Source of the DNA: Morchella semilibera | Taxonomy: Eukaryota > Ascomycota > Pezizomycetes > Pezizales > Morchellaceae | Assembly: GCA_009192285.1 (NCBI GenBank) | Contig: WBVU01000003.1 | Location: forward strand, 434,001-498,000 | Length of the DNA: 64,000 nucleotides | Reading direction: 5' to 3' | In this document: positions 1-64,000 of the stretch, in pieces | Layout: every line of letters begins with the position of its first letter | Numbering within the stretch: the stretch's first letter is position 1 | Program-made: the position numbers and the translations under genes | The notes under the pieces: generated by a model | The model's input: the letters and a program-made list of their open reading frames with translations, nothing else | Told to the model about the DNA's origin: nothing | Databases searched by the model: none

Positions 1-2496
1 CTTCTACGACTTGAGTTTGAGTTTTAGCTTCATCTTCATCCCGATCCTCGGTTGTAGGTTTTGATGCATGACCTTCCAAATCCTTGTCTCTATATCCATG
101 TGGGTACTCACCGATCGTAGTATCATAACCTACACTCCCCATACTTCCGAAGCTACCACTCCCCTCACTCGCCGACGGCTCTGAGTTGTATCCCCATCTG
201 TTCTCATCATCACTGGGCCCATCAAGCTTCACACCGCCAAGCATAGCGCCCAGCGATGTCCTTGTCCTTCTAAATGTGCCCTTACTTGGCGTGACTCCTG
301 AGGTAAGGTGTTCGACATCGGCTCTGCAAGCGGCCAGCTCCTCATTTAGCACATTTACCTTTTCGTTAGACTCCTCTAGGTCATTCTTGGTCTCCTTGAT
401 GATTTCATCCCGCTCCTTGACCGCCTCCTGAAGGCTATTAATCTTGGACACATATTTTGCTACTTCTTCCTTATTCTTATCAAGTGATCTGAGTGAGTCG
501 AGGCCATCTTCTTCTACACGTGCTAGGTGCTTTTGGTTGCGGCCGAGCTTTTCACTGATTTTGAGACGCTCCGCCTTCTCCCTTTCAGCCATGCGGGTGG
601 TTTCCTCTAGCTCCTTGGTCAGTTTTTCCATGTCCTTTTCAAGCTCCACATACAGAGCCTCGGCCCTATTAAGGTCCCGTATGAGGGCTGCATTATTCTC
701 GTAAACGGCGCTAACAGCTGCATCCGCCTCTTCGTACTTCTTCTGAATCTCAGTGATACGGCCTTCGTCGTAATCGGCGTTTTCTACAGTTTTGCTTTCT
801 ACTTCGTCAATGCGGGTATGCAGATCCCTGAGTTCACGCTCACGCTGCTCGGCGACGGCCCATGCATAGCGAAAGTCAGTAATAATAGTCATTACCTCCG
901 TTGCTGTGAGAGTTTGTAAATTCTCGATGGTTGTGGGTGTTTCCAGCGATAGAAGATTTGGGCGGAAAAGCGCAAGCTCCATGTCAATCTCAAAGGGCGC
1001 AAGTCCGGTGAGACTACGTCTACGACGGCTTCTAGAGCTACTAGAACCTCCGCGGGAACGTCCACGAGAGCTAGGACGAGATATGACCTGATCGTCCCCG
1101 GCGGGGCGGAGTGGCGCCATTCTTGGCGGGCCGGCACGAAAGCTTCTATCAGTTGGTCCTCCGCCGCGACTGAGGGGGCGTGGAGAACCAGAGCGTAGAG
1201 TGGGGTTAGAGCCAGGCCGAGCAGGGCTGGACATACGGCGATCAGGAGTCGCCGCGCCCGGAAAGACCCTACGGCTAGGAGTGGCCGAACCCAAGGGGGT
1301 GGACGTGCTCAAGGGAGTTTCTAGGGTCCCTGTCGCATCGCCCTCGCTATACGCGAAACTGTGTCCGTCTCTGGGTGATGATGGGAAGGGCCCGACAAGA
1401 GCGTGCCAAAGAGAGTTTCCTTCCCCGTCTTCATGAAAGCAAGGGGAGAGGGGAGGTGAGCCAGCGCTGAAAGGCGGACCGTCCCGGGATACCATTTCGG
1501 GGTCACCTACATCCTCGTATACGTCCTCTTGGGTGAACTTTCCAGCATTCTTGAAGATTTCCATGAGCTGCAGGATGCCATCCTGCTCTTTATTGATGTC
1601 ATCAAAAACCCGTATGAATTCCTCCTCGGTGAGAGTGAGGTCAGGTGCCTTTTCAATGGTATTGTAGATAGTCCCCTCAGAGTCTTTTTCTAGAATACCA
1701 TATTTTTCGCATCCTGGGAGTTCTTCTTCAATCTGACGAATAAGGGGAATGAAATCACGGATTGAAATCTATACACAGATTAGCACTCGTTCCGGGCTTG
1801 GGGTGAAAAGGATCGCCATACACTCCCGGTGTTGTTAGGGTCAAAGCGCTTGAATGTCGCTGAAAACAAAGCCATGGCGCTCCAGTTGCCTGTGAATTGT
1901 CCTCCTATAAAGAGTTTCCTTCTAACTTCCTTGCTGCTACCACTGCTGTCACTACTGCCAATTCGATCTTCTTCCCCTTCTCTCCTTTTCTTTCCCGTCC
2001 TTTCCCCTGTTGCTTTTATGCGCGTCCTCCCTCTCTCAGGAGATCTACTACTCCCAGACCCAGAAGAAACCGCGCCGAATCCACCGCTGCCTGAAGATCT
2101 TGTCGAAAATGATTTTCGTAGCTGCGCCGGAGAAGGCCTACCGCTCAATACCGATGGGGGGGATGGCCGCGGAGCGAGGACGTACCCGTTACCAAAGCTA
2201 GGATTAACACCGAGACCGAAACCACTAGTCTCGTTGCTATTTCTGTTCCGGGGGTACAAGTTATCGGTTTTAAGAGGGCTGAGTGATAGCGCTGCAGTTC
2301 GACGGGATGGCGAATGGAGTGGTATCTGTAAGCTGGGAGGGAGGGAGGGTATGAGTCTGGGTTTTGTGGAGTCATGATGCTCAGAGTGCAGGTCGCTCAT
2401 AGAGCGACTATGTGAGAGCGGCATTGCGATGTTCCTTTGTTGGGGGGACAAAGAGCTAGACGATGCTTTGTTTGTGGAAAGTGGTGGTGATAACAA
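1..2496 (-). CDS. EF-hand and coiled-coil protein, C-terminus beyond the window edge
   Basis: Two exons are visible: 2496-1822 and 1768 to beyond position 1. They are joined by a 53-nt intron (donor GTATGG, branch GCTAAT, acceptor TATAG). The spliced product is at least 814 residues. Residues 1-200 are Ser/Pro/Arg-rich and probably disordered. The splice restores an EF-hand loop, DPNNTGSISIRD (residues 219-230), and a second loop-like stretch, NKEQDGILQLME, lies near 284-295. A Ser/Arg/Pro-rich linker follows (about 310-480). Then come about 190 charged residues with heptad character (about 525-715), which I read as a long coiled coil. The start at 2496 is the first Met of the open frame. Combining EF-hands with a coiled coil suggests a calcium-responsive scaffold or cytoskeletal adaptor, but that is inference and I do not recognise the exact family. 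The C-terminus is missing. Confidence 0.82.
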
Positions 2497-4450
2497 TTAG
2501 TAAGTTGTAGGAGATGAATGTTAGCAGGTAGTGTGGTAGAAATCGGAGCTCTGTGTGTGTGTGTAAGTGTGTGTGTGTGGGTGAGTGGGTGGATGGGTGA
2601 GTGTGGATGTAGTGGTGAGGTGGTGGTGAGGTGGTGAGGTGGTGAGGTGGTGGTGGTGGTGAGTAAGAATTGTAGATGTACGGATCGCGAATTCGTGGAT
2701 GAAACTACTTAGCCGGGGACACTGGGGGTAGGTTTCTCGATTGAAACTGTAATATACATAATCAGTACTCGTCGCGCGCAATAAAGCCATTAGTTGGAAC
2801 AAGGGCGGGCGAGGGGACAAACAATTGCGGTGTTTCTTTGACCTTGACAGGTCTATTGTTTTTACCACCGCGACCTCCCCTTGTTCCCCGCACCCCCCAG
2901 GAACAGCTTCAGTCCAGGTATTTGTTGCTGCTTCTGCTGCTGCTGCTTTTTCTTCCTGATCCAGTTACTATCCCCTTCCAGCGGACTCGGTCTCTCACAC
3001 ATCGTCGTCGGGGTGGGTAGATAGGTGGTTACGGGATTCGTGGAGGAGAGGATCCAATAAATTAATTCGGGACGACGTGTTTGCGCGAGGGTGTATGTTG
3101 GGGCTCTGCGGTGGCATAACCCTGGCCCTTGACTTAATCCTTGGCTGCTCTTATCTTACTAGGATCAATATGCTGTCTCGGTTGGCTGATTGGAAATGAG
3201 GGGGAGGGAGATCTCGGGTATCATGATGGATCTCGGCTACCTAGCCATTCGCTGAAAAAATCAAGGGGGGAAATCTGGGGACAGATCTAGAACTAGAAGA
3301 TTGGATAGAAAGACACAACTTGAAGACAGCGGATTGAAAGCCATGCTCTGAGACCTGGAAATGTGGGGATTGAGTATCGAGACTGGTAATATGAGGGCTG
3401 CGTAAGCTTGATCACTTTATAATTTATTCCTTTTATTTGTGAGATGAGGACCGTGAGATTTCCCCTAGGTACATGTACTTACATGTTGTAGGTACTTGGG
3501 CACATTACATGTAACATACATGTATGTACGTGTATGTACCATACATGTTACTTAGAACCTCACGTGCGTAGGCCACCCGAGGTGAGATCTGATATCACCA
3601 GAATAAAGTTCATCTGTGGTGGTTGTTTTATTTCAGACTGCTGCGCAAAATTTAAAAACAAACATACACAATTAAAAAGCACCTACGTCCAGCATGATAG
3701 GGCCTTCCTCGGCCCCGGTAAGGAACTCTGTGCATGTAGGACGTACCTACATGTACCTAGCCATCCGTGTCCGTGCCTATTTCATTCCCGTGCCGCTTCC
3801 AGAAGAGATATTCTTAGTGACGGTAATGACGGATGCAGTCAAGTTAGCCAGCCAGTAACATACACACACAGCAGTAACCACTATCCCTGCCAACCGTTAC
3901 TAAGCGATGAGTTGAATTGAGTTCAGCTCTCTCTTCTGCTCCCGGAACTAGTTATATCATACCTACACGCACCACAGCAAGACATCCCACGATAGCTAGA
4001 CGAAACGAAACTTGGAATATTGATTATATCCTTCCGATTGCTGCTGCATAGGTCAGCGGTGTATGTGTGTCTGCTCATTCGTTCGATATACTTGCAGAGG
4101 GGCAACTTAACCTTTTATCTCGGTCTTTCGGTCTAGGTGCTAAAGAGGTCCTGTGTATCTCCCGAATCGAGCTTGGGATACTATCTATACATTATATATA
4201 CCGGAATATCTCTAATCGAACCTCGAGGTGCTCTCTTGTTTCAAAGGATCTAGGTGCTTGGGGCTCCTCGCAGAGGTATCCTACTCTTCAATCACACTAC
4301 GGCACTTTGACTAGACAGAGGATTTCACTCTTCATATAACCTCATACAAAAGAACATCTACCACCTTTACTTTAACCTCAAACTCCAGTCTACTGCTATC
4401 CCAAGACCCAAGGCCTACGCTGTGGCCCCAGCTTTCCGGTAAACCCCACA
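2497..4450. other. Divergent intergenic region between the EF-hand gene and the TBC gene
   Basis: The genes on either side are transcribed away from each other, so both promoters must lie here. The part nearest the EF-hand gene carries GT-rich simple repeats, and 2880-2960 has a CTG/CTT-rich stretch. Several TACATGTA palindromes occur at about 3470-3760, outside any coding sequence. Short open frames are present, but none has codon texture or motifs that would support a gene. Confidence 0.6.
2545..2665. repeat. GT-rich and GGTGGT simple repeat
   Basis: An interrupted run of GTGT, GGGT and GGTGGT units lies just upstream of the EF-hand gene start, about 50 to 170 nt from its ATG, so it probably falls in that gene's promoter or leader. 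Confidence 0.8.
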
Positions 4451-7400
4451 ATGTTTACATCCTTCATTGCCAAAGCTACCTCCCTCCTCACCGAACCTCC
4501 CCCACCACCACCATCCTCCCGGCCCACGAAAACAGTCCTCTTCCGCAATCATTTTCGTCTTCCCGACTCTCAATCCCCGCTCCAAGAGATCACCTGCGAA
4601 CTCACTCTTCCGTCCGGAGAACACTATGCCGGAAAACTCTACCTCTCCGAAGCATTCCTGTGCTTCTCCCCTAACCCACCAACTGCAACATCCGTTGCGG
4701 CCGCAACTGCCGGCGTCGGCTTTACTCTCCCCTTGTGTGCGGTCCGCCGTGTAGAAAGGCTTCATAGCCGTAGCTACATGTTTGCTCTTGCTATCACAAC
4801 CTGGCACGGAGTAGCTGCAGGGTCGGCAGGGTCGAAGGAGGAGAGGATAACTCTCCAGTTTGTCGGGATGCGGAATAGCTGTGAGGCATTCTGTGACCGG
4901 TTAAAAGGTGGGTTAAGGACGCAGATGGGAGAGGTAAAGAACCTAAGGGCTTTGGTAGATACTTGCTATAGCGAGCACCTACTCGGATCACCTGGGGAAG
5001 GAATAAGACGGGTTGGCGAGGATGAATATGAAAAGAAGAAAGAGAGTCTGATTCAAAATTCCGGGTTGGGCATGGTGTTTAAGTATCCCGGAGATGCGAG
5101 GAAGCTCAGGGATAAAAGCAAAATGCGACTATGGGCGGAGTATCTGAGAGGTGTGTATAGTGAACGTAGGATAGCTGTGGCGGGGCCTTGTGGCTGACTT
5201 GGTGGCTACAGAGAATGGTAGAAATGTCACTTTGGTTCGACAGCCGACATTCCACAAGTTGATCCGTGTGGGGCTTCCGAATGTGTGTATATTGCCCTTC
5301 CCCCGTTTAAAACTTTTGCTGAAGTCTTTCACAGCGTCTGCGAGGTGAAATGTGGGAGTTATCTTCCGGGTCGATTTACCTACGGCTATTTTCTCCTACA
5401 TTATATACCGACATTCTTTCCGAGTATGAAGGGAGACATTCCCACAGCATCGAGGAGATCGAAAAGGATTTAAATCGGTCTCTTCCAGAATACCGCGGTT
5501 TCCAAAACGATATAGGCATAAGCAGACTAAGGAGAGTACTTGGGGCTTATAGTTGGAGAAATGAAGAGGTGGGATACTGTCAGGCAATGAATATTGTAAC
5601 AGCAGCGCTGTTGATGTAGGTTCCAGTTCAATGATTGCTTGGCAGAAAATTGAGGGCTAACACCTGAAACAGCTATATGTCGGAAGCACAAGCCTTTTTC
5701 CTCCTCTCTACACTCTGCGACCGCCTTGTGCCTGGATACTACAGTAAGACTATGTATGGTACCCTCCTTGATCAGCGCGTTTTCGAGTCTCTAGTCGAGA
5801 AAACTATGCCAATTCTCTGGGAGCACCTCGTAAAATCCGACGTGCAACTATCTGTAGTCTCGCTACCATGGTTTCTATCACTATATATCAACTCTATGCC
5901 ACTAGTGTTCGCATTCCGTGTATTAGATGTCTTTTTCCTTGAGGGTCCCAAAGTTTTATTCCAGATCGGACTAGCGATCCTCCGAATTAACGGCGAGGAG
6001 CTTCTTGATGCGACAGATGACGGTGCTTTTATCTCAATTTTGAAAGGCTATTTCGGTCGCCTGGACGAGAGCGCACACCCCCGCAGTGACAACGAAAAGC
6101 TGCGCGCCGTCACTCGATTCCAGGAGCTCATGGTAGTGGCGTTCAAGGAGTTCGCGGGTATCACGCAGAGCACAATAATGGAGCAACGTGCTCGTCATAA
6201 AGATGCAGTCCTCTCTTCCATCGAGTCGTTTGCAAAACGAACCCAGCTTCGTAATCTCGGTCCTGAATCGAAACGTCTTACACCCCTGGAGTTGAGCGTA
6301 GTATACGATCGCTACTACGTAGTGCTTTATGAACGCCAGGCAAGACTCCAGAATATAGCTGAAGAGCTTGAGAAGATTGCGGCGAGGAAGAACCAGACCT
6401 CAGGGCATGCTGGTATTGGGACAGGCAACGGCGAGCGTGGTAGGGTTGGACTAGGCCCTACGCCGGGAGAGACTGGTATGGATTATGATTGCTTCCGTGA
6501 ATTCATGACCGGAATTGCGCCGTGGGCAGTTGCAACACCCCACGGTCCCACATCGCCATCAGCTTCCGAGCCGCCACAAGCAGGGGGTTTCTTCGGGTCT
6601 TATGGGATTACCACCAACGCGGCGGCGACTGCCGCAGCAAGGAAGAACTTGCTAAACCCTTGGGGTGCCGGGAACCCTGAGCCAGCAGACCATGAGTTCT
6701 TGAAGCGCCTATTTAGAAGGTGGGATACGGGCATGAGAGGGCAGCTGACGCTCGCAAATGTAGTCACTGGACTTGCCAGCGTTGTGGGCGGAAAGAAAGA
6801 CATCATGGGAATGATTAATTACTGGTTTGAATTGTATGATGATGATGGAGATGGTAAGGTTGATCGAGAGGGTATCCTCAGGATCACAGAGGCCCTACTA
6901 TTTGTTACGCGACGGGGCTATGGCAACCGCGACGAGTCCCAGGGAGAGGTAGAGGGTGAATTCGACGAAGAGAGAGTCCTTAGCGCGGTCAGTGGGTTCA
7001 CACGTATGTGTTTTGAATACGCAGACCCAGATCGGCCGCAACGGGAAAGAGACTCCGATCTCAATGAAAAAAAGAGGGAAGAGGAGGATCTCCTCGACCT
7101 AGTAGATGAAAACTCATCTAGTGACCCTCTACAATCCACCCCACATCCACCCCGAGAAGATAGTTTTGAAAAGCCACCCCCGACACCGAGTGAAAAGGCG
7201 AATATAGCTCTCGACCCAAGTAACCCACTGCACATTACCCTTCCCACCTTCCGCATGGTAGTCCTTGCCGACGAAGTCCTAGAACGCTTCTTTGAGCGGG
7301 GTTTCGCAGAGACATTTACCCTCCTTAGCACCGACGGCACCGCATCGGTCCTCCAGCCCACAACTACAGGCCCCAACCCGCGTCCTGGTATCGCCGTACA

Positions 7401-7839
7401 GCCCTCCTCTCTAGGCGGGCGCATGCCCTCCCTCCCCTCCCTCCCCTCCTCGCCTGCAATCGTTGCAGGTACAACAAAAAGCCTCCGCGGCGTCCTCGAT
7501 GGCATGGTCGACGAGGGTATGCGTGTCGCCGCCGAGTTCCGGAAACGGGTGGAAGAGATGGAAGAGAAAGCGGTCGACCACTCCAGAGAGGATGAGGATG
7601 ACGACGCCGGCAGAGAGACCGACAGCAAGAGTATCATGGAGACGGACCGCGACCTCCTCAAGGGGGCTGAAGCGGAGACGATCCTGGAGCGAACCCCAGA
7701 AACGACTCAAGAGGAGTTCAAAGAGGAGCGACTTGTGGTGGGGAAGCGGGGGGGGCTGGGGGGGCTGGGGCTACCGGCGCCGCCCGAGGGCGGGAGAAGA
7801 AGTGTCAGTGAGGGACGGACGGTGGAGTTTGAGAGTTAG
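4451..7839 (+). CDS. GRAM-TBC-EF-hand Rab GTPase-activating protein (Mdr1/Gyp2 type)
   Basis: Four exons (4451-5150, 5212-5282, 5335-5615, 5673-7839) are joined by introns of 61, 52 and 57 nt and encode 1072 residues. The start ATG is followed by a GRAM-like domain (about 28-150, containing [12 protein letters not shown]). A TBC domain follows (about 240-450) with both catalytic fingers intact: IEKDLNR (IxxDxxR, Arg305) and YCQ (Gln340). A calcium-binding loop, [12 protein letters not shown], lies at about 740-751, with Gly instead of the usual acidic residue at loop position 12. The tail is acidic and low in complexity. This order matches yeast Mdr1/Gyp2 and animal TBC1D8/9 proteins, which speed GTP hydrolysis on Ypt/Rab GTPases in vesicle traffic. 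The size is close to the roughly 950 residues of the yeast protein. The Rab substrate cannot be told from sequence. Confidence 0.95.
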
Positions 7840-8629
7840 ACTAGAAAGATTGGACGGGGGGGAGGAGTATTGGGTGTATATTTAGTTTTTTAGTTTTTCA
7901 AAGTCATATTTTTTTCTTAGTGGATTCCTTTCCCTCCATCTCTCCGTTCTTTTATTTCATGACCGGTGTGCTGTTGTATTGTGTATTTGAGTATTTTTGC
8001 GGTTGTTGATGGCTTAGGAGGAGAGAGGGGGGGTAATGTGAATGTGAACCGAAAAGCATCAGAATATGGTTTTTAGTTATGTACGTATGGAAATTAGATG
8101 CGCAGTTATTTTATATAGCGAATCCAGCGATGGCCTATCCACAGGGACCTCCTAGAGTTTATACATAGCCTTCTTTTCCCCACCATAAGAGTATTCGAGC
8201 TGAATTTGAGGGAGCTACAACTCCGGCAACCCCAGGTTATATCCCTCTCCCGGCCATACATTGCAAGCACCACCATGCAACAGCAGCGGAAACTATAACC
8301 ATGTCCTTAAAGTATAGAGGCCCAGCCAGATATCCATATCCGTGCCAGCTAGATCTGACAGTGGGCACACAAGATGTGCGGCACCACGGTTGTGTTATGG
8401 GGCCCATAGATAATTATTGCGATGCTACTTACATACTTGTAGAGTTTATAGCTACAATGGGTCTAGGCCAAAAAATGTGTTACTGCCGGCCCGGCCCTAA
8501 TCTTGGATCCAACACGGTAGGAGTGCGAGTGATATTTCGTGATTGGGATACTAACTCTGAGTCCACACTAGCTGGTGCCCCGCGATTAGGCAATATATAC
8601 GTGCATTTAGTCTTTAAGCCGTATTGAGA

Positions 8630-8671
8630 GGGGTGGAAGGGTGGAAGGGTGGAAGGGTGGAAGGGTGGAAG
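8630..8671. repeat. 8-bp minisatellite, unit GGGTGGAA, about five copies
   Basis: Direct reading shows about five perfect head-to-tail copies of GGGTGGAA between the TBC gene and the Gcr1_C gene. Confidence 0.92.
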
Positions 8672-9412
8672 TACTGTGTGGGTAATATCATATATAGAAT
8701 GTCGATATGTGTATATACATGCACATCTATTTTCAAAGCTAGTTGCTACATAATACACCAGCTCTTTTCCCCCGATTCCCCACTGTATGCTGTGTCTACA
8801 CAACCTGCCCTACTCCCAGGCCGCAACCCCCCTCTTCTCCGCGCCGCACCACAAAGGGCCCATCCCATCCCCACCCCCACCGCCATCCCCATGTCACAGC
8901 ACCGCTCCATTAACCCCCCGCGCCAGACACCGAAAAACCCCACCTCAACTTTAATTCCCCCCTCCAGCTATAATGGACATGTGACCTGCCCCCCCCCCCT
9001 TTGGTCATGACATTCAGTGACCAGGTCATCCCCGTGACCGCTTCCTTCACGGGCCATCACTCGATCGCCCCGCCATGTAACTTTCCCCCCTCCACTAGCT
9101 AGCTAGCTACATCTCGGGGCCAGGCCTCCAGGCCCCTCCCCTCCATAGCCTTGGTGTACGTGAGTGAGGTGCTTAACTTAGTACAGCCGTGTGTTCTCAG
9201 TAATGGATTACCACATGCGGTTCTGGTTACCCTGCCCTACCCACCTGCCTGCCCACGTGAATTAGACTAGACATTCCCACTCTGGCAGGATATCCGGCCA
9301 ATTAGACAGCCCCGGGGTGCTCCAGTCAAGTAAGGGTGGGCAATTCTAGCCCTATGCATGGCCTACTTACTTGACCAATAATGTTCGTCCCTGACTGAGT
9401 GTCGAGCGAGGA

Positions 9413-9436
9413 GTCGAGTCAGTCAGTCAGTCAGTT
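9413..9436. repeat. AGTC microsatellite
   Basis: Consecutive AGTC tetramers, about five in a row, in non-coding sequence. Confidence 0.85.
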
Positions 9437-10803
9437 ACCACAACCCCAACCCCAACAGCACTGGCACCGTACCCACCCCAACAACAACGCGGCTTCTAGA
9501 AGCCGTCTCCAACCGCGCAGAGCCTCCCCCTCCACCCTCCCCGCAAGGGACACAGGGGACGGTCTGCTATTGTACCACATATCTGATCACGAGCCATCAC
9601 TCGGCGCACACACCACACCACACACGCACCCCGCACCCCGCGGGATCAGGACCGTATCGTACCATACCGCACTGCACCGTGCATCGCATCAAACATGTCA
9701 TTTCCCGGCAGCCATCAGATATATCTACACGCACACACGCACGCGCGCATGGCACAGAATAGACTTCTTCTTCTTCTTCTACCCTGAAGTTTCCACCGCC
9801 CCGGGCCTCCGAGAGCGTCGTAAAGAGATAAGGGAAAGGAGGAGGGGCGGGAACAAGAAGAGACAAAAAGGGGGAGGGGGGGTAAGGGAACCTCCAGGGT
9901 ATCAAGCTAGCACGAACGAAAATAAACAAGCCCAAAACAAAAAAAAAAACGATAAAAGAAATAAAAACCCAACCAAATAAAAACCAAAAGCCACAAAATC
10001 CGAACAGCGGTTTATAAAAGAAACAAAAAAACAAAAATAGCGACTGGGAGTATCTCCGACGATAGAACTAGACAAACGTAAAAAACTGAAATAGGAAACA
10101 AAGAATAAAACTCCGGTTTTTTTTTTTAGAACCCCCCACCTCCCCGGACCAAACCCCGCGCAACCGCAAAAAAAAAAAAAAAAAGAATAATTTTTAAAAA
10201 AAGTTTTCCCTCCCCTCCATACCAATGACGCATGCAATGATGAAATGCAATTGATGAAATGCTCCCAATTTTTCCCATTTTTTTTTTCTTGTTCCCTCTT
10301 CCTTTTTCCGTGCCCAACACCCCAACGACCCCAGTTTTCCCCCAACTATAAAACACTTTTCGTGGCCAAAAAACCCGTACAGAAAGAAAAATGGTGGAAC
10401 GAGTGTGGAGGGATGAAGAAGCAAAGAAAGGAGAGAGGAGGGGTGACAATATATATATGATGTGTGTGTATGTAGCGATGGATGTGGAGATCTGGAATTC
10501 AGTTGACTATGAAAGGAACAATGCAGGAACGAATGAAAGCCGGAGATGGATATGCAGCCTGCCTAGCCTCGACCCGATCCGATCGAGACAACATCTGAGG
10601 GGATGATAAAAGAAAAAAAAAACGATAGTTACTCCATACTATTGGTATCTGCGACCAACAGGCATAAACAAAACAAATCTTAACCCGGCCCCCGGTCCAA
10701 ACAAGAGAAGGGCGCAAAATAAACAAAATAAGATAAAATAAACGCCGCAAAAGAAAAAAGAAACCCCATCGCAAACACCTTGAACACCACACCAACCAAC
10801 CTA

Positions 10804-12549
10804 CTAGACCGCCCAATTTTCTTCCTCCTCTTCTTCTTCAGGGGCACCTTGACCCTGTGTAGCGCCGGCCCGACGCCCGCGCCCGCCCGCGCTGCCCCCG
10901 ACGGCGCTCTTCCGCCTCTCCACAATCATCTTGCTCAGCCCGTCCAGACTCTTCCCACCACGAACTTCCTCGACCTCTTCCACGGCGCGCCATTGATCCA
11001 TACCCGTGCTGATCCGTTTGGTGATCTCCTCTATGATGACCTTTCTCCTGCTGTAGAACTTTCTTTCTGCCTGTGACGTCCTCCACTTGGGGCCATAGCG
11101 AGCCTCGAGGCTCTCCACCGAGGGCTCACCGCCCAGCCCGGTCTTCCATTCCTGCCAGAGTCCAGACACGGTAGTGAGCGAACGGGACATCTTGTACATT
11201 GGGATTTGCGTCGTTGCTGGCGCAGGGGCGGAGAATGAAAGCGATGTCAACGGCGATGACGACTGTGTCGACGGTGTTGTCGAAGAATTGTGTAATGGTG
11301 GGGAGTAGGGGGTTGGGGGGTTCTGCGCTGTAGGGAGGGGTTGAGACGTGAAGGTCGGGGAAGGTATTAGGCCATTGCCATTGGTGTTGGCGTTGCTCCC
11401 ACCGCCGCCGCCCCCGACATTTCCGTTCGCATTCGAGTTACTGATGCCGTTGCCGAGATTACTGGCAGAGATTGTAAGCGGTGGCGGCACCGGGGATGGG
11501 TGGTGGGACTGCTGCTGCTGTTGCTGCTGTTGCTGCTGCTGTTGCTGTTGCACCTGCGGAGGAGCTGGGACATGAGTCTGCTGAGGCGCTTGTACTGGCG
11601 CTGGCTGGGGTACAACAACAGTCTGCTGCTGTGGGTGGACGGGCGCGTGGTCGTCGAATGTAACCGAGAGATGGACGCCGTCCTTGAGGAAATGCTTGAT
11701 CAGCGGCTTAATTATAGTGTCCCCGCGATGGGTCTTCAATTTCGGCGTCAAATGGGGAGGCTTCGCGAATAGCTCTCGGAGAACAGTTACTAGAGTCTAT
11801 ATAGCGCACGTGTTAGATGGCGTTCTTTTGACCTTGTATGTATAGAATTTGCAATAATGTTTTCAACAATACCTCAGGCACGAGATATATTGGACAGGAT
11901 GAAAGAAGGGTCTACAAACATCCCAATTTGACACAGCCGCAAGCGGCAGCGCAAATGTCTCACTCGATCCCTGCTCCTGGACGCGCAAAAATGGCACACT
12001 CGAACTCGATGTTACACTCACTGGTGAAGTGACCGCCGGGGGAGCCGCCGGTGGGGGGGGCGGGGGTGGTGGTGGTGGTGGTGGAGGTTGCACAATTGTC
12101 GGCTGGGGCGGCGGATCCGATTTTGGTTGCTGATGGTGACGCTGGTGAATTTGCTGTTGCTGCGAGTGCGCGACATTGACCGCCTGAGGAGGGACTCGTG
12201 AGGCTATCGACAGATTCGAGTTGGTCGTCCGTTGTCGCTTGACCGGGCGCTCATGGTGGTCCTGAGATTCCGATGCGTGTGCGGCGGGAGAGGATGAGCT
12301 ACTTGATGGATTTGAGGGCGCTGCAGTAGCAGGGAGGTAAGGCATTACTGGAGATGGGGAGGGATTTATAGGATGATTGGATTGTTTTGTTGGTGGACGT
12401 TGGTGCTGTTGCTGTTGGTGGTGTACAGCGTGCTGCTGGTGCTGTTGGTGCTGCTGCTGCTGCTGCTGCTGCTGTTGGTGTTGTAGCATCAACTGGTGAT
12501 GTTGATGTTGCGGGTGAAGATGATGAGGATTGTGTGAAGAGGATGCCAT
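10804..12549 (-). CDS. Gcr1_C-domain DNA-binding transcription regulator
   Basis: The best model has two exons, 12549-11920 and 11796-10804, giving 540 residues. The C-terminal block at about 411-470 carries YKMSRSLTTVSGLW, then QEWKTGLGGEPSVE, then YGPKWR and RKFYSRRK. This is the signature of the Gcr1_C DNA-binding domain found in yeast Gcr1, Msn1 and Hot1, which activate glycolytic or osmostress genes. The rest is low-complexity: His/Gln runs and a poly-Pro tract in exon 1, and about 14 glutamines from a CAG tract in exon 2. An acidic run sits close to the C-terminus. Exon 2 begins with a well-formed stretch (TLVTVLRELFAKPPHLTPKL) that needs the splice to be read. The 123-nt intron has a CTAAC branch and TATAG acceptor but a weak GTTTGT donor, the least certain part of the model. 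The role as a transcription factor follows from the family; the target genes are unknown. Confidence 0.88.
11512..11556. repeat. CAG/CTG trinucleotide tract in the Gcr1_C gene
   Basis: CTGCTG/TTGCTG units on the plus strand encode the polyglutamine run in exon 2 of the minus-strand gene. A second, similar tract at about 12408-12482 encodes the Gln/His run in exon 1. Both are expected to vary in length between strains. Confidence 0.9.
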
Positions 12550-15500
12550 GATGATGGTAGTGGCTCTGTTGTATGTGGGAAGGGAGGGTTGGGGGGGGGG
12601 GGTGGTAGTAGGTAGTGTGTGTGTGTGTGGTGGAGGTTGTGGAAGTGGTGTTGTGGGTGAGAATTATTTTCTGTTAAGCCTAACTATATCGCAGGACCCA
12701 GAGAATAATATCGTCGTTCACGGTCACTAGACTACTGATGTAGGTCTGTGGTCTCTGATCTGTCTGTCCGCGAGGGATCAGACCGGAGGATAAGGGAAGA
12801 AAAGAAGGAGAGGGTGGAGGGGGGGGGGGGGGGTGTGTGTGTGAGGGGAAGGACACAGGTACACTCTATGCTCTATGGGGGTGGGTGGAGGGGGGGGGGG
12901 GGGGCGTGCTTGCAGGTGAGTGGACCCAGAGCAGATCAGTGGAAAGGATGAATGGGAGTGGGTGAATTATGGGGTTGTTGTTGAGGTGGTAACGGTGGAC
13001 TGGTCGTGGTCGTGGTCGTGGCCGTTGTCGTCGAGAGAGAGAGCGACTACACTTTACTACTAAGAAGGAAAGAAGGAAAAGAAAAAAAAAAAGGTGACGA
13101 GGCGGGCTACACCCGTGGTGGGAGAAGAAGGAAAAAAAAAAAAAAAAAAAAAAGGCTGTGGGAAGGGCAGTCAGTAGGTTGTGATTGAGGTGGTGTCGTG
13201 GAAAAAGGTCTCCAGAATTCTTCCCCCCCCCTCCTCTCCTCCGAAACTCGGTATATAGGGAAAGGTATGATGATGATGGGTATATGAATTTAGTAGGCAC
13301 GGAATTAATTAATGGATGGATGAATAGTATGGATGGTAGTAGTATGTAGTATAGTAGATGTATAGTAAGTATGGTAGCAGCAGTATGAATGTATGGATGT
13401 GAGTGGGCTGTAGATTTCAGCGCAAAGATCAGATCTAAGGACAGAGAGAGACGCAGAGGTAGAGCGGGGCACAAAGGCTGACAATCAGAGAAAACAAAGG
13501 GAGTAGAGAGACCCAGGCAGGCAGCGGAAGGCCTTTTTGGACACACACACAGGGAACAGAAATGGTAGTATCGATCGGTGTTGAGGAGCTAGAACTGTAG
13601 GTAAAAGGTAGAGTGGAGTCGTCGACTTGTTGGAAAGGCGACCGACTGGAGAGTAGTACTACTTAGTACCTACCTTTTCTTTTACCTATGAAATAACCCA
13701 ATTTACCACTTCCTCTTCTTCTTCTTCCTCTTAACTCACACAATGAGGAAGTAGAAAACGTAGATACCAGTGCAGTACAGCACAAGGCTGATAGGGTGTT
13801 GTTGGTTGGGGTAAAAGTGTTCAAGCGAAACGCAGCAGCAGAGGTTGTGAAGGAAGCGGCGGGTGTGAGTGAGAGCGAGAATCGTGTAAGTGACTTTTTC
13901 CTTGACTCTGACTGGACTCACTTTGACGGACTCCGCTTTTCCATGGATCTAATCGACGATTCGAACTTTCCAATCCCCCCTCCTTCCGGGCCTTGGCGAA
14001 CAGGAAGCAGAAAAACCTACATATTGACAGGGTTATGTAAGAACCCCCCCCATGCTGTAGTCACTTGACCTGTCACCCTCACCTGCCTCCTCACCCTTTG
14101 CGAATTGGACTCTCTTTCTCAAAAAAAAAAAAAGAAAGGAATGATTTTTTTTCCCCGGCCCGTTCCTTTTTCTCCCCTTCCGCTCACTAAGACAAAAACA
14201 AACCCCCCTCTACTACGGTAAGGTAAAGCCCTTTTTTCCTAGCTAGGAGGCGAGAAGAAAAAAAGGTTCTTGTCGTGAACAAAAAAAAAGGTTTCATACT
14301 GAATTCGTGAACCTTCGCGATCGAATGACCGAGTGAATGACCCCAGAGGGCAGTCACACCCGTCGCCAAGAACTCAGTTAACAAGACTCGTTCACTCGGA
14401 CCCTACCGGACAACGCAACCTCCCTGGGTCCTTGCTTTCCTCTTCCTTGACCCAAAGCTTGAATTATTATTACCTTGCATCCCTCTCTAACAATTGAAGC
14501 GAGTGATCACTGATGAGCCTGCGCGGCGGCGGCGGCGGCGGACCAAATTGAGAGAACGCTTTCCTTCTCGAGATCTCTCTCCCATTGAAAAATTCTGCTT
14601 TTTCGACGTCAGTCTGATGTCACCCGCCTATTCAGCCGCTTGTGAGTTGTTTTGTTCTTCGCTCCCTCTTAGATCTACAGACCTGCAGTAACAAAAAAAC
14701 GCGGCCCACGCAACCGCGAAGGAAGAGAAGGATTCCTTCTATCTGGCCATCGGAACGGTGGACAACAAGCAAGACCTCTATAATTTCCCGGTATCGAATA
14801 GAAAAAATACCATAGTGCTCGATGAGAACGAAAAATCTTCCGAGCACTCTGCATGCATACCATGCACGCCTATCTAACATAAGCAGATAGGTATCAGTAA
14901 TTTACCCTCCTCTCGTCACAAAAGGTTCTCTAGGAGATCACAAAGATGCACTTTAGGGGGGGGGTACATTTATCGTACTTCACCACCATAATATGATACC
15001 CGCCCACCGGAGACGGGAGAGGCTGGAACTAGTTAGTAGAGAACCACAACTAATCTACTAAATTTCGCCCTCACAGCGTCCAAGCCAGTGGCAGTACTGC
15101 TTATGCTTTCCGCTTTCGAATTGAAATAAATGACGCCTTAACTGCATTTGCACCGCGGCCGTTATTTTATTCAAGACGAGCCTCATCTGCATGAGAAAGC
15201 AGATCACGGGATCGCTCACGTGCGATAATCTTGGTATGGGAGCTTCTTCTTTGGATAGTAGTAAAATTCAAGAGCAGTAGAGCAGCTAATTATACTCCAA
15301 AGAGATGGACTTCTAGTACTGGTTCCTAATGAATAGGTAAGTATGTCTAAACATGTAAGGGTCAACGTCGTGTAAGTTTCCGTGGATCTCAACGTACATG
15401 AGCCCTCTGTGTTATTACTCGCCAACGCGTGGTCGCGTGCGGTGATTTTCTGGATAGTTGAATAATTGATGCACATATAGTGTATATGCACCCAGTGTGT

Positions 15501-18500
15501 CTTGATGTCTGTCTCCTGGAAGCCGGTGCATCACCAGCCCAACATTACGATAACCAATCGCAACGCTGAATATGAGCAGAGTGTATTGGTTGTTTCTCTC
15601 CGCCTGTGTTAAAGCCATGATTGCAGCTAAACATTTCGTTCTCAGGGTCCAAACCGCGCTTTTTTGTTGAGTTCACGCACATGTGCGGAATATGTTATGC
15701 AGATACATGTGCATGTTGTGGGCCGTAGCTACATGCACATAATGCACCCGGTACATACATATGTAGCCTCAACGCCATCGAATGATATGTACTATATATA
15801 CACAGTGTTTATTGATGATTAACATTGGGGGGATGGGGCCGGTAAAACAATCACTTACTGAACAAATATGAGTTGTCAGCGACTGAACGCCCGCTTATTT
15901 CTATGTGTATCTTTGTATTTGTATTTATGGAATCTATATTGTTACCAATCCCGACATCTTTTGTTTATTGGTTTCCTTCTTCCTTTCTCAACTTCTATGG
16001 CCGGAAACCACCAATCCATCGGCCCCTGCGCACAAGACCCGCTCATGGGGACGCGATGAAGATGAAGGTGAAGATAATGAAAAAAGAACATGATGTTGAT
16101 GTTGTTGGTGACGATGATGACGATGATGACGATGATGACGATGATGACGATGGTGATGATGGTTGGTGTTGGTGGTGGTGGTGGTGGTGGTGGCAGTTGA
16201 TACGACACGATAGACTTCAATACATGCCAGGAAATATTCGCACAATACATGTATTTTTGCCATACACCTGGTCAGGTCTTTTTATAAAGTTCGTAGACGA
16301 CCAGTGCACGTGATGTGCGCACGCGCAGATGTAGTTGTAGTAATTCACGGTCTGTAATAGTAACCTCTATCCAGGTTCCCCTCTTGTGTATCGAGCTCTC
16401 GGTAGCTATAGCTCGGCCCCGCAAAACTCTAGATACTTATATGTTGCCTAAAATGGAATCACCGGCTACCGTTTGTATGAAAAACATGTATTGCACGTAC
16501 ATAGTATATATCTGTGTGGTACCACACTCATTCACACAGCCTCCATTTCCGAAAAAAAACCTCCATCTAGACTTTTCTTCTTCTCCCAAGGTTGCGTAGC
16601 TATAGGTAGAGCTTTATCTTTCCGTAGACGGATACCCTGTCGATCAGGATACATCACTTCGGCTGGGGGCGGAGTGTAGTGGACGCACAAACAATAAGCT
16701 ACGACTAGTGGAAGTGGATATTTGAACTGTCTAAAATGCCAACGGGGCTGGAGGAAATTCATTTTCCCTATCAGATTAGCACAGATGCTACTTTCACACT
16801 CATACTTCCCACGACAGACAATAAAGATGCATTAATACCGTATATATACCTCCGTCGATAGCCCCTAAACCCCGCTAAACGAGTCTAGAAGCAGTAACCG
16901 TATGACCTGATATGATCTTAGTAAAGACTTCTGTGGTTACCTCCTTACAGAATCGGTAGAATTTATGCAGCCAGATCGCTTCTGCGCTATAGCCTGGCAT
17001 GACGATCGAGGGTTCCTGATCCTACAGCTGTAAGGCTTGCTGGTAGATTTCCCTCCCGATTATGGCTACAGGATCCGGAGCTGGCAGGTGTAGTCTTGAC
17101 ATCTAAAAGTGGAAATCCATGCAACAGTTGTCACTGTGGCACTGGTGATACCAGTACGTATCTGTGTAGTGATAATCGATATACAGCGCGTTAGTTTTTT
17201 TTTTTTTTTTTGCGAGATATCTCATGTGATCATAAGACTAGTTGATGAGGGCCATATCCCTAAAACCCCCTAAGTTACATGTAGTTACATGCCTTAATTT
17301 AGAAATATCAGTGTGGTTTTCGCTGGGGTCGGTACAAAAGTAGGAGTGGATTATAACTGTATTGTATTACACATATATGGCGTGGTTTAATTCATAAAAA
17401 CGACTGTAGATTAATTAAAGTTAAGAAATGAGATAATCTACGTATCTGGTATAAAAGGTGTGCCATGTAGGTGGCAATATCTCCGGATAGAAAAACTTAG
17501 GTGACTTAGGTGATAGAGAGACTTAGGTATTAAGGGCTTTAAATTTGATGTCGACAGGATTAACAGTCATACATGTAGTCGTGATAGAAATGAAGGTTGG
17601 GTATTGATGACGTTGCGCAAGTTGCTCCCCCATATCATGAGGTAGATTGAGGAGGCCACGTGCACAAACTTTCCTGACCAAAGTGGTCGACACTGCACAC
17701 AACAAACTACATGTACTTAAATACATGCATTTACACCTATATCTATCTACAGTCGCAGTTATAGATTTTGTTGCCACCAGCAACTCTTTTGTTAGACTCC
17801 CTTTTCCACTAATTCATGACCACGCGACCAATTCATAGGCCATGAGCTTGAGTGTCCGCGTGTAGTAGAATGTCCCACAGTAATCCGGAGGGCCTTATAA
17901 TTTCATCATCCTTAACTCACATTGCTAAGACAATAAAACAAGCCTGTTACGAGCTGGATGCGTGTATGAAGTGAGCAAAAAAAAAAAAAAAAAAGCCCCG
18001 TTACGAGCTAGATATCCGAGTGATAAATTGTGATTCAACTTCCCTACCCCGGTAGTTTGGAGCTTTGAGATATCTCGCCTTCTTAAGGAATATAGTTGTA
18101 ACCTAGCTAATCACCTAAGTATATTATGTAGAACCTTGTGAGGTGCTTTAGGTATCTACTCTTTCCGCTTTCCTACTCTACATGTAAGTACGATAATACG
18201 TGTTCGAATTGCAGTAATCAGCTTCGTGGCTGACTGAGCTCTATAATGTGCAATATATATATATATGTTATAAGTACGTACATGTCTACCACACTTTGAA
18301 ATTGGATTTATAAATTAAGCCCATTCACAAGATAGGATCGAGTGACAATCCATGATGCGCCACGATATACCGAATTTGATGTTGGTGTGGTGTGAGGGTT
18401 ATGTCACATGATCTTAAACCTTGGTATCGCTTGCAGGGTAGCGAATAAGGCTGATCCACCACTCTGCGGGCCATGAGGCTCATAGAAAGCTTGGCATTGG

Positions 18501-20324
18501 CATTAGGCAACCATGGACCAGGACCAGAACCAGGTCAGCTCAGGTTGCAGGCACTTTGATCAGGGTCCTTAGTGGTATATTTGTCTTGTATTACGTTACA
18601 TCAACCCTGCAGACCTTTGAGGTATGTTGAGTACCTGATGTGGAGAAGAAAAACCCAGACGACTGAGTTATGGATAGGAGTCGCTTGAAGTCATACATTG
18701 AAACTGCCCTGGGGTGCACAATACACAAAAAAAGCCTACAGTTCACTGGTTTTAAACCCGCAAGCCTTACAGTGGGATTGACATTACAGGAGCTGAATAG
18801 GATATACAGGGGGAAATGCGTTAAAGGAAGGCTTCTCGAAATTTCCGAGCATGGCCGGCGGTACCATGGTGCTGAGGGAAAATAAGATAACCTTATTGTG
18901 GGGGATCTGGTTGGGTTTGCTTGGAGCTGTTAACGGTTGATGCACCTAGTGACAGAAATCCTCCGGTATAGTTTCACTGGTACAGAGACCCTATGGCCCA
19001 CAGTTTGATAATATCTGATGAGGAAATGAAGTAGAATGTAGTATAAACCAATGCTGACGTTCCTGCGCCGCTCTCTACGATTGGCCTACGACAGATATCG
19101 TAGCACGCAGGATATCAGGAAGACACATCTCCGGAGTACCCGGAGTGCATTTGTTTGACACCCAAAACTGACATGTACTTGGTGGGTATTCGGAACCCTT
19201 GGAATGACAGATATCGCTTAATTATGTATGTACATGTGCGCAGCGATATATACCACACGTGCTAGAACGATCACAATTTAATCTCTACACCCACGAGCAC
19301 ATTTACCGGGGAAGCTACATAAAGAGGCTTGCATCGAGTGGTTATTGGCGTTTTCAAATTCTAGGACATTCTGACGATTGTCAGACCCTTAACTGAAAGT
19401 ATGTTATGACGCTGGGCGGATAGGGGCAAGAAAAACCATTCGCCCTTACCTTAATTTTTCCCGTGTAGTCATTTCCGGACCACTCAGTTCATCTGCATCC
19501 TTACGCCGTTGACGCCGAGCCTCGGTAAAATACATACAAGCCCCTGCTGTACGGGGTACGCAAGTGTCAAAGTTTCTATTATTACTAATTCGTAGCGTGC
19601 ATGTAGGTACTCATACGCGCTCGAATTCTGGGTGATAACTACATGTAATTTTGACTTTCACTCAGTCAGTCAATATGCAATTCTCTGCTCTGTGGAAATT
19701 AAAAGGTACTAACATCAGCTATATGTAGGTACGTGCTTGACTTATGAAAAATGCCTTGTGTACCAGTCAGTAGTAGGCCTGGTATTTCAGCTACTGCTCA
19801 ATTATGTGGGGTGAGGGTTTTTGTTCTGCCTGCCTGCCTGCAGCTGCTGTATTTGGCAAAAAACAGCACGCGTAGTACTACTACATGTAAATCTACATGT
19901 AGGCAACAGCACAAGCCCCATTGCCCATCCATCCCTGAAAAGAACGAAAGGGACTATAGAAACATATTTTCTCTTGACAAAAAATTTCTGATGAAGATAT
20001 GCAAGTAATAGGATGTTTTTATGTAATTTTCATAAAGGTGAAACATTCTCGCTTGGATACACTTTGATTAAAGTTGATCTGCCAACGTCCCAAGCAATTC
20101 CTTCCCGCCACAACAACCAACCTCACGACTGACAGAATTGATCCATTCTCTATTATTATTATTTATTAAGCCGCACAAACAGTCGAACAAAAAAAAATAA
20201 TAATAAGAAAAAGTACGATTCTTCCTTTTGGCCGCCCAAAAAAATATTAGCGGCATAAGTAAATTTTTTGTCTCTAACATTTTTTCAACGTAGAAACCAT
20301 AGACATCGACATTTAGAGTCAGCG
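12550..20324. other. Upstream region of the Gcr1_C gene and start of the gene-poor tract
   Basis: From 12550 to about 14500 the sequence is purine-rich on the plus strand, with long G, A and GT homopolymers (for example 12821-12840, 12890-12904 and a 21-nt A run near 13133). This is consistent with a long promoter or leader for the minus-strand regulator. From about 14.9 kb the base composition becomes AT-rich. A GAT/GAC and GGT microsatellite lies near 16.1 kb, an 18-nt T run near 17.19 kb, and TACATGTA palindromes recur from 17.28 kb on. I see no supported gene. A 71-codon ATG frame at 18670-18885 has no recognisable motif. Confidence 0.55.
16107..16194. repeat. GATGATGAC 9-mer repeat followed by GGT repeat
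   Basis: About five to six 9-bp GATGATGAC units (16107-16155) are followed by a GGT trinucleotide run (about 16165-16193). No gene can be assigned to it. Confidence 0.9.
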
Positions 20325-21570
20325 ATGCCGCGCCCGTTCAAATGGGCCGAATACTTCAATAAAGACGCCGCGCTCCAGAACCGATCCAACAAATACCAAG
20401 TGTCATGTGTACGCTGTAATAAAAAGATCCCGAAGGGCCGTTCAGAAGAGCGGACTCGCCATCTGGTCGATGAATGCACAGGACTCACACCAGAGGAGCG
20501 CGAGCAAATCATTCGTGTAGAGGCGAAAGAGGCCGAGGCCGCGGCGGGGACTCCGAAGCCGAGGGTTGGTAAAAACTCTAAAGGCGGGGGGGGAGGGGGA
20601 CGGGGCTTGGAGAGGCTGAGATTGAAGAGCTGCTTAGGCTCGCGAGATTGCATTCAGTAGAGGCTGGAAGCCAAGAAGGCTGGCAAGGCCTAACAGAAGA
20701 GTATAACAATTGGGCTGAAAGTAATGGTTTTAAAACCCGTAACAGCGACGCGTTACAGAAACAGTGGTATGCGTCTAAAAGCCCGAAACACACCATATTA
20801 ATAACCAAAGTGAAAAGCCACGACTGATGCAATATAGGGATTCACGCGTCGTGAGTAATAGTAATAGTAACAACCGCCTCCAGGGGCCGGCAAACTTCTC
20901 TGCATGGGATGTTACGGAAGCTCGAGTTATCCCCTGGGAAATTTCTGGACTCGGCGGTTTCGATGAGGATGAAGGCGGTGATAATAACACCGACCACGAC
21001 GCCCTCGGGACAGATCTCGGTGGAGGCGGCGGCGGTGGTCCATCGTCGGGATATAATATTGCCCCACCCCCTTCACGCTTTGACCCCGAACTCTCTGCGC
21101 TTCGCGATACCACCCCGCCGGCAAATCTGTCACCCCCGCAGTCCACAAACTCTAGCCAAAGGCGACAGTATCGCCAAGCTGAATATCCATCACGCCCTCA
21201 ACCACCACCACCACCACCACCACCACCGCCCCCGCCTCTTCCAACGGTCAAGGAGCCAGTGGTGAGTACCACAGATCCGCGGTCCTCGTCATCGTTGATA
21301 GAGCTTTTGCAGTACGAGAACGCACAAAAGGAGAAACGGATTGGGAGACTAGAGGCACGGGAAGATAAGTTGCAGGAAAAGATAGATAGGCTTGAGAGTA
21401 GGAATAGGAAGCTGGAAGAGCAAAATAGAAAGCTCGAAAGCCAGAATCAGGTACTGAAAATGCGATTCATGATTGCCGAGGGTGGTAATGCTACAGGTGC
21501 GAAGAGGAAGAGGGGAGGTTCAGACTTCCTCATGACAGACCTGCAAGAAGTTGTAGAGAATCAAGTTTAG
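20325..21570 (+). CDS. BED-type zinc finger, SANT-like and coiled-coil protein
   Basis: The proposed exons are 20325-20568, 20613-20766 and 20838-21570, giving 376 residues. Exon 1 carries a BED-like finger: CVRC followed by HLVDEC (Cx2C...Hx4C), preceded by an aromatic WAEYF segment. Exon 2 plus the start of exon 3 reads WQGLTEEYNNWAESNGF then DALQKQWDSRVV, resembling SANT/Myb-like DNA-binding helices. Exon 3 continues with Gly and Pro runs and ends in a strong coiled coil (about residues 290-345, Glu/Arg/Leu heptads) and a basic patch. Intron 2 (71 nt, donor GTATGC, acceptor ATATAG) is convincing. Intron 1 (44 nt, GTAAAA to GGAG) keeps frame but has a G-rich acceptor; the alternative is a one-base slip in the G run at 20585-20593. 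BED fingers are often transposase-derived, so this may be a domesticated DNA-binding protein. That is inference. Confidence 0.68.
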
Positions 21571-24097
21571 ACTAGAGGTCCGGGGCGGTGATGGAGATTA
21601 GTGTGTAGTGCGCTAAACGACGGACTAGGGATTAGCTAAGGTTTAGAGTTTATTATAATTGATTATTTTAAATTTCGCTCGTGGATATAGGCCCCTGGTT
21701 TTGCTATCATACATGTAGTATTCTACTCGTACTCATCTCCCCTCTAGTCGCATAAGATATACATGTATGCAATGATCGAAGCTAGATAAGCGGGGGAGAT
21801 GAAATTATATTTGGCAATACGTATGTAAAAACCTACACATTCCAGGGTACTGTTTTGCCATCATATGCAGATGTAGGAAACGCACAAAGCCGATGGACAG
21901 ATGCACATTGCACAATATCATGGCAACTTTTATTAAGGAAACGCAGTGATACGTGCCGCGCCGCTGGGGACTTTTCCCAGGCGCTGGAAATAGAGTGTTT
22001 TGGTTTTGACAATTGACTGTACCTGTACATGTATGTTACAGTGGTATAATTTGCCAACAGTACAACCCCGGCCGTTGAGGCCCAGGGCTGAAAGGAGCGA
22101 GGCCTTTAGCTAAGCCTTGCGTAATCGCTATGTAGTACTAGTTAGGTAACGCTGTGATATTGGAAATGTTCAGAGGAACTTTGAGTCCCAATCGCAATTG
22201 AAGGAAGATATCCCTAGTTGGGTTCTCGTGATCTCTGGGATAGATCTAGTATTGAGTCAACGTTAGTTAAACCTTTGTTAGATCTCAAAAAGGGGGGGGG
22301 GAGGGGGTTTCTCTGCCCCGCAAAGTATCATTCGGTATTAATATAATTCCCTTTGGGCGAATAACTACATTGTCATACGCCCCAATATTGATATCGCCAT
22401 GATTTACTGGATAAGTGATAAAGGAACGAATTGCGAACGCACCTCAGTAGAGAAATTCATTACTGTTCACCACCGTACACAGAAATGATAGAGTTAAATA
22501 TCACCTTTATAATTTTGTGTTCTATATATTGATCACGTCCCTTAGCTGAGAAATGCCTTATACTAGCGCTAACATATATATAGCCCTCATCCTTAGCCGT
22601 ACTACAGGCAGGTTGATCTTTTCGAGAATGTTTCCGCACAGCCATTTGCTTTCCTCAGTGGACTACCCCACAATGAAGCATAATCTCTTTTCGGGTCCAT
22701 AGGAGAAATAAGTTCGATTCTACATGTATGTTACACAGAGAGTGTGTACCTACTGTATGCAGAAGCGCGGTTAATTAATAAAACCATAGAGAAGAGATAT
22801 ATTGCGCGTATAGCTAAAGGATGCGGGGTCTATTGCGAGGCAAGGGCACGTGCAAGGGGAACATGATAATGAGTACATGTATACATAATACTTGATTGGG
22901 AACTGCGAGGGCCGAGATAAAATCGCTTTTTAGCGCTCAGTGCCTGGCGCGGTTCCTACTCCTTATAGATACATGTGTCGAGAGTCCTTTAAGCCACAAT
23001 AGTATGTACCGTTTTTAAATTTCCTGAGTAGAATTACATGTACTTACATGGCTGAACTTAGGTACATGTATTTTAGCTGAAGTTATGTACTTGCCTCGAG
23101 AATAAGTTTCTGCCACCACTGTCTTGCAACAGCGTTTTCTCACACAAACTTGGCGGAAACATTCTCGCCGCAAGTAGGTCTGCCTAGCCTTCTTCTGATT
23201 GGTCGTTGGAAAATCATGCGCAGCTTAAATGTAAGTGCGCAATAAACCCGGGCTATCATTTATGCCTAAGCTACATGTAGTCAACCTCATCTCTCGAGCT
23301 TACATCGTTTGTTCCTCAAGTCGGCTGTTCTTAATGACTTTTCAAGGAAAAAAGGAGAGGAAAAAAAAAGATTCGGCCCGCTTCTCCCTGCCATTTTACC
23401 TCTTTTAACTAGCTTGGGGTTCAGAGTAGGAACAAGGAAGCTAACCTGTCATCTATCCATCTTATCCTTCTATAGCTATCTATCATTCGAGCCCTCAATT
23501 GCTAGCGGGGATCGATAATTCCTTCAGCGAATAACATGAGTGCGAAGATTAAGCCCTAGGGCCTGACGAAAAGTCATAGAGTACTCGAGCTCCATCAACT
23601 CGGATCAAACCTCACTTCTAGTACGTTTATTTAATACAACTGTGCGCCGCTGGGCCCTGAGTTGTTTGTTAGGCCTTGCGCTAACTCTTGTGCGATCTGC
23701 TAGGCAATCAATTTCACGATTTGCGAGCAGGTTTATAGGATTTCAAGAACTACCTACGTTCAAAATGGTTTAAGATACTGTTTTCGTAATTAAAGTCCTG
23801 GACCAACACCAATATCGAGCAGGCAAATCCTTCAGGAGCATTACCCCATGAGTGTCGACTAAAGCGCTACTAAGTCGTAACCAATTAATCCTTTAGCCTT
23901 TCTATGAATCACAGTCTCGAAGCTAGTTTAAACAATGTCCAATGAGGCTTTCAATCCAAATAGATATATAGCGAGATGAAAATCTCCATATTCGAGCGTC
24001 CAGAGAGCTACAAGTCTATTCTATATATCCCAGCGTCCATAGATAGCTATAACACTCTACCTCCTACAACCTGACTTCAAAAACACCTCCCATCACA
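21571..24097. other. Gene-poor AT-rich stretch
   Basis: No supported gene is visible. TACATGTA occurs about nine times (for example near 21.71, 21.76, 22.03, 22.72, 22.87, 23.04, 23.06 and 23.27 kb). The last 80 nt before 24098 hold a CTATATATCC TATA-like box and a clean translation-start context that appear to serve the next small gene. Confidence 0.55.
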
Positions 24098-24558
24098 ATG
24101 GTAGCACCCCCATTCGAGACAGATGGTTGAGCTCCGCTGACATAGTTGCTACACCACAGGAATCAATTAATGGATCTGAATCTTCTCGCCGCCCATTCCA
24201 CAATGGCAATGGACGCACAGAAAGTGCCCAGCGTCCCGGCCCTCAAAACCACGGCACCGATACAAGCCTAGGCGCCGATACATACCGCAGCACCAATACA
24301 TACCGTAGCACTCGCGAGCAGACAGTGGACAGCCAAGGAAGCTCTTCGACATTATCAGGGGAACATTTGCAGTCTGGCGCCAACCCCCAGAGCACTGATA
24401 GAAACGAATTCTGGGTGTGCTGCGGTGGGACACTAGTACCAAGCTGTCCTGCCACCACGACACTCTTGGTAGCTTTATATGATCAGTGCGAGTCGCCAGA
24501 ATGCTTGCACCGAAGGTGTAGGAATTGTCCCAGGATGACACTGCCCGTGAATGAATAA
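24098..24558 (+). pseudogene. Small HRRCxxCP cysteine-rich protein gene, probably broken near its start
   Basis: An open frame from about 24127 to 24558 encodes a Ser/Thr/Gln-rich N-terminal half and a cysteine-rich C-terminal half: WVCCGG, then CP, then QCESPEC, then LHRRCRNCP. There is no in-frame ATG near its start. A good start lies at 24098 (context ATCACAATGG, 77 nt downstream of CTATATATCC), but it is in another frame and meets a stop after ten codons (M-V-A-P-P-F-E-T-D-G). No GT-AG pair of credible size joins the two frames. The simplest reading is a host gene with a small indel near the N-terminus. The Cys/His pattern matches the gene at 31478, so both are likely members of one small zinc-binding family. 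The function is unknown. Confidence 0.5.
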
Positions 24559-25539
24559 TTACTGGGCTGTTCGGGCCGACTGCGATATGGTAGCACTTTT
24601 TTTTTTTAGGGAGGATGCACGCATATATACGAGACGTGGAGTATATCGTTTACTTTAGCCCTTAGCTAGGTTATTGAATACACTGATAATAAGAATGCTA
24701 TATGGGGGTTGGGTGTTTGGGTAGAGCTAACTGCAGCGCTTTGTATTGTTATTTCCTTTCTTTTACGATAGATACATGTGGTTTTTCTTCTTTATTTTGG
24801 TTATAGGGATCGGGGAGTGGATTGGTTTATATGGGCCCCTTGTTTTTTTTATCAAGCAATTTGACACGGATTAGGGTATATGGATTCATGTTTCAAACAT
24901 TTGCAATATATTATCAGTTTTGGCAAGATGAACTGATATCTCAATGATGTGCATAAACTAGAGTTGCTTTAAGTAATTTGGTTGTTTTAATGATTGAAAC
25001 TGGCGCTGTACTAAACTCAAATAACAAAAGCATTTACTTAGTAAGTCTTGATCTCCAAAACTATAGCTATGATAAAGTCGGGTTGAGGCACATGTGATCA
25101 ATTGTATATAACGGAGGACCAGGCATTCATACATGTAGTAATTATATAAGTAAGCCTACATGTAGATGCTGTTCAACTGCATACGTATATACAGTACCAA
25201 AAAGGTCGTGGATTCGCTACGGTGTTCTCATAAATACGCTAGCTAGCTATATACGCGGTAAGAATTAGATATTGATACAGTATTATTCCTATAACGCCGG
25301 TTTAATCCTGTATTTGTCACTAAGTTCCGTAGGTTTTTTCATACTGTATATATGATCGATCTACTGTTTAAAGGCTGTCGGATATTCACTCTATAATACA
25401 GTTATTGGTGCTATGTCTGACGGAAAGTCTTGACAGCATTCAATAGCTAGCCAGACAGCTTTAGAATCCGGCCGAATCAACGAGGGCACAATACTCCATC
25501 ACCCACGCTAATTGTGAGGTAGAGGCTCTTTTCTAGCCA

Positions 25540-26127
25540 GTGGGTTCTACAAACTTATGTCTGAACTCTTTTCTTACCCCCTTAATTTGCGGACAGAAGG
25601 CTGCTGAACTGACGTGGATTACTATAAGGTGTTCGAGTTGGACCCGGCGCCCGGGGGCTTCGACTACGACGAATACAAGTTATGTCCCCCGCCCCCCGAA
25701 CCGCTATGACCTCAGTCGGGCAGAGAGCGACTGGAGGATATCACGAGAATATATATACCAAAACCACATGAAGCCTCGCCGCGGGGTGCTTAAAAATGTG
25801 AGTCAGCTGGAGGCGTTGCAGCTACTAGGTACTTTCGAGGAACAAAAGCTTCCCATAGGTGCGTGCGGGGTCTTTACCAAGGAATCAAAAAACATTATAG
25901 CTCAAAATCCTCGGAACGGCTGCGATTCGAGTATTAATACCGCTCACTTCGAGCCTGAAACAGTGTCGGCCAGTGCAATCATTGATTTAATAGATAGGCT
26001 TTGGGAGGTAACGTGGATCGTGGATCCTCCCATGGAGGTTCTTTCGGGTTCTACCCAAGCAGTTTCGGGTGCTACGGGCCTGGGTGCCGCGTTATGTGTT
26101 TGTTCACTCGCCAGGGCTCCACCGTAA
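25540..26127 (+). other. 195-codon open frame without ATG, possible decayed gene
   Basis: The frame opens at GTG. The second half (from RYDLSRAESDW onward) has protein-like composition. In a neighbouring frame at about 25613-25710 the sequence reads DVDYYKVFELDPAPGGFDYD, which also looks protein-like. Two plausible frames meeting in one locus, with no ATG and no credible splice, suggest remains of a gene. I cannot name a family, and chance is not excluded. Confidence 0.2.
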
Positions 26128-26515
26128 TTGATCCGTAAGGGTCATGGTGATTTAAAGGCTTAGAACTTATGCTATGGTTAGGAAGAAGGCGAAAAAAGCC
26201 CCCGCGTGACAGCATGAAGATATAACACTCATGCCCCTAAGTATGTTCGTGTAGATTAGGTTTGAACGCATTGACAAATAAACATTATTTTTTCTCTCGC
26301 GAGAATTCGTCTTTAGCTAGTGTTGAATAGCCACATGTAAGGGTGTAGTTTTATACCAGCCCAGTCTTAATACCAAGCGTTATGAACTGCAGTACCGTAC
26401 TGTATGCATATCAAGATTGATCTGAGACCGGATCGGGAGATAGTATGAACGTTTTTTTTTGTTTAATTCATTAATAGATAACATGTATCTTCTACTATTC
26501 TGTTAAATAAATTAG

Positions 26516-26545
26516 CCAGTCATGATGTCCAGTCATGATGTCCAG
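26516..26545. repeat. 13-bp tandem repeat (AGTCATGATGTCC)
   Basis: Two perfect copies and a partial third (AGACATGTCC) occur just upstream of a MITE. Confidence 0.85.
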
Positions 26546-26574
26546 ACATGTCCTCACCTGTTATCATTCTTCTA

Positions 26575-26685
26575 CTCCTATATTCATGACGTTTCCGAAC
26601 ACGACCACTATTGCATGCCATACAAAAAGGTAGCCTTGTAGCGTTGTTTCCGTAAGTTGTTCCCAGAAACGCTATAAACTACGAG
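26575..26685. mobile_element. MITE family C, copy 1 (TA-flanked)
   Basis: Inverted termini contain TTCATGACGTTTCCGAACAC on the left and the reverse complement of TTTATAGCGTTTCTGGGAAC on the right. TA dinucleotides lie immediately outside both ends, as expected for a Tc1/mariner-type target duplication. The element is 111 bp with no coding capacity. The arms have drifted more than in family A, so this copy is older. Confidence 0.75.
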
Positions 26686-26716
26686 TAGTTATCTTTTTTA
26701 AATCCGAAACAATATA

Positions 26717-26852
26717 GACGACTTCCCTAGCCACTTGAACACCCACCTCACTCGAACATTGGGCGTAAAAAGGAAAGGGTCCTCGTTGAAACCGGCTTCT
26801 GTACTAATAACTCTCAACTGTTCGAGTGAGGAGGGTGTTCAGGGAAGTCGCC
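26717..26852. mobile_element. MITE-like inverted-repeat element E (TA-flanked)
   Basis: The left terminus GACGACTTCCCT and the right terminus AGGGAAGTCGCC are inverted copies with one mismatch. The inner arms share GAACACCC and CCTCACTCGAACA. The left arm has an 8-nt insertion relative to the right. TA flanks both ends. It is 136 bp, non-coding, and lies only 31 bp from the family C copy to its left. Confidence 0.72.
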
Positions 26853-29518
26853 TACATCGAACATTGAAAAATTCTCAACCTTGATTACCTACCTCGAGCT
26901 CATTCTAGGTAATAATCCACATTTCCTATTATCGGGCGGGTCGTAGCGATTGTTGAAGTAGGCAAAAGGAATGGACCTATAGTATCCTAATGGGATAAAA
27001 GGGATACAAAGGTCCAATGTTGCCAGTCCCATAAGCACTTAATTGAAAACCCTCACCACTGGAAGACTGGAAGAGTGGATGTGATTAGCAGCCTGTTGCG
27101 TGGTTTAAGGTTTAAGTACAAACCATTCATGATTCATGCCTAGCTAGTCCTAGTGAGGCTTAGACAATTTTGACCTCGTATGATTTAACGGAAGGTGGCG
27201 ATCCGAAGTTCCAAAACATCGAGGGCCTAACCCTTCTTTCGACTCTAAACAACGGGGCGTAGAAGCTGGTTGTGGCTCGTGGTGGCGGGCGCTGTACGCG
27301 AGTATATAACCATACATGTAACAATTTTGCCCTCATTATTGATCAGTTGGGTGTTCTCAAACTCGATCTAGTGTTCGCGCTACCAGCGATTGTTACTTAC
27401 ATAATAATTCTGATAAAATATATGAACCATTCGACCGTGGGTTGTTTTATCACGAATGACCGAAAACTGGTGCCTAACCGTAGGTTAGAAGAGTGGAATA
27501 GAAGTATTGTATCTAGACAATTGCAAGGTTCGACATGTACCTTTATCTACCTCTTGTTCTGGGGTAAATTGGTCTGGGACAAAGTTTCGACCTTTGCAAT
27601 AGTAAAAATGTGTATACTCACATTCGGTATATGTAGTATTCCTTATTTAGCCCATTTCATAAAGCCATAGTCTCCGTGACAGAAATACTTTAATTATACA
27701 GACTCTCCTCTTCCATATTAGGAGAATGAAGAATGCATTCTCCCGAAACCATCACGCCCTGAAGAATTGGTCTGTGGTTCCATTGAAAACCTCTAATTAT
27801 CCTTTCTCAAGGTACAGACTCAACTCAGAGATGCCGTAAGTTGATTAGCCAAACAAGCTCACTAGGCCACCAATGTTTCCAGCTATGTCTGATATATGTA
27901 ATATAATAAGAGTAAGTAGCAACCTACGTCGCCTCATATTCATATATATTAACACATGCATACACTATATGTGTATAAAAACGTATATGACTAGGAGAGA
28001 GGTAGTTTAGCGCAGCTATTTTCAAACACGTATCTAAAGAGGATGAGGCCCTTACCACTTGCCCTATAGTAAACTAATATTAAATAGGACTTTATAGGGA
28101 AAAACGCCTAAGGTTCGGTACCACCTCGTAGAATGATGTGAGAGTAGCACAAAATCCGAATGAATCCTACAAGCATCTCACTATGACAATGGCCTACTAG
28201 GTCATTCTTTGAAGGAGCTCAAGCAGTTATAATACTAGCGCAGTCTTAGTAGTATATCTACGAGCAACGTACGTACCTGTAACCCGACCCGAATAAGATC
28301 TCCCTAAAGCAAGAAGGAGGGGGGCAGGTACGGTAATAGGTTCGCCTCATATAACTAGTTTAATTAAGCCCTATATAAATCTATTAATCAAATAAAGACG
28401 TGAAGTTTTCATGGGATTGTGCGTAGAAATGACTGGGCTCCACCTTAGAGGGTGAACCTGAGAATATACCTATCCAAGGCCCCCCCATCCTGCACACGCT
28501 CAAAGCTAAAACCGAGATAGCTCTCAAATATATATAGGAGGTACCTAGGCTATCCTTCGAAGAGGTTAGCTCCATTCGAATCGGACCGAGCAATGCAAAC
28601 CAAGAAAAGATACATTCAAAAGCAGTCAATTAGGTATCATTTTCGTCTCTCAATTCTCCTCAGCCCTCTCAAACCAACCTAAGACCTTCATTTTCCTGAA
28701 GTTCATCAACCCCAGCCAACGCATCTACCTAATTAAATATCCGAAGATGTGCCAAACAGACCTCAAGTCGGGAAGACTGCCCCTGCGGACAAACGTTTTA
28801 TGATGAGGTAGCATCTCAATATTTCCATCAAAAACCCCTGGGAGTCGACTATCTCTTGGGTTTGAGCAGGGAATAAAACATCTCCCGAATATATAGTGTG
28901 TTTATTTCTGCCACGTGTGCCCCCTAGATCGATCGTGGTGCGGGTCCACATCTTATATCCCCACACGCTTGATTGTCTCGAGTGTAGCTACATCCTTGCC
29001 CCGACTATCGGAAGGAATAGGGCAGTGGTTATGTTCTCCCCAGGGACCTTGGAGTGAATTATGGGGTTGAGGCGTTCAGAATCTCCCTTATTTCGGACTA
29101 CTTATATCACGACGTTATCTGTTTGTTTTTCTTAATTAGTTACGCACGCTCTCAATAAAACCTGCCCCTCTTCCCTCCACCCCCCACCCCCCACCCCCCA
29201 TTGCCATTACAGATTGGACATACCAGATCTCAGGTAAAGGTACATAAGAACCGATTCCCTTCTGATAAATCCCCCTAACTTAAGATCTTATAATATGTTA
29301 CCTTTATTAGTGTAATAGGTAACTGTCCACGAAGTAAGCAACATTAAACGCGTACGTCGTCCAAGTATCAAATTACCTCCGAAAAGATTTCGGCGTGGTC
29401 CTAACAATATTAATTACATTCCACATATTGGACAACATAGGTAAAATCCCTCTCTTCGCAAACATGTTTTAGCTGTGAAGTTCCGTTTCCCTGATTTGTG
29501 AGCGCGCGCACATGCCTG

Positions 29519-29553
29519 CGCACTGTCCCAAACGCACTGTCCCAAACGCACTG
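29519..29553. repeat. 15-bp tandem repeat (CGCACTGTCCCAAA-type)
   Basis: Two full units (CGCACTGTCCCAAA) and the start of a third occur in non-coding DNA. Confidence 0.85.
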
Positions 29554-31477
29554 GAGTGCAGTTGCGCAACCAATCATGGAAGTTTCTGTTTTATACTACC
29601 TTTATTAGTTAGCGAGTCGCACATGTTGGGGGAAAGGCTGGGTAACGTTAATGTACCTGTGCCTATCAAAAAAGAATAATATGTTTTATGTATACTCTCG
29701 TGATGACTGGCTTCCACAAAATATCTATAGGGCTAACCGTTACTCCACTCACAAATGTATACCTTGCGCAGAGTCACAGGAATATTTAAGTCCTTGTAAT
29801 CATTATCAGAAACGAATTTCGCACCCTCCACTGTAACCCAAGGCCATTCTAGGCACTAAGCCTCATTCTGCACTAGGAGTAACACATAATATGATGAGTG
29901 TAGGTCTGTATGGGGCATCCTCGTAGAGCATATTAGTTCGTCAGCTTCAATGAATGGCTAAAACTGCCTCATCCAACCAAGTTCTTCTTTGTCTACCTAC
30001 TGGAGTATGCCCAATTTGCGTAAGATCTGTCCCCAAACGTCTAAGACAAAGCCTTCTACCAACCGTACTCTGATGTCTAACTGTCTTACCATCAGATGCC
30101 CGATTGTATTATTGGTACAAGGGTGATTACTATAGAGGCGGCACCATTTAGAGATATAGACCCAGATATGCTAGTCGAAATTTGCCACAGATATTAAACT
30201 CACCTTATTACTCATTACCCTCGAACCCACCCTGCCGTAGTACTCGTAGACATTATCATATTCTGTTCATGTCAACTCAACAAACTCTCCCTAATTCCAC
30301 TACCGTGGACGTTGTAATACGTCAGCCTTAGTCCCCGCCGTATACGTATAATAACGCGATAGAAGGACTAAAGGACGCACATTTACAGTTGTGCTTGTAA
30401 ACCCTAGTTATACGATGACTTAATAAATTGCAAGCTCTATGAAATGTCGATATATACTAGAAATAAGATGATCCTAGAATAGTACAAGTGTATATAGCTT
30501 TAGATGATTAGATTTTGACAGATATAGTTTGTGGGGTTTGGATAGGCCGGGTGGTGCTAAGATAAGTGTTATCAGGGGACTATGCTTTAGCAAGATTCCT
30601 AGAACCCCTAAAGAGATGAAAGCCATCATATAACTCTGCCCCTCTTCATTGATCTCAGAGTGTTGATATTAACAGTTGGCCCTTTAACCTTGCTTGATTG
30701 GATGTTAGGCGCCGGGGGTTTAGGTGTAAAGCGATGCCAACGAATCAAGAAGCCATGCCAATATCTTAGGCATTTAAGTATTTCAGAAGGTGAGTATATC
30801 CGTTTTTAGCTGAGGTATGTCCAGGCGCCGGGCTTGTGCGGTGACGGATCCCTCTCAAGTACTAGTTTAAATGCTAAAGTTCAGCCTTATGGTTATGTGA
30901 GACATATATGCATAACGGCACGATTCCCGTACCGTGGTTCTACCTCAAAGATGCAAGCCCCATATGCCCCTACTGTGTAGGTTATTTGGTAACACGCTGA
31001 AAATTACCATGGTGACAGGTGTCTAATCTTACAAAGACCTTCTTGTTCGCACACAGTAAATCCAACCAAAAGATTAGTTATGTTGACCCCTAACTAGCTG
31101 ATCGTATGTTCATGAGTCTTCAGACTATAAGCATTAATCTTTCGAGAGGACTTGATTTATCTTATTTGTGCGCAAAGGCAGTGCAATAGTTCTATTGCCT
31201 TAATCTCAGGGCGAAACTTAATGTTCGTAATATTGACCGCGTACTAAGAGTTCTCACCTAGACTAAATGTTAGCCTTGGAAATGTAAATACATATATACT
31301 CAACTACAGAGGGATTTTAAGCTTTCATCAGCACGGCTCTCCCCCGAAGTCACCTATATATCCACCAGCTACATTAGATAAAGATCATTAGAAGCCAGAG
31401 TACCGAAAATACCCCTTACTAAAGTCGATATTCACACCCTTCTTCAATATCAATCTCCACGAAAGATTTGAGCTGTC

Positions 31478-31831
31478 ATGTCCTCAGTTACTCCTAGTGC
31501 CTCTTTTGCCCCTAGATCTGATGGCTTGTTTGCGGCTGGAATCCTCGATGAAAATTCCAACAGCTCTCTCAAAGAGTTAGCGCACCCCTCTTCTCCCGCC
31601 GAAGAAGATATTTATTCACCCCCTACCTCACCAACAAGTAGACCTACCCACGATATCCTATATCGACAAGCGCCACCAGACTCTCTTGCTCGGGAGAGGA
31701 ACTGGTTCTGCCATATGTGCATGAAAAACGGTGTCCATACTGGTCCAATGTGTGTTGAAGTCAATCCTGCGTGCTACGAATGTCAGCACCGACGCTGTGA
31801 TGAGTGTCCTATAGAAAGGGCTGGCTATTAA
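31478..31831 (+). CDS. Small cysteine-rich HRRCxxCP protein
   Basis: A single-exon ATG frame of 117 residues. The N-terminal 75 residues are Ser/Pro-rich and probably disordered, with no signal peptide. The C-terminal 45 residues read WFCHMC, then MCVEVN, ACYEC, QHRRCDECP. That gives W-x-C-x2-C ... C-x2-C-x-H-x2-C-x2-C, likely to bind one or two zinc ions. The HRRCxxCP core is shared with the locus at 24.1-24.56 kb, and both genes have CTATATATCC 77 to 125 nt upstream of the start. Small RanBP2-like cysteine-rich proteins of this kind are common and poorly studied in filamentous ascomycetes (general knowledge). No function can be assigned. The isolated location in gene-poor DNA lowers confidence slightly. 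Confidence 0.6.
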   Translation: MSSVTPSASFAPRSDGLFAAGILDENSNSSLKELAHPSSPAEEDIYSPPTSPTSRPTHDILYRQAPPDSLARERNWFCHMCMKNGVHTGPMCVEVNPACYECQHRRCDECPIERAGY

Positions 31832-32366
31832 CCCGACGTGCCTTTGTTCTGGTCTTTTCCCTTGACCAAGTCCCCCGCAAACCAACGACATGTTTCAATT
31901 AATCGATTCGGGCCGGTGCATCTTGATCCTTTGTGTCGGTTAGCGACTAGCTCTTTTTTTTCTTTTGTGGGTGGTGCTTTTACCAAGAGTTCTCTAGAAG
32001 CGTTGGGTCTGCTATTACGTCGATAAAAACACTTGTGGCTGCGATATTACTTTTCCATTTCGTTAACGGGTTGTTTACTTGTCTAGTTATCAAGTTGCTT
32101 CAAAATGTTGTGTGAAAAGGTTCGATGAATGAGACCGGGATGTCTATATTTGAGATGGAGCTATATGTACCTAGAGCCGGTAATTAAGGCCGTAGGTTGA
32201 TCTGAATAAAGCGTCGAGATGGTGGTATTACTGAAGTATATGTCCTTAAACGCCTTTTGACTACATTTATCCTTGACAATATATGGTGTAAGTGATTCTG
32301 ATAACGTTTCGCTCAGTTTCTTAAGTTAGATTTAAAATTTATTCAATGATTCATCTGCAGTATGTA

Positions 32367-32429
32367 CTACGGGTGTAGGGGTAAGTCTGTAGATCTAGAC
32401 TGTCTACAGACTTACCCCTATACCCGTAG
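32367..32429. mobile_element. 63-bp hairpin MITE, TA-flanked
   Basis: Two 27-bp arms starting CTACGGGT and ending ACCCGTAG match with one mismatch around a 9-nt loop (TCTAGACTG). TA lies directly outside both ends. Near-perfect arms imply a young insertion. The next element begins within 6 bp of its right end. Confidence 0.8.
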
Positions 32430-32434
32430 TACTA

Positions 32435-32568
32435 CTACATGTAATTTCATGACGTTTCCGAACACGACTGCTATGCATACATGTAGAGTACACACAAAAA
32501 ATTGCCAAGCGCCCCCTTTGTATAGTATGCAATATTAGTTGTGTTCCGAAACATCATGGCGGGGCGAG
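32435..32568. mobile_element. MITE family C, copy 2
   Basis: The left arm holds TTTCATGACGTTTCCGAACA and the right arm the inverted form of CCATGATGTTTCGGAACACA. The right end is CGAG followed by TA, while the left end CTACATG has drifted. It is 134 bp and non-coding. Confidence 0.72.
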
Positions 32569-33921
32569 TACCGACCTAGGCTAGGTAAGAGACTAGAGTA
32601 GTACCGAACGGGCTAGACTTTAAACACCAGAATATGCTTGTCCTATTCGAAACCTCTACATATGTAGCTCTCCTGCACCACTTCCTAATATAATCTATAC
32701 ATCAGCTGAAGTTAGATGTCGTGATGACATGGCAGCAAGAATTTTAAATTTCCGATGTAGAGTAGGTACCTTGGTATCGGTACATAAGGTCCTGCAATGC
32801 GATGTACTGTGACATCACGATCGTCGGCATTAAGATATCGGATTTTCAATACTAGGTCGCAGGTATAACATACTGGTTCGTATACATGCAGGTACGTATT
32901 AGTCCCAGCTCTTAGGCTTGAAGGTTGGAATGCCCGAAATCGAACAATATTGGAATGTCTCCGAAGCTGTTATAACTTGAGATGTAGGGTATGGGCCCAA
33001 GGCGTTTATAGTTATTATATCAACAAGTTAACCTATAGAAGAATAGATTTAGACTAGATATGTAGTTGCACAACAGAGGATATAGTAAATGCGCTGCATA
33101 AACGAGGACATAGTAAATATACCGCATAAACATCTTCCATATGAATTCATAAACAGGAACATGTGCTTGGCATCACTAACGTCCATATAGACATGCAAAC
33201 GGCAAATCTTAAGGGTTGGTGATAGAGTCGACTTCGATAGTACACTTTCTAGATCCTATAAGTCCCTGGGTGTATTAGTGGTCATATATATAAGTAAGTC
33301 TGGTGTGGACCTGTTGCAATAAGAGTGCATGTAAGATGTACCCCGGGGGTCCTCAAAGTGATGCAACGGCGACAGAAACCACTAATTTCGCAGCTACTGG
33401 CCACCATGCCCAAAAGTTGGGAAGTAATTTATATATGTTGGCATTAGGTGGAGCTATATAATAATAGTAAATGGAAATACTAATGGAAAAAATTGACTGA
33501 GCCTAGCTTTGATAGTGATCGCGACACCAGAATATTGAGCTCGTTGCATCACTTTAAGGGCCCCCGGGGTACATGTATACATATAGGTTATATTGAGAGA
33601 TGTGTGCAAGTATACATTAGTATTTATACATGTATTAATTATAGACTTATAGCACTTGCTCGTGTAAGTGTACATGTACGTACTTACGTGGCTACATAAA
33701 AAATCAATGTTACGTGCAATTCGAGATCTTTTGTATACGTAGTACAGATCCTCATCGGTGATATATAGCGTAGAAGTATATACGTATATATGGGTATGAC
33801 CATATATGTGTACATACATGTAATGCATGATGTGTTTACGCATCAATACTTGTGTATTACAAGATCTTAAGATGTATTCATTCTAGAACCCAGATAACTA
33901 CATGCACATACATGTAGTTTA

Positions 33922-34055
33922 CTCGGGGCAGGTAAAAAGTACCGGACAATAGAGGTTTTTGGTTCACCAATGGGTGCGCGTACTAGGCGAGAACTACTGC
34001 AAAAAAAGCCCAGAGACAAAACTTGCATTGTCCGGTACTATTTACCTGCCCCGAG
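33922..34055 (+). mobile_element. MITE family A, copy 1 (identical to the copy at 42539-42672)
   Basis: It is 134 bp, with terminal inverted repeats CTCGGGGCAGGTAAA and an inner AGTACCGGACAAT that extend to about 29 bp with one mismatch. TA borders each end. It has no open frame of use. Compared base by base with the reverse complement of 42539-42672, I find no difference. The structure points to a non-autonomous Tc1/mariner-like element, since TA targets are that superfamily's hallmark. Confidence 0.9.
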
Positions 34056-34970
34056 TATACATGATATATTATGCGTGAATTCTGGTGGGGAAGACCCAAA
34101 GAGTGATTGGCAAGCACTTTGGTCATTGAGGACCTACATGTAGTAGAAGGAGGGATTTTTCGTAATCGTACTGTTTTAAACTACATGTACGTACATGTAC
34201 ATGATACCAAGCGAGAACGTTGGCTATACATGTAGCTATGGAACTTTAGCCGAGTGAGAGTTAATTAAATAAAATGCCAATGATATTAGAGAACTATGGC
34301 GGGGATAGCTGGGCCGCGCATAGTACTCGTAAATGCGATTATAGGAAACCTCAGTTATATATACATGTATATATATGTGTGTGTGTGAAACACCACTTTA
34401 CCGGCCACCGACTTATAGCTTAAGAGTAACTGCACTCCTGTAGTTATCAAACTGCATGCCTAGGTCGGCGCCTTAAAGTAAATTTTCCAGCACCAAATCA
34501 GCACTCCAATGTTTACAAAAGGTAAAACCGGTGATTACTTTTGCCATTTCTGAGTAGTACTGGGTTTAGTCTCAAGACTACTATGTAATTAAACGCTGAT
34601 ATCTAAATATTATCATCTATCAACCTTGTTAATACGCATTACATATTTTATAGCCCGGATGAGAATACTAACGCTCTCACAGAAGAGTCCTATTATTTCG
34701 AGACGTATAATTATATGTATTTACAGTCTCAATTACATGTACTACATGTAGTAATTACTGATCCCTATTATACCGCTCACATGAAACACCATCTAAATAT
34801 GCAGCCTCGCATCTGACAATATGCGCGAGGTGTCCCGGCACCATTGGCTGTTGTAATCAGGCTGCAGCCTCGCACATAACACAACATATCTCTTCTTCAC
34901 CTTGAATCAAGCCTGTAACTCCTCCTGAGTGGTTTGATCATTTTCTAGAATACTTTACATTTTGGCTGCG

Positions 34971-35002
34971 ATATCCGCTAATATAGATATCCGCTAATAT
35001 AG
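34971..35002. repeat. 16- to 17-bp tandem duplication (ATATCCGCTAATATAG)
   Basis: Two perfect adjacent copies in non-coding sequence. Confidence 0.85.
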
Positions 35003-38000
35003 AGAGACCGAAGAACAGTAGTACATCGGCGAGTATTTGTTAACTATCCCTTAGTCTGTCAATGCTGACCGCCCTATAATAGAGGAATTGAATTTGTATG
35101 GAAGATCGCTATTATTTGATAAGGGAGTTAACAGGATCTGTTGGGAAAGCCACACAAAATTTGCTTCCTCTAGGGGGGGGACTAAGGGATACCACTATAA
35201 TTTGCATTTGAGGTTTTGTACATAGTTTATCTTAATCCCTACTTACTGGATCAAACGCATCTCAGTTGGTGTGTGTGTGACGGTATGCCATATGAAAGCC
35301 TTGCGGAACTCCGCCGCACGGGGAAATTAGACTGCATTGAGGAGAGACGAACGGTATAGGAGTATGGCGCTTTGCGCGGGGCCTGCTCCGTTGTATCTTT
35401 GTGCCTTTAACGCATACGTATATAACTCGTAGCAAAATCTCGTAACTGCTTATAATTGTGCCTGTACAATCCAAGGTGGTTAGATTGATACTAATTTTCG
35501 CTACAAAATGTCCCTTTAGATTGAAACCACATTAACGTACCTAGGCCTCTACTTAGCTATTTTATCGGAGGCCAAGCGTCTATCTCTTCAGTGCATGTGA
35601 GTTGGTATTCGAACCCTGATCTGAGTAGGTAGCTTCTGTAAACGGACCGGAACCCAATCACGGGGTAGAAGTGGCATGACGGCGATACCTCAAAAGTCTG
35701 GTATGACTTCTCCTAAGCGCACTTTAGCTATAGGCATGTATTAGCGTTAAACGCATACGAGTACATGTAGGCATTAGGAGCTGGGATGACAGGTTTAATT
35801 GATATAAGAGGAGACGCTCACAGATAGGTTTTTTCCCCACATATCCTAGCGTTGACAGGGAAAATCATATGTTTCATCAAGCAAGGTACTTGATCACGTC
35901 AGTATTATAGTACCGCAAAGCCTCGAAAAAATTGGCTACCCCCGGCTAGGGATAATTTGCTTAACGATTGGTTGAACGGTGTAGATTATGTCTGCTAATT
36001 GGAATTTTAATCTCATATGTGCAGCTGATTTTTTGAGTTGCGGCGGTAGTATATTTGTTCATTCATCATTGAGGAGCTGTCAGTTACTCTCACACATCAT
36101 GTTAGCATAACAGCGCTTGGCCGCATCCTCTTTGAAGTAGATAAAATACCTAGTCCGCCCCCCCCCCAAAAAAAAAAAAATCACTCGGAAGACCCAGCGG
36201 CCATATTGAATAGTATGAATACGGTTGCACCCTGTCCCAGAAAACCACTTATTCATGAGCCAGGACATCCGTGGTTAAAGCCCTAGTAAAGCCCATCCTG
36301 TAGTATATGAGAACATTGTTGATATTTCTCAAGGCTCCTGTACTAACGATGAAGGTTTGATCAAGCTTGTCCTGATCAACACCAGCTTGCGGTGGTCTCC
36401 GATTCTCACCCTGAAGCCTGTGGGCACAATTGCTAAAACATTATCATGAGGCGTTTCATGGCTGTCGATATATGGTTGGCATCCGGAGTCGTTCACCTAT
36501 AAAGCCAGACCTCGGCCCTTTTATTGCCGGTATGCCGATGCTGTGCCGCTGTTATTACTGCTGCTGCCGTTCCCGCTGGTTGTTGATGATTGCAGTTGTA
36601 CCATATTCGTGATAGACTTCCCCGGGCCCCAGATAAATGCGTGCTCAAGATCCATGTTTCCTAATTGCGACAAGCAATACAGCAGCCACCAGCTCTAAGT
36701 CGAAAACCGATGAAATCACCCTCACACCTAATCCAAAGCCTCACAGCACCGATGACTCTTATCATTCAATGTCTCACGTTTTTCCAGAATCAAAAATTTA
36801 TCGCGGTGATCGGTATGTCCATAACCCCATATGCAGTCTTCTTTATCTCGTGTCACATTTGACATTCCATCATGCGTATGTGCCGTACTCAAAAGGAAAA
36901 AACTCAAGAGGGGTAACCGAGTGAAGGCAGAGCTGTGCCGTTTTAAAGTAGTGTAGAGAGATATAGTGGTAGAATAAATCAGTAGAACAAAGAAGAGAAA
37001 ACAGAGTTTGTGTATCTCATCTGCATTGTACCCACTCGAATCTCACCCGAGAGAGCGCACCCAGCCGAAAATTCAGAAAAAAAGTCAACCAAAAGTGATT
37101 CTCACGGCGCTCATCACACTAAAGTATCCCTCATCCTCGCCAATATAGGAGGTACCCCTCCATAATCAAGTGGAAACTGGTTTTCGCTGGTATGACGTAT
37201 ATCCACATATCAGATTCATTGTTGGAGGCCTTTCTTCCTAAACCGGTTCTACAGTAAGATCCCACGAGCTCGATTGAATCGGTGGATGTGTAAATGTCCA
37301 TCTGCCGCAGAGATCTACAGGTTAGGCCGTCGTGTGTTGTTCTGTTTCTAACTTCTTTGCTTGTGGTAAGAGAGCAGGAAGGGTAAAGACGCTCAGGCAC
37401 GGACTAGAAGAATGAACTGAAGGATCCTGGACTGTCGGTCATGGGTTTCTAGTAACTCGGGATTTTCTTGACTCAGATAAACAGATCCCGTGGTCCATTA
37501 CTCAAGCGATTTTAATTCCGTTGTTTTAGAAACTTCGTGATGGTTCTTCTACTACAGGTTAGAATAATAGACACCATTACAATACATCATAGGAGACTAT
37601 AATTATGAGAAGGTTAATGACTCGTCTGCTAGCTTTGGAGTTAATTTTTGAGAGTAAGGATACCAAGATCTACCGATAAACATCATATCATTGTCACTGT
37701 CAAACGGATCCGAGAGTTCAAACAAGGCTGGCTACCCGAGGGCAAGAACGTCAGCAAACGTCTGCTACGTGTCAAAAAGTGATAATAAGCTTTTAGTAGA
37801 GATGTTGCTTGTACGGCTTGTGAATTTGCAGGGGTGCGTGGGAGCGGTATTTCGTCACAGTGAAATTCTTGGTAGGAAGACCGACTGTGAAAACAACTGA
37901 ATCTGAATCATAGCGGGCAGGTACTGCGACTTGAATACTAGTGGAAACACTATCTACATTACTTGGAGTGCCATACCAACACATCTCTAGCTACTACTCG

Positions 38001-38912
38001 TACTCTGTAAACTTTGTTTGGGGTTATACAGGGATCAAGGGGTCTCGGGAGGGGAAAGAAAATAAGTTCTTGGCGTGGATTACCTTCCATCGTGACGACA
38101 TAAATGATGTTAAGAACCAAGGCGGATAGACTTGGGCTACGTTTCTTATTGGATTATTCGACAGCGCGCTAGTCCTCTTCCAAGGAAAATAGTGAAACAA
38201 ACCACAAGCCCATGCAAAATTGCATCAGTTCTGCTCTACCAACAACCCCACCTGAGAAAAGAATCACTATTACTCCCTCAATGCAGGTTTCAACTATCAA
38301 GGAAATAATCCGCCGACATCATCATCCCCCAAGAAAATTCCAAAGACCACAGGATCACAGCGGGAAACGGAGCAGACATATAAGTGCCCTGCCCTTTGAT
38401 GTTGATGGGATTTTTACCTTTCACTATCACCATCGCACGTTAACGCTTCTGTCACCTGCTTTTCTTTTTGAGAACATCGATAATACTCCTGCCAACACCC
38501 CGCCACACTAATAGAAACTCTCAATGTGAGTACTACACTTATCATTCGCATTATTATAATATTTATTACATACTATCTATTATTTCTTACTGCCTTACCC
38601 ACACACATTCCACATTTCTTTTATTCCCCGCCTGCTTTTAGTTATGCTTTTAATCCGTCCTGCTACTTATACCCGACTGCCAACCGCCCCACTCATACAC
38701 TCACAACCCCTCAACAGTCTATTTCCAAACCCCCAAAACACCACCTCACCCATAAAAGAAAGGTTTTGAAACTAATCCACAAGAGTCCCAGAAGCTCCAG
38801 TAGTCCACTGCGTGATATAACATCATTCGCCAGTACAATAACACTCATAACGCTGACAACACCATAAAATCCCTATCTTTTCCACTCACATTTTTGAGAA
38901 ACAACCATCACA

Positions 38913-40079
38913 ATGGCAAGGTACTATCAACCCTACACTTCTCCTTCTCCCATTTCCCCCACTTGTTCTCAACCTTCCCCATACTATAACGACCGAGAAA
39001 GAGAACGGACCCGTGAGAAGAGATACAATAGCAGTGGAGGCTATGATAGACAATTACAGAGATACTCACCAGATAATAGTTTGACTTCGATCGCACCTGG
39101 ATACGGGTATGGAACTCCCCACAGCAGCTCTGGAGCCCTGATTCGCGGTGGAGGTCCATCAGTGATTGAGGAGCCAGTAGTGGAGCATGAACACCACCAT
39201 GTGCATCATCACATTGATCATGGTAAGATTTTCCATATTAATTTTGGACTACTAAACTAACATGATGGGGGACAACCAGGCAATGTGAATGTAGCTGCCC
39301 AGGTGGCATTACGCCCCCGCGCCGTCCAACGTGAATATTCCTACGATGACTTGTACGACCGTGACCGCCGCTATGGCTCCGGTGCCTCCCTTGGCTCCCT
39401 TCACCACCACCACGGACACCACCACGGACACCGATCTCGGGGTATTGGCTCACGATTTGCTCGCAGCGACATTGACCTCAACCTTGACTCGTCCTTCCGA
39501 ACATCCCGTAGAGGAAGCGTCTACGATGAGCGAGAATCCGAGTACGCCATCATCGATGTACCGGCCGGAACCAGAAGAGTAACCGTAGATATGGCGAGGG
39601 ATAGGGAACATGAATTTACCAACTGGAGACGCGATAATGGAGTAAGACGATCAAGAGGGCTCGGAAACGAGCTGTGGACTGAGATCACGAAGGATTTGGT
39701 GACAAGGGAGGCAATCGAGGATTGTGGGTACCAGTATGAGGAGACAGAGTTCTTCTACTACATCTTTGAGTACTTGCACCGTGATCAGATCTCGGAGCTA
39801 ATAGACCTCACTGCCGACATCAGACGACGTAAGTTATTCACTACAGGGAGCAAGAAACCGATTTTCGTGTTTCATCGTCCTAAGAATGATATGGCTGATT
39901 CGACATTTGCGCATGTAGAAAGGGTTAGAGATATCGAGTATGAATCTATTTCCGGCCGTGAAAGAGAACGTGAGAGGCGGACCCTCGATTGGGACCGTGA
40001 AGACACCCGCACCGAGATTATTATCGAGAGTGGTAACAGGAGTACTGCGGGCAGGCATCGCCGCCGATACTACTATTGA
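38913..40079 (+). CDS. DUF8035-like ascomycete protein
   Basis: Three exons (38913-39222, 39280-39828, 39919-40079) encode 339 residues. Intron 1 (57 nt, GTAAGA, branch CTAAAC/CTAAC, acceptor CCAG) is certain because the frame stops otherwise. Intron 2 (90 nt, perfect GTAAGT, branch-like CTGAT, acceptor TGTAG) is a multiple of three with no stop, so an unspliced form would also be translatable. The N-terminal half is Tyr/Ser/Arg-rich with His runs. The C-terminal block (about 234-290) reads LWTEITKDLVTREAIEDCGY then EETEFFYYIFEYL. I recognise this as the conserved fungal DUF8035-type domain of unknown function. The tail is Arg/Glu-rich. The start context CATCACAATGG is good. The function is unknown. 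Confidence 0.85.
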
Positions 40080-40997
40080 TCACTCCGCTCACCTACTTTG
40101 GTAGTAAATGGCAAATATTGTAACGATTTGATGACTACTTAGACTTTTTCGGAGTTAATCCGAGGGTTTTTTTTTTCTTTTTCCTTAACCTCTTAAGGTT
40201 AAGTTTTCTGTATTTGCGATATATTTTCTGATGGGAAAATTTTCGGTGGGTGTGAGGTGCATCATCAGCATGTTTTCAGACGTTTCTTTTTGATTGCCAT
40301 TATTACGAGTTTCTTTTCCTGTATCTTTTTTTTCTTTTCTTTGGGAGCGTCTGTGCAATTAATATCGAACAAACCCTGTACTAAACTAAATTCCGAATAT
40401 CTGAACTCGTTCATTCATCCATTCATATGTACAAGCTTGGCATTAAGAGACAGCTGTTTCTATTCAATACAAGGCTGGAAGAGCACATTCCTTATTTGCA
40501 TTAGGGCTATGAGGCGGGGTTGTACCGGGTGCTCTGGAGGATTTCCTATGGGGTTATTGTGATAGCGAGTTTGATTCAAAACATGAACGCATACCTCGCT
40601 GTCTTTCGCATGTGTAAAGGTGTGTGTCGTCGACAATGTTCGGAATAGACTGTTCAACATGCGGATGTGGGTTCAATGGCAGGTGAGCTGTCCTATCGAT
40701 AAGAAAACCCTGTTCGTATCGGGCCCGACTCACACCAGCAGCATCATGATCGGCACGGGGCCTTGTCTTTTCTTGGAGGTTTAGGTGGATCCCTGCAGCC
40801 AAGATGTCTCAACCAATGGCCCTTGTGTGTGTGTAACCAGTAACAACGTGTTACGCTTGTAATTGGACAACCTAGCCCGTTGCGTCATGATGCGAACAAA
40901 ACATCAAAACTCAACTTCACCAGTATGTACTCGCTACTTCTTCTTTATATGACATCCGGCTATCCTCAGATATACATACACTTCCGGATCTATCATC
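40080..40997. other. Intergenic region between the DUF8035-like gene and the phosphatase gene
   Basis: Tandem same-strand genes lie on both sides. The first part is T-rich and probably the 3' UTR and polyadenylation region. A TTTATAT box at 40944-40950, 48 nt before the next ATG, is a candidate core promoter element. No gene is supported. Confidence 0.5.
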
Positions 40998-42188
40998 ATG
41001 CCCATCACACTGTACCTTACTACCTATAACTGCGCTCGCCTCCCTCATGCTCCCTCTTCGCTCTCCCCTCACCTCCTCTCTGCGCTGAATCCCCTCTCCT
41101 CCGGACCACCGTCCCTAGTAGTCCTCTCTCTTCAGGAGATCGCTCCGCTCGCTCCCTCATTCCTTGGAGGTTCACATTTGACATCTTACTATGCAGCGTT
41201 CACCACAGCTGTCCGCACTGCCACCAGATCAGCATTCAATGAAGACTATGCCCTTGTTGCCTATAACAATATCGGTCTAACGGCCATAATGGTATTCGCA
41301 CGTAACCCCACCCTCGTAAAATCAGTAACCTATGCAGGCGTCGGTCTCGGTTTTCTGTCCATAGGGAATAAAGGCGCTGTTGGTGTTCGTCTCGTCCATA
41401 ATATCCCATCGGACTCTAGAAATAATATGGCTCTTACGTTCGTCTCCGCCCACTTAGCCCCTCACGAACACAACGTCAACGCGCGAAATTCAAACTGGGA
41501 GTCCCTCGTTAAGAATCTTGTCTTCGCCGACCCAGATGGCGACGAGCAAAGTGTCTACTCCCCCTCCTCACACCTTTTTATCCTCGGTGACCTCAACTAC
41601 CGCACCTCCCCCTCTCGTCCGGGAAAGCTTGATTACCTCATATACCCACAGCCTCAGGACAAGGTTGATGATAACACGCATTATCTACAGTTATTTCTTC
41701 AAGATCAGTTGAGCATAGAGCGAGCAGCTGGGAGGACTCTTCAAGGACTCGAGGAGGAAAGGGTTGCGTTTCCACCCACATATAAGTACACTATTTCACA
41801 ACAAGAGACCGAAGGAGAGCATTGGGAGTGGAGCAGGAACCGCTGGCCTAGTTGGACAGATCGAATCTTATACCTGCCAGTCCATGGCGTGGTAGTGCGG
41901 AATTATACGTCGATCCCGCAAATACGGGGGTCGGACCATCAGGTCGTTGCCATGCATGTAGAGGTTCCTGAAGCACCTGTTGAGACCGAACTTGTGGCGC
42001 CATGGAGTATCGAGGAAGGGTGGAGGGGCAGAAGGGCTATGGCTAGGAAACTAGAGGTACTTGTGGGAGTTATAGCGTGGTTACTGACAGGTACTGGACG
42101 GGGTGTGTTGTTTGCCTTGGCAGTAGGTGCAGCTGGTGGATGGTGGGCGGTGAGGGCCTGGATTCAAGGATATAGGAGATTAGAATAA
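40998..42188 (+). CDS. Inositol polyphosphate 5-phosphatase, Inp54-like, tail-anchored
   Basis: A single exon of 396 residues carries the full 5-phosphatase signature set: TTYN (Asn11), LQEI (Glu47), NNIGL, GNKGAV (123-128), SAHL (His152), LGDLNYR (Asp198, Asn200), PPTYKY, WTDRIL (Asp288, Arg289) and SDHQVV (Asp313, His314). These are the magnesium-binding and catalytic residues of the endonuclease/exonuclease/phosphatase fold that removes the 5-phosphate from PI(4,5)P2 and related lipids. A hydrophobic C-terminal segment (about 352-385) suggests a tail anchor. Length and tail match yeast Inp54 (384 residues, endoplasmic reticulum membrane) better than the long synaptojanin type, since there is no Sac1 domain. 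It has no introns, unlike the other well-supported genes here. Confidence 0.93.
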   Translation: MPITLYLTTYNCARLPHAPSSLSPHLLSALNPLSSGPPSLVVLSLQEIAPLAPSFLGGSHLTSYYAAFTTAVRTATRSAFNEDYALVAYNNIGLTAIMVFARNPTLVKSVTYAGVGLGFLSIGNKGAVGVRLVHNIPSDSRNNMALTFVSAHLAPHEHNVNARNSNWESLVKNLVFADPDGDEQSVYSPSSHLFILGDLNYRTSPSRPGKLDYLIYPQPQDKVDDNTHYLQLFLQDQLSIERAAGRTLQGLEEERVAFPPTYKYTISQQETEGEHWEWSRNRWPSWTDRILYLPVHGVVVRNYTSIPQIRGSDHQVVAMHVEVPEAPVETELVAPWSIEEGWRGRRAMARKLEVLVGVIAWLLTGTGRGVLFALAVGAAGGWWAVRAWIQGYRRLE

Positions 42189-42538
42189 TTAGTAATCTAT
42201 GTACTCTAGATATTATACCGTCTTCCTAATCAATATTAAATACTCTGGCTGAGCCCATACTCACGTATCGCAGCAATACAAGTGATAGAGTGCGTATGAG
42301 CTATATCTGCAGATCATTTCTCAACGGTCAAGACATCAAGCCATTCAATTAGAGACGGTCAATGGTTTCTACTATATATTCGCTTTGGGGAAACAGCGTG
42401 AAATCATTAATAAGATGCGGGTTGGTTGAGTGTATTTAATTAGCCACCTACTCCAAATATATAGAAACATTACCTGTAACGTTTTCCAATCAGTTAGATA
42501 TAGCATGCAAGTACCTGCATACTTACATACTACATGTA

Positions 42539-42672
42539 CTCGGGGCAGGTAAATAGTACCGGACAATGCAAGTTTTGTCTCTGGGCTTTTTTTGCAGTAG
42601 TTCTCGCCTAGTACGCGCACCCATTGGTGAACCAAAAACCTCTATTGTCCGGTACTTTTTACCTGCCCCGAG
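42539..42672 (-). mobile_element. MITE family A, copy 2 (inverted, identical to 33922-34055)
   Basis: Same 134-bp length, same CTCGGGGCAGGTAAA termini and TA at both flanks, in the opposite orientation. The identity of the two copies, in sequence with no coding constraint, means very recent mobility or gene conversion. It lies about 350 bp downstream of the phosphatase gene. Confidence 0.9.
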
Positions 42673-43315
42673 TAATTAAAAGTACATGACGTCTCTCAGG
42701 AAATTTTATCAAGCACGATTTCAACTAGGCCACTCCTTTGACTTAGGCTTTTCTATGTCTCGCTTTATATACATGTCCCCCAAGGTTAAAGGGACCCACG
42801 AGCAGGCTCCTGTCTTGACTGAATATGTATTTGCTTTCAACCCAAGCCTAGGTAATTGATCTGAATACAGCGAAATACATGTAGTGAACAATCATTGGCT
42901 GCCACATCACCCGCCATAGCTCTTTGGGCGGCCGGGAGTATTTGAGAATATGAAACTGCCGTTGCCATGACAATAGCGTGTTAAATCGACAAGTTGCAAA
43001 TCCGTCTATGCGTGTGGGTGAGTAAAGCCTCAACCTCACCACCTCTTGCAACCATTAGGCCCAATTGAAATCAGGACAAAATCACCTAGCACAGTTAACC
43101 CGCCCCGAAGTACATGTAGGGCTAGGGTTTGTTGCGAATTTTTTAGATATATTCCCATAGTGAAACGATGGCTACCTTGATGCATATGTATTCTCGATTT
43201 CCTTAATCCCTCCACTGGCATCACTTCTTTCTGCTGACGAATTAGATCGATCCCTCAGGATTGGGGGTTATGAAAATTATGATATGGTGGATGCCGCCTA
43301 GAATGAATACTAGTA

Positions 43316-43431
43316 CCGCAAAATCTCAGTTCGTTCGGACGGTTGCCAAGAGCGGTGTTGGCTGTAAAAGGCTCTGATCTCTAGGAAAATTGTCCTCTTG
43401 GCAATAGTTTGAATGAACTGAGATTTTGCGG
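43316..43431. mobile_element. MITE-like element D, TA-flanked
   Basis: The 116-bp element starts CCGCAAAATCTCAGTTC and ends with the exact inverse. The inner arms continue with GTTGCCAAGAG against CTCTTGGCAATAG. TA lies directly outside both ends. It is non-coding, and the termini differ from the CTCG-ended families. Confidence 0.82.
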
Positions 43432-44006
43432 TACTCTGATCTGACGATTAATTCACACCTACTACAGCTCAAACATATGGAAGCAGTTGATGGATAGATA
43501 TAGGATAAAAGCCAGCACACAACTCTATGGTGGGCTTTTGAAATTGGAATATATCCCCAGTACCAAAGTGGTGTGGGGCATTAGATGGGGGAACGCATGC
43601 AACCCGAAGGTTATGGCGAAATCTTACTCCCCACACACCGGAGGCAGACCACATGGGTGGTGTTCTTTTATAATTATGCCACATCCACAATTGCATACAA
43701 TATATGGAGCAGATCAGCAATGATAAAAAACCACTTACGGTATACGTAGGACTCACAAAATTGTGTTGTTGGTCTGCATAAGCCATTAGACTTGAGGATC
43801 GATGAATCCATTGTAAATTTCCAGATTTACATTGTTGGCCAGGAGCCAATCGGCTTGTTGCACATCAACTCATGCATACGGTTGTCAAAATATTTAACTC
43901 TTGGCGACCGGTTTCTCCCGCCGATCAACTGTATCAAAAATAATATCAACACCTTATAAAGTATATAATGCTAGCTTTATGATAAAAGGCAGATCATTTT
44001 TGACTA

Positions 44007-44129
44007 CTCGCAATCTCATAGCGTTTTTGAACACGACTAATATTGCATACACCCGAAAAAACCGCCAAGACTACATTTTTGTATGGCATGTAATAGCGGT
44101 TGTGTTCAGAAACGCTATGAAGTTGCGAG
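44007..44129. mobile_element. MITE family C, copy 3 (CTCGCAA termini)
   Basis: Long inverted arms: CTCGCAATCTCATAGCG on the left, CTCGCAACTTCATAGCG inverted on the right. They continue into TGAACACGACTAATATTGCA and its counterpart. TA at both ends. It is 123 bp, the best preserved copy of family C, and shows that the family's true ends are CTCG. Confidence 0.82.
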
Positions 44130-44383
44130 TACTGTGGGATTTCACAACATTTACTCACATCACTCTATGCTCTGTACTACATAAGTAAATGTTCAATTCA
44201 ACCATTAATGCCAAAACCTCTGAAAATTTGCCATCAGTGGCCCTTTACTTTTATCATAAAATTTATCGCTGGTGGTATATAAGACAATTTACTACCGTAA
44301 AATTACCTCTAGCACATTTACTGCTCCCTAATTCGCTCCCAAGAACACGTGCTCTTATTGGTACGTACTTGTCTGAGTATATA

Positions 44384-44502
44384 CTTGTCCCTCCATGACG
44401 TTTCCGAACACGACCAATATTACATACCATAAAAAAGGGGGACGGCAATTTTTTGTGTGTATGCAATAGCAGTCGTGTTCGGGAACGTCATGAAATTGTC
44501 GG
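44384..44502. mobile_element. MITE family C, copy 4
   Basis: The left arm contains CATGACGTTTCCGAACACGA and the right arm the inverted CATGACGTTCCCGAACACGA. Outer ends CTTGTCC and CCGACAA are flanked by TA. It is 119 bp and starts about 250 bp after copy 3. Confidence 0.78.
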
Positions 44503-47500
44503 TATATTGACCATCTAAAATTATCGGCGATTGTCTATTTTGAGGAGAATTCTAGAACTAATTGTCAAGGATATAAGCATAAACCTTAAATTAATATACT
44601 TTGTCCCAAATCAAAATATGGCATGCATGTGCACTGGAGGTTCGGCTTTCTGAATATTCCTATCCTATTTGTCAAGCCTATTAATTCCTCCAGTATAAAT
44701 CATTCTACCAATGGCCCTCTGTCAATAGCTTAAAGTATCTATGGTAATACAAACCTTGAAGCAATAGGCAGTGTTTTGCTATCAGAGAACTTTCCATCTA
44801 CCCGCGAGATAGCTCTGATACATCTCTACCTAGTCATTTTACACGACAAACGCTAGTAACGTTTTAGACCGGGTACCGTGTCGGACCTAGAAGAGTGTCA
44901 ACCCCACACAAATTTGTATGGAGATTTCTGTTACCAAAGCTATCTCCACCACCTCTTAAGATGTTAATTACCAGATTTTTAGTAAATGAATTCCACTTCA
45001 AAACACAAGCATTTAATTAGTTTTCAGATTGATTATCCTCTATTATGGTGATTATGGGGTCTTCGTTTTTCGAAGGCTTTATGTCTGCTTTGGTGCCGTT
45101 GCCATACGACACACTTCTAGGTCTGACAGTACTGGGTCGAAGACGTTATAGGGTATTCGAGTTCCACCAGGATGTACCGACTAGGACACTTGCTCATTAA
45201 TTAATAAGGCTCTCCGAGGCTCACTCTTCCTTCCCCCGCTTCCACCTTTTCTCTCCCGGAATCTGGGCATATATATGTCCTGCTTGACTTTGTATCCTGG
45301 AGAGCCCCCACCCCAGAACTTATTCTGTGCCCCCATAACGGACTTCTGCTAGAGAAATTAACATAGAGCTTATTTATAAACAACTTAGTACGTCCTACTA
45401 TTAAACTTTTGAATACCTAGTGGAGCTTTTCAAGTGGCAACGTACGCATTTTTCTTTAGTTATTGTGATATAGTAGTATTGCGGGTGATTTGTTCATTAA
45501 TTTCCAGCTATCACAGGACTATCTTCCCTATATCACTTTCATCATTAATTATATACACGGCCAGTTCTAGTGCCTAAGTATCTGCCGATCGATTTAGCCA
45601 TGGCCGGCCCAAGGGAAAACTATCATATATACAAGGTACCCGTCTAGTTTCCTAGACTAGGAGTCACCCATACTAGAGACAAAGCACGTCTATGATCCTA
45701 GTTTGGCAATCGTAGATATCTCACTACTCACGATCTAACTACTCACGGAGTGGCTCCCGGCATGCATGCAAACCTACAACCACGGACACGATTATTACAG
45801 TGAACCCCTACGTCTCAGGCTTGTAGTCTCTGCATCGATCATAAATATTTTCCCCCTTGATATTATACGGTGGTTAGTACGTACATGTAAATACCTAAGC
45901 GTTGGAAACCAGAAACAGGAGGTCCGCAGTCAAAATTGAAAGATTTCGAAAGTGTGTCACACCCAACGTCTTACTGCGTTATATCTACCACTGGTAAAGT
46001 CTATGGTTCATGATCATTTAGAACTGTTGCCAGTTGCGGCACCCTCATTTTCGATACATAATTAGCACTCAGTTGGGTATCAAATCTACATGTAGCTGCA
46101 GTCATTCTCGACGAATACATGGCATGACATCACTGAGCATGCATATGTATAACCCCAGCGTGCCCACTACACGTGGAAATCGGAAATTTTTGATGGCATG
46201 TGCCTTGAGGTAGTGCACTTTGTGGTACCCAATGACAATGATAAAAACATTGCTTGTAATTGGTCAGCTCCTGATCTACCTCCCTGGGTTTGGAGAAAGA
46301 GATAAAAGTGACTAATAGTTTCGTTATGGATATATTTCGTTCGTCTGGCTGGGAGGCTCTGCCAATGAATGACATCAGTACTGGTTAGGAACCGGGTTTA
46401 ATTGCATATAGGTATATATATGTCCTAATTAATGGTGTGCCTGTAATTAAATATGCTCGATCAACAGCGATCTGACCGGACGCCCGCTCTAGTGCATCTA
46501 AGTAGAACTCTAAAGCAGAATACCTATTTTATAACTGTAGTTAAGATTTTGTGGGTAGACGCTCAATTTCAACCAGCTAAACTCATAGTACCCATTATTA
46601 TCATACAAACTCATAGTTATCTAGTGCTATAATAGAATATTGTAAAAGGTTATAGCCTTAATTGAGGGCTAAGATTTGATCTTTATTTTTCGGCTTCCAA
46701 GGGGAATCCCAAAGGGTATACAATTAATGAATTAAACAAAAGGGTTCGAGTAACGAGTGATATTTCATGATTTCATTTGGTGCTTTTTTTTATTTAATTC
46801 ATTAGCTTATTTGGTTGAGCTACTTGCTAAGTAGGAATAAAATTGTCTTGAGTAAATTGCCAGCATTGAAAGGCCGCAACACCCGCCAGACCAAACAAGC
46901 TAGTGAGCTGATATATATATCCGTTGTATATATGGCTAGTATGTATCGCCCACGACTAAAGGTTTCTAAGCCAAAAACGGACACGAAGCCGTAGCATTCT
47001 GTGGTAGATGTAGTAAATCTAGGCATTATAGTAGGCAATATGTCTTAAAATCAATCAAAATCCCAAACCACAATCATATATTCTCACTCGTAGCCAATTT
47101 TCAAATATATATAATTACATAGATCTAGACTCAACACTGAGAGTTAAGCGCATTGCGTCCTAGTGATGGGCTCTGTAATTTATGCTAGAATAGATCTAGG
47201 CACAGATATGTCGGTTCTGTGCTCTCTTGCGTCATGAAACATTAATCGGGTTCATTTCTAGGTCGCAAAGGTTCCCGATAATCATCATGTCTTCTCCTTC
47301 TCTCATAGGGACTTTCCTACTGCCTAGGAGGAGCTATATCCAGTCTTCTGCCGGCGCCTCACGTAATATGGAGAGATATTCCCGGCCCCGGGTATGAACC
47401 ATAATGACCCAACCAACCCTCCCAGGAATATAAGCTTAACGCACAGAGCCAACTTATTATGGCCCGTTTTCGATAGCTAGAGAACTATGTGCGGCCGTAC

Positions 47501-49366
47501 GCCCTTTATTAGCGTATATTCAGAGGCTATATCATATTTCGGCTGCTAATGCTACCATGAAGACAGATAGCGCCACCAGTTGGCTTGTTCACGGGTTTAT
47601 AACCATATGTTGTACTCTGCTATAGGGCACCGGTTCTCCGCCTATCACTATAATACTCTCTCTCTTACTTTTTCTCTATGAATCCATCATCACCAGCCCC
47701 TTCCTAACAAAGACTACCCGACACCTCAGAAGACGAGCACGAGTGATAACTTGTGAAGGCGGGTTTTGCGGTATGCCCTCGCTGATGAGTACATTGTGTG
47801 GTTTAAAATATTGGTTCTAAACGAAATAGTGAGCTGAATATGATTTATATCCTGCTAGATTTTCCTGGTGCGCGTATAACTAGGGGGTGTACGTTTCGGC
47901 ATTTCTAGGTTCATGATCGTAGCTAAAAGGCAATCGTTAGATATAGCTAGAGTTATCCTTCCCCTTCATCTCTCTGGCTCTCCTTTCTTTCTCTTAGAGT
48001 GACTGTTTTCATGTCTGTTAGTCTCCGTGTAAAAAATGAGTTCAGATTAGCGCACAAACCACCCATTTGATGGAATTGTTACAGCTAACATGGCCCTCTC
48101 ACTTGAACCGCCTATCAATGTACCCCGGCCCCTCAAATAGCACTATTTCCCCGTTTTGTGCTCTGGAAAATTCTTTATGGCCTACTTCATCACGCGTTCT
48201 ACTTGTCCAAACTCGGTATCGCCGCGGTGATCAACGTATTTACGACGCGAGGCCGACGAGTGATCCCCCATGATGCGCAACAGCGGCACCAGCGCTCCGA
48301 TAACCATCTCTCCTGCGCAGATCCTCCCCTGGATCTCCATTTATCCGAAGGATCAGCGAGATTTTCAATGTTTCATGTTTATCATCAGGGCTAGGGTTAC
48401 CTATATTTGTATCTCCGGGATCAAGATTTTAAGATTTCAAGATAGACTATCCAGCTCGGGCGCAGCTTCGGCAGATATCACCTATTCCAGCAGCTAGTGA
48501 AGTTCATCATCACCATGCGGACGGGACTCTTTCAATTGGCCTAGCTAGTGAGGCGGTTGTATTTTGCCGCACTGTCAATCCAATCCTGACTCGTACGGGA
48601 CGGGTACGGTAGTTGAAGAATAGCTGTAGAGAGCAGGTAAGTACAGAGTCTGTAGGTACTACGGTGAGAAAAGAGGATCGCAGGGAACTGGGGGGTGGGG
48701 AGGGGGAAGGGGAGATCAGGCCAGTAGAATGAAGTACCTACAAAATACTTACCCCGAGACATTTAGATTTCAATTGCCGACTATGGTAAAGGTTCGCCCA
48801 ATGCCAGTAGGGTAGAAAGCAAGTTCTCTAGCAAGCAAGGCGGAATCCCTAAATGGCGCTTCCGGGGCTGATTTATGTTTGTTAAATCCCGTTTTTATTC
48901 GTGTTCTTGGCCCAACTCCGCGTTGGTGGGGGAAACGAAATAAGCAAAATGAAGTGGGGTAAGATGGTGGGGTTAGCTGGTTGGGATGGACGGGATGGAG
49001 ATGGATGGTTGTTGGGTGCGTCGCAGCGGCGTCGGGGGAAACAAACGTCAAAGCTTCCTTTGCCTCCGACCTACTAACTTTGGTTTGGTGATCAAAGACA
49101 GAAAAACCACGGTAGTAGGTATGTAGAACGCATGTACAGACTGACTACAGACTATCCAACTAATATCCTGCTTTAATAACAACAGATACAGATAGTGATA
49201 GTTACTCAAGAAACATCGATATCCACTCTCTCTCTCTCCTCCCAAATATATTTCATTATACCCTCAGATCGTCCCCCCCTCTCCCTAGCTCCCTCTCCAT
49301 CTCTCTCTGAGGAATCAATCGAATCCCCTCAATCTCTCCAATCCCCACACTCACCTCCTCACCATC

Positions 49367-51114
49367 ATGTTCCGTCGTCCCACCACCAGCACCCTCTTGC
49401 GGCTTCGATTATGCCCTCTCCGCAGCAGGAGCAGCGCCAGCAGCATTCTCCCCAAGGCATCTCCAGCCCGTATTGCACCATTCTCCATCTCCGCGCCCCA
49501 ATGCAACGAATCAAAGCCCGGCCAGTTCGCACGTACGGATCCGTCAATCACAGTCGAGTATCCGGAGGAGAAAGACATGCCTTCTAGTGCTCCGGTCCGC
49601 AGGGTAAAGAGGACACTGGGCAGCTTCTCGCTGGAGGGCAAAGTCGCGGTCGTTACGGGAGGTGCTAGAGGGTGAGTTTTCTTTCTTTCTTTCTTTTTTT
49701 AATTTTAATTCCTTTTCTTTCTCTTTATCCATTACCCCTTAATCAATACCCTCCATTCCATTATTCTTTTGGGGGGTGGGAACTTTGTGTAGATTGGAGG
49801 TAAGTACTACACATCATGTAAGGAATGGAAGGAGGATAAAATACATAGCTATGTTGCTAGCTTGATTTGGGGCACCGCGTGCAATTGCAGTTTATCGCAT
49901 CGGACGAAGTGAGAGAGATGTCGTTGCATGCACCGGAGCGGGAAAAAAACCTTATCTATCGCAAAAGATATCACTACGCTATATAATACTCTCTATATAT
50001 TTTCTTTTCTTATATTGGACGAGTAATTTGTTGACGAAACAACAATGACAGTCTCGGATATGTTATGACCCAAGCTCTCGTCGAGTCGGGTGCTGATGCT
50101 GCAATTGTGGACCTGAATGGTATTTGTGCTCTTCCCTTCTGCAGTCGAGTCGGGATGGTTAGGGAGACTGATATATTACCGGCGATGGTTGTGATAATGC
50201 AGGCGAGGAGGCTATCAAAGCTGCCGAGATGCTACTCAAGCACTTTAGAGATACCAATCCTGACGCAGACCGGTAAGTGAAATTCCACTCTAGTTATCTA
50301 GTGCGGTCACCAGTGGGGGCTGCCAATATAGAGTAGCACCTTCTTTTTTCTCCGCAACCCCCCCCCCCAAAAAAAAAAAAAAAAAAAAAATAAGAAAAAA
50401 GATAGCTAACAACAACCTATCCACCATGCAGAGTGCCCACAATAACCGCTCACTCAGCCGACGTCTCCTCGCCCGACTCGGTCAAGTCAGTGATCGCAGA
50501 GGTGCTCTCAAAACACAACAACCACATAGATGTGCTCGTCACCTCCGCCGGCTTCACCGAGAACTTCAAAGCGGAGGACTACCCCCACGACCGCATGCAG
50601 AAGCTCTGGGGCGTCAATGTCGATGGGACATATCTCTGCGCCGTCGAGGTTGCAAAACACCTCATTGAGCGCAAGAGGCCCGGCTCAATGGTCTTTATCG
50701 GCAGCATGAGTGGCAGCATTGTCAACGTCCCCCAACCACAGGTTCTTATACCCAACCCCCCCTTCCCCCTCTTCTTCTTTTTCGTGGTTGAAACATGCTA
50801 AAGTATCATTTCAGGCTCCATACAATGCCGCCAAGGCGGCGGTACGCCATCTCGCGTCGTCGATGGCTGTCGAATGGTCAACACATGGAATCCGTGTTAA
50901 CTGCATCTCGCCCGGCTACATGCTGACGGCGCTGACAAAGAAGATTCTCGACGACAACCCGGAGCTCAAGGCCAAGTGGACATCCCTTATACCGCAAGGC
51001 CGCATGGGCAACCCAGAGGACTTAATGGGAGCGGTGGTCTTCTTGGCGTCGGATGCCAGTCTGTATGTTACAGGTGCAGACCTTAGGGTTGATGGAGGAT
51101 ACACTGTCACCTAG
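49367..51114 (+). CDS. Short-chain dehydrogenase/reductase (arabinitol/sorbose reductase type) with presequence-like N-terminus
   Basis: Five exons (49367-49671, 50052-50119, 50203-50272, 50432-50741, 50815-51114) encode 350 residues. The introns are 380, 83, 159 and 73 nt. The Rossmann nucleotide-binding motif TGGARGLG lies at 97-104. The catalytic serine is in GSMSGS (Ser241) and the YxxxK pair is Tyr254/Lys258 in YNAAK. CISPGYM and the GYTVT C-terminus fit classical polyol/sugar SDRs acting with NAD(P)H, such as D-arabinitol 2-dehydrogenase or L-sorbose reductase. The first 45 residues are rich in Arg and Ser without acidic residues (MFRRPTTSTLLRLRL start), as in a mitochondrial targeting sequence. 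The family normally has about 260-290 residues, so the extra 70-90 lie at the N-terminus. Intron 1 is much longer than the others. The donor of intron 4 (GTTCTT) is weak, but removing it restores the family consensus. The substrate is not certain. Confidence 0.93.
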
Positions 51115-51457
51115 GCCACCAGACAAAAAGGATAAAAAAAACAAAAGTAATATTGTTTGGAGGATTCCTGTATTTTTTTTTTATATCTTTATTTCTTGCC
51201 TCGTAGTTAGATGGTTTATATAAGAGTATTGATTGATATTTATATCATGACGTCACAGGGGAGCTCTTTGGTGTGTGGTTGAGATTGAGTTCCACGTAAA
51301 AAGTTCTTGGCCCCGCCCACTGTCAATACTGATACCAAGCTTCCCTTTCTAGCATGTCTAACATCATATCACATCTCACCGCGGCGGCGGCGGTGGTGTC
51401 GGGCCAGAGAAACCTTCATCTCCATATAAAAACAAAATACCCCATCCCATCCAACCT

Positions 51458-51512
51458 GTTCATCCAGTTCATCCCGTTCATCCCGTTCATCCCGTTCATC
51501 CAGCTCATCCCA
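51458..51512. repeat. 10-bp tandem repeat (CCCGTTCATC)
   Basis: About five copies, the inner three perfect and the outer ones with single changes. Confidence 0.88.
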
Positions 51513-52297
51513 CCTCACGGCGGTTAACTGTATGTATGTATGTACTTTGTAGTTAATATACACGGGAGACGTAAGCCCGCACGGAGACAGTAAACACAGA
51601 ATTTACCCCAGGCTACCACCACCACCACTACCGCGGTAGCTAGCTAAGTATGTAGCCAGGTAGCTTTCTACCGGGTGCCCCAGGGGCGGATGGAGCGAGC
51701 AAGCAAGTGGGTGGTGGGTGGTACTGCCGGCCGCGCATCCGCGTGCGCCGGCCGGAACATTGTTTATATTACTATTGCGGGGCCCCGGGCTCAGTTGTTT
51801 ATATTGAGGCCGCACACGCAGCTGTCAAACTTGTTTTGTTTATAGTGCAGCCGACGTTGTGTATTGCGGGTTTGTATAGTATGGGGTGCGGTGAGCGTGT
51901 AGATCTGGGTAGATCTGTGTAATCTAATCTATATGTACCCAAAGTGAGGAAAATACTTTGATCTGCGTGCGTAGGATGTAGTACTGCCTGCGTGCGTGTG
52001 GATAGTACCCTACAGGCTATGTATATGTAGATACCTCTAGAGTAAGTACTTTGCAGCGGCGGCAGACTGGAAATGATTGTCGTGGGGAGCGCTATGTGCG
52101 GATGGGAGAGGCATGTATGCATGTATGCATGCATGTAGGTATGTAGGTAGATACATGTATGTACATGTATTCACCCACCGCGCAGGTAGCGCAGATGGTT
52201 TCTCAAGTCAGAAGTAGAGATACGGGAAAACATTGGAATGTTTCCTTAATTCTCCACGCCGAGTAAACGGATGGGGCACCCCGCGCACACGTTCGAC

Positions 52298-52514
52298 AAC
52301 CACTTTAACGCCCGATCGGATATTCCTATGGGCCTGAGTTCAGCTTTAGCGAGGGCTTAGTCAAAAGTTAGTCTAATGAAGACCTTATAGATTTTTTTCA
52401 AGCCTTTTTATGATTTAAGGAACATATAAGGTTCAAAAAAAATCTATAAGGTCTTTATTAGACTAACTTTTGACTAAGGCTGATAGGAATATCCGATCTG
52501 GCGTTAAAGTAGTT
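52298..52514. mobile_element. Nested-arm foldback element (217 bp)
   Basis: The outer arms share ACTTTAACGCC and GATCGGATATTCCTAT in inverted form. The inner arms (52356-52398 and 52435-52478) carry CTTAGTCAAAAGTTAGTCTA and AAGACCTTATAGATTTTTTT in inverted form with one mismatch. The whole can fold into one long hairpin interrupted by an asymmetric bulge (52337-52355). Non-coding. A TA target duplication is not clear, so the superfamily is open. Confidence 0.82.
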
Positions 52515-53754
52515 CACACGCCGCCGGCTCTAACCGATGATGAGTTTCTTGTGTTGTGGGGAAGCCAGTATGTGGGGAAGGCTTCGCTGCGGTTTGCGCG
52601 CGAAATGGGTGTCCGCATGCAGGGTTGATGGCTGCAGGGTTGTTTATTAAGGGTGTTAAAACAGATACATGTATGCTACTATACTGGTTGTGGTGGTGGT
52701 TCGCCTCGAGCTCGAATTATTCAGGGCTATCAAGATGAAACTGTATCTAGGCCTGTTAGCTTGAGAAAGACCGGGAGGAGGGGGGATTTTTGGAAATGAA
52801 TGCATAGATGAGTATGGATGGATGCTCTTACTTGCGTTGGGAGGTGGTGGAGGAAGATAGACCATCACCAACAAAATATGTGGTACATACATAGCCTATG
52901 TATGTATTGATGGATAATAGGATATGGGCTGCTCAAAATAGGCAGTAGGATCTTCAAAAGGAGTAGTGAATTACTTTATAGGAACGAAACAAAGGAAAAT
53001 ATCTGTATATAAAGAAAGCATTATCCCGATAAAGAAAGCATTATACCAAATAAGGGAACAGCTTCTTTTCTGGCCAGCATATTCCAGCATGTATTTAAAG
53101 CGACGACGACGAAGAAGAAGAAGCTGGGAGGAAAGCTATTTCACATGGAACCTTTGAACTAACTCCAAAAGTCACTCAGACAAGCCCCGCGTGATCCGTA
53201 GCTTCACACTCCCCGGCGGAAAAATATTATCCATTGATTCGTGGATCCACATGACCTTTGATTGTCGGGGTTGATATTTGAGGGTACATAGGATAGGACC
53301 GCCACTGCATTGATGACCGGCTCTAGTGGTGACAGAGAGGAAGAACTTCCAGGGGGAGGGGGGGGGGGTGGATCTATCCTATTTCTCATCTCATCCGGAC
53401 TGTTGTAACGGTAAGCAATCTCTTCCACGATGGCACCCAATCCATACCATACCCATCCACGACGGCCGACACAAGCCCACATATCCCAGGTGTCTTTAAA
53501 GCAAACAAGCCCAACCCAGAGACCTACTGACTGTAGAAACCACTGCAGGCTACCCCATCACCATTACAACCATGTCTCTGTACAACCCCCTCTGCAGTTC
53601 TCACCGCCAGCCAGATAAATCAACGCCCGGAGATTTCTTTCAACCTATGTAATCACCCCCCACGCTCGAGGATGATGATGCAATCCCGCACGCGAGCTAT
53701 AGCTCATGGTTAATCACCCATCTATCCGTCGCTTCCCCATCCCATCCCCATCGT

Positions 53755-53785
53755 CTCACCTCACCTCACCTCACCTCACCTCACC
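53755..53785. repeat. 5-bp tandem repeat (CTCAC), six copies
   Basis: Six perfect CTCAC units in a row in non-coding sequence. Confidence 0.9.
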
Positions 53786-54126
53786 GAAGGGTAAACAATA
53801 GCCGCCGCCACTGCTCCGGTAGATACTTAGCACGGCGCAATAAAATGACCTGGTAACCCGAAGGAGCAGGAGATCCATACATTCAGAAGGTGTTATTGCC
53901 TGTGTGCGAGGCCTCATGAGGAAAGGCAGCCTCAATGCGAGATAGGTGCAGATAGAGGGCCCTGTTACCGAGAAAAACGATTAGTGAGTATTGGTTTCGT
54001 ACATATCGGGGGAGATGAAGAGAAAGGAAGCGACGCACGGAAGTTGTGTCTACAGTAATGGAAATGTTGATATCTAACTACGCATGTGTTAACTCCGTGA
54101 GCCGGTTGGTAGTACGATGGTTCGCA

Positions 54127-54140
54127 TAGGGTTAGGGTTA
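54127..54140. repeat. Short interstitial telomere-like TTAGGG run
   Basis: TAGGGTTAGGGTTA reads as two consecutive TTAGGG-type units. It is too short to be evidence of a former chromosome end and could be a Tbf1/telobox-type factor site or chance. Confidence 0.45.
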
Positions 54141-55852
54141 TGCTCACTCCGTGGAGCGATCATTTCAACCACTAGCTCAGGGAGAACCGCTGTTTGATAT
54201 GATACCCACATTTTCATCCAGATGGAAGCAGCTCAGTCTGTAGACCCTCATCGGACGGATGGGGCATGCAAATACCCATTTTTTGTCGAGAGAAACTTGG
54301 TGTCATAGCGAAAAAATAAAGAGGCCAAAAAAGAGGTCGATGCTGTAGAAAGCACATGAAGGCAGTTTATTCTTTGTAGGGGGGGGTCAATGTCACTGCG
54401 AATATAGACAGACAAACTCATATGCAAAAGCACGTTTGACGTCTAGGTGAATGACAAACAGATGCATCTCAACGATAGATTCCACCGATCCCATGCATGA
54501 CACCTTGCAGTATTCCCCTTGGTTATGCTTTTTGAGGTTTTTGAGGCTTGAGGGCTTGCATGTAGGTTCCGCTGAAGGCATTACATACCCGAATTGTCGT
54601 CTTTGACAAACCTGTTTTTGAATTTTTATCTTTGATCGGAAATTAGCGGGGAGAAAGAGCGGCCCAGAAAACATTTGACAAACAGTCTGAACGGTGATCG
54701 GCTATAAGTGAGAACTCTTACGTTTTTGTAAAGACTTCTCTGACAATGCATGGAGTCTACGTCGTTCACGAAGTATGCATGTGGTTGGAACAGCCTGTAT
54801 GTGTTTTGGTACCAAACCACATTTGCGCAAAGCACATTGATCCACAAAACTCTGCAGGAGCCTCCTAGCTTAATGCCGGGGTTTGAGAGTCGCATTGTCG
54901 CAGAGCAGAGCCTCTTCCCCGCACATATTTCTTTTGCGGCAATCCGCATAAGTATCGACGATCATTTGCTTGTCCCCTGTCAATCCGGAGCTCGTGACCG
55001 ACGCGACGCCTAAACTGTAGCAACAGTACTGCTGCTGCTGGTGATTAAAAACACTATGTTACCCAGTTTAATTTTTTTTTTTTTAAATCATGTCATTTCG
55101 TTTCTAGGTACAAATGTTCCCAGTTTAATTTATTGTCAGCTCTTTATGTATCACACTGGGTTCATGAGCTCTCAGCTACAATCCTCTAATTGTAGTAGTT
55201 ACCTCATATCTTCGCAGGCCTAGGTTGGATAGGAACACCACGTGGCCCACCGCCTCAAACAACAGACGCTGAGAGACAGCAGCAAATCCCCTGTTAGAGA
55301 GCTATGGTGCATAAATAAGCTGCTGCCGAGTAAAAACGGCTTCATAGCAGAATCTGAGACGTAACTTAAAGTAGAAAAAGCCTACCCCAGGCTTCCCAAC
55401 GTCTCAATGACATAACTCCAAGACCTGCATTCTTAGATATATGCCCTGCGGAAATGAGCTTCGAACTCCTTAGAACTCTTCAAACTTTGTTGTCACCTAG
55501 CTAGGGAGCTTGAGTGAGCTCGATCGAGCTTGTTGGCTCAAGCAACTTGGCAAGCGGTCTTGGCAGGGCTAACCAACCCAGTCTGCCCTCGTACATTTTC
55601 GAGGGGGGGCGCAAATCTAAAGCTAGCAGTTAGGAGGGATATTTAACAATTAATTGGCTGGAGCCCTACCTTACAGCTTCATCCTTCTATGACTGTATAT
55701 GGCCTAGGTACATACAGCTCTGAAGCCCGAGAATTAGTCACAAGACCTCTCTGGAAGCTTCTCGCGATAACCGAGATCGGCTGTTTGTCCTACATAATGT
55801 GGTATTTCGTAGAATTACCGGAGGTACTCTGCTCGAGAAGAACACCGTACTA

Positions 55853-55968
55853 CTCGCGACAGGTAACAAGTACCCGAATATGCAGCTGCAAGTTTTTGCT
55901 GTATTTTTGACTTCTACTCCAATAGAAACTGCAGATTAGGACGTGCATTTTCGGGTACCTGTCGCGAG
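55853..55968. mobile_element. MITE related to family A (CTCGCGACAGGTAA termini), TA-flanked
   Basis: The 116-bp element starts CTCGCGACAGGTAACAAGTA and ends GGTACCTGTCGCGAG, with TA on both sides. The termini resemble family A (CTCGGGGCAGGTAAAAAGTA) at most positions, while the interiors share nothing obvious. It is probably mobilised by the same or a sister transposase. Confidence 0.8.
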
Positions 55969-58341
55969 TAGTGCTCTAGAACCCAATTCAGTAAGAAGTG
56001 ATACACAAGCAGAGGCTACATTTGTAGAGAGCTTACCCCGGATTAAAGTCGTCCCTTCGGCTGTCATTTTGCACTGTGTGGTTACACCTCCACCGGGCTC
56101 CGGCCTTTTCTAGGACGAATGTAATTTCATGCGCCGGGATCTGTAGGTTCTATGTATGCACATATCAGAAAAGCTGCTCTCTTCGAGATGCCTTGTTGAG
56201 ATGAAACAAATGGTAGATACAAAGCTATCTGACTGAGTGCCCCACAACCTCGGGGGATACGTGTTCGGTGGAAATATTACCCCACATCAATTATCGTACC
56301 ATGTACCTTGAGATGGAAGGGTGAGTGAACTTTCTGCCTTGGGACGGAGTGATTCGCCCCAGTGATCGATTTAAACTAAAAATGGAAGAAAAGGAAAGGG
56401 AAAAAAAAAGAAAGGAGAAAAGGAGGGCCGTGGATGGGTTTCTCTTAAGAAATGCAATGTCCTTTCTTATAATAGTACTAATCTTGATAATAGGCCCTGG
56501 GATCGAGAGAATGTATGAGGCACTCATGTGTTAGAGGCTGTACTTGATTGCCATTTGGCGGTAATTAACGTCGTCATCATCATTTTGAACGGTTTGGTCT
56601 TTTTGATGTTGTCAGTGTTCTGGATCTTTAATGAGAGTATGTAACACGTCTGCAATGAGATCTCGAAGTCTTGGTCCCCAAGTGGACACAGCACTTAATC
56701 CCGGTAATCTGGTCCTATAGTACCGACAGGGGGGGGGGAGTACTATACAATAAATAGGTAATGTTGCACACACACTATCCATGCCCCTCTATTCGGTACC
56801 GATATCCATCCTGCTTGCTCAGAGCACAGGTTCGTAGGTATTCTGCAGTGCCGAAAACCTAACTCCCGTGGCCCCGGGAACACGGCCAATAACATGTTCA
56901 TATCAGAAGTTCAACTCGGATCTAGATTTTGCATACTTGAAACTGTCGTCGTCGACACATCCCTATGAATTAGGGAGGACGTCTAATTGGTGGCTAACGA
57001 CTCTTTCCTAGAACTGAGCGCGCACAATCCCATCTCAAGAAAGTGATGATCAGACGCAAACAAATATGAAGATTTTTAGGTAGCCGGTTTTGTTCACAAT
57101 TGAACCACCGGCATGTAAGGTGCTACAAGACTTCTAACTTCCACTTTCAGCATCAAGTTTTTCGTTAACCTTTATGGCAAAACCCGAGACGAGATAGAAA
57201 AAAGGAAGAAGAGGGGCTATCTGGCTCAAAATTAAGCATGTAAAGCATGCTCCCATAGCCTTCCACATTCTGTTGAGCCAGGTAGGCTGAAAAAGTAAGT
57301 TTTTTGAAATTTAGTTATCTTTATCATAAAAATAGAAGGGCCTGGGACACTGATAATGCAAATGCAGCCTCATGCTATCACAAGTCTAGACATGTGGGTT
57401 TTAGAGTCGGTATTGTGAGCTGCGCTGTATTAAAGGTATTCTCTACGCGGTTTACATGATCAGTATACAGTATTACAGTAAAGCCAAAAGATCTATTATG
57501 ATGTTTGTACATACATGTATGTCGTGCTGCTAAGAAGCTTTGCTGGCTTCGTTTACCCATAAGCGGTTGTGCCACAGGTGCATGGCAAGAGGTGAGCTCC
57601 AAACATGTGCCTCAATCCCGATTCGATTCTGCAAGACCGCAGGCATCTTGCTTTGTATCTCCGCGAGTCTAGTAAGAGTACCTAGGTACATTCATGTATA
57701 GTGTCCTCTGCCTAGAGTAGGACAAATGGCTACATGTAAGTATGTACTCTACAGACAAATTCTGACCCGAGACCGTGGAGCTGTCGTCGACCAGGTTTCT
57801 ACCCCACGCCCGTTCATTCCCCCTAAAACTAAAACATCCACGGCTGCATCTATCTGGTCTCCCGCCATGGCGCAGTGATCTGTCTACCAGTAAAAATGGC
57901 CGAAGCCACGGACGAGGCGTTTTTAAAGATTGAAATGAGTTAGGAGTCAGAGAAAGTGACTGTGAACGGACGTGGCAGATACATGAATCGAACAGGTCTG
58001 TTCGCTTAGCATCTCAACCACACATGGAATTAGATTTTAATGTTCATGATTGATCCCGCAGCAGAGCAGCAGCCGTTATGATGGATGGGTGAATATACGG
58101 ATGATATGATGCTGATGGAAAGTTGCATGATGACTGGATTGTTATGAAAAGAAGCTGCCACCCTATTCCCGTACTCCCCGGCCCCCGAGAAAAAAGGATA
58201 TTCCGCTGAAAGCCCTTCCTGCTACTCTGGTAACCTCGCCATCAATTGCTGCGACTTGATCTGATCGATCCAGCCCTACAGCCTGGACTGTAACCCTGCC
58301 GTCTCAAGCTTGATCTATCTTCATATCTACCCTTCTGGCTC

Positions 58342-58350
58342 TATATAAAA
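58342..58350 (+). promoter_or_regulatory. Candidate TATA box (TATATAAAA)
   Basis: A perfect TATA element followed by GC-richer then pyrimidine-rich sequence. It lies 3.4 kb upstream of the next supported ATG, so the link to that gene needs a long spliced leader. It may instead serve an unseen transcript. Confidence 0.35.
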
Positions 58351-61300
58351 AGCACGCCGTTACCCCGGAGATTCGCTTCCCCGCCAATCGATCAGCAGCA
58401 ACCTTTGTTGTCATTTGGAGACGACTGCAGAAACAACCAACCACCCCCGAATAGTTTGCCTCGTGGGTCCTATTTCACTCCAGAGTTGGAAGTAACTCAC
58501 TCACGTGGGATTGTAGCTTGACCAGCTCATTTATCCTTTACACGACTCATCAGGGGGCTTTTATTCCTTCTCTTTCCTTCTCTTTTTTTTTTAGTAGTCG
58601 ACCTCTATCTATTTAGTACTTGATAGTGGGGTTTGATACAGTAAGGCGTGCCGAGCAGCAGCTGCCAGCAGCATCAGAGAAAAGAAAAGAAAAAAAAAAA
58701 AAAAAAAAAAACGAGATACGGACAGGCGATAAACGATACCGAGGGTCGAATTTTGTTTTTTAAAAAAGAAGAGAAAAAAGGAAGGAAAGAAAGGGGGAAG
58801 GGAAAAAAAAAATCATACAGCTGAGACTTCCCACTGGCCGCGGAAAGACCGAGTGAAAGCGAAGAAGATAAATTTTGCCAGCCCCTCTCTCTGGTTAAGT
58901 AATAATTAACTCTGTTTCCTGAAGTTCTTCCAAAAGCGGGAGTCAAGAGAGAAGGAGTTGACGTGAGGCGCAATATTTGCATGCGAGGGAGCCTCGAAAA
59001 GTGTATGAGTTGTGGAAGGAGTTAGTATCATACTATCTGCTTGGTAAGTGAATTCGATTCGAGGATTTAATTGTTTATACTATGCCCGTCCTTGCCCCAC
59101 CCCACAGCCCGCGCGGAAACGATCTATAAACTTCTTGATAATCCCCATCAACATCTGGTGTTGAGGGGATTGCGGATTTCAGCCCTTTAGCCCTACCTAC
59201 CTAGTCTTCTTTTACCATGCGAGGTTGTTTGGTCTTCGGTGGATGTGCGGTGGATGACCTGCTGACCACACAAGATCCTAGACTAGAAGTACCTACACAA
59301 CGCAGCTGCTAAGGTACCGCAACTTCCCCAAAGTAGTTAACTTTAGTGACTTCGCCGTTTCAGCCGTTTATATTGAGAATCTCGCATTTTATTTGTTAGT
59401 GTCCGTCCCTTTTCCCCATATTTTTTTTTGCCTTCCCAGATTTCCGTTTTTGCCTCTTTATCACCTTGATCCACCGTGCACCCTTTTGTGTGCGACACTT
59501 TCTCTCCCTCTCTCTCCACGAAGTCACCTGGGGGTTCAAAGAGTTGAGTTACCCTTGCTTGCATCCTACTATTATCTAAAGCCCAGTAGTGGTGATACTT
59601 TTGTTTGCCCCCCCCCCCCCCCGGGTACCTTTCCAGATTCTGAGATCGCCGGTTTCCTTAAATTGAGATTCCTCAATAAATAAATTTCGAATTCCAACTC
59701 TTCCCCCACCCCCACTACGATAGAACGGCGACAAGAAAAATACTTGAAGCAGTTCGTTTCGTTTCTAACCTCCGGGAAGCAAAGTAGGCCTCGGTTGTTT
59801 CTATTTCCCCCGCAAAAAGATATTTATTTAAAAACGGCAGCGCCTTCTCTCCTGCGTTTTTTCACACCCCCCCCCCCCCTTCCCCTTCTTACTTTCGTTC
59901 TCTCGAACTAGCGGGATCGTATCCTCCCGCAGCAAAGGAACTAGGTGAAACGGAAACATCAAAATAGGGAACCGTAACCCCAAGGACAACCCAGTAATAC
60001 TCAATACGTACATACCTACCCTTGGACCAATACCTACCCTTGGGACCACTCAAAAAGTCCATCCGGTACTTGGGAAGTAAACGAAGGCTTTTTCCTAAAC
60101 ATACGTTCGACTAGGGTAGTAAAGTTTTACCTACAAATCAATTCACGGCGTCTGCAGCATAAACCAGACGTTCAAATATCGAACTCATCCCAGCAAGGCA
60201 ATAGTAGGTGAAAATAAGAAAGCCAGGTTTTCGAGTAGAACTGGGGTTGTAAGGTGTGAAAAGAACTACATACCTAGCCGGCGACCGACTTACACCTACC
60301 CTGTTGTTAGTGTTGGAAATTCCCCAACAAATCTCGACAGTCTATCGTCTAGAGTCACGATTCCGGGAAATATATATATCAAGAGGTGCACGGAAGACTC
60401 ACGGAATCTTCCCTTCCACGATACTCACACCGACTCTCCGGAAGAATACATATATTTCGGATCACTACCCGGTCAACACGTAAAAGAAAGATAGGGAACT
60501 CAGAATCACGCTGGCATCTGATCTCCAGCTGTAAATACTTGACAGATCCAAAAATTTCTTTTTATAATGTAGGTTTCGAATCTCATAACACCTTTACATC
60601 CAGAACTTTCCCCCCTGCCCTTTATATGTCGCTTGTATATAGTCTCGTCCCTGTTATCAGAGCTCGTCACTAGCATTACTGTCGTGTTCTCGCCGCCCCT
60701 TTGCCCTGGATTTCTGATCTAATATTGCGTGGTTTGTGCAGAACTCATCATTCCCAAGTAGCCCTTCGACGCACGCCGCACACCGCACAGACTATACCTA
60801 CCATTCTCATACATAAAACGCGCGTGAGGACTAGAAAAGCAAGTGGAAATTACCACCTTGAGCTTCCCTACCATAGAAGTACCCTGCGTTGCTATCGCAA
60901 CTGGTGAGTAAATCAATGTCATTTGTTCTACTATTTGAAGCTATCTTTGACCCCCACCCTCCTTCCTTTAACAACCAATGTTTGGCTCCATGAATTTTCT
61001 TCATCCAATCTTCTCTCAGCCCACAACGGCGCTTCTCTCTTCCTTCCTTCGTGACTGCCTTCTCTGGGCATGCGCTTTTCTTTTGATACAAACATATCTT
61101 CCAGCGCGCTAAAACTATATCGGCAACATAAGTTCAGGTTATCCAATAGCGTTTAGTCGCATCCAGTCGCCCCTACGAACCACGGCCACACCACCGCCAC
61201 CCGCAATCCGGACATAACAAATTAAAAAGCCGGGGGAGACTTACTACAACGTTTTTTTGTCTCTCTGTGTCTTTTTGCAAGACACAACTAGACAAGGAAG

Positions 61301-61736
61301 CTGCCGGAAACGCCAACTCACGGGCTTTTTAGGAAGCAACCCACAGCTGAAATAAGTGTAACAAATCACACCAAGGATCAACTACCGGCTAGTTAGGTAC
61401 CGCACTAGCGTACAACAATTGTCGGGTGCAACTTTTATTCTAGAACTCTGCTATATCTGTTCTAGTTGGCGCCTGCAGTCGGTTTTCGACCCAAGCCTAG
61501 AGCCCGGCGGCCTTTCAGATTTTCACCCTTTTCCTCTACATTACTGCCACTGCCTGCCTGCCTGCCTGTCTCCTCGTCCTTGGACTTGGTCCAAAAGGCT
61601 GTACTCTCCACCACATCGATAGTAATTAAAGTATCACGAAGAATCAAATCAGGTCATTTCGGTTCTGTTGTGTTCCCTTTCCAGACCTTTTATTACGAAA
61701 CCTGCAACTAGATCTCGGCTGTAGATCAGATTCAAA

Positions 61737-63504
61737 ATGAAGCCAATCGGTGGGATCATCACGAGCAAAAAGTCTATCCCAGACAAATTTCGACAAGTAG
61801 AAACATTCACGACAGAGTATTTGAGTAAACTATGGAAGAGTGCGTCTATCATATCCCTTTGAATTCCTTTTTTTTTTTACTACTGCCCCCTTTTTCCTTG
61901 AGGTTTTTCTCCCTGAAATGTATAGAGAGCATTTCTGTCCTACGAATTCTCCCTTTTTTTTTTTTTTTTTCAATATCAACATTTCTTACGAGCAGCAATA
62001 ATCAGACACCAACAACGGGAAGGGGCAAATTTTCAAATCTCAAATCCCAAACCTCAAAATGGACATCCGTTGAAAATTTATTTAAAAAGAAAAAAAGAAA
62101 AAGAGAGAAAAATAGATTTTTTTAAATAATAATTGAAAATGCGCACTGCTAATAATTACTCTCTTTGGGGCATTTAGTCTATACCATCAACCGTGACGTC
62201 CTCGATAAAGGTCGGCGACTAGAAAATCTTTTCTGGCGGATATGGGGCAGCGAACGAATAAAGCGAAACTTCTCCGGGCAGAAGGTTTCTCAAATATTTG
62301 CAAAGATCCTCGAAGGCGAATCTGGTTTTGAGCTTAGAATACCACCTCGACCCGTCCGCGCAGCTCTTCCGCCACCCTCATCCCATCATTTATGGCTGAT
62401 GTAGATAGCCTCAGTAGCCCCCGTCCAAGTCTAGAGATTGAATGTCCTCCCACGCCACCGCCTAGCCCAATACCCCCCGTTACTTCAGTTGTAGGATTCC
62501 AATTGGGATCAAGCTACTTGTCGAAGCCCCCATCTCAAACTGCCATAACTGCATCAATACGAAGGAAGTTCCCAGATGCTCCTCCTTCTCCACCAATACC
62601 TTCCCAATCTCCAGTACTTGTACCAACGCCAGTAGCGCCTATAGAGGAAGTTGAAGCCACATCATCTCCACAGCTCCCACCGCCACTACCTTCCAAATCA
62701 AACTTAACAGTAACCATTGTTGCAAACGTTCAAGTCAGCCCCGGTGGTGCCGCATCATATACCACAGTCGGATCGTCTTCCGAATCCCCAGAAGACCCCA
62801 AGCCCAGCAAAGCCCGAAAAGCCAAATCTGATCGCCCGCCGCCTCGTGGGCGCCGAAAAATCGTGGCAGCAAAGGCATCGACTACCAAGGTGGCAACAGG
62901 GCGGGCCACAGCAGCGTCAAAGAAGAACGTGTTACGGCCGGCACTGCCGAAACGGAAGAGCAGCAGTTCGTCAAACACTGCGGTCAACACGGCGGTGTCG
63001 AGTCCGAGTAATACTTTAACGGTCGATGTTGCGCGATCATTGCCATCGTCGAGCCAGCAGAGACAGGAACGGAAACGGACTTCCTCGACGGAAGGTGATG
63101 AGGAGGGTTCTGGGAGAAAGGGGGATGCTACAGGAAGTGGATGGATTGTGGACCCGGATTTCAGGACAAAGTACCTGGAACAGAAGAATAAGGAAAAATT
63201 GGGAGTTTTGACGAAAGCTGTTTCAGCAATTGCTGTTAGTGAGGCCATAACAAAGGCTTCGAGGAAGGTGAAGGGAAAGGGTCTTATGGTGGATGAAATT
63301 GTACCATTGAAGGGGCCGTCGGAGGATACGGAGGATATGAAGGTAGCATCTATTGTCAGCGTGCGTGGAGTAGATGTCGAGGAGACATCAATTCTACCAA
63401 GAAGGAAATCCGAATTAACACTTCTATTCGAGCGTGAAGGGGCGAAAAAGGCTACGCAGCAGAGAAGAACGGAAGAGAGCACAGCACCAAGAAGGTGCAT
63501 GTAA
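61737..63504 (+). CDS. areA/GATA-like-domain (DUF1752) protein, putative nitrogen or stress regulator
   Basis: The proposed exons are 61737-61839, 62178-62324 and 62405-63504, which total 450 codons (449 residues). The first splice (GTGCGT to CATTTAG, 338 nt) joins EYLSKLWK to IYTINRD. This creates the conserved block LWKIYTINRD ... GRRLENLFWRIW (about residues 29-57), which matches the fungal nitrogen regulatory areA GATA-like domain. Family members such as yeast Mks1 regulate nitrogen or retrograde signalling. The second splice (80 nt, weak GTTTTG donor, good CTGAT branch and TGTAG acceptor) is needed to enter the long third frame. Without it, an independent start at 62392 is possible. The C-terminal 370 residues are Ser/Pro- and Lys/Arg-rich, with an AT-hook-like PPPRGRRK near residue 230 and RRKSELTLLFE close to the end. 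There is no GATA zinc finger, so it is not a DNA-binding GATA factor itself. Confidence 0.7.
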
Positions 63505-64000
63505 TAGTTGAGGGGGGGGGGGGGGTCCGACGGTAGTCAGGCAAGGCCACTCGGGTTCCTGTCTGCATTAATGTCAATTGAGGGGGGGTGAGCGGGGGGT
63601 TAAGGGTATAAGAGGCAAGGAGATCGAAACATTGCGGGGGGGGATTCGAATGTGAAGCAGAAAGTACAAAGGTTGTTATTTGCATTTCCCTTGTCAGGCA
63701 ACGGGGATGTCCCCTGCTGTCTGGCCGGGGCCCGGCGCCGCGTTTGTTTTCTTTCTTTTCTCTTGGTAAAAAAAAAAGAGTTTGGTTTTATAACGGAAAA
63801 GTCTGTTTTTGTTGTTTTTTTATCTTTGTTTTCCTCTCCGCTTCATATGTGCGTGTGTGCTGTGTCTCTATGTGCGCGTTAGTTAGTCTCGATCGGCCCT
63901 GGGCGAGCCTTATCATTTAATTCAGGATGAACATGTTCTTTTTTTTTCTTCTTCCCTTCCCCCTCCTTCTTCCAGACGTACATATATCCTTCCAGCCACA
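63505..64000. other. Region downstream of the DUF1752 gene
   Basis: It begins with a 14-nt G run near 63512 and further G-rich runs, then a pyrimidine-rich stretch. No gene is supported up to the window edge. Confidence 0.5.

Follow-up and report, generated by a model that had tools for sequence, protein, structure and literature searches.

What has placed 48 exact copies of a single palindromic octamer, TACATGTA, in 64 kb of fungal DNA? The stretch analyzed (64,000 nt of Morchella semilibera, assembly GCA_009192285.1, contig WBVU01000003.1, positions 434,001–498,000 of the forward strand; hereafter the window) carries the first copy at 3470 and the last at 57731–57738. All copies are listed below by their position in the window, with no strand assigned.

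Abundance and distribution of the octamer

3470–3477: copy 1, exact match
3506–3513: copy 2, exact match
3517–3524: copy 3, exact match, spacing 11 from copy 2
3748–3755: copy 4, exact match
16246–16253: copy 5, exact match, outside coding-like segments
17276–17283: copy 6, exact match; copies 7–9 start at 17570, 17708 and 18179
19640–19647: copy 10, exact match; copies 11–12 start at 19882 and 19894 (spacing 12)
21710–21717: copy 13, exact match; copies 14–20 start at 21760, 22026, 22721, 22874, 23035, 23063 and 23272
25130–25137: copy 21, exact match; copies 22–23 start at 25157 and 27313
32436–32443: copy 24, CATGTA gain at a TA, close to one end of a MITE1 copy
32478–32485: copy 25, within an 11-base gain inside that MITE1 copy, at an internal TA
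33570–33577: copy 26, first of a cluster of twelve exact matches (copies 26–37) starting at 33570, 33627, 33671, 33815, 33909, 34135, 34182, 34192, 34227, 34362, 34734 and 34743
35762–35769: copy 38, exact match
42531–42538: copy 39, exact match; its second TA is a MITE2 insertion site
42876 and 43111 (starts): copies 40–41, exact matches
45882–45889: copy 42, exact match; copy 43 starts at 46087
52152–52159: copy 44, exact match; copy 45 starts at 52162 (spacing 10, TACATGTANNTACATGTA), copy 46 at 52666
57512–57519: copy 47, exact match; copy 48 at 57731–57738

Markov models of orders 0, 1, 2 and 3 predict 1.3, 1.1, 1.7 and 2.9 copies in the window (Poisson tail for 48 copies at 2.9 expected, ~1e-40), and the strong over-representation noted in an earlier, sequence-only reading is thus borne out. 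Orders 4, 5 and 6 give 8.7, 28 and 40.5 copies, an unfair background, as these models are trained on the same 64 kb and so absorb the 5- to 7-mers of the motif itself. In a 244-kb sample, TACATGTA ranked first among octamers with at least 15 counts (126 vs. 5.3 expected). Across the assembly (56.8 Mb), 22,206 copies were found, compared to 3,723 of the reversed word. The frequency is ~390 per Mb, and the density in the window is ~1.9 times the genome mean; the enrichment is a feature of the whole genome and not a local one.

The twelve copies in 33.5–34.8 kb had been counted correctly. The interval of about 3.8–17.2 kb, described as empty, contains a single copy at 16246, and the true long gap extends from 3,756 to 16,245. 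No two copies overlap in the window, where the closest spacing is 9 (34734/34743); overlapping copies were found elsewhere in the genome. TACATGTA is not the unit of any of the 26 TRF rows in the window, and no head-to-tail arrays of it were seen there, in agreement with the view that the octamer is no tandem repeat. Neither Rfam nor tRNA scans gave any match in the window.

A hexamer score, for which 31 long open reading frames served as the training set, delimited 148 coding-like segments (56,577 of the 244,000 bases of the sample). These contained none of the 126 sample copies, with 20.5 expected from TA density, which upholds the claim that the octamer is confined to non-coding DNA. Six other palindromic octamers were also scarce in coding-like DNA (6 of 72 copies), which weakens the avoidance by TACATGTA a little. 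Outside coding-like DNA, ~0.9% of the TAs in the sample carry the octamer (126/13,728). The earlier description of its surroundings as AT-rich is apt only in part: 1-kb bins with copies have 38–49% G+C.

Gains of the octamer in repeat copies

Four miniature elements in the window provide sister copies or a comparison family.

32425–32530, plus strand: MITE1 copy, TA-flanked (CTACTAATTCCATGACGTTTCCGAACACGAC...), with octamer copies 24 and 25
33919–34057, minus strand: MITE2 copy, TA-flanked, ends CTCGGGGC...GCCCCGAG, identical to 42537–42675
42537–42675, plus strand: MITE2 copy, identical to 33919–34057
52298–52514, no strand assigned: MITE4 copy with inverted arms, relatives ending TA-CTTTAACGCC..., comparison family, no TACATGTA inside

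MITE1 gave 36 matches in the genome, with 34 copies aligned, and MITE2 gave 112 matches with both arms counted. Three MITE positions carry TACATGTA as an insertion at a TA, an insertion not seen in sister copies. At 32436, most intact-ended MITE1 sisters read TACTACTAATT, while the window copy and copy L062 read TACTACTA-CATGTA-(A/G)TT; this gain comprises 6 bases, although a 3-base gain aligns equally well. The 11-base gain at 32478, CATGTAGAGTA, is unique among the aligned MITE1 copies: the 33 others do not have it, and one of these (L062) is without the segment. Copies L096 and L101 show a 6-base gain at a TA that creates TACATGTA, with the loss of one adjacent A, and L101 has an additional, nested 6-base doubling relative to L096. 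In each case the gain leaves a TA on both sides, as in a Tc1/mariner footprint. Such gains number only four or five, and the presence of the motif was the reason for choosing MITE1 and MITE3 as queries.

Other gains of the form TA-X-TA were also observed in these families, namely GAG at 32478 (TAGAGTA), CTC in L105 (TACTCTA) and CAG in L079 (TACAGTA). They match the ends of resident elements; for GAG and CTC this is MITE2, which ends CTC...GAG. No TACATGTA was found inside MITE4 (33 stretches, 718 TAs; 4.5 predicted from context rates) or MITE2 (10 copies, 106 TAs; 0.8 predicted), which may be explained by the younger age of these families.

The octamer and its doubles could also be made by slippage or by short tandem duplication in non-coding DNA that is TANN-periodic and rich in TACA/TGTA. 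Consistent with this, TACATACA and TGTATGTA are likewise enriched, 4-base duplications occur in MITE copies (CATA in L043, GTAC in L098), and the L101 doubling repeats a hexamer in tandem and could alternatively have arisen by slippage. However, sister copies offer no adjacent template hexamer for the gains at 32478 and in L096/L101. Slippage also does not predict TACATGTA so far above the other TA-NNNN-TA words, the next of which, TATATATA, reached 71 vs. 10.8 expected in the sample. We therefore regard slippage as quite unlikely to be the source.

Inheritance within amplified repeats, with the number of octamers reflecting copy number, appears very improbable. In MITE3 the octamer is ancestral, with 33 of 38 distinct copies still having it intact, and the Tc1-like elements L033 and L034 share one internal TACATGTA. 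Nevertheless, within the 313 kb examined (E up to 1e-4), repeated surroundings were limited to MITE1–3, L033/L034, the L024 hairpin and overlapping loci. The observed families number only tens of copies, against 22,206 octamers in the genome, and an amplified repeat carrying the octamer explains few copies within the 313 kb, insufficient for the bulk there.

Proposed origin as excision scars

Most TACATGTA copies are, on balance, probably scars of the form TA-CATG-TA left by the excision of cut-and-paste elements of the Tc1/mariner type. The ends of Tc1 read CA...TG. An element of this type would insert at a TA and double it; on exit, the transposase would leave CA and TG on the flanks by cutting two bases inward from both 5' ends, and end joining would then produce TA-CA-TG-TA, which adds a net CATGTA to the TA. 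The few gains observed in repeat copies would then stand for the 22,206 copies of the genome. Among the three options raised by the sequence-only reading, the signature of a mutational process is the best supported; the process would be insertion at TA, of the kind made by a cut-and-paste transposon.

The element would prefer a TA in the context (T)ANN-TA-NNT(A). When CATGTA is removed, the flanks of the octamer show this context, which resembles the insertion sites of the TA-inserting MITE4. A at −3 and T at −4 were found at frequencies of 0.75 and 0.44 for MITE4 insertions (36 flanks) and of 0.59 and 0.47 for the scars. This transposase-like profile is unlike that of the CAG-ended family described below, and unlike that of MITE1, whose flanks have no preference for A at −3 (0.31, 13 flanks). 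Of the ANNTANNT sites, 46/1,567 TAs are scarred (2.94%), compared to 23/7,748 (0.30%) with neither base. With TA at both −4/−3 and +3/+4, the fraction rises to 19/281 (6.76%).

Scars would offer further good TAs, and we propose that they cluster and nest because existing scars supply such targets. Genome-wide, the doubled, overlapping form TACATGTACATGTA was counted 501 times, against 90 for the reversed control; this corresponds to 1.1% per TA of scar, close to the ~0.9% outside coding-like DNA. The suggestion that the octamer is a target for repeat growth therefore holds only in a secondary sense: it has two good TAs, the 501 doubled forms may be re-hits, and 8 of 36 CAG-ended MITEs sit in a TACATGTA. 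The limitation of scars to non-coding DNA may be due to the removal of insertions in genes by selection, after which the remaining scars would decay neutrally. One-mismatch words of the octamer amounted to 181 vs. 104 expected, and ~59 of the excess of 77 are transitions, which looks like neutral decay.

The four-base scar varies unusually little: three-base forms such as TACAGTA were barely enriched in the sample (43 vs. 31.6). Half scars (TACATA/TATGTA) were enriched (293 vs. 172) and their flanks are mildly similar (A at −3, 0.43 vs. 0.31), but TAAGTA was higher (0.47), and we do not claim them as such.

Alternatively, TACATGTA could be the binding site of an abundant homodimeric protein, selected in promoters or regulatory DNA as proposed for Phytophthora motif-1, with pairs at spacing 10 representing adjacent dimers on one helix face. 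The octamer is a perfect palindrome with a sharp edge, is non-coding and is well kept in MITE3. In Phytophthora, according to the available part of the source, the same octamer is abundant upstream of genes and correlates with induction during infection (PMC3520976). Spacing 10 was the commonest (19 of the first 100 pairs listed, from the first ~2.4 Mb of contig C1). However, helical phasing of neighbouring sites gained no support, as these pairs showed no echo near 20–22 (6 pairs) or 30–32 (5 pairs); the spacing fits the TANNTA target context. The gains in MITEs are insertions at TA, and the neighbour words decay in a neutral-looking way. Iroquois proteins have an alanine form of the recognition helix. 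A matching TALE homeodomain protein was not found: the KN homeobox search (E ≤0.001) gave a single match, whose recognition helix reads NWFINARRR and not the Iroquois form. The earlier suggestion of an abundant binding factor found no direct support in these data, and we consider it unlikely.

Candidate source elements

Tc1-type transposases are present in the genome (69 DDE_3 matches), and open frames together with TA-flanked CAG...CTG ends were seen in L033, L034 and L037. Among the CAG-ended families found, the commonest (TACAGCGRYRGGTAA...) comprises 36 elements, two of which share their flanks; 97% of its 72 flanks read G-TA-C. The scar expected from it, GTACATGTAC, accounts for only 6 of the 126 sample copies, about what flank frequencies give. 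The CAGCG-ended Tc1-like family, expected at first to be the source, was rejected, as the G-TA-C target mismatches the scar flanks. L027 (6611–6793) and L028 (4220–4366) each hold one further CAG-ended element, known as a single example. One search for paired alleles, with the element in one and the scar in the other, gave no informative pair: for the element at C22:1585513, no homologous flank was found at the expected place on C21, and a place on C1 with the same flanks (L153) was also filled.

Significance and comparison with known systems

We tentatively propose, as a somewhat doubtful possibility, that more than ten thousand excisions were fossilised here by a nearly or wholly vanished transposon family whose main trace is now the scar and no longer the element, and that the Phytophthora TACATGTA motif is at least partly the same kind of scar. 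If so, counts of TA-X-TA words would be a general readout of past cut-and-paste activity and joining chemistry in any genome. If most Morchella copies are excision scars, one octamer would serve as a counter of past transposition, and the uniform four-base scar would imply that breaks of this sort are joined in the fungus after both overhangs have been filled in, with neither removed. A scar, neither regulatory nor structural, would then rank among the strongest oligonucleotide signals of a eukaryotic genome, which would call for caution in taking such words for binding motifs.

Among the titles and abstract openings listed in literature searches, none pointed to a fungal genome-wide scar of this kind having been described before. 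A palindromic motif of MoIsw2 in Magnaporthe was not usable for comparison: the text searched contains no TACATG and links binding to transposon DNA (PMC11481914).

Sleeping Beauty footprints likewise consist of overhangs between two TAs, as the available part of the source describes (PMC7827188); they have three bases, compared to four in TACATGTA. Three-base gains of this form occur in Morchella MITE copies (L079, L105 and window 32478), and such words are not strongly enriched in the sample. The closest likeness in letters is with C. elegans, where TACATGTA is cited as a Tc1 scar: the footprint has the same eight letters, a net CATG plus TA at a TA, and is called rare in the passages available (PMC3520976), whereas the Morchella word tops the sample octamers. 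The likeness would follow from cuts two bases inside CA...TG ends, and Tc1/mariner elements are described, in the excerpt available, as cutting two to three bases inside their 5' ends (PMC2170065). In Phytophthora, motif-1 (M93, TACATGTA) is the same octamer, very abundant in upstream non-coding DNA; in the accessible parts of both papers it is read as a homodimer site and the transposon reading is set aside by the authors (PMC3520976, PMC3597505). Unlike that reading of motif-1, Morchella shows gains of TACATGTA at TA in repeat copies.

Abundance and distribution of the octamer

The palindromic octamer TACATGTA occurs in 48 exact copies in the window, given an expectation of 1.1 to 2.9 under Markov orders 0-3, and the strong excess that the sequence-only reading had put at about fifty copies was thereby borne out. 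Markov orders above 3 come near this count only because their training includes parts of the motif itself. A sample of 244 kb, consisting of the window and 18 of 20 loci (the other two were each 100% identical to another and left out), contained 126 copies vs 5.3 expected (order 2), and by z-score the octamer headed the list of octamers counted at least 15 times. The whole assembly contains 22,206 copies vs 3,723 of the reversed word. The enrichment is real and genome-wide.

Words with one mismatch were much rarer (6 to 42 each in the sample, reverse complements merged), and the octamer therefore has sharp bounds. Together they amounted to 181 vs 104 expected; about 59 of the excess of 77 were transitions, mainly at the CA/TG step, as old copies decaying neutrally would give. 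None of the 126 copies in the sample lay in coding-like DNA, compared to 20.5 expected from TA density. This absence is partly general, since six other palindromic octamers were likewise scarce there (6 of 72 copies). Open reading frames in the window match GRAM, RabGAP-TBC, GCR1_C, and Exo_endo_phos2, one of them being:

10804-11796, - strand, ORF with GCR1_C domain (E 4.6e-27)

With moderate confidence, we consider TACATGTA most likely to be the excision scar of a Tc1-type transposon, left at TA.

Resident elements of the genome

Many short TA-flanked inverted-repeat elements (MITEs) are present in the genome. As the similarity searches score the best candidates only, the family counts are lower bounds, and some are doubled through duplicate contigs.

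Element families and their matches in the genome
MITE1: at least 36
MITE2: at least 112, both arms counted
MITE3: at least 43
MITE4: at least 109, arms counted
CAG-ended set: at least 84 and at least 85 end-sequence matches on the two strands

Transposase matches of the DDE_3, Tc1-type class numbered 69; in several of them the frame is open and CAG...CTG ends adjoin TA. The MITE2 copies at 33919-34057 and 42537-42675 are identical and mutually inverted, and many genome copies among the matches listed are 97-100% identical, which suggests recent movement. In locus L145 (C2:2396740-2397085), a MITE4 copy is split by an extra stretch with the ends GAGCGTGTTGG.../...CCAATACGCCCT adjoining TA, a nested insertion from another family. 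The contig pairs C9/C10, C12/C13, and C21/C22 share near-identical stretches in which the offsets between common elements shift, and ~9.95-kb samples, one each from the first two pairs, were 100% identical; the 56.8 Mb therefore includes some sequence twice, in the form of haplotypes or of duplicates made in assembly.

Octamer gains within MITE copies

Sister copies of repeat families were used to read the state before octamer gain. The MITE1 alignment comprised 34 copies (two in the window and 32 fetched of 34 outside matches). In one window copy, an internal TA (32478) has gained 11 bases, CATGTAGAGTA, which the other 33 copies lack; among these, locus L062 has lost that segment. Near the MITE1 end, at 32436, this window copy and L062 read TACTACTA-CATGTA and most intact sisters TACTACTAATT; the TAC repeat at this place allows a gain of 3 bases just as well. 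The MITE3 set comprised L007 and 37 fetched copies, 38 distinct ones in all; the rows L019a and L019b coincide with L117 and L104 and were not counted. In this family the octamer is ancestral, and 33 of the 38 copies contain it. In the copies L096 and L101, a second octamer arose as a 6-base gain beside one lost A (GTAAACTAATCC to GTAACTACATGTAATCC). Compared to L096, L101 also carries an extra CATGTA inside the ancestral octamer copy. Octamer gains in MITE copies total four or five, and every one lies at TA. Among the aligned copies, no octamer was clearly gained by substitution; L046, with its end replaced, is ambiguous.

Context rates predict 1.7 octamers for MITE1 and 3.9 for MITE3. No octamer was found inside 33 MITE4 stretches (718 TAs, 4.5 predicted), for which a younger age may account, or inside ten MITE2 copies, eight of them picked for odd length (106 TAs, 0.8 predicted).

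Other TA-X-TA gains were also seen. The inserts GAG (32478) and CTC (L105) match MITE2 ends, and CAG in L079 matches the ends of CAG-ended elements. Where sister copies have TA, five MITE3 copies (L097, L102, L103, L107, and L110) have TAGCTGTA in common and a sixth, L099, reads TAGCTATA. Slippage would be a source of such gains, and short tandem duplications do occur in MITE copies (L043, L098); a transposon origin nevertheless seems more likely than slippage alone. In the sample, TAAAGTA, TACTCTA, and TACAGTA lie near the top of a weak three-base TA-X-TA enrichment (z 2.8, 2.0, and 2.0); the first matches MITE4 ends, the second MITE2 ends, and the third those of CAG-ended elements.

Target context and clustering

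For the context test, CATGTA was deleted from the scars and the sites were compared with all remaining TAs of the sample. Of the TAs with both context bases (A at -3, T at +3), 2.94% were scarred (46/1,567), of those with only one 0.86% (56/6,510), and of those with neither 0.30% (23/7,748). The rate reached 6.76% (19/281) where TA occupied -4/-3 as well as +3/+4. The context test as a whole carries some background, as TANNTA words are somewhat enriched generally in the sample DNA. Sleeping Beauty prefers the target ANNTANNT, which is like the scar context here. MITE4 insertion flanks resemble those of the scars, with a frequency of 0.75 for A at -3 and of 0.44 for T at -4 (36 flanks), MITE2 flanks do so more weakly (A at -3 0.44; 16 flanks), and MITE1 flanks are without preference (0.31; 13 flanks); the pooled value is 0.58 (65 flanks).

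Pairs of TACATGTA at gaps of 0-30 numbered 2,666, compared to 129 for the reversed control and 269 expected at random. The 100 pairs listed all lie on contig C1; among them, spacing 10, which gives TACATGTANNTACATGTA, accounted for 19, spacings 11-38 averaged 2.7 per base, and no peak appeared at 20-22 or 30-32. Helical phasing of neighbouring copies fits these spacings less well than a TANNTA target. The doubled form TACATGTACATGTA occurs 501 times in the genome (reversed control 90), a rate of 1.1% per scar TA, near that of TAs outside coding-like DNA (0.9%, 126/13,728).

Source element

The main CAG-ended, Tc1-like family (loci L151-L182, L033, L034, L037, and L038) shows G-TA-C at 97% of 72 flanks in 36 elements, namely 32 MITEs and four longer copies, the flanks of L153 and L170 being identical. 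Its MITEs span 103-117 bases, and the family has a strikingly strict target, with the consensus ATG-TA-CAT. Eight of the 36 elements sit in a TA of TACATGTA; the family employs the octamer as a target. Its own expected scar, GTACATGTAC, is not in excess (6/126), so the family was rejected as the scar source, and the scar reading requires another CA...TG element, either still present or since lost. Further CAG-ended elements occur in the sample, e.g., a single one in L027 and another in L028. At the one place checked, no pair of alleles was found with the element in one and the scar in the other.

Comparison with known systems

In Phytophthora, according to passages of PMC3520976, TACATGTA is motif-1, upstream of 12,070 genes; the same passages note that it is known from C. 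elegans as a rare footprint of Tc1 and that Iroquois homeodomains prefer it as their site, and reject the footprint reading for motif-1. The Morchella genome gave one KN homeobox match, with the recognition helix NWFINARRR. An excerpt of PMC3597505 lists the octamer as M93. In Tc1/mariner elements, the cuts fall two to three bases inward of the 5' ends (excerpt of PMC2170065), and transposon footprints in general are treated in portions of PMC7827188 and PMC2874221. Among the literature matches listed, there was no earlier report of a scar of this type as a dominant genome word. What is new is the scale and the missing agent; the mechanism itself is of a known kind.
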